Origin: a virus
DNA: 37,764 nt
Virus record (IMG/VR): IMGVR_UViG_3300018059_000026
Location: 1 to 37,764 of that record
Reading direction: 5' to 3' (one strand)
Shown: positions 1 to 37,764 of the stretch, one piece after another
How the letters are laid out: every line of letters begins with the position of its first letter
Numbering within the stretch: the stretch's first letter is position 1
Translations under genes and position numbers: made by a program
Notes under the pieces: generated by a model
What the model was told of the DNA's origin: nothing
Database searches by the model: none
Seen by the model: only the letters and a program-made list of their open reading frames with translations

Positions 1-174
1 GAATCCGACATCCCGCAAGAGTTGAGCGACGCAATCGACGCAGCGGCGGACGCGGAACGGTTTGAAGGCTATCCGAATTTCCCGCCCCGGAAGATGCCAA
101 GTTTTTTCAAGGGTCCAGGCACGTATCCGAAAACCGGCAAGACACCCGCGATTCACTCGCAGTGGGAACCGTAA
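1..174 (+). CDS. 3' end of an unidentified gene (57 codons)
   Basis: Frame 1 is open from the window edge to the TAA at 172-174, giving a C-terminal tail ending in HSQWEP. It is rich in Pro, Lys and Gly in its second half and has no recognisable motif. It sits directly upstream of the two-TM protein and the tail-fibre/lysis genes, so a structural or late gene is likely from position. The product cannot be named from this fragment. Confidence 0.6.
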   Translation, partial: ESDIPQELSDAIDAAADAERFEGYPNFPPRKMPSFFKGPGTYPKTGKTPAIHSQWEP

Positions 175-176
175 TC

Positions 177-506
177 ATGATGACAGATCCTCTTTCCTCG
201 ACGACTCTCGACCCGAAGACAACCGCTGAGGAAGATCGCAAGACGGCCAGTCAGCGGGAGGTGAATCTCGTCTGGGAAATGACGCAGATGAAGATTGCGC
301 TCTCAGTGATCTGGGCGTCGTTGGTCGTGTCTGCGACGCTCGCGGTCATGGGTCGCTGGCTCGGTACGCCGGATATGCAACTCGCCGCGATCGTGTTCCT
401 GTTCGGCGTCGCGAATCTTGTGACCGGGTTCTATTTCGGGCGCACTAATCACCAGCGTACAGGCGGGATCGGCGGGGATTACGCCGGCACGCGCGGTATG
501 AATTAA
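177..506 (+). CDS. small two-TM membrane protein, holin candidate
   Basis: The product is about 109 residues. ATG codons at 177 and 180 are both possible starts, and neither has a strong ribosome site. The N-terminal 40 residues are polar. Two hydrophobic segments follow, roughly residues 43-62 (ALSVIWASLVVSATLAV) and 69-88 (QLAAIVFLFGVANLVTGFYF), then a short Gly/Arg-rich tail. Two TM helices in a short protein about 1.7 kb upstream of an M15 endolysin fit a holin. This rests on topology and context only, and a generic membrane protein is equally compatible. Confidence 0.6.
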   Translation: MMTDPLSSTTLDPKTTAEEDRKTASQREVNLVWEMTQMKIALSVIWASLVVSATLAVMGRWLGTPDMQLAAIVFLFGVANLVTGFYFGRTNHQRTGGIGGDYAGTRGMN

Positions 507-516
507 GGACGTCATC

Positions 517-783
517 ATGAATTTCGGACCGGACGACGCCATCGGCGTCAGCAAGATCGGACCAGTCCAGGACCGGCCGTTGGAGTTCATCACGCGGGCG
601 CGCGTCCGCGAACGTATCACAGCCGATGGTGTGCATGAACTGTTAGCCGTGACGACCGATCCTGCGTCGTCGTCGCCGGGGATCTTGCTGTACGGCAAGC
701 GGGATGCGATTGACGGAAAAATGCACTTGTACGCGGCGTTCCCGTCTGGAACGGTACAAATCGTCGCCACGGAGCCCGACTAA
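517..783 (+). CDS. hypothetical protein, 88 aa
   Basis: ATG at 517 with AAGGA about 8 bases upstream. Its TAA overlaps the next ATG (TAATG at 781-785), indicating translational coupling. The sequence looks like a soluble beta-rich domain (LLYGKRDAIDGKMHLYAAF). No family recognised. Confidence 0.65.
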   Translation: MNFGPDDAIGVSKIGPVQDRPLEFITRARVRERITADGVHELLAVTTDPASSSPGILLYGKRDAIDGKMHLYAAFPSGTVQIVATEPD

Positions 784-1040
784 TGCCACGGATCGAATGT
801 CCGCATTGTCTGACCAGCTACCCGACGAATCGGTGCGGGATTCCTGACGATTTAGACGTCGTGTTCACCGTTGTGTGTCTCGTGTGCAAACGACAAATCG
901 ACGGCGCGATTGAGACGATTGAGGTACCCGGCAAACCTGCCACACGACTGCATCGCTGGACCTGGGGGTATTTTGGTGATCCGGCGCTCGAACCGGCATC
1001 GACGCGAATCGTCAAGATCGTGAAGGTACGTGTCGAATGA
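783..1040 (+). CDS. small zinc-ribbon-like protein, 85 aa
   Basis: An N-terminal CPHC pair and a later CLVC pair (CPHC at residues 6-9; second knuckle near 33-36) suggest a single treble-clef or zinc-ribbon fold. The C-terminal half is basic. It overlaps the tail-fibre gene by ATGA at 1037-1040, so the two are translationally coupled. Function unknown; it is one of several small zinc-binding proteins in this phage. Confidence 0.65.
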   Translation: MPRIECPHCLTSYPTNRCGIPDDLDVVFTVVCLVCKRQIDGAIETIEVPGKPATRLHRWTWGYFGDPALEPASTRIVKIVKVRVE

Positions 1041-2197
1041 ACATCGCCGGCCATCAGGTGATCTCGGCCACGGCTCCTTCGGCCGCTCCGGTTGCGGTCG
1101 GGTGGGAGTGGGCGGACACCGCCAATCAACTCTTGAAGCTGTGTACGTCGATCTCCCCGTACACGTTTGTGACGATGGGCGGAGGGACTCCGGCTGCCCA
1201 TGCGGCGAGTCATGCCACGGGCGGGTCCGATCCGTTGAGTGGAGAAGCGAACGTCAATGCGGCGACTGCCACGAAGCTAGCAACGCCCCGCACAATCAAT
1301 GGAGTGAATTTCGACGGGTCGGCAAATATCGTCATTCCTGCGGGTACCACACCGTTCTCGCTCGCGCAAGGCCGGTTGACGCTTCAGACCGGTGTACCGG
1401 TCAGCGTGACGGACCAACTGGCGAAGACGACTCTCTATTTCACGCCGTTCCGTGGCTCGCAAATCGCGCTTTACGACGGGGCGTCGACGTGGACGGTCTT
1501 GACGTTCGCGGAGCTATCGTTGTCGTTGGCGGGGTTGACCGCCAGTACCCCGTACGACATTTGGGCCTACAACAATTCCGGGGTCGTCGCGCTCGAAGCC
1601 TTGATCTGGACGAACATCACGACACGCGCGACGGCGCTGACGACACAAGACGGGGTACTGGTCAAATCCGGCGCGACCACGCGACGCTATCTCGGCACCA
1701 TCCATATCAACGCATCAGGCGGGCAAACCGACGACGGCATTGAACTGCGCTTCGTGTTCAACTATTACAATCGCGTGCCACGCGAACTCTCGCGTCATGA
1801 TGCGACGGCTAGTTGGGGTGGTTCAGGATCGTCGTCCTGGGCGTCAACGCGTGCTCAATCTGGTAATCGTGTGCAGTGCGTCGTCGGGTACCAGGATGCA
1901 AGACTCGAATTGATCGCGATGCTTCAAGGGAACGCGGCAGCGGGATCGATTCTCGGTACCGCGATCGGCGAAGATTCGACCAGCGTACCTCTTGCACAAG
2001 GTACCCGCGGCCAGCATTACGTTGCCGGGGCTGATGCTGTCGGCATAAGTACGGTGCATCGTATTGAGAAACTTCCGGCTGTCGGCTATCACGCGTACAA
2101 CTGGTTGGAGTTTTCAACAGCCGCCAATACGTTCTACGGGTCAGGCTCAGGCGGGTTTTCAGTACGGTCAGGGTTGATCGGGTCGATCGAAGGATAA
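1037..2197 (+). CDS. tail fibre / receptor-binding-like structural protein
   Basis: 386 residues. The N-terminus has the HAASHATGGSDPLS stretch and then ATKLATPRTINGVNFDGS, a signature seen in repeat regions of phage tail fibres and tail collar proteins. The rest is rich in Ser, Thr, Gly and Asn, as expected for a beta-structured fibre, and ends with a Gly/Ser-rich tip. There are no catalytic motifs. Its place just before the endolysin agrees with the end of a tail module. The exact role (fibre, collar or appendage) is inferred. Confidence 0.75.
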   Translation: MNIAGHQVISATAPSAAPVAVGWEWADTANQLLKLCTSISPYTFVTMGGGTPAAHAASHATGGSDPLSGEANVNAATATKLATPRTINGVNFDGSANIVIPAGTTPFSLAQGRLTLQTGVPVSVTDQLAKTTLYFTPFRGSQIALYDGASTWTVLTFAELSLSLAGLTASTPYDIWAYNNSGVVALEALIWTNITTRATALTTQDGVLVKSGATTRRYLGTIHINASGGQTDDGIELRFVFNYYNRVPRELSRHDATASWGGSGSSSWASTRAQSGNRVQCVVGYQDARLELIAMLQGNAAAGSILGTAIGEDSTSVPLAQGTRGQHYVAGADAVGISTVHRIEKLPAVGYHAYNWLEFSTAANTFYGSGSGGFSVRSGLIGSIEG

Positions 2198-2638
2198 ATG
2201 ACTGCTCGGAACCTGAAAAAGCTGACGGGATGTGCACCGGACGTGATCGCTTGCGTCGATCGGGTACTTGCGCACATGGACGCGATCGGATGGCCGATGC
2301 TGGTCACGGATGGTCTGCGCAGCATCGCGCAACAACAAGCGCTCTACGCGCAAGGTCGGACGACCCCCGGTCCGGACGTCTCGGCGAAACGACCGCTCGG
2401 ACGCACCGTCACGAAGGCGGACGGGGTCAGGAAACGCTCCAAGCACCAAAGCGGCCGAGCGGTCGATTGTTGCTTCCTCGTGGACGGGAAACCCTCCTGG
2501 GCGGAAACGCTGTCGTGGTCGCTCTACGGGGCAGCTGCGGAGGCAGAAGGGTTCTCCTGGGGCGGGCGCTGGCCGACACCTGACAAGCCGCACATCGAAC
2601 TACCCGCCAGCGTCGTACCTCTACAGTCGGCCGCGTAA
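2198..2638 (+). CDS. endolysin, M15-type L-alanyl-D-glutamate / D-Ala-D-Ala peptidase
   Basis: 146 residues, the usual size of phage T5-type single-domain endolysins. The M15 zinc signature is present: SKHQSGRAVD (ligands H83 and D90) and PDKPHIEL near the C-terminus (H132 as third ligand, with D129 a plausible catalytic acid). The conserved DGLRSIAQQQALYAQGR segment precedes them. Established knowledge of the family: it cleaves peptide cross-links of peptidoglycan for host lysis. There is no signal peptide, so release should depend on a holin, for which the protein at 177-506 is a candidate. It starts immediately after the fibre gene stop (TAA then ATG). Confidence 0.9.
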   Translation: MTARNLKKLTGCAPDVIACVDRVLAHMDAIGWPMLVTDGLRSIAQQQALYAQGRTTPGPDVSAKRPLGRTVTKADGVRKRSKHQSGRAVDCCFLVDGKPSWAETLSWSLYGAAAEAEGFSWGGRWPTPDKPHIELPASVVPLQSAA

Positions 2639-2678
2639 GTACATTGTGAGTACGGCACGATTCCTGCTACTCGAACTT

Positions 2679-2692
2679 CACTGAATCACTGA
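2679..2692. promoter_or_regulatory. operator-like repeat, copy 1
   Basis: CACTGAATCACTGA in the gap between the endolysin and the metallophosphoesterase gene. It is the exact reverse complement of 14 bases at copy 5 and one of seven copies of the dispersed element described in the findings. Confidence 0.6.
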
Positions 2693-2716
2693 CGCAATTT
2701 CCTTAAGGTTTTCGCT

Positions 2717-3847
2717 ATGTCCATGTACCCGGAAGCAAAACGCCCCCCCTGTCCAGGTCGACTTCCTGGGTGTCTCGGCAAGATCGCGGACCGGGGCGCG
2801 AAGCAGTGCGCAAATTGTTACAAGGAAGCGCGTCGGCGAGCGGCTCCCAGTGCTCAGGTCAAGGCCGATCAGGACAAGCAACGGACCGCCCAGGAGATCA
2901 CCGGGATCCGAAAGAAGTACGACGAGGCACTGAACACCATCGGCCGGCAAGAACGGGAACTCCGGGCGCTCGGCGCGATCAGCGACGGGATCGACACCTA
3001 CCAGATCGAGCCGAAGAAGGGGACAGGTACCTCTGAAGCGACGCCGATTCTGGTCGCGAGCGATTGGCACACGGAAGAAACGGTCAAGCTGTCACAGGTC
3101 AATGGCCTGAACGAGTTCACCGCACCGATCGCGAAGGCGCGTATCGAACAGTTTTTCCGGTCTGGGCTCCGGCTGGTCAACCTGCTCGGACAGGACGTCT
3201 CGATCAGTACCGTCGTCCTTGCGCTCCTGGGCGACTTCATTACCTCCGACTTGCATGAGGAAGCGATGGAGACGAACGGGCTCCATCCCATGCACGCGAT
3301 CATCAACGCCCAGAACTTGATCGCGTCGGGCATCGAGTTCCTACTGAAACACTCAAAGTACGAGTTCGTGATCCCCTGCAAAGTCGGCAACCACTCGCGG
3401 ACAACCCGGAAGGTGCGGTTCGGGACGGAAACCGGGCATTCCCTTGAATACCTGATGTACATCCATCTGGCCGCGTACTTCCGCAACGAGCCGAGAGTGA
3501 CCTTCCAGATCAGCGAAGGCTATCACCACTACCTCGACATTTACGGCAAGACGATCCGCTTCCATCACGGCCACGCGATCAACTACCAGGGCGGAATCGG
3601 TGGGATCTTCATCCCTGCATTCAAGGCAATTTCGCAGTGGGACAAGGGCCAGCGCGCGGACCTGGACATCTTCGGCCACTTCCACCAGATGAAAGACGGC
3701 GGAAAGTTCGTCTCGAATGGTTCCTTGATCGGCTACAACGCGTTCGCGTTGTCGATCAAAGCCGACTACGAACCGCCGAGACAGACACTCTTGCTCATTG
3801 ACAAAAAAAGAGGCCGTACCTGTTCCTGGCCGATCCTCTTGAATTAA
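2717..3847 (+). CDS. calcineurin-like metallophosphoesterase with N-terminal Cys cluster
   Basis: 376 residues; the ATG at 2717 follows an AAGG. Metallophosphoesterase motifs are all present in order: DWH (D116, H118), GD (G172-D173), GNH (224-226), HHGH (283-286) and GHFH (320-323). These would build a two-metal phosphoesterase centre. Residues 11-34 carry CPGRLPGC then CANC (C12, C19, C31, C34), a likely zinc finger, followed by a charged helix at about 45-85. The substrate is unknown; phage homologues are usually annotated only as putative metallophosphoesterases. It opens a rightward accessory block and is preceded by an operator-like repeat. Confidence 0.8.
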   Translation: MSMYPEAKRPPCPGRLPGCLGKIADRGAKQCANCYKEARRRAAPSAQVKADQDKQRTAQEITGIRKKYDEALNTIGRQERELRALGAISDGIDTYQIEPKKGTGTSEATPILVASDWHTEETVKLSQVNGLNEFTAPIAKARIEQFFRSGLRLVNLLGQDVSISTVVLALLGDFITSDLHEEAMETNGLHPMHAIINAQNLIASGIEFLLKHSKYEFVIPCKVGNHSRTTRKVRFGTETGHSLEYLMYIHLAAYFRNEPRVTFQISEGYHHYLDIYGKTIRFHHGHAINYQGGIGGIFIPAFKAISQWDKGQRADLDIFGHFHQMKDGGKFVSNGSLIGYNAFALSIKADYEPPRQTLLLIDKKRGRTCSWPILLN

Positions 3848-3860
3848 AGGACACCCCATC

Positions 3861-4517
3861 ATGAAGACGCTCCTGTTCACCCTGTTCGCCTGTTCGTTAT
3901 TTCTGAACACCGCCAACGCGCAGACGTCTTTGCTCGCCGACGTTCAGGCGGAGCGATCCACGTACCCTGCGCACATGGAACGCGGACAAGTTGCCGACAT
4001 GCTGAACGCGGTCGCGTGGAAGCATCGCAACGAAGGTTGGGGGTTGCTTCGGAAAGGTTCTGGGAACTCCTGTCCGCTCAAAGACACCTTTATCTCCTGC
4101 GACATTCTGGTTCACGCCCCGTCTGTCCAGCATTTTGACGTGCTGATCGATTCGGAAGACGCGGCGATTCCCGTGTGGAACAACGTCGGCCCGTGCGTGC
4201 TCGGCCCATCGTCCGGGTGTGCAATGTCGAACTTCCTTTCGCCGTTCGATCCGGGCGGGGTGACGCCGATCCCGGTACCTGTACCTGTTCCCGTTCCTGT
4301 GCCCGGTGTGGATCTCGGTCCGCTACTGCGTCGATTGGAAGTCCTCGAAGAAGACGTCAAGGCCCAACGCGGCGCACTCGATAACTTCTCGCAGACCCAG
4401 GCGAATCTATCGCGCCGGGTACAGACAATCGAGGACGTCCTGATCGCACATCGGATTCCGGTGTCCTGTTCCGCGTCGGTATTCGGGATCGGTGTCTCTT
4501 GCAAACTCGTGTTTTGA
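3861..4517 (+). CDS. secreted protein with Pro-Val linker and coiled coil
   Basis: 218 residues. A signal peptide is clear (hydrophobic LLFTLFACSLFL, likely cleavage after ANA at residue 20). A compact domain follows with conserved-looking VAWKHRNEGWGLL, DILVH and FDVLID segments and four Cys (71, 80, 112, 120). Next comes a PVPVPVPVPV linker at about 137-149, then a coiled coil at about 150-195 and a C-terminal Cys pair. The layout suggests a periplasmic or surface protein that oligomerises through the coiled coil. The family has no function known to me. Confidence 0.7.
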   Translation: MKTLLFTLFACSLFLNTANAQTSLLADVQAERSTYPAHMERGQVADMLNAVAWKHRNEGWGLLRKGSGNSCPLKDTFISCDILVHAPSVQHFDVLIDSEDAAIPVWNNVGPCVLGPSSGCAMSNFLSPFDPGGVTPIPVPVPVPVPVPGVDLGPLLRRLEVLEEDVKAQRGALDNFSQTQANLSRRVQTIEDVLIAHRIPVSCSASVFGIGVSCKLVF

Positions 4518-4528
4518 GGAATCAGACA

Positions 4529-4639
4529 ATGGCAACCGAACCGACACCCCCGGTAAAGAAACCCGGCTTCTGGAGGCGACTCGGAACCGGCGCGATGGAA
4601 CTGATCGCGCAAATCCTGTACGCCAAGTCGCGGTCGTAG
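4529..4639 (+). CDS. 36-aa basic peptide, hypothetical
   Basis: ATG at 4529 preceded by GAGGA at about 9 bases; TAG at 4637-4639. The peptide runs MATEPTPPVKKPGFWRR then a short amphipathic helix ending in AKSRS. It fits exactly in the gap between the secreted protein and the SPFH gene, which supports it as real. Function unknown. Confidence 0.45.
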   Translation: MATEPTPPVKKPGFWRRLGTGAMELIAQILYAKSRS

Positions 4640-4642
4640 CAC

Positions 4643-5191
4643 ATGGGAGCCTTCGAGTGGATCTCGTCGATCATCGAGTGGTTCGGGAAGTTCTTCCCAC
4701 GTTGGATCATTCTCGATACGACCGAAGGCGCGGTCAAATTCGTCCGCGGGTCGAAACCCATCGCGCTCCGGGCAGGGATTCATTGGTTCTGGCCGATCAC
4801 GACCAAAGTCACGCAGTACCCAACCGCGTTTCAGGCGGATCGGCTGCCGACCCAGACTATTACCACGACCGATGACGTCGTGATCGTTGTCGGGTCAATG
4901 ATCTCGTACGCCGTAGACGACATTCTGCCGCTCGTGTCTACGACACATTCGGCCATGACGACGGTCAACAACCTCGCGATGTCTGCCGTTCATCACATCT
5001 GTTGCCGGATGTCCTGGGAGGAACTCAGAGGCGAACAACGCCGGGGTACCTTGGATACGAAGCTCCGAAACGCCGCGCAAAAAAGTTTATCGAAATACGG
5101 GGTCGCGGTTGAAGAACTCGTGCTGGTGGATATGGCGAAAGCACGGGTGCTGAAACTGATGCAAAGCACGAGTACCGAGGAGAACGCATGA
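4643..5191 (+). CDS. SPFH / band-7 domain protein (stomatin-prohibitin-HflK/C type)
   Basis: 182 residues. The N-terminus is a hydrophobic amphipathic hairpin (residues 1-25) that would sit on the membrane. It is followed by the band-7 pattern: GAVKFVRGSKP, LRAGIHWFWP, LPTQTITTTDDVVIVV, ISYAV, the helix after EELRGEQRRG, and the closing YGVAVEELVLVDM. Family members form membrane rings; host HflK/HflC restrain the FtsH protease. The phage version lacks the long C-terminal coiled coil, so it is short for the family. A role in membrane remodelling, FtsH control or exclusion is inference. It overlaps the next gene by ATGA. Confidence 0.75.
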   Translation: MGAFEWISSIIEWFGKFFPRWIILDTTEGAVKFVRGSKPIALRAGIHWFWPITTKVTQYPTAFQADRLPTQTITTTDDVVIVVGSMISYAVDDILPLVSTTHSAMTTVNNLAMSAVHHICCRMSWEELRGEQRRGTLDTKLRNAAQKSLSKYGVAVEELVLVDMAKARVLKLMQSTSTEENA

Positions 5192-5577
5192 CCAAAACAG
5201 GTGAAGGTGAATACGACGCGACACCGGGGAGCATGATATTCCGTCCAGGGAAATGTACACCGATCAGAGCTTCAACCCTCCCGACTGACGCAGCCGAACG
5301 GAAGAAGTACCCAGTTGCGACGGGGGTACTGGAATATTTTCCTGACGCGATTGTTGCCGTCGCTCGTGTCTCGTACGAAGGCAACGAACAACACAATCCA
5401 GGCGAACCGCTGCACTGGGCGCGGGGTAAATCAATGGATCAGGCCGACACGATGATTCGACATTTCCTGCAACGAGGCACGCTCGACACAGACGGACAGC
5501 GACACTCCGCGAAGATGGTCTGGCGGGCGCTCGCGATTTTGCAACTCGAAATTGAGGCTGAAAAGGAAACCGCATGA
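5188..5577 (+). CDS. dATP/dGTP diphosphohydrolase-like protein (dGTP_diPhyd_N / DUF5664 type)
   Basis: 129 residues. The core ARVSYEGNEQHNPGEPLHW then ARGKSMDQADTMIRH, DTDGQRHSAK and VWRALAILQLEIE matches the pattern I associate with the N-terminal dATP/dGTP diphosphohydrolase domain (formerly DUF5664), found in phage proteins such as MazZ. Family knowledge: these all-alpha enzymes cut dNTP to dNMP and pyrophosphate. Conserved acidic residues and H106 could hold metal. It is coupled by ATGA overlaps to the SPFH gene before and the deoxyribosyltransferase-like gene after. Exact substrate not determinable here. Confidence 0.7.
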   Translation: MTKTGEGEYDATPGSMIFRPGKCTPIRASTLPTDAAERKKYPVATGVLEYFPDAIVAVARVSYEGNEQHNPGEPLHWARGKSMDQADTMIRHFLQRGTLDTDGQRHSAKMVWRALAILQLEIEAEKETA

Positions 5578-5954
5578 TTATCTACTTAGCCGCTCCCTGG
5601 GTGTGTCGTGCCGGCGCGCGAGAGATCCGCGATTTACTTCAACAACTTCCTGGTATCCGAGTACACGCGCGTTGGCTGGACGTTGACGAGACACGCACGA
5701 CACAAACACAGGAAGCGCGAAACGACTTGGACGACATTGACGCGGCAGACGTGTTGGTCGTGCTGAACTTAGAAAAGTCCGAAGGGAAAGCCTTCGAGCA
5801 AGGGTACGCGTACTGTCGCAGGATTCCAGTCGTCATCGTCGGCGAACCGCGGTTGAACGTCTTTCAACATCTGCCGGACGTCATCGTCGTTGAGGACGTC
5901 TCGGCGGCGATTGACTGGCTCATGGACTTCGTACCTCGAAAGGTCGCCACATGA
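5574..5954 (+). CDS. nucleoside 2-deoxyribosyltransferase-like protein
   Basis: 126 residues. It begins with the Rossmann-like IYLAAPW strand, has WLDVDE and the ARNDLDDIDAADVLVVL stretch, and carries the catalytic-type GKAFEQGYA motif with E75 as the expected nucleophile. VVIVGEPRLNVFQHLP follows, typical of the family. Relatives either swap bases on 2'-deoxyribosides or hydrolyse deoxynucleoside monophosphates (DNPH1-like). Either activity would pair with the upstream diphosphohydrolase-like protein, which makes dNMPs. Reaction direction is inferred. Confidence 0.75.
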   Translation: MIIYLAAPWVCRAGAREIRDLLQQLPGIRVHARWLDVDETRTTQTQEARNDLDDIDAADVLVVLNLEKSEGKAFEQGYAYCRRIPVVIVGEPRLNVFQHLPDVIVVEDVSAAIDWLMDFVPRKVAT

Positions 5955-6313
5955 GGACCATTCTCCTCACGCTCGCGCTCCTGATCCTCCCGTCCCCGTC
6001 GCCGATCGTCGCGGCCGATTCCCTGTTCCGGGCGTCGATGGTCGCGGCGGTCGCTGCACATGGCGCGGATCTCGCGACAACCGAGCACTGTCTCGGATCT
6101 GGACGCTGCAAGGAAATGAACAACTTCCTTGCACGCTTCGATCGGCCGCTCACGTTCGGCGCGGTCAAGATGGGCCTTGCGGCGGGTCAGTTGTGGTTGG
6201 TCGCGCATTTTCAACCGACGCATCCGAAGCTGGCGATCGTGACGAACATCCTGACGACGGTGACGTTCAGCTATATCGCGGTTCACAACGCGCGAGTCGG
6301 ACAAGGACAATGA
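5951..6313 (+). CDS. small membrane protein with signal sequence, 120 aa
   Basis: A hydrophobic start (ILLTLALLILPSPSPIVA) is followed by a helix with HGADLATTEHCL, a GRCKEMNNFLARF loop and two further hydrophobic helices (about residues 58-72 and 80-103). The D..TT..CL..G....N pattern is reminiscent of small integral-membrane DUF5658-like proteins, but I would not assign that firmly. ATGA overlaps at both ends tie it to its neighbours. Confidence 0.6.
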   Translation: MRTILLTLALLILPSPSPIVAADSLFRASMVAAVAAHGADLATTEHCLGSGRCKEMNNFLARFDRPLTFGAVKMGLAAGQLWLVAHFQPTHPKLAIVTNILTTVTFSYIAVHNARVGQGQ

Positions 6314-6432
6314 GCGGAGGAGAAGCGTTCGCACTGGCGTTGATCATCGTCGGGCTCATCGGTCTGCTGCATACCGCCATGACCGGTGTTCCTGACGATG
6401 TCGATGACCCGTTCGATGGTGGTCCGTACTGA
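6310..6432 (+). CDS. 40-aa single-TM peptide
   Basis: ATG at 6310 overlaps the previous stop (ATGA). One TM helix (FALALIIVGLIGLLHTAM) is followed by an acidic tail rich in Asp. It is the last gene before the attP region. Function unknown. Confidence 0.5.
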   Translation: MSGGEAFALALIIVGLIGLLHTAMTGVPDDVDDPFDGGPY

Positions 6433-6528
6433 GTCGGATCTGTGTCGACCCCCTGTCACAGGAGGCACGTAAGGCACATCGAATCCGCGAAAATTCTCAA
6501 TGAATGAACGATTCTCGACCGTGTTCGC

Positions 6529-6552
6529 GTTCAAATCCCGCCCCCGCAACCA
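6529..6552 (+). other. candidate attP core, matching the 3' end of initiator tRNA
   Basis: The segment begins GTTCAAATCCCGCC and ends CCCCGCAACCA. The first part is a T-loop and 3' T-stem; the second is the 3' acceptor strand, discriminator A and CCA typical of bacterial tRNA-fMet. The 5' side does not fold: the T-stem is mismatched and no TGCGGGG or CGCGGGG acceptor half lies upstream. It is therefore a tRNA fragment, not a gene. It lies about 340 bases upstream of the integrase, as expected for a tRNA-targeting attP. Confidence 0.7.
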
Positions 6553-6626
6553 AAAACTTCTCCTTTAGAATCAACAAGTTAAGAGAAACAGGGAAATACT
6601 GTGAGCCGGAACTGTGCCGTTCGTGG

Positions 6627-6632
6627 TACAGT
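6627..6632 (+). promoter_or_regulatory. possible extended -10 box of a leaderless transcript
   Basis: TACAGT preceded by TGG gives an extended -10 (TGGTACAGT). The expected transcription start, about 7 bases downstream, falls on the ATG at 6640 of the next gene, so a leaderless message is possible. No good -35 is visible. Confidence 0.3.
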
Positions 6633-6639
6633 CTGGGTC

Positions 6640-6891
6640 ATGGAGACATCAATCAACGGCAAACCGGCGATGTGGACCGCAGGTATTTGGGCGCTCTGGC
6701 ACATGGTCGCCGACGACGCGGATCCGAAGCTCACGGACGATCAGGTACTCCGCGCGAATTACTTCACCCCACGGCCCTACGTCGACGAGTACAACACCGG
6801 GAGCCGCGAGGAAGGATTCGTGTATGCGGTCGGACGGCGAGTGATGCAGGCGATCGTCCACACCCATGCAACGGTCGGGGGAGATCGCTAA
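6640..6891 (+). CDS. hypothetical protein between attP and integrase, about 83 aa
   Basis: The ATG at 6640 is preferred; an in-frame GTG at 6601 would add 13 residues. The product has METSINGKPAMWTAGIWALW at its start, then TDDQVLRANYF and GFVYAVGRRVMQAI. It could be a small regulator or excision accessory factor by position only. It ends two bases before the integrase ATG. Confidence 0.55.
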   Translation: METSINGKPAMWTAGIWALWHMVADDADPKLTDDQVLRANYFTPRPYVDEYNTGSREEGFVYAVGRRVMQAIVHTHATVGGDR

Positions 6892-8139
6892 ATGCTCCAT
6901 CTCTACCGTCGTCATCGATCCGCCTGCCCGCATACCTCTGCCACGTACCGCCGTTGTCAGTGTCCGATCTACGTCCGGGGTACCCTGGGCGGCGCGGACG
7001 TCAACCGCATGTCGATGGATCAGACGTCCTGGGACGCGGCCAGCAAGCTCGTCAATGAGTGGACAGTTGCAGGGAGCTTCGGCGCGAGGATGGACGCGGG
7101 TCAGAAAACGGTGCAGGACGCGGTCAGCGCCTTTACAGACGACGCGACGGCGCGGGGACTCACTGCGGCTACCCTGAAGAAATATCGCTTCCTGACGAGG
7201 CGTCTGGTGCCCTGGTGCACGGACAACGGGTACGCGTACTTGCCGGCGTTGACCTTGGACGCCTTGACCAGCTTCCGGGGTACCTGGATCGGCGGGGGAC
7301 TCACGAAAGCGAAGCAACAAGAACGGCTCCGGGCGTTCTTCAGCTGGTGCGTTGCGCGGGAGTGGATCCGGAAGAATCCAGCTGAACATCTGTCGGCCTT
7401 CAACGTCGATCGGGTACCAACGCTCCCCTTCACCGCGGACGAAATGGCCCGGATACTCACCGCCTGTGAGAAGTACCCGGCCCGGAACCGCGTCCGCATG
7501 ACCGCGTTCGTGCTGTTGCTCCGTTGGTCCGGGCTCCGGATCGGCGACGCGGTCACGATCACCACGGACCGCATGACCAACGGAAAGGTGTTCCTGCACA
7601 CACAGAAGACGGGAACGAACGTCTGGGTACCGGTACCGCCGACTGTCACGGACGCACTGGCGAAGGTGACACTTGACGGCGATCGGTACTTCTGGTCCGG
7701 GAAGGGGAAACCAACGTCCGCGTCCTCCGGTTGGCAGAGAGCGTTACGTGTCCTGTTCGCGCTTGCGGACGTTCCGACAGGACATGCTCACCGGTTCCGG
7801 GACACCTTCGCGGTTGAATTGTTGTTGCAGGGAGTCGAACTGGCGGACGTGTCGAAGCTCCTGGGGCACGCATCGATCAAGGTGACGGAGCGCCATTATT
7901 CACCGTGGGTTCATGCTCGTCAATCGCGGCTGGAAGCGGCGGTACAGAAAACCTGGACGCTCACTACGCCGCCTTCCGGGGTTCCTGCACAATCTCTCCC
8001 GACCGCAAGCGGCGAATCACAAACCGCGGAGGGAGAGACGCCGGTACCTCCTGCGTCATCTTCCGGTACACCCGCGTTGCCACGGATTCCGGAATCCGTA
8101 GTACCCGACCCGATCGAATCACTCCCGGTTCCTGCCTGA
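6892..8139 (+). CDS. int: tyrosine site-specific recombinase (integrase)
   Basis: 415 residues. Catalytic residues are visible: R216 in SGLRIGD, K239 in TQKTG, H300 and R303 in HAHRFRDTFA, H326 in LLGHASIKVT and the nucleophile Y336 in ERHYSPWV. A SAM-like core-binding domain spans about 75-165. The N-terminus carries a C..H....C.CP cluster (residues 12-25), a pattern common in some integrase subfamilies. Residues about 355-415 are an unusual Pro/Ser/Thr-rich tail beyond the catalytic domain, encoded where an antisense HTH gene overlaps. It would integrate the phage at the tRNA-fMet-like attP just upstream. Confidence 0.92.
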   Translation: MLHLYRRHRSACPHTSATYRRCQCPIYVRGTLGGADVNRMSMDQTSWDAASKLVNEWTVAGSFGARMDAGQKTVQDAVSAFTDDATARGLTAATLKKYRFLTRRLVPWCTDNGYAYLPALTLDALTSFRGTWIGGGLTKAKQQERLRAFFSWCVAREWIRKNPAEHLSAFNVDRVPTLPFTADEMARILTACEKYPARNRVRMTAFVLLLRWSGLRIGDAVTITTDRMTNGKVFLHTQKTGTNVWVPVPPTVTDALAKVTLDGDRYFWSGKGKPTSASSGWQRALRVLFALADVPTGHAHRFRDTFAVELLLQGVELADVSKLLGHASIKVTERHYSPWVHARQSRLEAAVQKTWTLTTPPSGVPAQSLPTASGESQTAEGETPVPPASSSGTPALPRIPESVVPDPIESLPVPA

Positions 8140-8218
8140 AGCGACGGCGGATTGTGTTCCCGCAGACGTGCCAGCGGTCCGCGAGTTCCTGAACGGTGAA
8201 GTGGCGCTCGTCAATCAT
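7964..8218 (-). CDS. excisionase-like helix-turn-helix protein, antisense to int 3' end
   Basis: 84 residues, ATG at 8218 with GGAG upstream. The N-terminal FTVQELADRWHVCGNTIRRR followed by GVIRSGRVLRIPES is the HTH_17/excisionase (MerR-like winged helix) pattern. The last two-thirds (7964-8139) lie opposite the last 58 codons of the integrase. It overlaps the upstream leftward gene by 8 bases. A recombination directionality factor (Xis) or an integrase regulator is the best guess from fold and position. Confidence 0.7.
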   Translation of the reverse strand: MIDERHFTVQELADRWHVCGNTIRRRFRQEPGVIRSGRVLRIPESVATRVYRKMTQEVPASLPPRFVIRRLRSGEIVQEPRKAA

Positions 8219-8660
8219 CGCTGTCTTCTCCGTACGTCTTCACCTTCTCGCCGGCCTTTGTGATCAGCACGTACGCCTTTTTCGGTTTCTTCCTCGTGGC
8301 GTCCGCGAGCATTTGCAGACTGCCGCCCAACTTCACGAACTCCAACTTGTCGAACTTACTACTTTCCCCTTTGACGATCGTCAGCTTGAACCCGTTGACG
8401 TCGGTCGTCTTGATGTCCCAGGCTTCGAGTTCGGCCTTGATCTTTGCTTCCTCGATCTTCTGCTGAGCGGCCAATAGGTCCGCTTCAAACTTCAGTTCCG
8501 CCCAGGTGGACAGGATCGCTTCGACACGTTGCTGGACTTCCGGACTAAGGGTCTGAATCATTTCCTGCGTTTGGGTCAATTCCTGTTTCAACGGACACTC
8601 CTTCGGGGTCTGGCAGAACCCGTTATAGTAAAGGACGTAACGGCAATGCTCACAGGTCAC
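8211..8660 (-). CDS. hypothetical Cys-cluster / coiled-coil protein, 149 aa
   Basis: The N-terminus has C3, C6, C16 and C22 (CEHC, then CQTPKEC), a possible zinc site. A long helix follows at about 25-80 (ELTQTQEMIQ to AKIKAELEAW) and then a Lys-rich beta domain ending in an acidic tail. It is coupled to the polymerase gene by ATGA and lies at the distal end of the replication operon. No family recognised. Confidence 0.65.
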   Translation of the reverse strand: MTCEHCRYVLYYNGFCQTPKECPLKQELTQTQEMIQTLSPEVQQRVEAILSTWAELKFEADLLAAQQKIEEAKIKAELEAWDIKTTDVNGFKLTIVKGESSKFDKLEFVKLGGSLQMLADATRKKPKKAYVLITKAGEKVKTYGEDSDD

Positions 8661-11410
8661 GCGGCGACGGCTTCCCGGATCGCGTGCATGTTCCCCCAGT
8701 CGGTCCCGTAGTCACCCGACGTCTCGATCGGGACGGAGAGATCACTGGCCGGTACCTGTGTCATCGCGTACACCATCTCCACGTCGAGATCCTTCAGGAT
8801 TCGTTCCTCGCACTCCATCAGGAGATCGTCGTGAATCTGAATCAACGGCTCGACTTTATCCCCGCGTTTCCACCGGGGAAGGAGGATGTTTCGGTACACG
8901 TACTCTTCGGCTCGCTTCATGATCGACTGCGCGCCCGCCTGAATCGGTGTCGCGAACGCGAACCGCTCCGCTTCCGATCGTACCGCTTCGTCATAGCTGC
9001 GAATCCCGCCGATGTAGCGACGTCGACCACGAAGGTCTGTCACGAACCCGTACCGCCGCGCTTCCGCGATCTTCCCCTGTTGGTACTCGGGTACCCGCTT
9101 GTACAACTGCATGGTTTCCGTGAGCCAGCGTTGCGCATCGTCTTCGTTGACATCGACCCCGTTCTTCCGCAGTTCCAGACACAAACCGATATTCGTCATG
9201 CCCATCGGGATCCCGAAATTTACCGCTTTGGCGGGGAGCCGGTGTTTGCTTTTGTCCTGATCTTTCGGGGCGACGCCGAAGATCCTTTGGGCCAGGGTCG
9301 CGTGCAGATCCACGCCCGATCGGAATGCGTGGAGGAGGATGGGATCTTGCGAAAGGTGAGCGAGCACCCGCAACTCAATCTGACTAAGATCCCACGAGGC
9401 AAGAACCGCACCGTCGCCACTGATAAACCCTTCTCGAAACCGGGTCGCAAATTTCCCATGCTTGGGCAGCGCGAGCAGGTTCGGATCACTAGCTGCAAGC
9501 CGACCAGTAACGACGCGAGTAAGCCGGAACGTGGCATGGATGCGTCCGTCGAAGGGGTAGCGGTGGACAAAGTCCGGGATCTGGTCGACGAACGTATGTT
9601 TGAGTTTGTAGACTTCACGGTACTCCCTTAGATCCGCGATGTGTCGGCGGATCGCTCCATCCAGTCGGCTATCCTTCTCAAGAGCTTCGAGCACCTTGTC
9701 ATTGGTCGAGGGATCGCCGCCCGGTGTGCGTTTGAGGGAATCGATTCCGTACCGCTCGAACAAGAGTTCCCCGACGTGGTAGGTGGAATTGGGGTTGAAG
9801 GCCCAGGCGTCGTCGTCGGAGTACCCCGCGTCGCCAGCCAGTAATTTCTCAGCAATTCGAGTTCGTATCTCGACAAGTTCGCTGCCCAAGTCCTCAGAAA
9901 GTCGTGCGAAGTGGGCGAGATCGGGACGGATTCCGATCTGCTGCATCCGGTCAATGAGCGGAATGGTTGCGAGATCGGCGCGGTAGACGGGGTAAAGATC
10001 CGCAGCTTCAAGTCGTTCAACCAGTTGGGGCTTGAGTCGTAACGTGCCGTCAGCGTCTCTTCCGGCATACGAAATAGCTCGAACCAGTGGGACATGATCC
10101 AGAGTAGCCGCCCAGATTGCGCCGAATTTAGGCCCAGCTTCGACGTGTCGATCGAGTACCTGATCTCCCCAGAGCTTGCGGGAATCTTTCGAGCGAAGGC
10201 ACCGCTCGACCGCCTTAAACAAATCTGATTTTGGGAGTTTCGGGTGAACGCGTAGCTTACGACCAGGGACGGTTCGCCCTTTCTTGTCGATGTACGGGGT
10301 TGTAGTGAGCCTGACAAATTCGAGTCGGCAGTGTTCTTCGTGTTCGGCATTCTCAGTATCCCAGGAAGCGAGTAACCAGTCTTGCGCGAGCCGGAAATTG
10401 GCATCGCCCATCACGTCGTCGTAGTGCTCCATCTTCATGTTGCAATGACGGGCACAGAGCGGCTTCAGTCCTTGCGGTTCCAGTTGCAGGACGTAGGCCA
10501 TTTGCATCGTGTCGTCAAACGTCAGGTACCGGGTGTCGATCCCGATCGCCCGGAAGATGTTCAGTTCGTGGAGCGCGGAATGAAAGACGAAGGTGTACAG
10601 AGGTACCCCGCCGTCCTCAACCGCCAGGAGATCGAGGTTGACCCATTCGACGAATCGATCGATCAGATGCTTGTACTTGTTCCGGATGATGAACGCATGA
10701 CCGGCGCGGGTCGTGAGTTGGACAGACCAGACGTTGTGCGCCCAACCTTCCGTATCGCACGAGAACTCGATTGAGGTACCCTCGCCGAGCATGATCTGGT
10801 CAACCGTGTCGACATCAAGTACCTCCTGGTAGACCGGCTCCGGGATCGGGTCGTCGAATAGAATCCGGGGTGCGATGCTTCCGTCGAGTACCCCTTCCAG
10901 CTGCGTGAAGTCGTACGTCACCGCTGCGGCGAGTTCAGGGGACCGGAATCCCGCGGCCGGGTTGTAGATCGGGAAAATGATCACCCGTTCGGGATTCGCG
11001 AATAGCGAACGCCGGGGCGAATCGATCGGCAGATGCCAGGGGATCCCGTGGCAGCTTTCCATGTCGATGTCGCCGAGAAAATATTGCGTAATGTGCCGCC
11101 CCAGCGCGACGATGTATTTCGGCCGCACCGCCCGGAGTTCCGTGATCAGTGCAGGTTCGTCACGATCAAAATCAGCTTGTCCATATTCCGCGTCCGGTCC
11201 GCACCAGTCCTTGATCCAGACGGTGAGGTAACAATCTCCACGAGCCGGAAGCCGCACACCATCGAGGTAACGATCGATCTCGTTGGTGCGCCGGCCTTTG
11301 GCACTAAACGGACGGCCAGTACTCGCGTCATCTTTGCTCGCCCATTCTCCGCAGACGAAAAAATCACAAGGTACCGGCCCTTCGCCGTTGATGCGCCGGC
11401 CGACACTCAC
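8657..11410 (-). CDS. family A DNA polymerase with N-terminal UDG-like domain (SPO1 type)
   Basis: 917 residues, GTG start overlapping the previous stop (GTGA). Residues about 1-175 resemble family 4 uracil-DNA glycosylase (GEW..KDD...GRPF, PKYIVALGRHITQYFLG, FPIYNPAAGFRSP), as in phage SPO1 polymerase. The usual FeS cysteines are not evident, and the HP motif reads NP (N150), so glycosylase activity is doubtful. A DEDD 3'-5' exonuclease follows: DTE at 219-221 and YAGRDAD near 448-454, while the exo II region reads HSALHELNIF without the usual Asp. Polymerase motifs are A (SWDLSQIELR, D674), B (R724, K728, F732) and C (IHDD, D861). The O-helix Tyr position (E. coli Pol I Y766) is Met736. It is the presumed phage replicase. 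Confidence 0.9.
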   Translation of the reverse strand: MSVGRRINGEGPVPCDFFVCGEWASKDDASTGRPFSAKGRRTNEIDRYLDGVRLPARGDCYLTVWIKDWCGPDAEYGQADFDRDEPALITELRAVRPKYIVALGRHITQYFLGDIDMESCHGIPWHLPIDSPRRSLFANPERVIIFPIYNPAAGFRSPELAAAVTYDFTQLEGVLDGSIAPRILFDDPIPEPVYQEVLDVDTVDQIMLGEGTSIEFSCDTEGWAHNVWSVQLTTRAGHAFIIRNKYKHLIDRFVEWVNLDLLAVEDGGVPLYTFVFHSALHELNIFRAIGIDTRYLTFDDTMQMAYVLQLEPQGLKPLCARHCNMKMEHYDDVMGDANFRLAQDWLLASWDTENAEHEEHCRLEFVRLTTTPYIDKKGRTVPGRKLRVHPKLPKSDLFKAVERCLRSKDSRKLWGDQVLDRHVEAGPKFGAIWAATLDHVPLVRAISYAGRDADGTLRLKPQLVERLEAADLYPVYRADLATIPLIDRMQQIGIRPDLAHFARLSEDLGSELVEIRTRIAEKLLAGDAGYSDDDAWAFNPNSTYHVGELLFERYGIDSLKRTPGGDPSTNDKVLEALEKDSRLDGAIRRHIADLREYREVYKLKHTFVDQIPDFVHRYPFDGRIHATFRLTRVVTGRLAASDPNLLALPKHGKFATRFREGFISGDGAVLASWDLSQIELRVLAHLSQDPILLHAFRSGVDLHATLAQRIFGVAPKDQDKSKHRLPAKAVNFGIPMGMTNIGLCLELRKNGVDVNEDDAQRWLTETMQLYKRVPEYQQGKIAEARRYGFVTDLRGRRRYIGGIRSYDEAVRSEAERFAFATPIQAGAQSIMKRAEEYVYRNILLPRWKRGDKVEPLIQIHDDLLMECEERILKDLDVEMVYAMTQVPASDLSVPIETSGDYGTDWGNMHAIREAVAA

Positions 11411-12126
11411 GACAGTACCTCCCGAATGTGTGTCGCGATCACTTTCCCGACGCCAGGTACCTTCATCAGTTCTTTCATGCTCGCGTTGTGGAGCCGCCCC
11501 CAGGTACCGAAGTGATCTTCGATCGCTCGCCCTTTGTCCCAGCCGACGCCGTCGATCCCCGACAGCATCCGCAACATTTCGGAGGGTTCAGACATCATCA
11601 CGCGGTCCGGAGGGGGAAGGTAGATCGCTTGGTGTGATCGATGTTCCTGCAATTCCTTCGCCGTCCACCAGCGGTACAAGACGGAGAGAAACCGGATCGT
11701 GTCGACTCGGGTTGGTGAGTGCCAGTACTTGAACCCGAACGCGGTGACTTGGGACAGGATCCAGCTTTCAAGATCGTTGAGCATCACACGACGAGTACCG
11801 ACCATCACCTGACGCCAACCCTTCGCCATGTGTTCCATGACGCCGGAATCGTCCGCGCGCCAGATCCCCTCCGTCAGCAACCAAATCTGGTTGTAGGTGG
11901 ACTGGAGTCCGATCGCTTGATGACCGGCGAACCGTTGGGAGTACATCGACGAGACAAGATCGCGTGTCTCTTTCAATTCGATCCCGATGAACACGTCCGC
12001 GCCTTCGAGTCCCTTCCCGATGAAGGCGAAGTCTCCGAAGTCCAGGTGTGTGAGTTCCGCAGGTACCCCGTACCGGCAGAGCGGACCAAGCAAGTCCTTT
12101 GAGCCGACACGTTCGTCAACGAGCAT
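11407..12126 (-). CDS. ERCC4/XPF-type nuclease with C-terminal helix-hairpin-helix
   Basis: 239 residues from the ATG at 12126, which overlaps the upstream TGA (TGATG); a longer in-frame start at 12219 would run through the preceding gene. The nuclease core has DERVGS, HLDFGDFAF (G31-D32), FIGIELKETRDLVSS (E50, K52, matching the ERK-type site) and QSTYNQIWLLTEG. The C-terminus has tandem HhH elements (LSGIDGVGWDKGRAI and LMKVPGVGKVIATHI). Family members cut branched DNA. Here it would act in replication or recombination beside the polymerase, to which it is coupled by overlap. Confidence 0.85.
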   Translation of the reverse strand: MLVDERVGSKDLLGPLCRYGVPAELTHLDFGDFAFIGKGLEGADVFIGIELKETRDLVSSMYSQRFAGHQAIGLQSTYNQIWLLTEGIWRADDSGVMEHMAKGWRQVMVGTRRVMLNDLESWILSQVTAFGFKYWHSPTRVDTIRFLSVLYRWWTAKELQEHRSHQAIYLPPPDRVMMSEPSEMLRMLSGIDGVGWDKGRAIEDHFGTWGRLHNASMKELMKVPGVGKVIATHIREVLS

Positions 12127-12296
12127 CACTTCGAGTACCCATTCGCCGCGTTGAAGCCTTTGACTGTGAAAGTCGGCGCGGACGGTTGACGGACCATGAT
12201 GTTTTCGCAGAAGAAACACGGCTGACTATCCCGTTCATTCATAGTGACAATCCGAGTCTGAGCCGCGCCGCACGCCGGACAGATGTAGGCGTACAT
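12126..12296 (-). CDS. FmdB-like zinc-ribbon protein, 56 aa
   Basis: It begins MYAYICPACG and has a second CFFC knuckle followed by IMVRQPSAPTFTVKGF, the layout of FmdB-family regulatory zinc ribbons. The start at 12296 is chosen because it gives the family N-terminus and lies 5 bases after the previous stop. Its TGA overlaps the nuclease ATG. Its role is unknown; homologues are common small phage and bacterial proteins. Confidence 0.75.
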   Translation of the reverse strand: MYAYICPACGAAQTRIVTMNERDSQPCFFCENIMVRQPSAPTFTVKGFNAANGYSK

Positions 12297-12301
12297 CGGC
12301 A

Positions 12302-12556
12302 CTACCGTTGTCCTCCGCTGAACGTCGTCGTTCCACCTTCCGGATTGAACGAGATCGGGTTGTAGTCGCTCGACGTCTGAGGAGCCATGACCGGCTTGTA
12401 CAGGTAGTAGGACCGTTTCGACGCGACGAGGTTGATCGGGCCGATCCCCGGAAGGGTTACGAGACTCGCCGGTTGCGGGACATCGTCGCCGTCTTCCATG
12501 CGCGCGAAAATCTGCATCGTGCCGTCTGGGTACTGAAGAACTAGCCGCTTCGTCAT
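12302..12556 (-). CDS. hypothetical protein, 84 aa
   Basis: ATG at 12556 overlaps the upstream stop (ATGA). The N-terminal half looks like a small beta barrel (MTKRLVLQYPDGTMQIFARM), the C-terminal half is Ser/Thr/Gly-rich and probably disordered. No family recognised. Confidence 0.6.
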   Translation of the reverse strand: MTKRLVLQYPDGTMQIFARMEDGDDVPQPASLVTLPGIGPINLVASKRSYYLYKPVMAPQTSSDYNPISFNPEGGTTTFSGGQR

Positions 12557-12738
12557 TCGTCACCGACCAACAGCCGTAGCCTCCGCACGATCAGCACCAT
12601 GTCAGGAGGCACGTAATCATGTGCGATGTAATCGAGTAACGCCCGGACGTCGTGCTCGAAGTTCTTCACCACGGCCGTGACGACTGCCGGAGTCGCGTCG
12701 TACTGCTCACGCGGGGAGTCAAATTCCGGGATGGACAT
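12553..12738 (-). CDS. hypothetical protein, 61 aa
   Basis: The start at 12738 (MSIPEFDSPREQY) is preferred over a farther in-frame ATG at 12828 that lies inside the methyltransferase gene. The product is helical (AVVTAVVKNFEHDVRALLDYIA). ATGA overlap with the following gene. Function unknown. Confidence 0.6.
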   Translation of the reverse strand: MSIPEFDSPREQYDATPAVVTAVVKNFEHDVRALLDYIAHDYVPPDMVLIVRRLRLLVGDE

Positions 12739-12751
12739 CGGGTACCTCGGG

Positions 12752-13462
12752 TCACTGAAGTACCGGCTCGAAGATGACCACGCACGACGGGAATGGTGCG
12801 CTATCGAGTAAGTCCTTGTCTGGGACATCCTGCAAGATGCGCTCCACGGCCATCCGGGGGAGTCCGGTCACTGACACCATTGACTTGTACCATTCAGCCT
12901 TGACGGTGTCAGTGAACGCAATCCCGCCTTCAGGAAGGGGTACCTTCGCCGCTTCGTACTGATCCTTGATCCACTGCCGAAGCTCCACTGTCACCGTTAG
13001 CTCGAACTCCAACCGGCCAGGAAGGAAGCGACAACGGGTACCTGGACGCCAGTGACCGTCTCTGTGGATCGAGCGAATATCGTGGATCTCGTCTTCGATG
13101 GTTGGCGGGTATTCGTCCTTGTCCCAGATGTACCCCATCCACCATTTCGTATCGCTGCGCACCGGGAGCAACAGCACCACCGTCGCACCCTTGTCCGCTT
13201 CCTCGCGCGCTTTCTTGATGAACTTGCCGGCGACGGAGTACGGCGGGTTCAGCCAAATCGTGAATCCGGTACCTCCCCAGTCTTCCGTCAACGCGTCTTC
13301 CGCGAGCGTTGAACCCGGACCCATCCACAGATCGCACTTGGCGTTCTCTTTACTCGCTGCCGCGTCGAGATCGAAATGAAATTCCGCGTTCAGCGCGTCG
13401 AAGGTACCCTGGGGCGTCCCGCGTTCATCACCCGCGCTCGCAAAAAATACTGGGGCGTTCAT
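12752..13462 (-). CDS. phage DNA N6-adenine methyltransferase (Dam family)
   Basis: 236 residues. It shows DERGTPQGTFDALNAEFHFDL then DAAA, the N-terminal signature of the phage Dam/N6-adenine methyltransferase family, and the catalytic motif IWLNPPYS (NPPY at 72-75). ATVVLLLPVRSDTKWW and RCRFLPGRLEF complete the pattern. It would transfer a methyl group from SAM to adenine N6. No partner restriction enzyme is visible, so self-protection or regulation is more likely than a restriction system. ATGA overlap with the upstream gene. Confidence 0.88.
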   Translation of the reverse strand: MNAPVFFASAGDERGTPQGTFDALNAEFHFDLDAAASKENAKCDLWMGPGSTLAEDALTEDWGGTGFTIWLNPPYSVAGKFIKKAREEADKGATVVLLLPVRSDTKWWMGYIWDKDEYPPTIEDEIHDIRSIHRDGHWRPGTRCRFLPGRLEFELTVTVELRQWIKDQYEAAKVPLPEGGIAFTDTVKAEWYKSMVSVTGLPRMAVERILQDVPDKDLLDSAPFPSCVVIFEPVLQ

Positions 13463-13812
13463 CGCGGTTCACTCGCAGGCGGGGCATCGCCGGGTACCGT
13501 CATGTCCATCGCGTCATCACACGACTGATCTGCGTGACACAGACACCGCGACGACGTGCAGTACAACTCGCACGAGGAATCTTCCAGACGGTTCGGCGAC
13601 GCGTCTGGATCGTCCAAGCGCGGCGAGCACATCAGCCGGCAATGACACTCGTGGCCGTGTGCTGCCTGATTCGGCAACGGCGGTCCCGCCATGCAGTAGG
13701 CGTCGGGGTCGTCCTGGTACTTGTCGTGCCGGGGCGGATCCTGGGAGCGATCAGGTACCGGACCCTGCTGACCAATGACCGTCAGGAGAAGAAGGGGCAA
13801 GAGGAATTTCAT
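13459..13812 (-). CDS. secreted cysteine-rich protein, 117 aa
   Basis: A signal peptide opens the protein (KFLLPLLLLTVIGQQ), then a Pro/Asp-rich stretch and nine Cys at 40, 56, 58, 62, 81, 85, 90, 92 and 98, several in HECHC and CLC clusters. It would be exported and probably disulphide-bonded. Sitting inside a DNA replication operon, with ATGA overlaps on both sides, its location is unusual. No homologous family recognised. Confidence 0.65.
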   Translation of the reverse strand: MKFLLPLLLLTVIGQQGPVPDRSQDPPRHDKYQDDPDAYCMAGPPLPNQAAHGHECHCRLMCSPRLDDPDASPNRLEDSSCELYCTSSRCLCHADQSCDDAMDMTVPGDAPPASEPR

Positions 13813-14123
13813 TTGAGCCCCAACGCGGCGAACGCGGATCGGATGTGGTTGTCGAAATGGCGCGATTGAGTCACCGGTAATACTCCAGATGAAGACGGAT
13901 CATCAAACTGCGCCGGTATGCCGGGGTGGTTCTTGATCAATTTCGGGAACGCATTCCGCCGCACACGAATGGTGAAACACTTCCCGCCGTCTCCACTGAC
14001 GTCTCCACTGACGTCCGGGCCGCGCAACGCGGACAGCACGTTCCACAGACGGGCAGAATCCGCGCTGCCCTTGAGTAAAAACTTTTCGATCCGATTCAGT
14101 TCGTTTCGCAGTCGTGTTGTCAT
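13809..14123 (-). CDS. hypothetical protein, 104 aa
   Basis: Coupled by ATGA to both neighbours. The N-terminus is a basic helix (RLRNELNRIEKFLLKG); the middle holds a DVSGDVSGDGG repeat and KCFTIRVRRNAFPKLI. The DVSG duplication reflects a short direct repeat around 13995-14020. No family recognised. Confidence 0.6.
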   Translation of the reverse strand: MTTRLRNELNRIEKFLLKGSADSARLWNVLSALRGPDVSGDVSGDGGKCFTIRVRRNAFPKLIKNHPGIPAQFDDPSSSGVLPVTQSRHFDNHIRSAFAALGLK

Positions 14124-14521
14124 CGTAGTTCCCCTATGTACGAGATTTTTGACGCGAATAGACGACAGATCACCGCTTCACGCTTCTGTCGGCGTAGTCT
14201 GCGGTTCTTCGGGTACACCGATTCGAGCACGAGATCCGCGGTGCGCCTGCATTCCCAAAAGAGCACGGAGGGATTCACGGCGTCAGCGATCTCCCTGTGT
14301 TGCAGTTGGCTGATCCACCATTGCATGTCGGGTGAAGTCGTGCTGGTGCGCCAAAACGTCGCGAGTGACTGTCCTTTGACACGACGCATCCCGTTCTTGC
14401 ACGCGCCGAGGTATTTGAGAATCCACTTCCAGCGCGTCGGGTTGTCTAGCGCGGAGACGATCATCGCTCTGCGTTCTGCGACGTTGTCGGGCCAACAGAA
14501 GTCCCGGTACAGTTCCTTCAT
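14120..14521 (-). CDS. hypothetical protein, 133 aa
   Basis: Start at 14521 because ATG overlaps the upstream TGA (TGATG). The protein is helical and basic with many Trp and Arg (FCWPDNVAERRAMI, TRWKWILKYLGAC, LESVYPKNRRLRRQKRE). The charge suggests nucleic-acid binding, without a recognisable fold. Confidence 0.6.
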   Translation of the reverse strand: MKELYRDFCWPDNVAERRAMIVSALDNPTRWKWILKYLGACKNGMRRVKGQSLATFWRTSTTSPDMQWWISQLQHREIADAVNPSVLFWECRRTADLVLESVYPKNRRLRRQKREAVICRLFASKISYIGELR

Positions 14522-15300
14522 CACAGACCCCAGTCTTCCGGCATCGAATCCGGATACGCTGTCATCGCCATCAACGGCCAGTCCAGATCCGGAAACTCTT
14601 GATCGCGCGCCTGCGAGTTCGGGAACTTCCCGATCTTCGTCTGGTAGACGCGACCGATCGGATCCCAGCGGTGTGACAGGGTTATGTCCACGAGTCCCGC
14701 GACCCCGTTCCAACCGTCCGGGATGCGTTCCCCCGTGTTACTCGGGACCATCTTGCCTTTGGCCGGATCGAATTTGCTGATCCACTTGTCGCGGTTCGTG
14801 CGCAGAAGTCCGAGATTGACGCCGGCCGCGGTCGCTTCCTGATACAGCGAGTTCATTTCGGTATTGAGTGGGCCGTACTCCTTCGGGGCATCGTTCTGCG
14901 CGCCGAAATTCGCGTACCGGAGTACCTCGTACCCGATGTCTTCGCGGTCGATCAGGACCGTCCGCACATGCTGTAAGGCGACCCGGTAGTCGGCGACGAA
15001 CTTGTTCCAGACCGCCATCGCCGCGTCGCCGAGTTGGTTCTTTGACTGACCCTTGACCGGCTGGAAAATGTACCGCCCGATCCGGATGTCTTTGTCGACC
15101 TTGCGTTCCTTGCGGACGCGGTTCATGCCGAATGCGTCGAAGGCACAGACGTAGATCGGTCCAGGAGCGGACAGGGCGAAGTCGGATTTCCCGGACCCTT
15201 CTTCGCCGTTCGACGCCCAGGACAAGGACGACGGGGCATCCTCGCTCAACTTCTCGTAGCTCGCCCAGTCGACGGTTTCGTGATTCTTCGCGGTTGCCAT
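14521..15300 (-). CDS. RecA-like P-loop ATPase (Sak4 / AAA_24-like)
   Basis: 259 residues. Walker A is NGEEGSGKSD (G32-S39, K38) and Walker B is VRTVLID (D118) followed by a glutamate. FALSAPGPIYVCAFD after Walker A and AAGVNLGLLRTNRDKW later match the AAA_24/Sak4 type of phage recombination ATPase. Sak4 proteins promote single-strand annealing with an SSB. The 291-aa protein upstream in the operon is a possible partner. The recombination role is inferred from fold and context. Confidence 0.75.
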   Translation of the reverse strand: MATAKNHETVDWASYEKLSEDAPSSLSWASNGEEGSGKSDFALSAPGPIYVCAFDAFGMNRVRKERKVDKDIRIGRYIFQPVKGQSKNQLGDAAMAVWNKFVADYRVALQHVRTVLIDREDIGYEVLRYANFGAQNDAPKEYGPLNTEMNSLYQEATAAGVNLGLLRTNRDKWISKFDPAKGKMVPSNTGERIPDGWNGVAGLVDITLSHRWDPIGRVYQTKIGKFPNSQARDQEFPDLDWPLMAMTAYPDSMPEDWGL

Positions 15301-15307
15301 TTAATCC

Positions 15308-15835
15308 TCAGTGAACTTCGACGGGGTGTCCCGCCGGGTGGTACCGCTGCGACAACTTCAACAATCGTGCCGCGGTTGTGGATCGGATGTGACTGACGGT
15401 GATCGGGTCGCACGGACGGGTACTGGTCGGGATCCCATGAATGCGGCCCTTCTCGTCGTAGGCCCATGCGTGGACGGAGAGATCGAACGTCTCCAACAGG
15501 GATTCGACACTGGAATTGCCGGTACTCAGTCCCCCGAACCCAGTGATGTGAATCGGCTTCGGCGACCAGGACGGGTGACAGGAACCCAGTCGGTAGAAGT
15601 CGTCCGCATGTCCACCTTCGTACGGGATGTCGTCATCGAGCGACATCAACGATCCGGTAAACCGTCTTCCGTCGATCGCGTTCCCGACCATCAACACCGT
15701 CCGCCAGTCCTGACTGAGCACGAAGACGTCGATGTCGAGTGCCTGATCGAAGTCAACGACCGCACCGCCCGCGATCACACACTTGATGTGCGTCGGCTCG
15801 ATCAGCGCGAAGATTTTCAGGAATGTGGGATTCAT
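15308..15835 (-). CDS. nucleotidyltransferase-fold protein
   Basis: 175 residues. IAGGAVVDF then ALDIDVFVL gives the GG...D-x-D signature (G23-G24, D34, D36) of the DNA polymerase beta-like nucleotidyltransferase superfamily. Later segments (LSVHAWAYDEKGRIHG, TAARLLKLSQRYH) fit minimal phage members. Substrate unknown; tRNA, protein or small-molecule modification are all possible. ATG at 15835 overlaps the previous stop (TAATG). Confidence 0.7.
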   Translation of the reverse strand: MNPTFLKIFALIEPTHIKCVIAGGAVVDFDQALDIDVFVLSQDWRTVLMVGNAIDGRRFTGSLMSLDDDIPYEGGHADDFYRLGSCHPSWSPKPIHITGFGGLSTGNSSVESLLETFDLSVHAWAYDEKGRIHGIPTSTRPCDPITVSHIRSTTAARLLKLSQRYHPAGHPVEVH

Positions 15836-16047
15836 TACTCAATCCCCGCCTTCCGCAACAACGTCATCGCCGATTCGACGGATGACAAGGTCGCTCCGTC
15901 GTTGATCAGCCGATTCCGGAGTTCCCGTAGCTGGATCAAGGTGTAGTTCGTTGTCGTCAGTTGGCTTTGCAGGATCCCTGCTCGCGCTTCCAGCTGTGTG
16001 ATCGCCGTTGACATCCGGTTCCTGAGCGTCGGTTCCTTCTCCTCCAT
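15835..16047 (-). CDS. 70-aa coiled-coil protein, nested in another frame
   Basis: MEEKEPTLRNRMSTAITQLE then a heptad-like helix (LQSQLTTTNYTLIQLRELRN). Nearly all of it overlaps the 3' part of the 157-aa gene in a different frame on the same strand. Its stop couples to the nucleotidyltransferase by TAATG, which supports it as genuine. Function unknown. Confidence 0.55.
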   Translation of the reverse strand: MEEKEPTLRNRMSTAITQLEARAGILQSQLTTTNYTLIQLRELRNRLINDGATLSSVESAMTLLRKAGIE

Positions 16048-16312
16048 CGGCTTGTACCTCTGTAACGCGGACGATGAACTCTCCCTTGACGGAACTGGGC
16101 TCGATGACGTAGTCGAGATCCTTCATGCGGAGTCCAACTTGATTGATGGTGCCTTCGGTGACGGTCGCGGACCCGCCTTGCTGCGACAGGACGGCGACGA
16201 GGATCATCCACGCCTGTTGACCGGCTGCGATGGCCTGACTCGCGATTGTTCGCGCGTCCTGAATAGCCTCACGCCTTGACTTCTTTTTGCGAGTACGGAA
16301 GCCGCGACTCAT
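15839..16312 (-). CDS. hypothetical basic/helical protein with disordered tail, 157 aa
   Basis: ATG at 16312 overlaps the stop of the small TM gene (ATGA). Residues 1-20 are very basic (RTRKKKSRREAIQ), 21-90 look folded (SQAIAAGQQAWMILVAVLSQ, DYVIEPSSVKGEFIVRVTE), and about 95-157 are Asp/Pro/Gly-rich. The low-complexity tail coincides with the overlapping 70-aa gene, as expected if that reading frame constrains it. Confidence 0.6.
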   Translation of the reverse strand: MSRGFRTRKKKSRREAIQDARTIASQAIAAGQQAWMILVAVLSQQGGSATVTEGTINQVGLRMKDLDYVIEPSSVKGEFIVRVTEVQADGGEGTDAQEPDVNGDHTAGSASRDPAKPTDDNELHLDPATGTPESADQRRSDLVIRRIGDDVVAEGGD

Positions 16313-16455
16313 TTCTGTTCCTTTCCGATCTCGGCTAGGGCGAGAAGCACGATCGCAACGAGGACCGGTGCGAACACCCAGTACCAGGAGTACGGGAAGT
16401 ACCCGAGCAGCTTCGCGATGATGAAAATGATCGTGACGATGTGCGAGAAATTCAT
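16309..16455 (-). CDS. 48-aa two-TM protein, TM_Fragile-X-F-like
   Basis: ATG at 16455, TGA at 16309. Two TM segments: HIVTIIFIIAKLLGYF and WYWVFAPVLVAIVLLAL. The K-L-x-G....S-W-x-W-V-x-x-P pattern resembles the short phage 'transmembrane Fragile-X-F protein' family, whose function is unknown. It fits the gap between two genes with a 2-base space and an ATGA overlap. Confidence 0.6.
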   Translation of the reverse strand: MNFSHIVTIIFIIAKLLGYFPYSWYWVFAPVLVAIVLLALAEIGKEQK

Positions 16456-16457
16456 GA

Positions 16458-17063
16458 CTACTTCCCCGCGTCCGGGACAACGTCGACCATGAACCGTAAG
16501 GCCATCGCCGCGACCTGTTTCGCTTCGGTCCGCATTTTCAGGCAGTGCTCAGCGCGCAATCGTTCCTTCGTCGATGTAAAGGTAACGGACTTCGGGACCG
16601 GATTCCGGAACACTTCCTTTTCAAGTTCCCGGATTTCTTCCAGGAGTACCGCGTACCCCTCGTGTGCAGAGTGCAAGGGCGGGAATTTGCCGGACGCTTT
16701 GATCAACTCCTGAATGACATCGACGACCGCGGCAACGGAAACGAGGGGCGTGGCGTCGAGAACGGTCGCGGCGACGCCGTCCTTGTACAGCACCATGCCG
16801 TTGCGGACCGGTACCGGAGGTACCTTCGCCCGTACGCGTCGTATGCCGGCGTCGATCCCGGCACAGAGCGCGTTGCGGAACCAGGGCATCAACGCCGCTT
16901 CGTCGAGGTACACCCGGTTCGCGCGGACGCTGTCTATGAACTCGTTCGCCCAGCGGATCGCGCTCGTCGATTCGTGAAGAGGTACCTCTGTTGCCTTCGC
17001 AGCCGCTTGTTGTGCGTACGCAATGTCCGCCTGAAACATCTGTTCGCGATCCTCGGTGTTCAT
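16458..17063 (-). CDS. MazG-like all-alpha NTP pyrophosphatase-type protein
   Basis: 201 residues from ATG 17063 (ATGA overlap with the upstream stop). The C-terminal part has HSAHEGYAVLLEEIRELEKE with E142, E143, E146 and E150, then MRTEAKQVAAMALRFMVDV (E180, D194). This matches the EExxE...ExxxD metal site of MazG-like enzymes in the form often seen in phage proteins. The N-terminal 125 residues are unassigned. It would hydrolyse nucleoside triphosphates; the specificity is unknown. Confidence 0.65.
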   Translation of the reverse strand: MNTEDREQMFQADIAYAQQAAAKATEVPLHESTSAIRWANEFIDSVRANRVYLDEAALMPWFRNALCAGIDAGIRRVRAKVPPVPVRNGMVLYKDGVAATVLDATPLVSVAAVVDVIQELIKASGKFPPLHSAHEGYAVLLEEIRELEKEVFRNPVPKSVTFTSTKERLRAEHCLKMRTEAKQVAAMALRFMVDVVPDAGK

Positions 17064-17674
17064 GCCGCCTGCAACATGCCCCGGTTTCGTGCATGATTCG
17101 TCAACATCGTCCAGTTCTCGTCGATCTCCGGCTGTGTGAACTCGACCAAGTGACTCAGGAACTCCGGCCCGCTTTCCTTCTTCCGGTCGTAATCCCCGTT
17201 GATGTGCAGTACCCGCAGCACGAATTTCCTCGTATCCAGCCATTTCGCATACCCCTTCATTTGGAGAAACCAGTGGAGAAACTTCTGATTCGGCATCCCG
17301 TACTCGTCGGTGTACGGGGACGTGTTCGACTTGTAGATCCGACTTGACATTCGCGTGAACTTGTATTCTTCGCCGGCATCCAGGAGCGGATTCACTCCGT
17401 CCGGGGTCATGATGATTCCCTCGGGGGACCAGAGTTCCCCTGGTCGAACCGTCGCGAACTTTTCGGCCAATCCCTTTTCCAGCATGTTCTCGAACACGAG
17501 CCCGGATTCGATCGACACCTTGTTGAACGGCTTCGATCGGTCGAATCGCTTCGGCTGTAGCTGACCCATGAGATCGCCGTAGATCGTCGACAGGTGGAGC
17601 CCTTCCGACCTGGGCGCGGACGATTGCGCGAGTCGGTCGATCAGGTCCGGATCGTCGATCCGTTCGATCTTCAT
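17060..17674 (-). CDS. PD-(D/E)XK nuclease (RecB/Cas4-like)
   Basis: 204 residues from ATG 17674, which overlaps the upstream stop (ATGA); an upstream in-frame TTG is less likely. It has SGLVFENMLE (E62), then SPEGIIMTPDGVNPLLDAG with EYK at 103-105 forming the (D/E)xK site, and QMKGY (Q138 to Y142), the QxxxY motif typical of RecB/Cas4-type exonucleases. It probably processes DNA ends for recombination together with the ATPase downstream in the operon. There is no Cys cluster for an FeS centre, unlike Cas4. Confidence 0.75.
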   Translation of the reverse strand: MKIERIDDPDLIDRLAQSSAPRSEGLHLSTIYGDLMGQLQPKRFDRSKPFNKVSIESGLVFENMLEKGLAEKFATVRPGELWSPEGIIMTPDGVNPLLDAGEEYKFTRMSSRIYKSNTSPYTDEYGMPNQKFLHWFLQMKGYAKWLDTRKFVLRVLHINGDYDRKKESGPEFLSHLVEFTQPEIDENWTMLTNHARNRGMLQAA

Positions 17675-17778
17675 CCGCGCACCCAAATCAACGCGGCGAC
17701 GCTGAAGGCCAGGAGGACGATCGCCATCGCGGCAGCAATGCCGAGCGAGATCACGACCGTCAGTACCTTGTCCTTCAT
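17671..17778 (-). CDS. 35-aa single-TM peptide
   Basis: ATG at 17778, TGA at 17671. Sequence MKDKVLTVVISLG then a long hydrophobic helix (IAAAMAIVLLAFSVAALI) and WVRG. Overlaps both neighbours by 4 bases (ATGA). Function unknown. Confidence 0.5.
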   Translation of the reverse strand: MKDKVLTVVISLGIAAAMAIVLLAFSVAALIWVRG

Positions 17779-17849
17779 GACGGATTCACCAGCGTGTCGA
17801 TCAGCACGTACATGACCCAGACGATCAAGAGGTAGACGATGATCGTCAC
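17775..17849 (-). CDS. 24-aa TM peptide, GTG start
   Basis: GTG at 17849 overlaps the previous TGA (GTGA) and the product is almost entirely one TM helix (TIIVYLLIVWVMYVLIDTL). Its stop overlaps the next ATG. The continuous overlap pattern is the main support. Confidence 0.4.
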   Translation of the reverse strand: MTIIVYLLIVWVMYVLIDTLVNPS

Positions 17850-18142
17850 CGAAAGCACTCCTCGAACGGGATGTCCAGCGCGTAGACGTCGCCTTGTTTG
17901 TTCACCGAATACAACCCGTGCGCGATCTTCCAGTCGGCCGCGTTCGCCTTCTGGTCGTTGTGCAGTTCCCCACGCTGCTTGCCTTCCTTGTCGCGTCCCA
18001 GCATCAGTGAACACGTCGGCTGAACACAGGTTTGAGGAACGTGCATGACGGTGTCTTCGACTTTCTTGTCTCCGTGAAAATGCGCGGCTCCGTGTCCGCG
18101 TCGGGTCTTCGGAATGTGATCGAGCAACGACGGGCGATACAT
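17846..18142 (-). CDS. hypothetical His-rich protein, 98 aa
   Basis: ATG at 18142 has GGAG at about 9 bases; a longer in-frame start at 18208 lacks one. GHGAAHFHGDKK and HVPQTCVQPTC suggest metal binding. HGLYSVNKQGDVYALDIPFEE ends the protein. It could be a piece of a metal-dependent phosphoesterase fold (GHxH-like), but no family is firm. Confidence 0.55.
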   Translation of the reverse strand: MYRPSLLDHIPKTRRGHGAAHFHGDKKVEDTVMHVPQTCVQPTCSLMLGRDKEGKQRGELHNDQKANAADWKIAHGLYSVNKQGDVYALDIPFEECFR

Positions 18143-18253
18143 GTACCCACTCCGGAAAAAAGGGTGACGGTCTTCAGTAGGTGGACTCGGATGCGCTCGC
18201 ATCCGCAACAGGCACTAAATACCCGTCAACCGATCCCGTCACCCAACTCGAAC

Positions 18254-19129
18254 CTACGACGTTGTGAGCGAAACGACTTGCGGCTTCGCGGCCGGGTCAT
18301 ACGCGATCAACCCGAGTCCCGCGAGTTCCGTGAGGAACCCTTCGTCCGCACCCCGACGCGCGATGTCCTGACGATTCGCCTCCTTGACGGCCGCTCTGGA
18401 GAGCAACAGCGTCAGGTTGGATCGCTGGACTGGACCCTTCGCCGCTTTGAGCACGGTTTCGAGGTAGGCTGAAGTCACCCCGTCGAGATCGCTCGTTGAC
18501 GTGGTATTGCCGTTCGTGGCCGGCGCAGTTGCGGTTGTCGTTGGTGCTGATGCTGTCTTCGTGGCCGGCGCATCCTTGACCTTCTCTCCCGGCATCGCGA
18601 GCAACTTCACGCAGACGAGCGTGGACGGCGGGAACTTGGACTTCTTCTGGCCGGGGCGCGTCCGTGCGTCTTCGCCGAAGTCCCGTGCTTTGTCGGCAAC
18701 CCGCTTGAAGTGGCCGTAGAGTCCGACCAGCTTTTCCATGTCGCCGGCTTGTGTGATCGCCTTCGACACGCCGGACGTTTCCAGAACGGCGACGAACGTA
18801 CCCCACTTGGAATCTTTCCGGATCGCCGCGTCGTCCTTGCCTTCGATGAGCAGGAGTCCGTAGCCGTCGTCGCCGATGGTGAAGTTGTCACCCGCCTGTG
18901 CGCCGAGCGAGTAGGACTGACTAACCGTCCGTTCTGCTTCCGGTCCGTCACCGTCCAACAGGAATGTGACGTTCGAGAAGATCGGATTGCCCTCCGTCGT
19001 GTAGCTGTCGGACGGCGGTTCCTTCGTGAACTGAATGTTCTTGATGCGGGCGTCCACGTTGTCGAAGAGGTTGGACCCCTCCTTCATGTCCTCCGACGCC
19101 ATTGAGACATACTTCGGTTTGGTACTCAC
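18254..19129 (-). CDS. possible single-stranded DNA-binding / recombination partner protein, 291 aa
   Basis: GTG at 19129 follows AAGGAG by about 6 bases, fixing the start. The N-terminal part (ARIKNIQFTKEPPSDSY, NPIFSNVTFLLDGDG, RTVSQSYSLGAQAG, WGTFVAVLETSG) reads as a beta-barrel domain. A Thr/Ala linker at about 190-220 joins it to a helical C-terminal domain like a winged helix (LETVLKAAKGPVQRSNLTLL). An SSB-like role is a weak inference from this layout and from the operon. Operator-like copy 2 lies just upstream. Confidence 0.5.
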   Translation of the reverse strand: MSTKPKYVSMASEDMKEGSNLFDNVDARIKNIQFTKEPPSDSYTTEGNPIFSNVTFLLDGDGPEAERTVSQSYSLGAQAGDNFTIGDDGYGLLLIEGKDDAAIRKDSKWGTFVAVLETSGVSKAITQAGDMEKLVGLYGHFKRVADKARDFGEDARTRPGQKKSKFPPSTLVCVKLLAMPGEKVKDAPATKTASAPTTTATAPATNGNTTSTSDLDGVTSAYLETVLKAAKGPVQRSNLTLLLSRAAVKEANRQDIARRGADEGFLTELAGLGLIAYDPAAKPQVVSLTTS

Positions 19130-19164
19130 GGTGACTCCTTCGGTGATGGTTGACGGGTCAGGTT

Positions 19165-19182
19165 GATTCAGTGAATCACTAA
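19165..19182. promoter_or_regulatory. operator-like repeat, copy 2
   Basis: GATTCAGTGAATCACTAA contains the perfect palindrome AGTGAATCACT. It lies in the gap upstream of the 291-aa gene and touches the stop codon of the 77-aa gene. Confidence 0.6.
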
Positions 19183-19412
19183 GCACTAACCGTGCCAATA
19201 GACGTGGACAGGACTAACCGGATGCGTTCTAGCTCGATAACGGCGTCCACAACGGTGGAACTGACGTCCGTCCCGTCATGCGTCACTAAAGCATGGAGCG
19301 GGAGCCGGGACAGGGACCGTTCGATGTCCAGGAGTCGTCGGGCGAGGACATGCACCCGGATCAGGGCCATCGGCACATCGGCAGAGCTAATACGAGAGTC
19401 GGACACAGACAC
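19179..19412 (-). CDS. hypothetical helical protein, 77 aa
   Basis: GTG at 19412 with GAGG upstream. The product is mostly helical (ALIRVHVLARRLLDIERSLS, VVDAVIELERIRLVLS). It sits between two operator-like repeats. Coding is plausible but rests on ORF quality only. Confidence 0.45.
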   Translation of the reverse strand: MSVSDSRISSADVPMALIRVHVLARRLLDIERSLSRLPLHALVTHDGTDVSSTVVDAVIELERIRLVLSTSIGTVSA

Positions 19413-19427
19413 AAGGGAAACCTCAGT

Positions 19428-19440
19428 GTGAATGATTCAC
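19428..19440. promoter_or_regulatory. operator-like repeat, copy 3
   Basis: GTGAATGATTCAC is a perfect 13-bp palindrome within the dispersed element. It lies between the helicase gene and the 77-aa gene on the leftward strand, where an internal promoter could sit. Confidence 0.6.
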
Positions 19441-19461
19441 TGATCCGTTACACGATCGGAC

Positions 19462-19496
19462 GAACTTACGCGATCCGCGTCAGAACTTACGCAATC
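19462..19496. repeat. pair of 14-bp direct repeats, 21-bp period
   Basis: GAACTTACGCGATC (19462-19475) and GAACTTACGCAATC (19483-19496) differ by one base and are 21 bp apart, two helical turns. They overlap the helicase stop codon and lie beside operator copy 3, so a second DNA-binding protein may use them. Confidence 0.5.
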
Positions 19497-21133
19497 AATT
19501 CGAGCGGTGCCGGGATGTGTTCGACGTAGAGGATCGCGTCCTTGAACCAGCGCGGGGCGTGTTTCCCGTACCGCTTCAGGAACCAGTCGGCGAAATGGTC
19601 ATCGACGATGAAGGTTTCCGCCCAGTCGTCAGGCCCGCGCACCGGCCGGCCGCACGCTTGAACCAACTTCTGCATCCCCAGGTACCCGCTGTAATCCTTG
19701 TCAAGCTCGTGACGGATCGACATGATCGGGCCGCTCATATCCGGCTGGGGTACCTTCGCGATGATCTGGAACCGGCATTGGTCATCAGGAAAATCGTACC
19801 CGGTGACGACGGACGGGGACACCAGTACCCATCCTTCCCCTGCGTGCGCTTTGAACCACTGAATCTGTTCCCGTGTGTTGCCGGCATCGTGGATAATGAA
19901 CCGGTCCCGGTACTCGGACAGGGCCATCAGATCCTTCATGCGGGCGTAGCTGACGGTGTGAATGATCCCGTTCCACTTCGCTTCGACCCGCGGGCCGACG
20001 ATGCGATCGATCCGCTGCAACCAGAGGGATTTTGTGCTCTCGTGCATGTGACGATCGACCCGGACACTGGGCCATGTGTTGATCGAAATGACCGGGCGCT
20101 GGCTGACCGGGAACCGGGACGGGCATTCCCAGAACATCGCGTCTTCCTTGGCAACGCCCAGGAGTGCCAACGTTTTCGGCGTCATGGTCGCCGACATCAG
20201 GAGGACGTGAGGTACCCCGCGGAACAGGTGACTTTCCGCGTAGGCACTGACCCGCATTGGGGCGAATCGTGCCTGAACTGGGTTGAGATCGAGAATCCAA
20301 TCATGGACCGCGATCCCAGATAGCCGATCGAGCAATCCCTTGATTCGTTTCAGTCTCTTCGTGTCCTTCACCCCTTCCGCGGTATCCGGTGGATGAAGTG
20401 CCCTGACTTCCAGCTTTGACGCTAATGGTCCTTTCTGTTGCGTCGCCCAGTCCTTCCACACTTGCAGGTTCGTGTCCTTCAGCAGTTTCGACCCGATGTA
20501 TTTCGCGTCCTCGCTGGTCACTTCAATCGTAAGGAACGCTTCGAGTTCTTTGTCAGCGTCGTGTGCTTCGTCCAGAATGAGGAGATCGAAGACACCCAAC
20601 CCTTCGGCGAAGGCTTCACTGGCGAAATACATCGCGTAGTTGGTCGAGACCAGACTAGCCCGCCGGGCATCCCACACGGATCCGTAGTACGCACAATCCG
20701 GCCGGATCCCTGCCTTTTCCCGAATCGGCGCGAAGTCGCATCGGACTCCCGAATGACACGGACCTTCATCGCACCCGACGACGTACCGGGCGCGGCGATA
20801 ACGATCAAGGTGTCCCCCAGGCTCGATCGCGTGGCACGGATAATTTCTCTGACCGCGTAAGTCAGTGAGGCCAAGTGATCGAAAGTCTGCGGCCGACTGA
20901 TCTTGGAGTCCTTTGGTACTCGTAAGGTAAAGTGCACGTCGAACCTCCGGATGAAGGAGCGCAACTGTGATTCCGATCAAGGTTTTCCCGGACCCTGTCG
21001 GAGCCGGCAGCGCGGAGAATCGTTTACGATTGTTGATGACGCGGTCGATCGCAATGATCTGATCGTCGTAGAAGCGGGTAAATTTTTCAGGGAAGCCGAG
21101 TTCGATCGGTGTCGGGAGCGCGTTGACTTTCAC
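19487..21133 (-). CDS. XPD/DinG-like superfamily 2 helicase
   Basis: 548 residues, GTG start overlapping the previous TGA. Motif I is APTGSGKT (K50), motif II LLILDEAHD (188-191), motif III LMSATMT, and motif VI QACGRPVRGPDDW. Between I and II lie C100, C121, C126, C132 and C147, a spacing compatible with the FeS cluster of XPD/DinG helicases. It is predicted to unwind DNA with ATP, 5'-3' if family-like, as the replication or repair helicase. No separate replicative DnaB-type helicase is seen in the window. Confidence 0.88.
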   Translation of the reverse strand: MKVNALPTPIELGFPEKFTRFYDDQIIAIDRVINNRKRFSALPAPTGSGKTLIGITVALLHPEVRRALYLTSTKGLQDQSAADFRSLGLTDLRGQRNYPCHAIEPGGHLDRYRRARYVVGCDEGPCHSGVRCDFAPIREKAGIRPDCAYYGSVWDARRASLVSTNYAMYFASEAFAEGLGVFDLLILDEAHDADKELEAFLTIEVTSEDAKYIGSKLLKDTNLQVWKDWATQQKGPLASKLEVRALHPPDTAEGVKDTKRLKRIKGLLDRLSGIAVHDWILDLNPVQARFAPMRVSAYAESHLFRGVPHVLLMSATMTPKTLALLGVAKEDAMFWECPSRFPVSQRPVISINTWPSVRVDRHMHESTKSLWLQRIDRIVGPRVEAKWNGIIHTVSYARMKDLMALSEYRDRFIIHDAGNTREQIQWFKAHAGEGWVLVSPSVVTGYDFPDDQCRFQIIAKVPQPDMSGPIMSIRHELDKDYSGYLGMQKLVQACGRPVRGPDDWAETFIVDDHFADWFLKRYGKHAPRWFKDAILYVEHIPAPLELIA

Positions 21134-21357
21134 TTCGTCACCGCACGCCAGCCGGCGACGTAGATCCGAAGCGGCCAGTCTGCGACAGGATGACGTCGGA
21201 ATCGTTCATACGACGCGCGCTTGTACTCCGTCAGAATTTCTTCCGCTTCTTCGGGCTCGAACTCCATCGCATCGTCGCGATCGTCCGACAGCGTCCAGTC
21301 ATCGACGCACTGCACATACTGTCCGGTCGCCGCGTGGTAGATCAGGACGGGACTCAC
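21130..21357 (-). CDS. hypothetical protein, 75 aa
   Basis: GTG at 21357 overlaps the upstream TGA (GTGA). Product: SPVLIYHAATGQYVQCVDDW, then an acidic helix (FEPEEAEEILTEYK) and RIYVAGWRA. Coupled to the helicase by GTGA. No family recognised. Confidence 0.6.
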   Translation of the reverse strand: MSPVLIYHAATGQYVQCVDDWTLSDDRDDAMEFEPEEAEEILTEYKRASYERFRRHPVADWPLRIYVAGWRAVTK

Positions 21358-21509
21358 GCGAGGTACTTTTCGACGATTGACGTGCCATCGCTGAGGAGGA
21401 ACACAATCCAGAGGTACCATTGACCGTCCACATCCCACAGTGCATAGAACTGGTCGGAAATGGTCGCCGTCATCGTGATTGCGTCGTGTGTTTGGTCGTT
21501 CGTGATCAC
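21354..21509 (-). CDS. hypothetical protein, 51 aa
   Basis: GTG at 21509 preceded by GGGGGAG; TGA at 21354. The product carries QFYALWDVDGQWYLWIVFLL, rich in Trp. Overlaps at both ends (GTGA with the next gene, 4 bases with the previous) support it. Confidence 0.5.
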   Translation of the reverse strand: MITNDQTHDAITMTATISDQFYALWDVDGQWYLWIVFLLSDGTSIVEKYLA

Positions 21510-21745
21510 TGATGCTCTCCCCCAGGAAGTTGGTACCGTGCGTGCGCGTTCGGGAATAAGTAAACCATACGCCCAAGCTGCGCACTGTCAAGTCCTAATC
21601 CTTCTGGGGACTCCCCGGCTTCTAAAATCACGCATTCATCGGGACTCACTCGATACAACCGTATCAGTTCGGGCGCAGACACGTACACCCGAACGCCATC
21701 AGTGCGACTCGGAAGGATTCCAGGGCAGACGATGTACTGGATCAC
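21506..21745 (-). CDS. conserved phage-type hypothetical protein, 79 aa
   Basis: RVYVSAPELIRLYRVSPDEC then VILEAGESPEGLG is a pattern I associate with a small phage protein of unknown function. The C-terminus reads LGRMVYLFPNAHARYQLPGG. ATGA overlap with the upstream gene at 21742-21745. Confidence 0.6.
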   Translation of the reverse strand: MIQYIVCPGILPSRTDGVRVYVSAPELIRLYRVSPDECVILEAGESPEGLGLDSAQLGRMVYLFPNAHARYQLPGGEHQ

Positions 21746-22014
21746 TGCAACCCTTTCAGGCAGATGTTCAGCGCATCACGGGCGATCTGGACAGCACGTT
21801 CCTGTACCACGGCGGTGTCGGCTATCAACGGCAGATTCAACGGCTGACAGTCGAACAACGGATGCAAGTGCATGATCCACTCGCCAGGGTAGTAGATGTG
21901 TTCTCGCGTGACGACCAGTCGCAGGTACCCGCCGATCCCGACACTGTAGGTCCGGGGTGTCGTCTTCAGTTCGTCTCGTCGGTAGCTCGTGACGTCATTC
22001 CAGATCAGGTTCAT
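21742..22014 (-). CDS. hypothetical protein, 90 aa
   Basis: Begins MNLIWNDVTSYRRDELKTTP, with beta-like GIGGYLRLVVTREHIYY in the middle and an amphipathic C-terminal helix. ATGA overlaps at both ends. No family recognised. Confidence 0.55.
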   Translation of the reverse strand: MNLIWNDVTSYRRDELKTTPRTYSVGIGGYLRLVVTREHIYYPGEWIMHLHPLFDCQPLNLPLIADTAVVQERAVQIARDALNICLKGLQ

Positions 22015-22529
22015 GCGGCGACCTTGTCCTTGTCCTCGTACGGGATGTACGCTTTCCAGTCGCTCTCCAGTTGATTCAGGTACTTCATCTTCCAGCGCAG
22101 TTCGCGGTCGGGTTCGTCCGGCATCGCGAGGATCTGTTTGTAGTTGTTGGCGACCATTTCCCGTGCTTCCGCTTCATCCCCACGTCCCAAGTGCCCCTGA
22201 ATCGCCTGCTTGGACGTGTCCATCCATTCGAGGAACTTCTGGCGCTCGATCTCTTCGCGGTTGGCGAAGATCATCATGTTGACGCGCTTCATGACGGAGT
22301 TGATCAACTTCGGTTCGAGCCGGTCGAGTTCGGTCAATCCGAACCAGAGACACCAGCGGGCGACGTCCTGGGGTTGCTCGAAGGGAAAGATGCCCGAGCG
22401 CGCAATGATGTTCAACGCGCGATCGTGACCTGATTGAATGTAGACCTGAAAGCGTTGTGATTTGCCCTTGCCCAGTTCCGGAGGCACGTTGAAGGAGGCT
22501 GGATCCCACTTACCTGTGTAGCCGCTCAT
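22011..22529 (-). CDS. helical phage protein of unknown function, 172 aa
   Basis: ATG at 22529 has GGAGG at about 7 bases and overlaps the HNH gene stop. The protein is strongly helical and charged: RFQVYIQSGHDRALNIIARS, DVARWCLWFGLTEL, REEIERQKFLEWMDTSK, ELRWKMKYLNQLE. It resembles other uncharacterised phage early proteins. No catalytic motif seen. Confidence 0.65.
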   Translation of the reverse strand: MSGYTGKWDPASFNVPPELGKGKSQRFQVYIQSGHDRALNIIARSGIFPFEQPQDVARWCLWFGLTELDRLEPKLINSVMKRVNMMIFANREEIERQKFLEWMDTSKQAIQGHLGRGDEAEAREMVANNYKQILAMPDEPDRELRWKMKYLNQLESDWKAYIPYEDKDKVAA

Positions 22530-22942
22530 ACGTGCCTCCAGACTTTGCGATGTCTGATAAGGCTGATCATTTCTGGTGTAATCCCGAAATGACGCGCGAG
22601 ACGTCGTCCAGAGCCATAAACAGACGGTGTCGCTCGTATCGTCAAAACATCGACTGTTTTCAGTTTTGAATTGCCGTGTTGTTCGCCGCGTTGTGGAAGT
22701 CCAGGCGTCAGATTCTCTGGATGAAATCTGAAACGTCCTTTGTTGATTGCATCTGCGGTGTTTTGTTTCGGTGTAGCGAGAAATAGATGTTGAATCTCCC
22801 AACACCGTGCATCGTCGCAGTGATGACAGATGTACATCCCAAGCGGAATCAGACCATGATGTTGAATCCAGATTCGGCGATGTTGTTGATTCGCGTACCG
22901 ACGTCCAGAAAGTTTGCATGGGAAGTCGCGCCAGGAGTTCAT
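22526..22942 (-). CDS. HNH homing endonuclease, free-standing
   Basis: 138 residues. GMYICHHCDDARCWEIQHLFLATPKQN with TADAINKGR is the HNH_3-type zinc-binding catalytic segment. The C-terminal GNSKLKTVDVLTIRAT and RRLARHFGITPEMISLIRHRK form a DNA-binding HTH typical of these mobile nucleases. The DNA is visibly AT-richer than its neighbours, consistent with recent arrival. It is spliced neatly between two leftward genes with ATGA overlaps on both sides. Confidence 0.82.
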   Translation of the reverse strand: MNSWRDFPCKLSGRRYANQQHRRIWIQHHGLIPLGMYICHHCDDARCWEIQHLFLATPKQNTADAINKGRFRFHPENLTPGLPQRGEQHGNSKLKTVDVLTIRATPSVYGSGRRLARHFGITPEMISLIRHRKVWRHV

Positions 22943-23280
22943 ACGTCACCCCGGACCGGCGTCCCGTACTTCCGGAGGATCGACGCGAGCAACGGATCAT
23001 CATCTTCTTCACGCTTGTAGGTACTCGACAGCTTCGGCGTCCGCTTTGAGAAGGGCCGGCCGGCGCGGGTACCATGTGTGTTCCACCGACCATCTTTTCC
23101 ATCGGTCCTAACCTGCCAACGTGCTCGCAGCTTGTAGATGTACCGTTGCTGCGAGCCGTTCAAGTGTCCGATGCCTGTCTCGATCTGCAACGACAGGAAC
23201 TCGACGAAACTTCCCGCCGCACTGCGATCCCCGGCTGTCGTGCTGTCCGGCTGTCGCGCAAGGATGTCCTCGTAGTTCAT
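22939..23280 (-). CDS. hypothetical protein, 113 aa
   Basis: It opens with MNYEDILARQPDS, has QRYIYKLRARWQVRTDGKDG in the middle, and ends DDPLLASILRKYGTPVRGDV. Basic overall. Lies near the promoter-proximal end of the leftward operon. No family recognised. Confidence 0.6.
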   Translation of the reverse strand: MNYEDILARQPDSTTAGDRSAAGSFVEFLSLQIETGIGHLNGSQQRYIYKLRARWQVRTDGKDGRWNTHGTRAGRPFSKRTPKLSSTYKREEDDDPLLASILRKYGTPVRGDV

Positions 23281-23293
23281 TCAACATGAGCCT

Positions 23294-23389
23294 TCACGTT
23301 CGCCATACGGTTTTCCTTGTACTGAGTCGAACATACGAATTGTCGTGCTCGCCGGCTGCACTGCAATCGGTACACCGTTGTGGAATCAT
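23294..23389 (-). CDS. 31-aa CxxC peptide
   Basis: ATG at 23389, TGA at 23294. MIPQRCTDCSAAGEH has a single CxxC that could form half a zinc site. It fits between the flanking leftward genes with gaps of about 10-13 bases. Weak evidence. Confidence 0.35.
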   Translation of the reverse strand: MIPQRCTDCSAAGEHDNSYVRLSTRKTVWRT

Positions 23390-23399
23390 CAATGAATCT

Positions 23400-23627
23400 T
23401 CAGTTTTCACCACGGATGATCCCGTCAAAAGAATCCGTATCGGGGGTACCCCCGTCTGACCGAATGAATCCGACGCCCAGGCGAGCCGCGATCACTTTGT
23501 CTCGTCGTGCGTGTCCGTCAGGTCCAACGATGAGTACCCTCGGCCATGCGCTTGACGGGCGCGGACAGCGGATCAAGTCCTCGATCATTGAGTCATTCTT
23601 TGTCAGGTACGTGACAATTCGTGTCAT
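23400..23627 (-). CDS. hypothetical protein, 75 aa, first leftward gene
   Basis: ATG at 23627 with GGAG about 12 bases upstream. MTRIVTYLTKNDSMIEDLIR then PRVLIVGPDGHARRDKVIAARLG, a nucleotide-binding-like strand-loop, but too short for a clear call. It is probably the promoter-proximal gene of the leftward operon. Confidence 0.5.
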   Translation of the reverse strand: MTRIVTYLTKNDSMIEDLIRCPRPSSAWPRVLIVGPDGHARRDKVIAARLGVGFIRSDGGTPDTDSFDGIIRGEN

Positions 23628-23630
23628 GGT

Positions 23631-23660
23631 TTGACCTAGCTCCACAAGTTCGGTTACACT
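23631..23660 (+). promoter_or_regulatory. sigma70-like promoter for the winged-helix regulator
   Basis: TTGACC (23631-23636), an 18-base spacer and TACACT (23655-23660) form a good -35/-10 pair 57 bases upstream of the ATG at 23717. It points rightward, away from the leftward operon. Confidence 0.55.
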
Positions 23661-23716
23661 CCCCGCCGCTAGAAACACATGGACATATTTCAATCGAGTC
23701 AAGGAGAACAACGATC

Positions 23717-24181
23717 ATGAAACACATGCTGTGGTCGGGAGGCTCGCTGGACGCGGAAACAGCGTTGAATCTGATTGAAGCCGTACTCACAATGTACCGG
23801 GAGGAGCGACAAGACACGGCACAGGACGGAATCCCAGCGAGCGAGGATGCCTCCAGGCGCGCGATCACCGCTCCGAAGGATCATCGGCCTGTGGTGACGA
23901 CTATCCCTGTCTCGCCTGAACCTCGCGCACGGAAACTCCCAGCGCGGACCACGTATTCCCTCGTCGTCAAGGATGGTCGGGCGTTGAATTTGAACCGACC
24001 GACACCCGCGACCTTGAAGATCGTCGAGTACCTGCACGGGAAACGCGATGTCACGATGGACCGGCTTGTTGAAGGTACCGGGCTGCAACCCAGCACCATC
24101 AGCAACATTCTGGTCGATCTCCGCAAGCAAGGGGTTCTGCATTCTGGTTCTTTGCGACTGCCGGCTGAGACGCGACCTTAG
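23717..24181 (+). CDS. winged-helix transcriptional regulator (MarR/ArsR-like HTH), 154 aa
   Basis: ATG at 23717 follows AAGGAG by about 10 bases. The N-terminal 85 residues are helical then linker-like. The C-terminal TPATLKIVEYLHGKRDVTM then DRLVEGTGLQPSTISNILVD and LRKQGVLHSG is a clear winged helix-turn-helix. It is the only rightward gene in this part and is divergent from the early operon, the usual place for a phage regulator. It is a candidate reader of the seven dispersed operator-like repeats, but nothing in the sequence proves that link. Confidence 0.75.
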   Translation: MKHMLWSGGSLDAETALNLIEAVLTMYREERQDTAQDGIPASEDASRRAITAPKDHRPVVTTIPVSPEPRARKLPARTTYSLVVKDGRALNLNRPTPATLKIVEYLHGKRDVTMDRLVEGTGLQPSTISNILVDLRKQGVLHSGSLRLPAETRP

Positions 24182-24429
24182 AACCGGACGTCCGGACCGT
24201 TGGTCGCGGCCGCTGATCCATCTGCCGTCAGGGGGATCATTTTTCCGCGTCCCCCGCGGCTGATTCGTCCGCCTTTTCGACCTGCCGTTTCAGCTTCCTT
24301 CCCCGCCTTCCAGCGGTGCGCGGTGCCGGCCGCATGTGCCGCTCGTCCGCCCTTAGCCGCGATCTCGGAGCGGCGCTTTGGCGTCAGGGACGCAAACCCT
24401 CGTCGTTCCGGCGTTGGTGATTCAGTCAT
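24178..24429 (-). CDS. KGG-repeat (Con-10-like) small basic protein
   Basis: 83 residues, GGGAG ribosome site. GFASLTPKRRSEIAAKGGRA then AGTAHRWKAGKEAETAGRKGG gives two copies of the KGG motif of stress-induced bacterial KGG/Con-10-type proteins. Very basic and probably disordered. Convergent with the regulator gene, overlapping it by 4 bases. Its role in a phage is unknown. Confidence 0.7.
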   Translation of the reverse strand: MTESPTPERRGFASLTPKRRSEIAAKGGRAAHAAGTAHRWKAGKEAETAGRKGGRISRGGRGKMIPLTADGSAAATNGPDVRF

Positions 24430-24488
24430 CAGGTCGTCTCCCTTTGAGTCAGACAGCCATCCATCGCTAACAAGACCTGCGCGCGCCC

Positions 24489-24532
24489 GTCTAACCGATT
24501 TATTGGGTGTACCCGCGCGTCTAACCGATTTA
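24489..24532. repeat. 14-bp direct repeats, exact 30-bp period
   Basis: GTCTAACCGATTTA occurs at 24489-24502 and 24519-24532, each preceded by a CG-rich CGCG stretch. Identical copies on the same face of the helix suit cooperative protein binding. Confidence 0.6.
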
Positions 24533-24602
24533 CGTGAGTACGTCGTCTTGACGTTGATCCTCGCAATGTGCGCCGGCTGACCCGTCAGTGCAAACGTCGT
24601 GC

Positions 24603-24617
24603 CAATGATTCACTGAT
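24603..24617. promoter_or_regulatory. operator-like repeat, copy 4
   Basis: CAATGATTCACTGAT in the divergent regulatory region; shares the ATGATTCACTGA core. Confidence 0.6.
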
Positions 24618-24779
24618 GATCCCAGATTGAGGATGTCCGGGTAGTTGGTTCGGGAGGCGTGCAGGTAGGATCATGGTCCGAAATAGAACATGCGGAAAGT
24701 GTACCAGAACGGAACATGCGAAATTACGGGTGTTTTTGCTACTCATTGTCAGGATGTCCGGCTAGGACGTGAATACTTG

Positions 24780-24794
24780 TCAGTGATTCAGTGA
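24780..24794. promoter_or_regulatory. operator-like repeat, copy 5
   Basis: TCAGTGATTCAGTGA, the reverse complement of copy 1 over 14 bases. It lies about 110 bases upstream of the first rightward gene of the next block. Confidence 0.6.
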
Positions 24795-24902
24795 ACAAGT
24801 CAGACAGGCCGATCTAATTCCCCAGGAAATACGGGGACTTACTTTTGGCGTATTACTTGCTCTACCAGAGGTACGGGAATTCTCCCGACTGAAAGGACAC
24901 TG

Positions 24903-25094
24903 ATGGCTCACTTGACAGCAAAATACGAAAACGTCGCAGGACGACGGTACTTGACGATCTTCGACCATGACGGTGAATGGGTTTCGTTCAATCTCGATTC
25001 ACGGCCACTCACGATCGAACAGGAACGCGACGTACTTCGAGCAGTCGTCACAGACACACCAGCTACGATCAAACGCATCTGGCGGGAAGCGTAA
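24903..25094 (+). CDS. hypothetical protein, 63 aa
   Basis: ATG at 24903 with AAAGGA upstream. MAHLTAKYENVAGRRYLTIF then beta strands and a helix (TIEQERDVLRAVV). First gene of the rightward early/middle block, followed by the DUF932 gene, which has a similar ribosome site. Confidence 0.6.
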   Translation: MAHLTAKYENVAGRRYLTIFDHDGEWVSFNLDSRPLTIEQERDVLRAVVTDTPATIKRIWREA

Positions 25095-25121
25095 ACACAC
25101 GCATTGAAAGGACACTGAACC

Positions 25122-26267
25122 ATGAACCTCATGCAAGCGTCGCGGGAATACGCGAAACGGCCGGCCGATGAACGGTTTGCCAGCGTTGCGGACCTTGTGA
25201 CGTCGGCTCAGGCGGACCGAGACGGCTCGAAGGAAGTCAACTACAACCTCCGCGATCTGACACTGGTACCAATGGCGGTACCCGGCAGTGATTCAACGGT
25301 CGCCGTGCAAGGTCCGAAAGGACTCGCGCTGTTCTCACACTGGGCGTACTCACAGCTGTGCCGGACCTTGCGAGCGCCCGCAGAGTACGTGCGATCGCTA
25401 TCGCCGCAGATTGCATCCGACGCGTTGAACTACGGTATCGACCACGCGCCCAACGGTACCGCGGTGTCGATGCTGGTGAAAGCGCCGAACGGAAACCCGC
25501 TCCCGATGATCCGTGCCTGTACCTCTGACAGCTACTCACGGCTCTGGGATGGGTCACTGTACGACGACGTGAAAAACACGATCATGCAGCACGATTCACG
25601 GTGGACGACGCCGCCAACATGGACCGGTGAGCCGGCCGGCGCGTACCGCGGCGATCGGGATAGCTTCCTGATTCTCGTCAACGGTGGATCGATCGTCAAC
25701 GATCCGAGTCTGCGCGACGCACAAAGCCCGACTCCCCCAGGAACATCGAACGTAGATCCGGGCGGAATGTACCGCGGAATCATGGTTCGCAATTCCGAAG
25801 TGGGCGCAGCTGCCGTCTCGATTCAGCGGATTCTCTTCCGGTACATCTGCGGCAATCACATTATTTGGGACGCAGTGATCGACAAGAGTTTCCGACGTCG
25901 GCACGTTGGATCATCGGTGCAACGCGACGTCACGCGGGAGATCGCGAACATCGCGCACACTTGGGCGAACGCATCCGCCGCGAAGGATGACGCGATTATC
26001 CGCATGTTGATCGATCGCGAATTGGCATCGTCTGAAAAAGCTGTGATCGATGAATTGCGCGCGATCGGATTCTCGAAGGAGCAGGCGGAAGGTTCGTACC
26101 GGCTCTGCGTGGAGAAGGAGTCGGCAAGTCCACGATCGTTCTGGGGACTGGCGCAAGGGGCAACGCGGTTGTCCCAGGAGAGCGGGTACCAAAACGATCG
26201 GCTTGAGCTTGACCAGTTAGCGGCAAAGGTACTGGCCCGCGGTGCGCGTCAACTGGTGACGGCATAG
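25122..26267 (+). CDS. DUF932 (phage/plasmid-like) protein
   Basis: 381 residues, AAAGGA ribosome site. The DUF932 pattern is present: FSHWAYSQLCR, RACTSDSYSRLWDGSLYDDV, FLILVNGG, then YRGIMVRNSEVGAAAVSIQ and ILFRYICGNHIIW. The family is widespread in phages and plasmids, usually highly expressed early, with no established biochemical function. Its TAG overlaps the next GTG (TAGTG). Gene context here suggests a stand-alone early function. Confidence 0.85.
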   Translation: MNLMQASREYAKRPADERFASVADLVTSAQADRDGSKEVNYNLRDLTLVPMAVPGSDSTVAVQGPKGLALFSHWAYSQLCRTLRAPAEYVRSLSPQIASDALNYGIDHAPNGTAVSMLVKAPNGNPLPMIRACTSDSYSRLWDGSLYDDVKNTIMQHDSRWTTPPTWTGEPAGAYRGDRDSFLILVNGGSIVNDPSLRDAQSPTPPGTSNVDPGGMYRGIMVRNSEVGAAAVSIQRILFRYICGNHIIWDAVIDKSFRRRHVGSSVQRDVTREIANIAHTWANASAAKDDAIIRMLIDRELASSEKAVIDELRAIGFSKEQAEGSYRLCVEKESASPRSFWGLAQGATRLSQESGYQNDRLELDQLAAKVLARGARQLVTA

Positions 26268-26767
26268 TGACCACTACACCCTACGTACTTCCAGACGGGC
26301 GTATCGTCGCTGTCGATACGTCCGCCGCACGCGACGCACAATCCATCACGTACACGCTTCAAGGCGGGGAGATTGTGACCGCGGTTCGTGCATTGCCCGT
26401 CCTTGAACCTGGTACCCCTGGGGAGTCTCTCCAGGGGTACGGCTTGCGGGTTCTCGGGTTCGTCGTTCGTACCGGCATCACGGCGACACTGAGCCTAGAG
26501 GATCTTCAGCTGGCCGATCACATGTACCCGATCGCGGTCAGCGGACACGATCTCAGTCCGTCCGTCGTCGATACGCTCAGTCATACCAGACGTCAGATTC
26601 TCGATGCGATCAAATGGCTCGAAGTCGATCGGCCGAAACCCGATCGCGCAACTCCCGTAGTGATCGCCGCGGGTACCGACAGACCGAATCACGGACCAAT
26701 GGCGCGACTGATACCCGCGCCGATCTCGCGTCCACCGTCAGGTACCGCCGTAGACATTCGGTTCTAG
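26267..26767 (+). CDS. hypothetical protein, 166 aa
   Basis: GTG at 26267 in TAGTG. The N-terminus is a beta-rich domain (YVLPDGRIVAVDTSAARDA), the middle has LSLEDLQLADHMYPIAVSG, and the C-terminus is Pro-rich. A perfect local inverted repeat in the gene (CCCCTGGGGAG and CTCTCCAGGGG around 26414-26437) falls within codons for PGTPGESLQG. No family recognised. Confidence 0.6.
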   Translation: MTTTPYVLPDGRIVAVDTSAARDAQSITYTLQGGEIVTAVRALPVLEPGTPGESLQGYGLRVLGFVVRTGITATLSLEDLQLADHMYPIAVSGHDLSPSVVDTLSHTRRQILDAIKWLEVDRPKPDRATPVVIAAGTDRPNHGPMARLIPAPISRPPSGTAVDIRF

Positions 26768-26781
26768 AGGATAAGAGACAC

Positions 26782-26997
26782 ATGAGCCAACACTACAGCA
26801 ATCCAAAACGCGCGAGGCCCATGCCACGTAAACGTCGGAGTTTCACGATCGTCAATCGCGGCATTGTGGAGTGGCTCGAACCGACGATCGGTCTGTACCC
26901 GTACCACGTCTCCATCCGTACCTTTACCGGCAACCAGTACCTCGGCGTGTGCGCGACGCTCAGCGAGGCTAAACGTGTCATTAAGGACAATACATAA
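26782..26997 (+). CDS. hypothetical basic protein, 71 aa
   Basis: ATG at 26782 with AGAGGA upstream. A basic N-terminus (PKRARPMPRKRRSF) precedes a small domain ending GVCATLSEAKRVIKD. TAATG overlap with the next gene. Function unknown. Confidence 0.6.
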   Translation: MSQHYSNPKRARPMPRKRRSFTIVNRGIVEWLEPTIGLYPYHVSIRTFTGNQYLGVCATLSEAKRVIKDNT

Positions 26998-27425
26998 TGT
27001 TGCACGATAGCGACCTTGTCACCCACACGATCGCGATTCTGAAGGCGGATAGACCGGACGCGATCGATCACTTGAAAGCCCTGTACGCGCCGAAGCTGGT
27101 ACCGGGTAGCTGGTACCAGGAACTACCGGAAGCGATCATCGAGGAGGAGGAGGTACCGCTACTGAGCCCGGAGGAGATTCGAGCGTTTGCCATCGTCGGC
27201 CGATCCATCTTTGTCTACCCGCGGCAACTACAGGCGATCGTTGGGGAAACACGGTACCGGGTATCGTTGTCGACCGTTGAATGGTTGCGCGAGGAGAAGG
27301 TACGAACTGAGTCGCCCAACGTCAACGAAGCCGGACGTCAAGCTGGGGAATCGATCAACGTTCACCGATCGCGTACCGGGCTCAGTACCGGCTCGAAAGG
27401 ACTTCCAGCCGTCGTCGATCGCTGA
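26997..27425 (+). CDS. hypothetical protein, 142 aa
   Basis: ATG in TAATG. HDSDLVTHTIAILKADRPDA, then an acidic EEEEVPLL, SPEEIRAFAIVGRSIFVYPR and a Ser/Arg-rich end. No family recognised. Last gene before a long non-coding stretch. Confidence 0.6.
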   Translation: MLHDSDLVTHTIAILKADRPDAIDHLKALYAPKLVPGSWYQELPEAIIEEEEVPLLSPEEIRAFAIVGRSIFVYPRQLQAIVGETRYRVSLSTVEWLREEKVRTESPNVNEAGRQAGESINVHRSRTGLSTGSKGLPAVVDR

Positions 27426-27691
27426 TCAGTACCCGGTTAATCCTCCCACCTTCTAAGACGTACTTGATCAATACCCGTTGATCAGTACGTCCCTTCCTTT
27501 ACCCGCTCAGCTAGTCTAATACCCGTTCAAGTAGCCGCACAGTCGAACAAGTCCCCTAGAACAGGCTCAGTGACGCTCAGTGACACACCTGGGACGGCCC
27601 ACGCGTGCCATTCCCGCACACAGTGAACGTTACACTGTCACACTTACACACCTAGCACAGCATCACTGATCAGTACCCAAACAAGGCACAG

Positions 27692-27710
27692 TACGTACAC
27701 AGTGTACGTA
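27692..27710. repeat. perfect 19-bp palindrome
   Basis: TACGTACAC, a central A, then GTGTACGTA. The arms are exact complements, so this is a dimeric protein-binding site or cruciform candidate. Confidence 0.6.
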
Positions 27711-27949
27711 TAACTGTAATGAATAGAGATAGATAGGTGGACTGTACTGGGTTCGGTCCGAACCAACGACGGGTAGGGTAGGCACCCCGCGCCAGGATCA
27801 TGGGCCAGGGGCAGGCTGCGGTCGCTTCACTAAATTTCCCCTCAAACTACCTCAGCCGTGAGCGATCAGGTACCAGAAGGCCGCGGTCACTGCACGAAAT
27901 TTTTCTGTATCGTTAGCTCAGCGGTGAAACTGTAAGGTTTAGGGGTTGG

Positions 27950-28002
27950 CGATAGGCTGGACCCTATCGTTGATCAGTACCGATAGTGCCTTGAACCTAT
28001 CG
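27950..28002. repeat. two adjacent CGATAGG hairpins
   Basis: CGATAGG (27950-27956) pairs with CCTATCG (27963-27969) over a 6-base loop. A second CGATAG (27981-27986) pairs with CTATCG (27997-28002). No T-run follows, so they are not ordinary terminators. Confidence 0.55.
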
Positions 28003-28268
28003 TCTGAGCACTTTGACTCATGTTAGTACAGAATTTCACCATACAGATTACCTTACCGTCCTTGCACAATCTGTTTGCTTTTACTGACGGCGTTCTAAAG
28101 GACTTACGGGTTTTACCATACAGATAAAGGCCGGGTCGGCGGTTAATCCGTACACATTGCTCAATAAGATAAGAGAGGGAAAATCAGTATGGTTGATCAA
28201 GTATAGGCCCGGATTCATTGGCGAGATTGATGGGTACGGATTGTTTGGGAATCAGTACCGGGCCGAAA

Positions 28269-28583
28269 CTATAAGGTTTTGGGTAGTCCCGGCGTCGGCG
28301 ACCATTTCTCGATCAGGCAGTTCGAGCACAGGAAGCCTGCGACAGCGATCGGGTACCCCTGACCGCACGTCCGGCACGCCTTGAGCCCGACCCGCCGCAG
28401 GTTCCGCGCGCGTTCCTTCGGGCCGACAACAGGTATCGATCGCCCGCTGGCCGGTCCCAGGTACCTGGAATACCCGTAGTTCCATTTGATACCCCGATTC
28501 GCCAGCTGCAACCGGACGTCCCGCGGCTGGAACCCTTGGTCAAGTAGCTGTTTCACGATATCGGACAGGTTGATCGTGTGCAT
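28269..28583 (-). CDS. leftward zinc-ribbon protein, about 104 aa
   Basis: Start at ATG 28583 (MHTINLSDIVKQLLDQGF); a longer in-frame TTG at 28625 would sit inside operator copy 6. After a helical, possibly HTH-like N-terminal part (VRLQLANRGIKWNYGYSR) comes a CRTC...CSNC zinc ribbon near residues 82-100. It is the only leftward gene on this side of the genome and is divergent from the terminase genes across operator copy 6, so a regulatory role is plausible. Confidence 0.65.
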   Translation of the reverse strand: MHTINLSDIVKQLLDQGFQPRDVRLQLANRGIKWNYGYSRYLGPASGRSIPVVGPKERARNLRRVGLKACRTCGQGYPIAVAGFLCSNCLIEKWSPTPGLPKTL

Positions 28584-28616
28584 GAGGTAGCGATTTCGCT
28601 TGCAAATACCGTACCA

Positions 28617-28641
28617 CTCAGTCAATGATTCACTGACTGAG
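28617..28641. promoter_or_regulatory. operator-like repeat, copy 6, with extended dyad
   Basis: The core CAATGATTCACTGA (28623-28636) is flanked by CTCAGTC and GACTGAG, a 7-bp inverted repeat. It lies between the leftward zinc-ribbon gene and the start of the packaging genes and abuts their GAGGAGG ribosome site. Confidence 0.65.
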
Positions 28642-28655
28642 GAGGGATCCCCCCC

Positions 28656-29273
28656 GTGCCTGTCGCTGAGAACCTGTCGCCGACCGCGCCATCCTCCCGC
28701 GGATCTGCAGACGTGTCTCCTTCGCCTGCTACTCCGGCGATCACGGTCCTCGCGCCCACGGGTACCGGTCCCTCCTCAGTCCCCACGATCCGGGCTCGAC
28801 ACCTGAAGCCGCCGAAAGACTCCAGGGTCTACAAGGTCGCGATGGCGTACTTGGCGTTGAAGGCTCAAGGACTGAAGCTGCAAGCGATCAGCGACACAAT
28901 CAACGTCCCGAAAGACACGATTCAGACCTACATGAAGCGCGCGCACGCGAAGGGATGGCTGAATCCGACGAAGCTCGACGTTGAAGACCAGATCGAACTC
29001 ACGATTCCCGAACGCGTCGTCCGGAACGTCAACGAGTTCCTCGACTCCCGCGACAAGGACGTGACGATCGAAGCCGCGAAGGGTGTCGGGATCTTCAAGA
29101 ATCACGCAGCGGTCAAGGTCGACGGACAGGTGGGTGTCGGTTTCGCGTTGCGGGTGCAGGTCGATCTTCCACAAGGGATCGCCGCGCTGTCACCGATCCA
29201 GATTCGTCCTGGCAGTGTCGGCGGGACTCCCGCAATCGAAGCCGAGATCGTCGACAACGACGGAGGTACCTAA
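28656..29273 (+). CDS. terminase small subunit candidate (HTH protein)
   Basis: 205 residues, GTG at 28656 after a strong GAGGAGG. A Pro/Ser-rich N-terminus (1-45) is followed by an HTH (AMAYLALKAQGLKLQAISD then TINVPKDTIQTYMKRA), an ERVVRNVNEFLDSRD helix and a beta-rich C-terminus. DNA-binding N-terminal domain plus oligomerisation region, located at the head of the packaging genes, fits a small terminase that recognises pac or cos. The large subunit is about 2 kb downstream. TAATG overlap with the next gene. Confidence 0.65.
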   Translation: MPVAENLSPTAPSSRGSADVSPSPATPAITVLAPTGTGPSSVPTIRARHLKPPKDSRVYKVAMAYLALKAQGLKLQAISDTINVPKDTIQTYMKRAHAKGWLNPTKLDVEDQIELTIPERVVRNVNEFLDSRDKDVTIEAAKGVGIFKNHAAVKVDGQVGVGFALRVQVDLPQGIAALSPIQIRPGSVGGTPAIEAEIVDNDGGT

Positions 29274-29677
29274 TGGCCGGCTTTCTCACTCCGCTGCAAC
29301 TGCAATTCATCGACGGCAAACACTGGGCTGTCCTGTCGCCGTTCGAGTACCGTCTGGGTGCGGAAGATGGCGAAGAATCGATCATCATCCCGATCGGCTT
29401 CGAGACGGACTTCGCGTCGATCCCGCGCGGGCTCTGGAACATCTTTCCTCCGGCCGGACCGTACGGTAAAGCGGCGGTTGTCCATGACTGGATGTATCAG
29501 TACCGCACGGTCCTTACACCGACCGGAACCCGACTCTGTGATCGCGGTGAAGCGGATCGTACGCTCCGGGAAGGCATGGAGGTACTCGGGTGCGGCTGGA
29601 CGACCCGTCATGTGATCTATGCCGGCGTCCGTCTGGGCGGCTGGCGTCCCTGGCGCACGTACCGGAGTCAGGAATGA
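29273..29677 (+). CDS. DUF1353 phage protein
   Basis: 134 residues. IIPIGFETDFASIPRGLWNI then AAVVHDWMYQY is the DUF1353 signature, common in tailed phages and often near head or lysis genes. Biochemical role not established. TAATG overlap with the small terminase. Confidence 0.85.
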   Translation: MAGFLTPLQLQFIDGKHWAVLSPFEYRLGAEDGEESIIIPIGFETDFASIPRGLWNIFPPAGPYGKAAVVHDWMYQYRTVLTPTGTRLCDRGEADRTLREGMEVLGCGWTTRHVIYAGVRLGGWRPWRTYRSQE

Positions 29678-29680
29678 GTC

Positions 29681-30004
29681 ATGCCTTTCCTGATCGTGCT
29701 CCTGATGCTCCTGGCGGACTTGAAGCTATCGATCCGCGTGACACCGACTGTCCTCATGGAGGGGGACAGTATCCACGTCATGTGTCGGGTACCGCTCAAG
29801 GCCGACAATCGCCGGTTGCAGATGGCGATCGAAGACTACGTGTATTCGGAACGGCCGATCGACGGCGCGTACGGACCCGTGACGACGGAACTGACCTTTT
29901 CGCACATCCCCTGCGACGCGCACATCGTCAGTTGTACGGTGATGACGGCGACACGATCGATCACTCGTGTGACGCAGTCGATCGAGGTGGTATGTCAGCA
30001 GTAG
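29681..30004 (+). CDS. small secreted protein, possibly Ig-like, 107 aa
   Basis: It starts with a hydrophobic PFLIVLLMLLADLKL and continues with strand-like segments: SIRVTPTVLMEGDSIHVMCR, NRRLQMAIEDYVYSE, FSHIPCDAHIVSCTVM and TQSIEVVC. Four Cys and alternating strands suggest an exported beta-sandwich. Such proteins occur in uncharacterised phage genomes; a surface or exclusion role is only a guess. Confidence 0.6.
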   Translation: MPFLIVLLMLLADLKLSIRVTPTVLMEGDSIHVMCRVPLKADNRRLQMAIEDYVYSERPIDGAYGPVTTELTFSHIPCDAHIVSCTVMTATRSITRVTQSIEVVCQQ

Positions 30005-30186
30005 ATGACGATCAAGATCGTCACCCGTCGTTCCGCCCGATCAAGATGCAGGGTACCGGGAGGACATTGACGGAAGCGGTCGAAGTGTACGACGACCACG
30101 ATCGGCGACTCGGGTTCATCATCGTCTCGCGCACGATCCTCGGTGTCTGGAAAATGTCGACGTTTACCGAAGTGGAGGCAACGTGA
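29992..30186 (+). CDS. hypothetical protein, 64 aa
   Basis: ATG at 29992 with GAGGTGG just upstream, overlapping the previous gene by 13 bases. MSAVDDDQDRHPSF then VEVYDDHDRRLGFIIVSRTI. Its stop overlaps the next GTG. No family recognised. Confidence 0.55.
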   Translation: MSAVDDDQDRHPSFRPIKMQGTGRTLTEAVEVYDDHDRRLGFIIVSRTILGVWKMSTFTEVEAT

Positions 30187-30437
30187 TTCAGTCCTTCGGC
30201 TACAAGCATGGTCCGATCGTCCGCGCGCACAAGACGTTCGACGTCCGGACATTGACACACGACACGAACAGTCCTGAGTTCGCCGCGAAACGGGCGGAAA
30301 TTCAGGACTACGTCACGAGTCACCCAGGTGAAACGGTCGCGATCGGGTGTGAGAAGGGTTTGCACCGATCCCGTGTATTAGCGAATCAGGTTGCCACGGC
30401 CGCGCGGACATCCGTGCTGCATCGAGAACGCAAATGA
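30183..30437 (+). CDS. RapZ C-terminal-domain-like protein
   Basis: 84 residues, GTG start. SFGYKHG, FDVRTL, PGETVAIGCEKGLHRSRVLA and SVLHRER follow the order of the RapZ C-terminal domain (FGYK...FDVR...IGCTGGxHRSV). Host RapZ binds the small RNA GlmZ and guides RNase E. Only the C-terminal RNA/ligand-binding half is present, without the P-loop domain. A role in host RNA decay or envelope-precursor control is inference. Confidence 0.7.
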   Translation: MIQSFGYKHGPIVRAHKTFDVRTLTHDTNSPEFAAKRAEIQDYVTSHPGETVAIGCEKGLHRSRVLANQVATAARTSVLHRERK

Positions 30438-30940
30438 AAATCATTCTGGCAATCCTGGTCGCCTTCATCCTGTCACACGCACCGTGGAGACTGGCGGTCC
30501 TCGGAGTTGAAACGTTCGCGATGACCCCATCTCACACCCGCGTCGACACCGGGAACGAGAAGTACTGGGACGTCCTGCGACTTCAGTACCGGCTCGGGGC
30601 GCTCGGCTGGACGATCGAGTATGCGCCGAACCTGCAATTCAATGAACAGCAAGCGTACGGGCTCACCAGTTTCGACGGACACATCATCGTCGTCGATTCG
30701 GATCTGTCCTGGAACGGCCGGTACAGCGTGCTTCTTCACGAAGGCGGACACATTCTCGCGCCGTACTGGGCTAATCGTGGACAGGCGGAAGCGTTTGCGG
30801 AAACGGTTGCCGCACTGGCGGCGCATGACGGACTCCGGGAACACGCGAGGTACCTGTCGCTCTACAAGGAAGACTTCGTCATCGCGGTCCTGCTGAATTG
30901 GCGCGATGTATACCGCGCGGCGGCGCTCTTGAGCGAGTAA
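30434..30940 (+). CDS. membrane-anchored HExxH metalloprotease-like protein
   Basis: 168 residues, ATG in ATGA. The N-terminus is a signal or anchor (KIILAILVAFILSHAPW). SVLLHEGGHILAP gives HExxH (102-106), and AEAFAETVAALAA supplies a plausible third zinc ligand glutamate (E119 or E123). The core resembles short gluzincin-like phage proteins. An exported peptidase could act on host envelope proteins; the substrate is unknown. TAATG couples it to the endonuclease gene. Confidence 0.65.
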   Translation: MKIILAILVAFILSHAPWRLAVLGVETFAMTPSHTRVDTGNEKYWDVLRLQYRLGALGWTIEYAPNLQFNEQQAYGLTSFDGHIIVVDSDLSWNGRYSVLLHEGGHILAPYWANRGQAEAFAETVAALAAHDGLREHARYLSLYKEDFVIAVLLNWRDVYRAAALLSE

Positions 30941-31344
30941 TGAGCAAACGAACGAAACTGAACGGCGATTGGTGCGGCGGACGTGGTAACAAAAGTCCCG
31001 TCTCGCTAAAAGTGCGTCAAAAACAATGGCGGATAGGATTTAAGAATACACACCCGACGTACTATCGCTCTGTTCAGTTGAAGAAACTGTACGGGATCAC
31101 TTTAGAAGACTATGAACGATTGTTCAGAGAATGTGGTGGGTTATGTTCGGTGTGTCGTAGGCCAGAAACAATAATCGATCCACGACTGGGAAAAGTACGT
31201 GAATTGGGTGTCGATCACGATCATACGACAAACAAAGTGCGTGGACTTCTTTGTACTAGTTGTAATCGTGCGCTTGGGATGCTCAGTGATGATCCATTGA
31301 GGATTCGTGCATTAGCTTCATACGTGGAGGCGCACAGTGTCTAA
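30940..31344 (+). CDS. recombination endonuclease VII-like HNH nuclease
   Basis: 134 residues from ATG 30940 in TAATG. LKKLYGITLEDYERLFRECG then GLCSVCRRPE, VDHDHTTNKVRGLLCTSCNRALG is the T4 endonuclease VII family signature (C69, C72, D92, H93, H95, C105, C108). Such enzymes resolve branched DNA before packaging, or act as mobile nucleases. The gene is AT-richer than its neighbours and sits just before the terminase, a common site for inserted HNH genes. It overlaps the terminase by 8 bases. Confidence 0.85.
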   Translation: MSKRTKLNGDWCGGRGNKSPVSLKVRQKQWRIGFKNTHPTYYRSVQLKKLYGITLEDYERLFRECGGLCSVCRRPETIIDPRLGKVRELGVDHDHTTNKVRGLLCTSCNRALGMLSDDPLRIRALASYVEAHSV

Positions 31345-32905
31345 GCGCCTTCCGCCTCAAATCGGATTAGAAGTCAATAAGCCGCTTCTTTACAGTCCGT
31401 ACCAGCAAGAATTTCTCAAGGCGCGTCGGATGCGGTTTGCCTCGTGCTGCAAAGTGATCGGGTACTGCGGAAGCGATGGGATGTTCCGTTGCCCGAAATG
31501 TGGCCGAGCCGACAGCAATGCGGACCGGGTGTACCGCCGGCTCGGAGCCTTCGCCGGACGTCGCGGCGGCAAGTCAATCGTCGGTGCCCATGCCGCTCGT
31601 GAGGAAGTCCTAGTCCCGAACACCCTGGGCTGGATCTGCGGCCCGTCCTACAAGATTCTCCACGACGCCACGATGCCGGCATTCCTGAAACTGATCCCGC
31701 GCGAGTGGTGCGCGTCCTGGGATCAAGAACATTTGGAGTTGACCCTTGTCAATGGTGCCGTCGTCCAATTTCGTTCACTCGACGATCCGGACCGCGGACA
31801 TGCTGGTGTCGGTCTGCATTGGGTATGGATTGATGAAGCTGCGTTCGTCGCTGAATTGGCGTGGGATTACCTGCGGCCGGCTCTTACCGACTTTGGCGGC
31901 GCTGCGTTCTTTACTTCCTCCGTAGACGGGTTCGACTGGACGTACGAACGCATCGAAAAACCTGCGCTCGTCGATAAAAAACCCGGCTTCTGGGCGGCGA
32001 AGTGGCGGACGATCGACAACCCGTACATTGCGATCTTCCGGGCGAGTGAGGTTGAAGAAGCGCGGCTGACCATGCCTCCGCAGCTGTTCCGGCAGGAGTA
32101 CGAAGGCGAACGGGAGAACTTCACCGGGTCGGTGTACGGCGAGTGGATCGACAACGCGTACCTGACCGACGACGACGCGATCAAGGACTTTATTCCGGAG
32201 TGGCCGCACTTGGACGCGAGCAAGCGGGTGATCATCCCGCTCGACTCGGGCGCGGACCATCCGTTCGGCGCGACGAAGATGGTCGTCACGGAAAAAGGAA
32301 TCGTCGTCGTTGCGGATTACTTGGAGCGTCAGCGGGCGGTCAGTGCGCACTTGATCGCCATTAGGACACAATTTCAACCTCCGGCCGAGACGCTCTGGTG
32401 TGCGAACAAGAACGAGGCCCAACTTCGGCTCGAATTTGCCGCGCATTCGATTCTCGTCGCACCCGCGGAAAACGATCAGATGGCCGGCATTCAGCGTGTC
32501 CTGTCGTGGCTCTATACCGGTCAGCTGAAGATCGCGTATCCGGCTCGTCGCACCTTCGATCAGATGAAGCAGTTGCGGTTTTCGCCGCGAAACACCGGGA
32601 AAGACGGTGAGAAGAACGAGAAGGAAAAAGTTTTCAAGCTGAAAGACGAACTACCCGACTGCGTTCGGTACGGGTTGATGACGTGGCCGTCATTGCCGAA
32701 GATCCCCGACGCGGTCCTGTCCCGCAGTCTCGCCGGCATGGACGAAAAAACGAAGTGGGAACTCGAAAAGCTGCGGAAGTTCCACGACAACGAACACAAC
32801 AACCGGGATCTGACGCCCGCGAACGACGAATACCCGACCGGGAACTTCTACGGAGTCGCGGAGGGCGCGATCGGCACGCAGGACAATTTCTATCAATACG
32901 CGTAA
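31337..32905 (+). CDS. terL: terminase large subunit, with inserted Cys cluster
   Basis: 522 residues, GTG at 31337 after GGAGG. YSPYQQEFLKA is the adenine-binding Q motif, AGRRGGKS (to S80) is Walker A, HWVWIDEAAF (D166-E167) Walker B, and VIIPLDSGAD (D303) begins the RNase H-like nuclease domain. Between Q motif and Walker A lie C37, C38, C44, C52 and C55 (FRCPKCGRAD), a zinc-ribbon-like insertion not normal for this family. It packages DNA into proheads with the portal encoded downstream. Confidence 0.93.
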   Translation: MSKRLPPQIGLEVNKPLLYSPYQQEFLKARRMRFASCCKVIGYCGSDGMFRCPKCGRADSNADRVYRRLGAFAGRRGGKSIVGAHAAREEVLVPNTLGWICGPSYKILHDATMPAFLKLIPREWCASWDQEHLELTLVNGAVVQFRSLDDPDRGHAGVGLHWVWIDEAAFVAELAWDYLRPALTDFGGAAFFTSSVDGFDWTYERIEKPALVDKKPGFWAAKWRTIDNPYIAIFRASEVEEARLTMPPQLFRQEYEGERENFTGSVYGEWIDNAYLTDDDAIKDFIPEWPHLDASKRVIIPLDSGADHPFGATKMVVTEKGIVVVADYLERQRAVSAHLIAIRTQFQPPAETLWCANKNEAQLRLEFAAHSILVAPAENDQMAGIQRVLSWLYTGQLKIAYPARRTFDQMKQLRFSPRNTGKDGEKNEKEKVFKLKDELPDCVRYGLMTWPSLPKIPDAVLSRSLAGMDEKTKWELEKLRKFHDNEHNNRDLTPANDEYPTGNFYGVAEGAIGTQDNFYQYA

Positions 32906-32915
32906 GGGGGATGGT

Positions 32916-33329
32916 ATGTGGATCAGCAAAGCACACGCGAAGGTACTCGACAACATTATTCACGAACAGAAGGATGAAATGTCGCGACTTCGATCGGACA
33001 TTATCGATTTCAGGATCAAGGACGGTGTCGCGGGTGCGGTCCTGATCGAGAAAGTCACGCAGAAGGCGAAGGACGACATCACGATCGACTGGATGCGTCA
33101 CCGGATCAACGCGCTCGAAAAAGAAAAGGCATCGCTGTTGGTTGCGCGAGGGATCGCCGTCAGCGTTCCGGAGATCGTGATAGCCCGTCCAGGGACCATG
33201 TCCGCGCCTCCGGAGTTCGGATCGATGCCGACGTTTGAAGATGTCGGCGACGACGCGGCAAAGAAGTTCGGGCTCGCGCACGACGAAGAAGGACATCTGG
33301 TCCTTGGAATGCCTGAAAGCCTCAAATAG
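32916..33329 (+). CDS. hypothetical coiled-coil protein between terminase and portal, 137 aa
   Basis: ATG at 32916 after GGGGGATG. Helical first half (HAKVLDNIIHEQKDEMSRLR, HRINALEKEKASLL) with coiled-coil character, then a Pro-containing tail ending HDEEGHLVLGMPES. By position a head-assembly accessory protein, but no family is recognised. Confidence 0.65.
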   Translation: MWISKAHAKVLDNIIHEQKDEMSRLRSDIIDFRIKDGVAGAVLIEKVTQKAKDDITIDWMRHRINALEKEKASLLVARGIAVSVPEIVIARPGTMSAPPEFGSMPTFEDVGDDAAKKFGLAHDEEGHLVLGMPESLK

Positions 33330-33344
33330 TTAGAGGGTACATAC

Positions 33345-35696
33345 ATGTTTCCGTTGAAACCTCCTCCGATCAGTACCACTCCTGGAACTCCGGTTCCGGG
33401 CGGCACAGGGCCGACACTCCTGCAAAACGCACCGACGTATCAAGATCCGCAGCTGCTCGACATGTTCACGCGCTGGAAGCGGGAGAGCTTCGATCAGCGT
33501 TGGGTCTACGAACGTCAGTGGATGCGGAACGTGTTTTACATCCTCAATCGTCAGTGGATCTACTTCGACAGCAAGCGCGGTCAGTGGCAGGACAAACGAC
33601 TGGCCCGCTGGATCCCCCGCCCAGTCACGAACATTCTCAAGGACGGCGTCCAAACCGTCCGCTCGAACTTTGCCGCGATCAACTACGGGGCGACGGCTCG
33701 ACCTGTTGGTGAAGACAACAAGAACGTCGTCACAGCCGGCGTGTCGGATGACTACTTGCCGATCCTCTACGGCGAACACCAGATGGATTCGGTCTACAAC
33801 GAAGGCGATTTCTGGTTGCTCGTCACGGGGAATATGTGGCTGCATACCGCAGTCAACCACGATCGCAAAAACGGGATGCTGACGATTCGTCACGAGACGT
33901 GCGTCAAGTGTCAGCAAACGTACTCCGAAGTCGAGATCAAGGATGCGGGTCAGAAGTGTCCGTCGTGTGGCGCGAACGCATTCATGCCGGCGATGAATCC
34001 CGATGGATCGCCGATGGTTGAACGCCGTCCGTTGCCGAAGGGGATGACGATGGCGTTGTCGCCGTTCGAGATTGCGTTCCCGCTCGTGTACGAACGCTAC
34101 GATCTGGCTCCGTACACGATCCGGATGCGGTGGAGAGACAAAAGCTATTACGAACAGGATGCCGAACTCTCCCAGTACGTGAATCGAATCCCCTGGTCGA
34201 AGACACCCGCGGAACGGACGATGCAGATTTTCAAGTCGCTGCCGTTCCAAAACGATCTCGGTGTGTCCGCGCCGTTCTTCGGCTCGGGCGGGTCGAATAC
34301 CGAAAGTGACGGCGTCGTTGAGTACGACGTGTGGATCAAACCATGCGACGAATTCCCGGATGGTCAGGTCATCCGGTTCGCCGGCGATCAAAACCCGATC
34401 GTCATTCATTCCGAAAAAGAATCGTTGCCGGGACCGTTGCCGTACCACTCGGGTGACGGGAATCCGCTGTTCACGTTTCATCATGCTCGATACGAACACG
34501 TCGGCGGGCGTCCGCTCGGCTCCGCGATGATCGATCCCGCGGTCGGGAAACAGGATCAACTCAATCAACTCGATTCTCACATGCTGATGATTATCGGCCG
34601 TATGGCGAACCCGGTCTGGCTGGAGCCGAAAGGCGCGGAGGTTGAGAAGTTCACGGGTGAACCCGGATTAGTCGTGAAGTGGAATCCGCTGGTTGCGGGT
34701 GGCAACGCGAAACCGGAACGCATCCCCGGCGAAGGGATCAATTCCTCGGTGTTTCAGTACCGGCAGATCATCAAGGACGAGGCTCAGGATCTCATGGGCA
34801 CGTACGACATCTTGAAAGGCCAGAAACCGGCTGGCGTCGAAGCGTACGCGGCGTTGAATCTCCTCCTCGAACGTGGTCAAGCGAAACACGCGTCCGCGTT
34901 CAAGGAACGTGCGGCTGCTCATCGCGGTTGGGCGGGCGATGCGTTGTCGATTGAACAGGAGTTCGGCGAAGAGACACGAATCCGTGCGCGCATGATGCCG
35001 AACAAAGGTTGGGCGTTCGACACGTTCAAGAAAGCTGATCTGAAAGGCTCCATTGAGATCCTGATTGAAGACGGGACGTCGACGCCGAAAACAAATCTCG
35101 GCGAGCGCGCGAACATCGATCACTTGAACACACTGGGCCTGATCGATCCGACCGACGAAGATCAGAAGCGGAAAATTTTCGAGAAGTTCGGTGAATCCGA
35201 ATTACTGCCAGAGATCGACGCGCAAGTACAGGAAGCCTGGATGAACATGGACAAGTTCGAGAAGTTCATGAACGACCCGGCCGCGATTCAGGAAGCGGCG
35301 ACACTCGGGAAACCTCCGCTCATGTACAAACGCTGGTACAACCCGGCGATTCATCGCAAGGAACTGATCAAGTGGGCGCTCAGTGACCGCGGACGTCAGG
35401 TGTTCGCCAAGTCCCCGGCTGCGGAAGGGCTAGTCGACGCGTACCTGTTGTCAATCGACCTTGCCCTAGCTCAAGTGCAGATGGGCATCATCGACGCGGA
35501 CGGGATCATGGTCCCGACAGCACCGCAAGGTCAACCCGGACAAGGGAATACAGGATCCGCTCCAGGAAAAGCAGGCGGGAAGCCGGGTGCTCCACCTGAA
35601 GCACAGGGCGGTGCTGGTAGAGGTTCGGCGATGCGGAATTCGAACGCCAACGCGGGCGGGACAGCTGCCGCGAATCCGCAACAACCACAACAGTAA
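33345..35696 (+). CDS. portal protein with internal zinc ribbon
   Basis: 783 residues. Typical P22-like portal elements: N-terminal YERQWMRNVFYILNRQW, RWIPRPVTNILKDGVQTV, GNMWLHTAVN, FHHARYEHVGGRPLGSAMID with PAVGKQDQLNQLDS, and the long stem/crown helices. Residues 186-208 carry CVKC...CPSC, a zinc ribbon inside the clip/wing region, present in some phage portals. The last 60 residues are Gly/Pro/Gln-rich. It forms the dodecameric ring at one capsid vertex. Confidence 0.88.
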   Translation: MFPLKPPPISTTPGTPVPGGTGPTLLQNAPTYQDPQLLDMFTRWKRESFDQRWVYERQWMRNVFYILNRQWIYFDSKRGQWQDKRLARWIPRPVTNILKDGVQTVRSNFAAINYGATARPVGEDNKNVVTAGVSDDYLPILYGEHQMDSVYNEGDFWLLVTGNMWLHTAVNHDRKNGMLTIRHETCVKCQQTYSEVEIKDAGQKCPSCGANAFMPAMNPDGSPMVERRPLPKGMTMALSPFEIAFPLVYERYDLAPYTIRMRWRDKSYYEQDAELSQYVNRIPWSKTPAERTMQIFKSLPFQNDLGVSAPFFGSGGSNTESDGVVEYDVWIKPCDEFPDGQVIRFAGDQNPIVIHSEKESLPGPLPYHSGDGNPLFTFHHARYEHVGGRPLGSAMIDPAVGKQDQLNQLDSHMLMIIGRMANPVWLEPKGAEVEKFTGEPGLVVKWNPLVAGGNAKPERIPGEGINSSVFQYRQIIKDEAQDLMGTYDILKGQKPAGVEAYAALNLLLERGQAKHASAFKERAAAHRGWAGDALSIEQEFGEETRIRARMMPNKGWAFDTFKKADLKGSIEILIEDGTSTPKTNLGERANIDHLNTLGLIDPTDEDQKRKIFEKFGESELLPEIDAQVQEAWMNMDKFEKFMNDPAAIQEAATLGKPPLMYKRWYNPAIHRKELIKWALSDRGRQVFAKSPAAEGLVDAYLLSIDLALAQVQMGIIDADGIMVPTAPQGQPGQGNTGSAPGKAGGKPGAPPEAQGGAGRGSAMRNSNANAGGTAAANPQQPQQ

Positions 35697-35722
35697 GTAG
35701 ATTTTCGGGGTGTGTAGTGAAT

Positions 35723-35739
35723 CAGTGAATGATTCACTG
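35723..35739. promoter_or_regulatory. operator-like repeat, copy 7, perfect 17-bp palindrome
   Basis: CAGTGAATGATTCACTG is its own reverse complement around a central G. A further half AGTGAATCA starts just upstream (35716). It directly abuts the TTGACA box at 35740. Confidence 0.7.
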
Positions 35740-35769
35740 TTGACACCGAGGCAAGTCTCGTGCCAATAT
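35740..35769 (+). promoter_or_regulatory. sigma70-like promoter for scaffold and capsid
   Basis: TTGACA (35740-35745), 18 bases, then CAATAT (35764-35769), about 70 bases upstream of the scaffold ATG. The -35 is consensus and the -10 is weak (3 of 6). The operator copy 7 touches the -35 box, so binding would block RNA polymerase. Confidence 0.5.
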
Positions 35770-35837
35770 CTCTCGTATGCAAGTTTCGTTCCACGTCATT
35801 GGTTCGCGGACCTAACCCGCGCTAAAAAAGGTACCTT

Positions 35838-36803
35838 ATGACTCTCAGCAGAAATTCTCGTTGGTTCCACGAAGCAATCACGTCCGGATGGTCCGGCTAT
35901 TATTTCGAGGATCCCGCGAATCCCGGCACGGCAGCACCCGGAGCACCCGCAGCGGCAGGTACCCCCGGATCGCCCGCCGTCGCCGCAGTCCCCGGTACGC
36001 CGGGTTCACCCGCAGCAGGCGATCCAGGTACAGCACGGACCGGCGCGGCAGCAACCGGGTTTACGTACCAGGAGGACCGCTCGAAGTGGATTCCCCCGCA
36101 CCGTTTGAATGAAGTATCGACCGCCCGTACCACGGCGGAACAGCGCGCGACGACACTCACCGCAGAACTCGCCGCAGCCAAAGCGCAAGTTGCCGCCCTA
36201 GCCGGCGTCAATCCGCAAGACCCCCAGGCGATGAAGTCGCAGGAAGTCAAGGCTGCGTTCGAGCAACTGTTCCCGCACTTGAAGCCGTTGCTCTCAATGT
36301 CCGCGGAACAGATCGAGGCACTGACGAGAACCCCCGATGCCGCGCACCGTGCGACGCAGAACGAACTGCGTCAATGGCAGCGACACGGGAATCAGCAGAT
36401 GGCAACCGTGTACGCCGACGTCGCGGAGGCGATGGGCGTCGAGAAGCTGGACGCAGACGCGCAAAGCGATCTGAAAGACAGCTTCACGAAATGGTTGAAG
36501 TCGAAGGCCGGTCAAGAACTCCAAGCTAGCAATGGCGAAGAGTCCGCGACGATCACTCGCTACGAAGAGGGTGATGCGACCTTGCTGAAAGAGTTCGCCA
36601 CGGCCTACACGAAACGCTGGGTGGAACCCGCGCGCCGAACCGCAACCAGTTTGCAAATCCCGCGAACCCGACCGACGCCGAACTCACAGGGTCGAACACA
36701 AGTCACGACCGTTCAGCGTCCGGAGAAGTTCGCTTCTCTCGATGACCGACTCGACTACGCCGCGAAACTGGCGAAAGAACGCGGCGTGCAGTTCGGTCAG
36801 TAA
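35838..36803 (+). CDS. capsid scaffolding protein candidate
   Basis: 321 residues. Residues about 30-75 are Ala/Gly/Pro-rich with collagen-like GTPGSP repeats. Residues 85-125 form a coiled coil (RLNEVSTARTTAEQRATTLT, ELAAAKAQVAALAG), followed by charged helices and a Gln/Thr-rich C-terminus ending FASLDDRLDYAAKLAKERG. The composition and position between portal and major capsid match scaffold proteins, which guide prohead assembly and then leave. Confidence 0.75.
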   Translation: MTLSRNSRWFHEAITSGWSGYYFEDPANPGTAAPGAPAAAGTPGSPAVAAVPGTPGSPAAGDPGTARTGAAATGFTYQEDRSKWIPPHRLNEVSTARTTAEQRATTLTAELAAAKAQVAALAGVNPQDPQAMKSQEVKAAFEQLFPHLKPLLSMSAEQIEALTRTPDAAHRATQNELRQWQRHGNQQMATVYADVAEAMGVEKLDADAQSDLKDSFTKWLKSKAGQELQASNGEESATITRYEEGDATLLKEFATAYTKRWVEPARRTATSLQIPRTRPTPNSQGRTQVTTVQRPEKFASLDDRLDYAAKLAKERGVQFGQ

Positions 36804-36819
36804 AGAACAGGACAGACCG

Positions 36820-37764
36820 ATGAAAGGCTTTTCTCTTATCCCGTTCGTGTTGACGCAGAGCCCTGACGGGTATCTGCACGTCGGCGCGGACTCGACCGCG
36901 GTGTTCGGGCTCTACAAGGATGTCTTCGAGGAAGGCATCGCGGAGGGTGTCAACAACTCGAATCCGTTGCAGGACATTTTCAAGCCGACGAAGGTCGACT
37001 ACAAGGGCGGCAAGGGGCACACGTTCGAGGCGCACGTTGGACGGAACCCGTCGCCGATGTTCGTGTCGGAAGACGGCGCATTCGCGGGTGCGGGTGCTCA
37101 GCGGCACATCAACGGGACGGTCAACGTCCGCAAGATGATGGCGCGGTTGAGGCTCACGCAGGAAGCGATGGATGACAGCGTGTCGTCCGAAGCGTCGTGG
37201 AAGTCGTCGAAGAAAGACGAAATGACCCGCATCATCGATGACATTGCGAAACGCGAAGAGTTCGCGCTGTCGACCGATGGTAAAGGCGTCTTCTGTCTGC
37301 TTCAGGGCGATCCCGGTACGTCGTCCACCACGATCGAAGTCGACTCCCCCGGCAACATCGCCGGCTCGTCCTTCGGCAATCGGTTCTTACAGAAGGGCAT
37401 GTTCCTCGCCGCGATCAACCCGGCGTCGGGGACGATTCGCGCGGGCATCTCCAAGGTTGTCGACGTCAACGAGGACGGGACCGACTACACGGCCGCAGCG
37501 GTCACGGATACCGATTGGGCGGACAACGACTATCTCGTGCAGGCGGCGAATGGATCAGTCACCGATACCCTCGATACCGCCTACAACAAGGCGTATCACG
37601 GGCTCCCCTCGCTGATCGACGACGGAACCAACTGGGCGACGTACTTCGAGATTCAGCGGTCGCTGGCTCCGTCGTACAAGTCCTACGTGGTCAGTTCCGC
37701 TGGTGCGCTCGCCACGGATGCCATGCAACGGACCGCGGACGTGCTGTACCAGAAGCTCGGCGGC
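36820..37764 (+). CDS. major capsid protein (HK97-fold), 3' end beyond window
   Basis: The frame from ATG 36820 is open to the window edge, 315 codons without a stop. It begins MKGFSLIPFVLTQSPDGYL and includes GKGHTFEAHVGRNPSPMFVS, MMARLRLTQEAMDDSV, IIDDIAKREEFALSTDGKG and SLAPSYKSYVVS. The N-arm, the long helix (EASWKSSKKDEMTRII) and beta-rich remainder are typical of an HK97-like coat protein, as is the position after the scaffold. The protein is incomplete here. Confidence 0.85.
   Translation, partial: MKGFSLIPFVLTQSPDGYLHVGADSTAVFGLYKDVFEEGIAEGVNNSNPLQDIFKPTKVDYKGGKGHTFEAHVGRNPSPMFVSEDGAFAGAGAQRHINGTVNVRKMMARLRLTQEAMDDSVSSEASWKSSKKDEMTRIIDDIAKREEFALSTDGKGVFCLLQGDPGTSSTTIEVDSPGNIAGSSFGNRFLQKGMFLAAINPASGTIRAGISKVVDVNEDGTDYTAAAVTDTDWADNDYLVQAANGSVTDTLDTAYNKAYHGLPSLIDDGTNWATYFEIQRSLAPSYKSYVVSSAGALATDAMQRTADVLYQKLGG

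Follow-up and report, generated by a model that had tools for sequence, protein, structure and literature searches.

The operators of phage lambda, bound by CI and Cro, are short dyads that overlap promoters. Other phages spread the binding sites of one repressor along the genome. The stoperators of mycobacteriophage L5 and its cluster A relatives are asymmetric sites of 13 bp, bound by a monomer and oriented with transcription; there are 20-30 of them per genome, mostly not at promoters (PMC6550527, PMC9283540). In phage P1, 22 operators of the C1 repressor, 17 bp long and asymmetric, are dispersed on the genome (PMC8546580).

The repeats described here lie in a virus record of IMG/VR, IMGVR_UViG_3300018059_000026, whose 37,764 bases were analysed as one stretch that we call the window. 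A sister record, G001, is 99.98% identical to the window over 22.5 kb and extends 12.4 kb beyond its end; by estimate, ~1 kb of the genome lies outside both. Another IMG/VR record, G002 (52 kb), is syntenic with the window, at ~65-85% DNA identity in the aligned stretches, and its ends fall inside a gene, as expected of circular permutation. The records G003, G004 and G005 are remoter relatives. No relatives at the DNA level were found among GenBank phages, and the protein matches of the terminase and the portal are distant, at less than 30% identity.

The + strand of the window carries a tyrosine integrase gene (6892..8139; PF00589, E=2e-19), which is present in G002 and absent from G003. It supports a temperate lifestyle, lysogeny itself being presumed. 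A leftward block of replication genes includes those of a DNA polymerase I-like protein (8657-11410) and of a DinG-like helicase (19487-21133). To the right, the genes from 28656 to the window end appear, from their order and sequence, to encode the small terminase, the large terminase, the portal, the scaffold and the start of the capsid protein; functions that lack a family match are our own reading of the sequences. In G003, the late genes are retained, as is a large part of the leftward replication block. By the same kind of reading, the protein encoded at 12752-13462 resembles phage DNA adenine methyltransferases. At 27426-28268 there is an 843-bp gap in which no gene is convincing; with its several repeats of the TGATCAGTACC type, it is a candidate replication origin or attachment region; no tRNA or Rfam RNA elements were found. 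The composition of the window has a peculiarity of its own: GTACC/GGTAC occurs 264 times against 43 expected under a first-order Markov model, and the palindrome GGTACC 64 times against 5.2 (57 against 8.3 in G002, and only 8 copies in G003). These words occur in all three codon phases, and the enrichment thus looks like one at the level of DNA.

An earlier note on this DNA had listed seven operator-like repeats, placed them all between genes or at the edge of a gap, and proposed a candidate stoperator system. The seven places are real, each within 0-8 bp of the coordinates first given, and their alignment defines a unit of 15 bp, the dyad TCAGTGA-W-TCACTGA, which we call motif 1. The core named in the note, ATGATTCACTGA, is found exactly at 19432, 24605 and 28625 and nowhere else, the remaining places being variants. 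What does not vary is the central heptamer TGAWTCA, invariant in 14 of 14 aligned sites of the window, G001 and G002; at most window sites, 5-7 of the 7 dyad pairs are matched.

The word TGAWTCASTGA has 10 exact matches in the window, against a mean of 0.15 and a maximum of 2 in 100 order-3 Markov simulations. Intergenic DNA makes up 8.3% of the window when genes are taken from a list drawn up by hand, and it holds all seven places (binomial P = 2.7e-8). The 12.4-kb extension in G001 adds one further exact site, again intergenic, and zero exact coding matches, so that the refuting condition named in the note, chance frequency in the coding DNA of the full genome, does not count against the proposal. 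GANTC methylation by CcrM was considered as the origin of the TGAWTCA core and rejected: GANTC is not avoided, with 225 occurrences seen and 205 expected.

Every site is upstream of a gene start, at distances of 24-180 bp: measured between site centre and start codon, sites A, B, C and F are at 24-43 bp, while at D, E and G the distance is 111-180 bp. Most sites stand beside promoter-like sequence, and several overlap or abut boxes that resemble -35 or -10 elements. Operator A (TCACTGAATCACTGA, 2678..2692) is 24 bp before the ATG of an exonuclease-like gene, 2717-3847, and its ortholog in G002 is identical at 13 of 15 positions. Operator B (TGATTCAGTGAATCACTAA, 19164..19182) is upstream of the leftward gene 18254-19132, ~43 bp from its likely GTG, in a gap that holds TGAATCAGTGA in G002. 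The centre of operator C (TGAATGATTCACTGA, 19429..19443) is 24 bp from the GTG of the leftward gene 19179-19412; the site belongs to a 26-bp block fully identical in G002, and the palindrome reported for this copy, GTGAATGATTCAC, is present at 19428-19440.

Operators D (CCAATGATTCACTGA, 24602..24616) and E (TCAGTGATTCAGTGA, 24780..24794) share the divergent gap 24430-24902, E being upstream of the rightward gene 24903, and neither has a counterpart in G002. The small protein encoded next to this gap, at 24178-24429, has a KGG (Con-10-like stress) motif above the Pfam cut-off and is conserved in G003 too. Operator F, CTCAG-TCAATGATTCACTGA-CTGAG at 28617..28641, occupies the gap that separates the leftward gene 28269-28583 from 28656-29273, the putative gene of the small terminase, and the extra flanking arms CTCAG...CTGAG are there as described. 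Its core dyad, 28622-28636, is degenerate in G002 (10/15); by eye, the operator overlaps a CAATGA that is 17 bp past a TTGCAA.

In operator G (35714..35740), two copies overlap; a TTGACA box comes directly after them, followed by the putative scaffold gene, 35838-36803. The first copy is identical to that of G002 at 15 of 15 positions, and the 17-bp odd palindrome pointed out earlier, 35723-35739, does adjoin the TTGACA at 35740. By eye, a CAATAT follows 18 bp further on; because a sigma70 consensus scan around the operator did not list this TTGACA-18-CAATAT pair, the promoter is a reading and not a tool match. Operator H, a perfect palindrome, is upstream of a late tail-region gene in G001 (reverse-complement 33433-33447).

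The relatives allow the sites to be compared with their surroundings. Of six sites compared, five are conserved in G002, where motif 1 is found in the gaps that correspond to those of A, B, C, G and H. An ungapped comparison of the window or G001 with G002 at A, C, G and H gives 57 identical bases out of 60 in the sites, against 56 out of 200 (~28%) in the flanks, taken at 50 bases each: selection on the sites has left a clear footprint. In G003, we found neither motif 1, nor a PF00589 integrase, nor an ortholog of the winged-helix protein discussed below. This co-absence, seen in the single integrase-less relative with a long sequence, counts as one event and is no proof of a link between the three.

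How do these sites compare with the known systems? The likeness to L5 is that of a presumably temperate phage with dispersed, putative repressor sites in intergenic gaps, and such a spread, genome-wide and within gaps between genes, is what one would also see with true stoperators, at which a protein stops elongating RNA polymerase. However, the seven window places and the one in the G001 extension amount to ~8 sites in ~50 kb, instead of 20-30 (PMC6550527, PMC9283540); the consensus is a dyad, perfect at site H, rather than asymmetric and oriented; and the sites are at the starts of transcription units, most of them next to presumed promoters, rather than mostly away from promoters. On these three counts the stoperator label is unsupported, and we judge an arrest of elongation at these sites very unlikely. 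The organisation is closer to that of P1, in which one repressor also acts on operators scattered genome-wide, but the sites are here 15-bp dyads, fewer in number and unrelated in sequence to the 17-bp asymmetric C1 operator ATTGCTCTAATAAATTT, and the candidate repressor is of another type. As short dyads overlapping promoters, they also resemble the operators of lambda CI and Cro; these cluster at PL and PR, whereas the present ones occur singly or in pairs along most of the genome. We thus regard the system as one that works like a dispersed-operator immunity system, and that is a member of neither the L5 nor the P1 family.

The other part of the earlier proposal, a single DNA-binding protein acting at dispersed sites, is well supported by the frequency of the motif, its dyad symmetry, its intergenic placement and its phylogenetic footprint. 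One motif recurs at many phage gene starts, always between genes, and is kept between related phages. Our main reading, to which we give a probability of about 0.7, is that the repeats are the dispersed operators of one dimeric phage regulator, most likely the lysogeny repressor. We infer repression: in a lysogen, a dimeric repressor would sit on the dyads at many lytic transcription starts and block RNA polymerase at the promoters. The putative targets are the exonuclease, an early leftward gene, the divergent region at 24.4-24.9 kb, the small terminase, the scaffold and capsid, and the late tail-region gene of G001; the genes of the repressor and of the integrase, being operator-free, would remain expressible. 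Against this reading, the leftward helicase-containing operon that starts near 23.6 kb is without a clear operator, and conservation in G002 does not extend to sites D, E and F.

The regulator might also be supplied by the host. Some phages use the host LexA, and motif 1 could be the box of a host regulator, for instance an SOS or a global repressor, put to use by the phage. The host phylum is probably Acidobacteriota, a lead that comes from the N-terminus of the phage integrase, residues 1-196 of which match a gene of one Acidobacteria MAG at 59% identity. The matching gene, on contig CADEEX010000246.1 (L022), is apparently truncated, with no evident phage genes nearby. A TerL search of bacterial genomes yielded no relative, and no prophage copy was found in the genome collection; the window does have its integrase gene. 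Against a host box, the core word is sparse in 40 Acidobacteria genomes, at 0-19 per genome, with three matches in the 4.9 Mb of the genome that holds the integrase relative (G006), and most of the seven loci inspected were in coding DNA or in stretches of TGAATCA repeats, none in an evident regulatory context. Since the matches are few, and those inspected mostly coding or TGAATCA-rich, there is no evident host regulon, and we judge an exploited host box to be very unlikely.

If the operators belong to a phage repressor, which protein reads them? The gene at 23717..24181, on the + strand, encodes a protein with a C-terminal winged helix, whose MarR/IclR/ArsR-type family matches are all sub-threshold, under the curated cut-offs. 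Its AlphaFold model has a mean pLDDT of 60, moderately confident in the winged-helix region and poor outside the HTH, and a fold search of the PDB with this poor model gave nothing significant. The protein has an ortholog in G002, with the highest similarity in the winged-helix region, and none in G003; a search for remoter homologs returned only G001, G002 and, over 22 residues, a partial match in L008, a 20-kb sequence in which motif 1 was not found. Upstream of the gene, a sigma70-like promoter, TTGACC-18-TACACT (23631..23660, + strand), is free of motif 1, and TTGACCTA is likewise found upstream of the G002 ortholog; promoter-like sites in a scan around the gene are no more numerous than in shuffles. 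No operator was found in the integrase gap. Kept in G002 together with the operators, missing with them and the integrase from G003, and provided with an operator-free promoter of its own, the winged-helix product is the best candidate and a reasonable lead, with an even chance, in our estimate, of being the repressor. The product of 28269-28583, the other reader that had been suggested, does not match any DNA-binding family convincingly, and its weak similarity to a protein of G003, which is without motif 1, is lost at stricter tblastn settings; it is the less likely reader of the two.

A second element, TGGYACG-NNNN-TTGC, recurs around the operators. This motif 2 is close to the consensus of sigma54 promoters, TGGCACGRNNNTTGCW, to which the window has 5 matches with at most one mismatch, against 0.13 expected, and all five are at or within ~40 bp of site B, D, F or G. 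They are TGGCACGGTTAGTGCT at site B (19182..19197); TGGCACGACGTTTGCA, the exact consensus, at site D (24589..24604); TGGTACGGTATTTGCA at site F (28601..28616); and two at site G, namely TGGCACGAGACTTGCC (35750..35765), which falls between the two presumed promoter boxes, -35 and -10, and another 28 bp from it (35778..35793). All are on the - strand, whereas the terminase gene is on the other, and so point leftward even at the late rightward genes. Site A has a copy with two mismatches on the + strand (2653..2668), with a similar element in the gaps of G002 and G003, and site H a copy with one mismatch; the promoter of the winged-helix gene is without motif 2. The association between the two motifs is partly a product of the search, because motif 2 was noticed near motif 1. 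The published sigma54 consensus, TGGCAC-N5-7-TTGCT (PMC12316311), is independent of that search, and the census of the whole window confirms motif 2. Motif 2 also persists in G003, G004, G005 and remoter loci (including L019 and L020) that are without motif 1, and there, too, each match with no more than one mismatch runs against the direction of the terminase gene.

Motif 2 shows the -24/-12 consensus of sigma54 (RpoN) promoters with its fixed spacing: it fits TGGCACG-rNNN-TTGCW and resembles sites mapped in Salmonella (PMC3844500). The sigma54 DNA-binding domain is found in 19 of 20 Acidobacteria genomes. At sites A and B, motif 2 points to a gene at ~50 bp, as a promoter would; the difference appears at the late genes, where the element of sites G and H faces away from the gene; it belongs there to a presumed sigma70 promoter, within the spacer or next to it. 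At site F, a leftward ATG is only ~18 nt away. Motif 2 may thus represent sigma54 promoters, sigma54 roadblocks, or the operator of another regulator, its likeness to the consensus being fortuitous, and we do not choose among the three. A dual control, in which the host sigma54 polymerase would use the elements as promoters at A and B and act as a roadblock to the sigma70 promoters of the late genes at F, G and H, with the repressor overlaid, seems doubtful to us. If true, it would mean that the lytic programme of the phage is wired to host sigma54, which would be unusual. The literature searched contained no relevant earlier report of sigma54 promoters in phages.

The position of the dyads relative to these elements also bears on the sense of the regulation, for they could be the sites of a phage activator, or of a Cro-like lytic regulator, that switches lytic promoters. 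The sites precede early and late genes alike, some of the -10 boxes are poor, and at H and G the dyads cover the presumed -35 region or precede it, as the sites of class II activators do. Repression is the more typical explanation where the dyads overlap the presumed -10 or start region, as at D and F, or lie downstream of the sigma54-like element, as at A and B; moreover, the dyads do not keep a constant position with respect to the presumed promoter, a variation poorly tolerated by activators, and G003 has the same late genes without motif 1. We consider a regulator of this kind unlikely, and retain the reading of the dyads as operators of a repressor.

Taken as such, the system is a new example of an already known strategy, in which one viral switch protein acts on many operators. 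It yields a specific operator sequence and a candidate repressor for a presumably temperate lineage. Its probable hosts are Acidobacteriota, and the viruses of this phylum have received little study. The comparison of the records suggests that related phages can have or lack, as a block, an operator set associated with lysogeny, and motif 2, kept in relatives that are without the operators, raises a separate question, that of how these phages time the expression of their genes.

What the first reader, a model, noticed from the sequence alone, without database searches (positions are those of the whole stretch)
8657..11410. UDG-like/exonuclease/polymerase fusion with altered key residues
The polymerase has the SPO1-type architecture, an N-terminal family 4 UDG-like domain fused to a family A polymerase. 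The UDG part lacks visible FeS cysteines and has NP in place of HP, so it may be a binding module rather than an enzyme. The exo II region lacks the normal Asp, and the O-helix Tyr (Pol I Y766) is Met736, a position tied to nucleotide selection. Together this hints at adaptation to an unusual template or dNTP.
Basis: partly seen in the sequence, partly recalled or inferred. Interest (0 to 1): 0.58.

Follow-up and report, generated by a model that had tools for sequence, protein, structure and literature searches.

The report
Phage DNA polymerase missing its tyrosine
A phage carries a DNA polymerase fused to a worn-out repair-enzyme domain and lacks a nucleotide-checking tyrosine that almost all such enzymes keep; its sister enzymes sit beside a gene for an unusual DNA base, but this phage shows no such gene, so what it copies is still open.

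Summary
ORF 8657-11410 (-, 917 aa) is an SPO1-type fusion: a family 4 UDG-like domain, a DEDDy exonuclease and a family A polymerase (AlphaFold mean pLDDT 90; residues 189-908 match Klenow at Z 37). Met736 sits exactly at E. coli Tyr766. Exo II has Glu for Asp424. The UDG part has lost its iron-sulphur cysteines, GExPG loop, active-site Asn and His (NP for HP).

Met766 is fixed in a clade of 8 distinct polymerases. UDG decay and the exo II Glu are younger and narrower, so the changes are not one adaptation. Background at 766: viral Tyr 87 of 98 hits; host PolA Tyr 80 of 80.

The sister group has Thr or Phe at 766 and a PurZ gene nearby: a third DpoZ/PurZ lineage beside the two in print. The window's clade has no PurZ, ThyA-family or dUTPase gene (0 of 9 records) and lacks the Arg759 found in 26 of 27 PurZ-flanked polymerases.

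So "altered key residues" is confirmed; "adapted to an unusual dNTP" is plausible by kinship but not supported by gene content. Most likely: an ordinary-base phage replicase with a retuned nucleotide checkpoint and a non-catalytic UDG-fold domain.

The parts
8657..11410 (-). UDG-like / 3'-5' exonuclease / family A polymerase fusion, 917 aa
10853..11410 (-). UDG-like domain, about residues 1-186; active-site motifs lost (GEWAS, Val64, Asn150)
   Evidence: Pfam UDG, PDB 4zbx/1ui0 sequence matches, motif table
10565..10567 (-). Glu282 codon, exo II position of E. coli Asp424
9203..9205 (-). Met736 codon, O-helix position of E. coli Tyr766
11407..12219 (-). ERCC4 + helix-hairpin-helix nuclease gene, directly upstream and overlapping; conserved beside the polymerase in relatives
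12752..13462 (-). Dam-type adenine methyltransferase
   Evidence: Pfam PF05869
14521..15300 (-). AAA_24-like ATPase of the replication module (below Pfam cut-off)
19487..21133 (-). DNA helicase of the same strand block
5188..5577 (+). PF18909 (DUF5664, dATP/dGTP diphosphohydrolase N-terminal) protein
5574..5954 (+). NDT-family (nucleoside 2-deoxyribosyltransferase) protein, overlapping the previous gene

Best explanation
This is the replicative DNA polymerase of a tailed phage that encodes an integrase, and it copies DNA of ordinary bases. Shown by sequence and model: the SPO1-type layout; intact polymerase catalytic residues; a DEDDy exonuclease with Asp-to-Glu at exo II; a UDG-like domain whose active-site motifs are gone; and a lineage-wide Tyr766-to-Met change just after helix O, with the partner Glu710 kept. 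Inferred: the UDG fold no longer excises uracil and serves as a structural or DNA-holding domain. The exonuclease is weakened but probably not dead. Methionine removes the Tyr766-Glu710 hydrogen bond and the aromatic stack that blocks the insertion site in the open state, which shifts nucleotide selection and mismatch or lesion tolerance. The change is one of several independent losses of this Tyr in phage polymerases; in the sister lineage the loss goes with PurZ, here it does not.
For: Architecture and catalytic residues. Met766 in 8 of 8 distinct clade members, clade support 100/98. UDG decay and exo II Glu confined to parts of the clade. No PurZ in 9 of 9 Met-clade records by PF00709 or by a sister-lineage profile that finds true PurZ at E down to 1.8e-241; no ThyA family, no dUTPase. 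Ala759 (Glu in L029), not Arg. Role of Tyr766 with Glu710: PMC4882331 passages.
Against: The site is the one shared DpoZ signature, and the sister lineage has PurZ. The window has PF18909 and NDT-family genes, families used by PurZ0 phages for purine pools. The record is a fragment, so a missing gene may lie outside it. No biochemistry.
Confidence: 0.6

Rival explanations
1. Met766 is a DpoZ-like adaptation. The phage uses 2-aminoadenine or another purine analogue made without PurZ: the DUF5664 protein cuts dATP/dGTP to monophosphates, the NDT-family enzyme swaps the base (a DmtZ-like route), and the polymerase favours the product.
For: The same site is changed in both known DpoZ clades and in the PurZ-bearing sister lineage (Thr 8 of 9, Phe 1 of 9 in the tree). 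DUF5664 and NDT-family genes adjoin in the window; PMC12884076 (passages) shows DmtZ, an NDT-family enzyme, making dZMP.
Against: No PurZ in 9 of 9 records. PF18909 in 4 of 9, NDT in 1 of 9, NT5C in 5 of 9, none of the three in the deepest pair G008 and G010 (G010 is only 9 kb). Ala759 instead of Arg. PF18909 relatives occur in three PF00709-less phages. The window NDT protein has no BLASTP match to the Korra DmtZ-DutZ protein beyond a chance piece.
Confidence: 0.17
2. Met766 makes the enzyme tolerant of damaged or mispaired template, so the phage polymerase also does translesion synthesis; the exo II Glu further lowers proofreading.
For: Y766S in Klenow favours lesion bypass at the cost of fidelity (PMC3121766 passages); pol gamma Y955C lowers fidelity and raises dATP incorporation opposite 8-oxoG (PMC12220841 passages).
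Against: Those are small or polar substitutions; Met may fill the space. Exo II keeps Asp in the rest of the Met clade, so low proofreading is not a clade trait.
Confidence: 0.15
3. Met766 is a neutral historical change, compensated within the conserved GIPMG segment, with no functional consequence.
For: Tyr is not invariant in viruses: 11 of 98 hits in an O-helix-unbiased sample are not Tyr.
Against: Met and the surrounding NFGIPMG stay invariant in 8 of 8 rows that fall to 36% identity, which suggests constraint.
Confidence: 0.05
4. The UDG-like domain is still a uracil sensor that binds rather than cuts, pausing the polymerase at template uracil.
For: The fold match is significant, and UDG motifs stay intact in L022, L027 and L029.
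Against: In the window the aligned GExPG, Asn and His positions are all changed, so the pocket expected to hold uracil is gone.
Confidence: 0.08

Closest known systems
SPO1-type polymerases (Bacillus phage SPO1L1, Exiguobacterium phage vB_EalM-132)
   Same: UDG-exonuclease-family A layout; EalM-132 also has Glu at exo II
   Different: Both have Tyr766 and lie outside the 18-row clade of the window
DpoZ polymerases of PurZ phages (phiVC8-like Vibrio phage H3; Wayne-like Arthrobacter phage Korra)
   Same: Family A phage polymerases with the helix-O Tyr replaced (Phe there, Met here)
   Different: Window scores 70.8 and 46 bits against DpoZ cut-offs of 500 and 350, has no PurZ, has Ala759, and is UDG-fused
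UDG-fused, PurZ-linked polymerases found here (L179-L184, L026, L028, L127, L189)
   Same: Same architecture (some split in two ORFs), ERCC4 gene beside it where checked (L026, L028, L127); sister side of the tree
   Different: Thr or Phe at 766, Arg759, PurZ nearby; the window has Met, Ala and no PurZ
Vaccinia D4 UDG as processivity factor
   Same: Precedent for a UDG fold used in replication beside a polymerase (search listing; otherwise recalled)
   Different: D4 is a separate, active family 1 enzyme held through a linker protein (recalled)

Membership tests
Family A DNA polymerase | Motif A Asp, motif B Arg/Lys, motif C His-Asp, Glu710 | tested here: met
   D705, E710, R754, K758, H881, D882 present; DNA_pol_A E 5.5e-83
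Family A DNA polymerase | Helix-O Tyr766, called universal in the literature | tested here: not met
   Met736. It is typical rather than defining: 11 of 98 viral hits lack it
DEDDy 3'-5' exonuclease | Asp, Glu, Asp, Asp and Tyr in exo I-III | tested here: inconclusive
   Exo I and III intact; exo II Asp is Glu282
SPO1-type UDG-PolA fusion | N-terminal family 4 UDG domain fused to exo and family A polymerase | tested here: met
Active family 4 uracil-DNA glycosylase | Four FeS cysteines and the GExPG, Asn and HP motifs | tested here: not met
   All absent or changed in the window; UDG_fam4 38.9 bits, cut-off 125.3
DpoZ | Match to curated DpoZ models | tested here: not met
   70.8 of 500 and 46 of 350 bits; controls Vibrio H3 919.6 and Korra 1196.4
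DpoZ | PurZ in the same genome | tested here: not met
   None in the 37.7-kb record nor in the other 8 Met-clade records; records may be fragments
DpoZ | Helix-O Tyr replaced | tested here: met
   Met instead of Phe
DpoZ | Preference for dZTP over dATP | not testable with these tools
   Needs biochemistry

The most novel reading that the evidence does not exclude
The window's polymerase and its PurZ-bearing sisters descend from one UDG-fused replicase line that repeatedly moved to non-standard purines: the sisters through PurZ (a third DpoZ lineage, Thr/Phe766 with Arg759), the Met766 clade through a PurZ-free pool route (DUF5664 with an NDT-family or 5'-nucleotidase gene), so the window phage's DNA carries a modified purine.
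Probability: 0.17. Interest if true: 0.85.

Novelty: new variant of a known kind. Interest (0 to 1): 0.6.

Why it matters
The literature treats this tyrosine as universal in family A and its loss as a fidelity lesion; here is a whole phage polymerase clade that lives with Met. It gives a natural test of what Tyr766 is for. The comparison also uncovered a third polymerase/PurZ pairing (UDG-fused, mostly Thr766, Arg759), which lets one ask which residues make a polymerase prefer 2-aminoadenine, with a close PurZ-less clade as control.

Tried and rejected
SPO1-like link to hydroxymethyluracil: ThyA family in 0 of 16 records, so not pursued. dUTPase: only in G012 (L034), 1 of 16. PF18909 as a mark of Z-DNA: rejected, because three phages with relatives of the window protein (Sphaerotilus R1, Tunturi_3, phiL7) have no PF00709 gene (the phiL7 match is below cut-off). 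Independent-pairs test of PurZ against residue 766: only 2-3 independent pairs, no power. The Fisher tests (766 not Tyr 20 of 27 against 11 of 98, p 4.9e-10; 759 Arg 26 of 27 against 5 of 98, p 8.7e-21) count related sequences and are not independent evidence. The structure searches listed only polymerase chains and covered residues 184-915; the UDG domain was not folded and searched alone, so its identity rests on sequence matches. Paper searches listed no paper whose shown text reports Met at this site or a UDG-fused DpoZ; the library is open-access only. That the window might carry PurZ was tested with a sister-lineage profile and failed.

Limits: Met rows were partly found with patterns holding NFGIPM; the other pattern (the exonuclease DDTM motif, not helix O) fits all eight in the alignment. 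From the best 80 of 359 loci were kept; 53 had no family A polymerase scored in the flank and were dropped. Of the remaining 27, Ser in PurZ was read inside 23, for L177 at the other contig end, and was not verified for L180, L188 and L189. In one search nine of eleven further PurZ-flanked polymerases were not extracted by my filter and are missing from the tree. L129 (partial) was left out of the trees; L025 (same best identity and span as L023; not aligned) and L188 (near-identical to L189 by eye) were not used as rows. Searches scanned 141 ORFs of six Met-clade genomes and the window, mainly round the polymerase, not all ORFs.

Full report
What is there. The ORF at 8657-11410 on the minus strand encodes 917 aa with a GTG start that overlaps the stop of an ERCC4/helix-hairpin-helix nuclease gene. 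Pfam finds a UDG domain, a 3'-5' exonuclease domain and a family A polymerase domain. The window is a 37,764-base virus record. Its closest relative is IMG/VR contig 3300036766_000708 (52,227 bases), with the polymerase at 82% identity and the gene order circularly permuted with respect to the window. So perhaps three quarters of the genome, including the polymerase-to-helicase block, is in view.

The residues. Against Klenow, the helix-O segment KAVNFGIPMGMT aligns with KAINFGLIYGMS without gaps, placing Met736 on Tyr766; two multiple alignments agree. In the predicted model (mean pLDDT 90.0, pTM 0.87) helix O is residues 720-733 in full numbering and Met736 lies just after it. The model from residue 189 on matches Klenow with Z 37.4, rmsd 2.4 over 537 residues. 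The other catalytic residues checked are standard. In exo II Asp424 is Glu282. In the UDG part three active-site motifs are changed and the FeS cysteines are absent (the motif names are recalled family 4 knowledge, the alignment is from the call).

Are the changes one package? No. In the tree (column 766 removed) eight distinct polymerases with Met form a clade (100/98). Within it exo II Glu is found only in the window and L001; the other six keep Asp. The UDG motifs GExPG, Asn and His are intact in L022, L027 and L029 and lost in the window, L001, L021 and L023; L024 is altered in part. FeS-type cysteines are missing in the Met clade but present in the outgroup fusions L031, L035 and L036. 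The likely order is FeS loss, then Met766, then UDG active-site decay, then exo II Glu (inferred from the tree). Glu at exo II also occurs in L035 and in SPO1-like EalM132, both with Tyr766.

How unusual is Met766? In 80 bacterial PolA loci it is Tyr in 80. In viral contigs picked by motif A, not by helix O, 98 hits in 96 of 120 loci give Tyr 87, Phe 8, Met 1, Asn 1, Leu 1; the one Met (L286) has an unlike helix. PMC4882331 and PMC12220841 (passages) call the Tyr universally conserved; PMC3121766 (passages) cites Y766S as opening the active site at a cost in fidelity.

The sister lineage. A search of 16 polymerase-bearing records for the adenylosuccinate synthetase family rang in exactly four, G007, G009, G014 and G015, the four whose polymerase has Thr at 766. 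In G014 the gene lies directly upstream of the ERCC4 gene and polymerase. It carries Ser where PurA has Asp13 in all four, the mark of phage PurZ according to PMC12884076 (section 24). Extending from these PurZ proteins gave 80 loci. Among 27 with a family A polymerase in the flank, residue 766 is Phe in 11, Thr in 9 and Tyr in 7, and residue 759 is Arg in 26. Nine UDG-fused or split polymerases with PurZ form a clade (93/97, not starred) that groups with the Tyr-bearing, PurZ-less L030 (91/74); this group is sister to the Met clade, and the whole has 100/98. Tyr is therefore probably ancestral and Met and Thr arose separately. Their PurZ proteins form a clade of their own (10 rows, 100/99), beside the two in print. 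PMC8599892 (passages) reports that the only mutation shared by the two known DpoZ clades is at the same helix-O Tyr, and PMC12884076 (passages) recognises two DpoZ groups. The lineage found here is a third, and NCBIfam's DpoZ_1 model does not claim it (77.7-130.3 bits in four tested, cut-off 500; controls 919.6, and 1196.4 on DpoZ_2).

Does that make the window a Z phage? The evidence leans against it. PurZ is absent from 9 of 9 Met-clade records by PF00709 and by a profile of the sister PurZ (positive controls down to E 1.8e-241). One of them, G005, has a 127-bp terminal repeat and is probably complete. The Met clade keeps Ala759 (Glu in L029) where PurZ-flanked polymerases have Arg; the phiVC8-like DpoZ have Gln there, so Arg is not obligatory. 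Galactica and L214 have PurZ but keep Tyr766, so a change at 766 is not required either. ThyA-family and dUTPase genes are absent too. In favour: the window has a PF18909 gene overlapped by an NDT-family gene, families that PurZ0 phages use to steer purine pools. But PF18909 occurs in 4 of 9 Met records, NDT in 1 of 9, NT5C in 5 of 9, and none of the three in G008 and G010, the deepest pair; and PF18909 relatives of the window occur in phages without PF00709.

Mechanism. In the open state Tyr766 stacks on the template base and blocks the insertion site; on closing it pairs with Glu710 (PMC4882331). Met can fill space but cannot make the bond or the aromatic stack. I expect a shifted open/closed balance and altered discrimination, with the polymerase otherwise canonical. 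The UDG fold, stripped of its uracil pocket, is most likely a structural or DNA-holding module. These steps are inference; only the sequence and model facts are shown.

Verdict. Observation confirmed; interpretation partly supported. The change is real and lineage-wide, at a site tied to an unusual dNTP in relatives, but no unusual-dNTP pathway is demonstrated in the window's own clade.

Noticed in passing
L179, L180, L181, L182, L184, L026, L028, L127, L189: A third PurZ/DpoZ-type lineage: UDG-fused (or split) family A polymerase with Thr or Phe at 766, Arg at 759 and a PurZ gene nearby.
   Followed up: partly
L026:1933-4334, L028:5960-8427, L144:1117-3572, L189:2027-4785: In these relatives the polymerase is split into two overlapping ORFs, UDG plus part of the exonuclease and the rest with the polymerase; in L026 and L028 the second ORF is in the -1 frame. 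Split enzyme or frameshift, unresolved.
   Followed up: partly
polymerases of L173-L252: Arg directly after K758 (E. coli Ala759) marks 26 of 27 PurZ-flanked family A polymerases against 5 of 98 viral background hits.
   Followed up: partly
L168 (Streptomyces phage Galactica), L214: PurZ phages whose polymerase keeps Tyr766 but has Arg759: the 766 change is not required.
   Followed up: no
window 5188-5954: PF18909 (DUF5664) and NDT-family genes overlapping by four bases, far from the replication block; the closest phage relatives of the first include Sphaerotilus R1 and Tunturiibacter phage Tunturi_3.
   Followed up: partly
window 6892-8139: Tyrosine integrase; with the Tunturi_3 match it hints at an acidobacterial host (inference, not tested).
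   Followed up: no
window 4643-5191: Band 7/SPFH-domain protein (E 4.3e-17), unusual in a phage.
   Followed up: no
L286: The only Met at the 766 column in the viral background sample, in an unlike helix O that may be misaligned.
   Followed up: no
PDB 9qhs chain A: A 1,142-residue 'putative DNA-directed DNA polymerase I' matched by the L022 UDG domain at its N-terminus: perhaps a solved UDG-fused polymerase.
   Followed up: no
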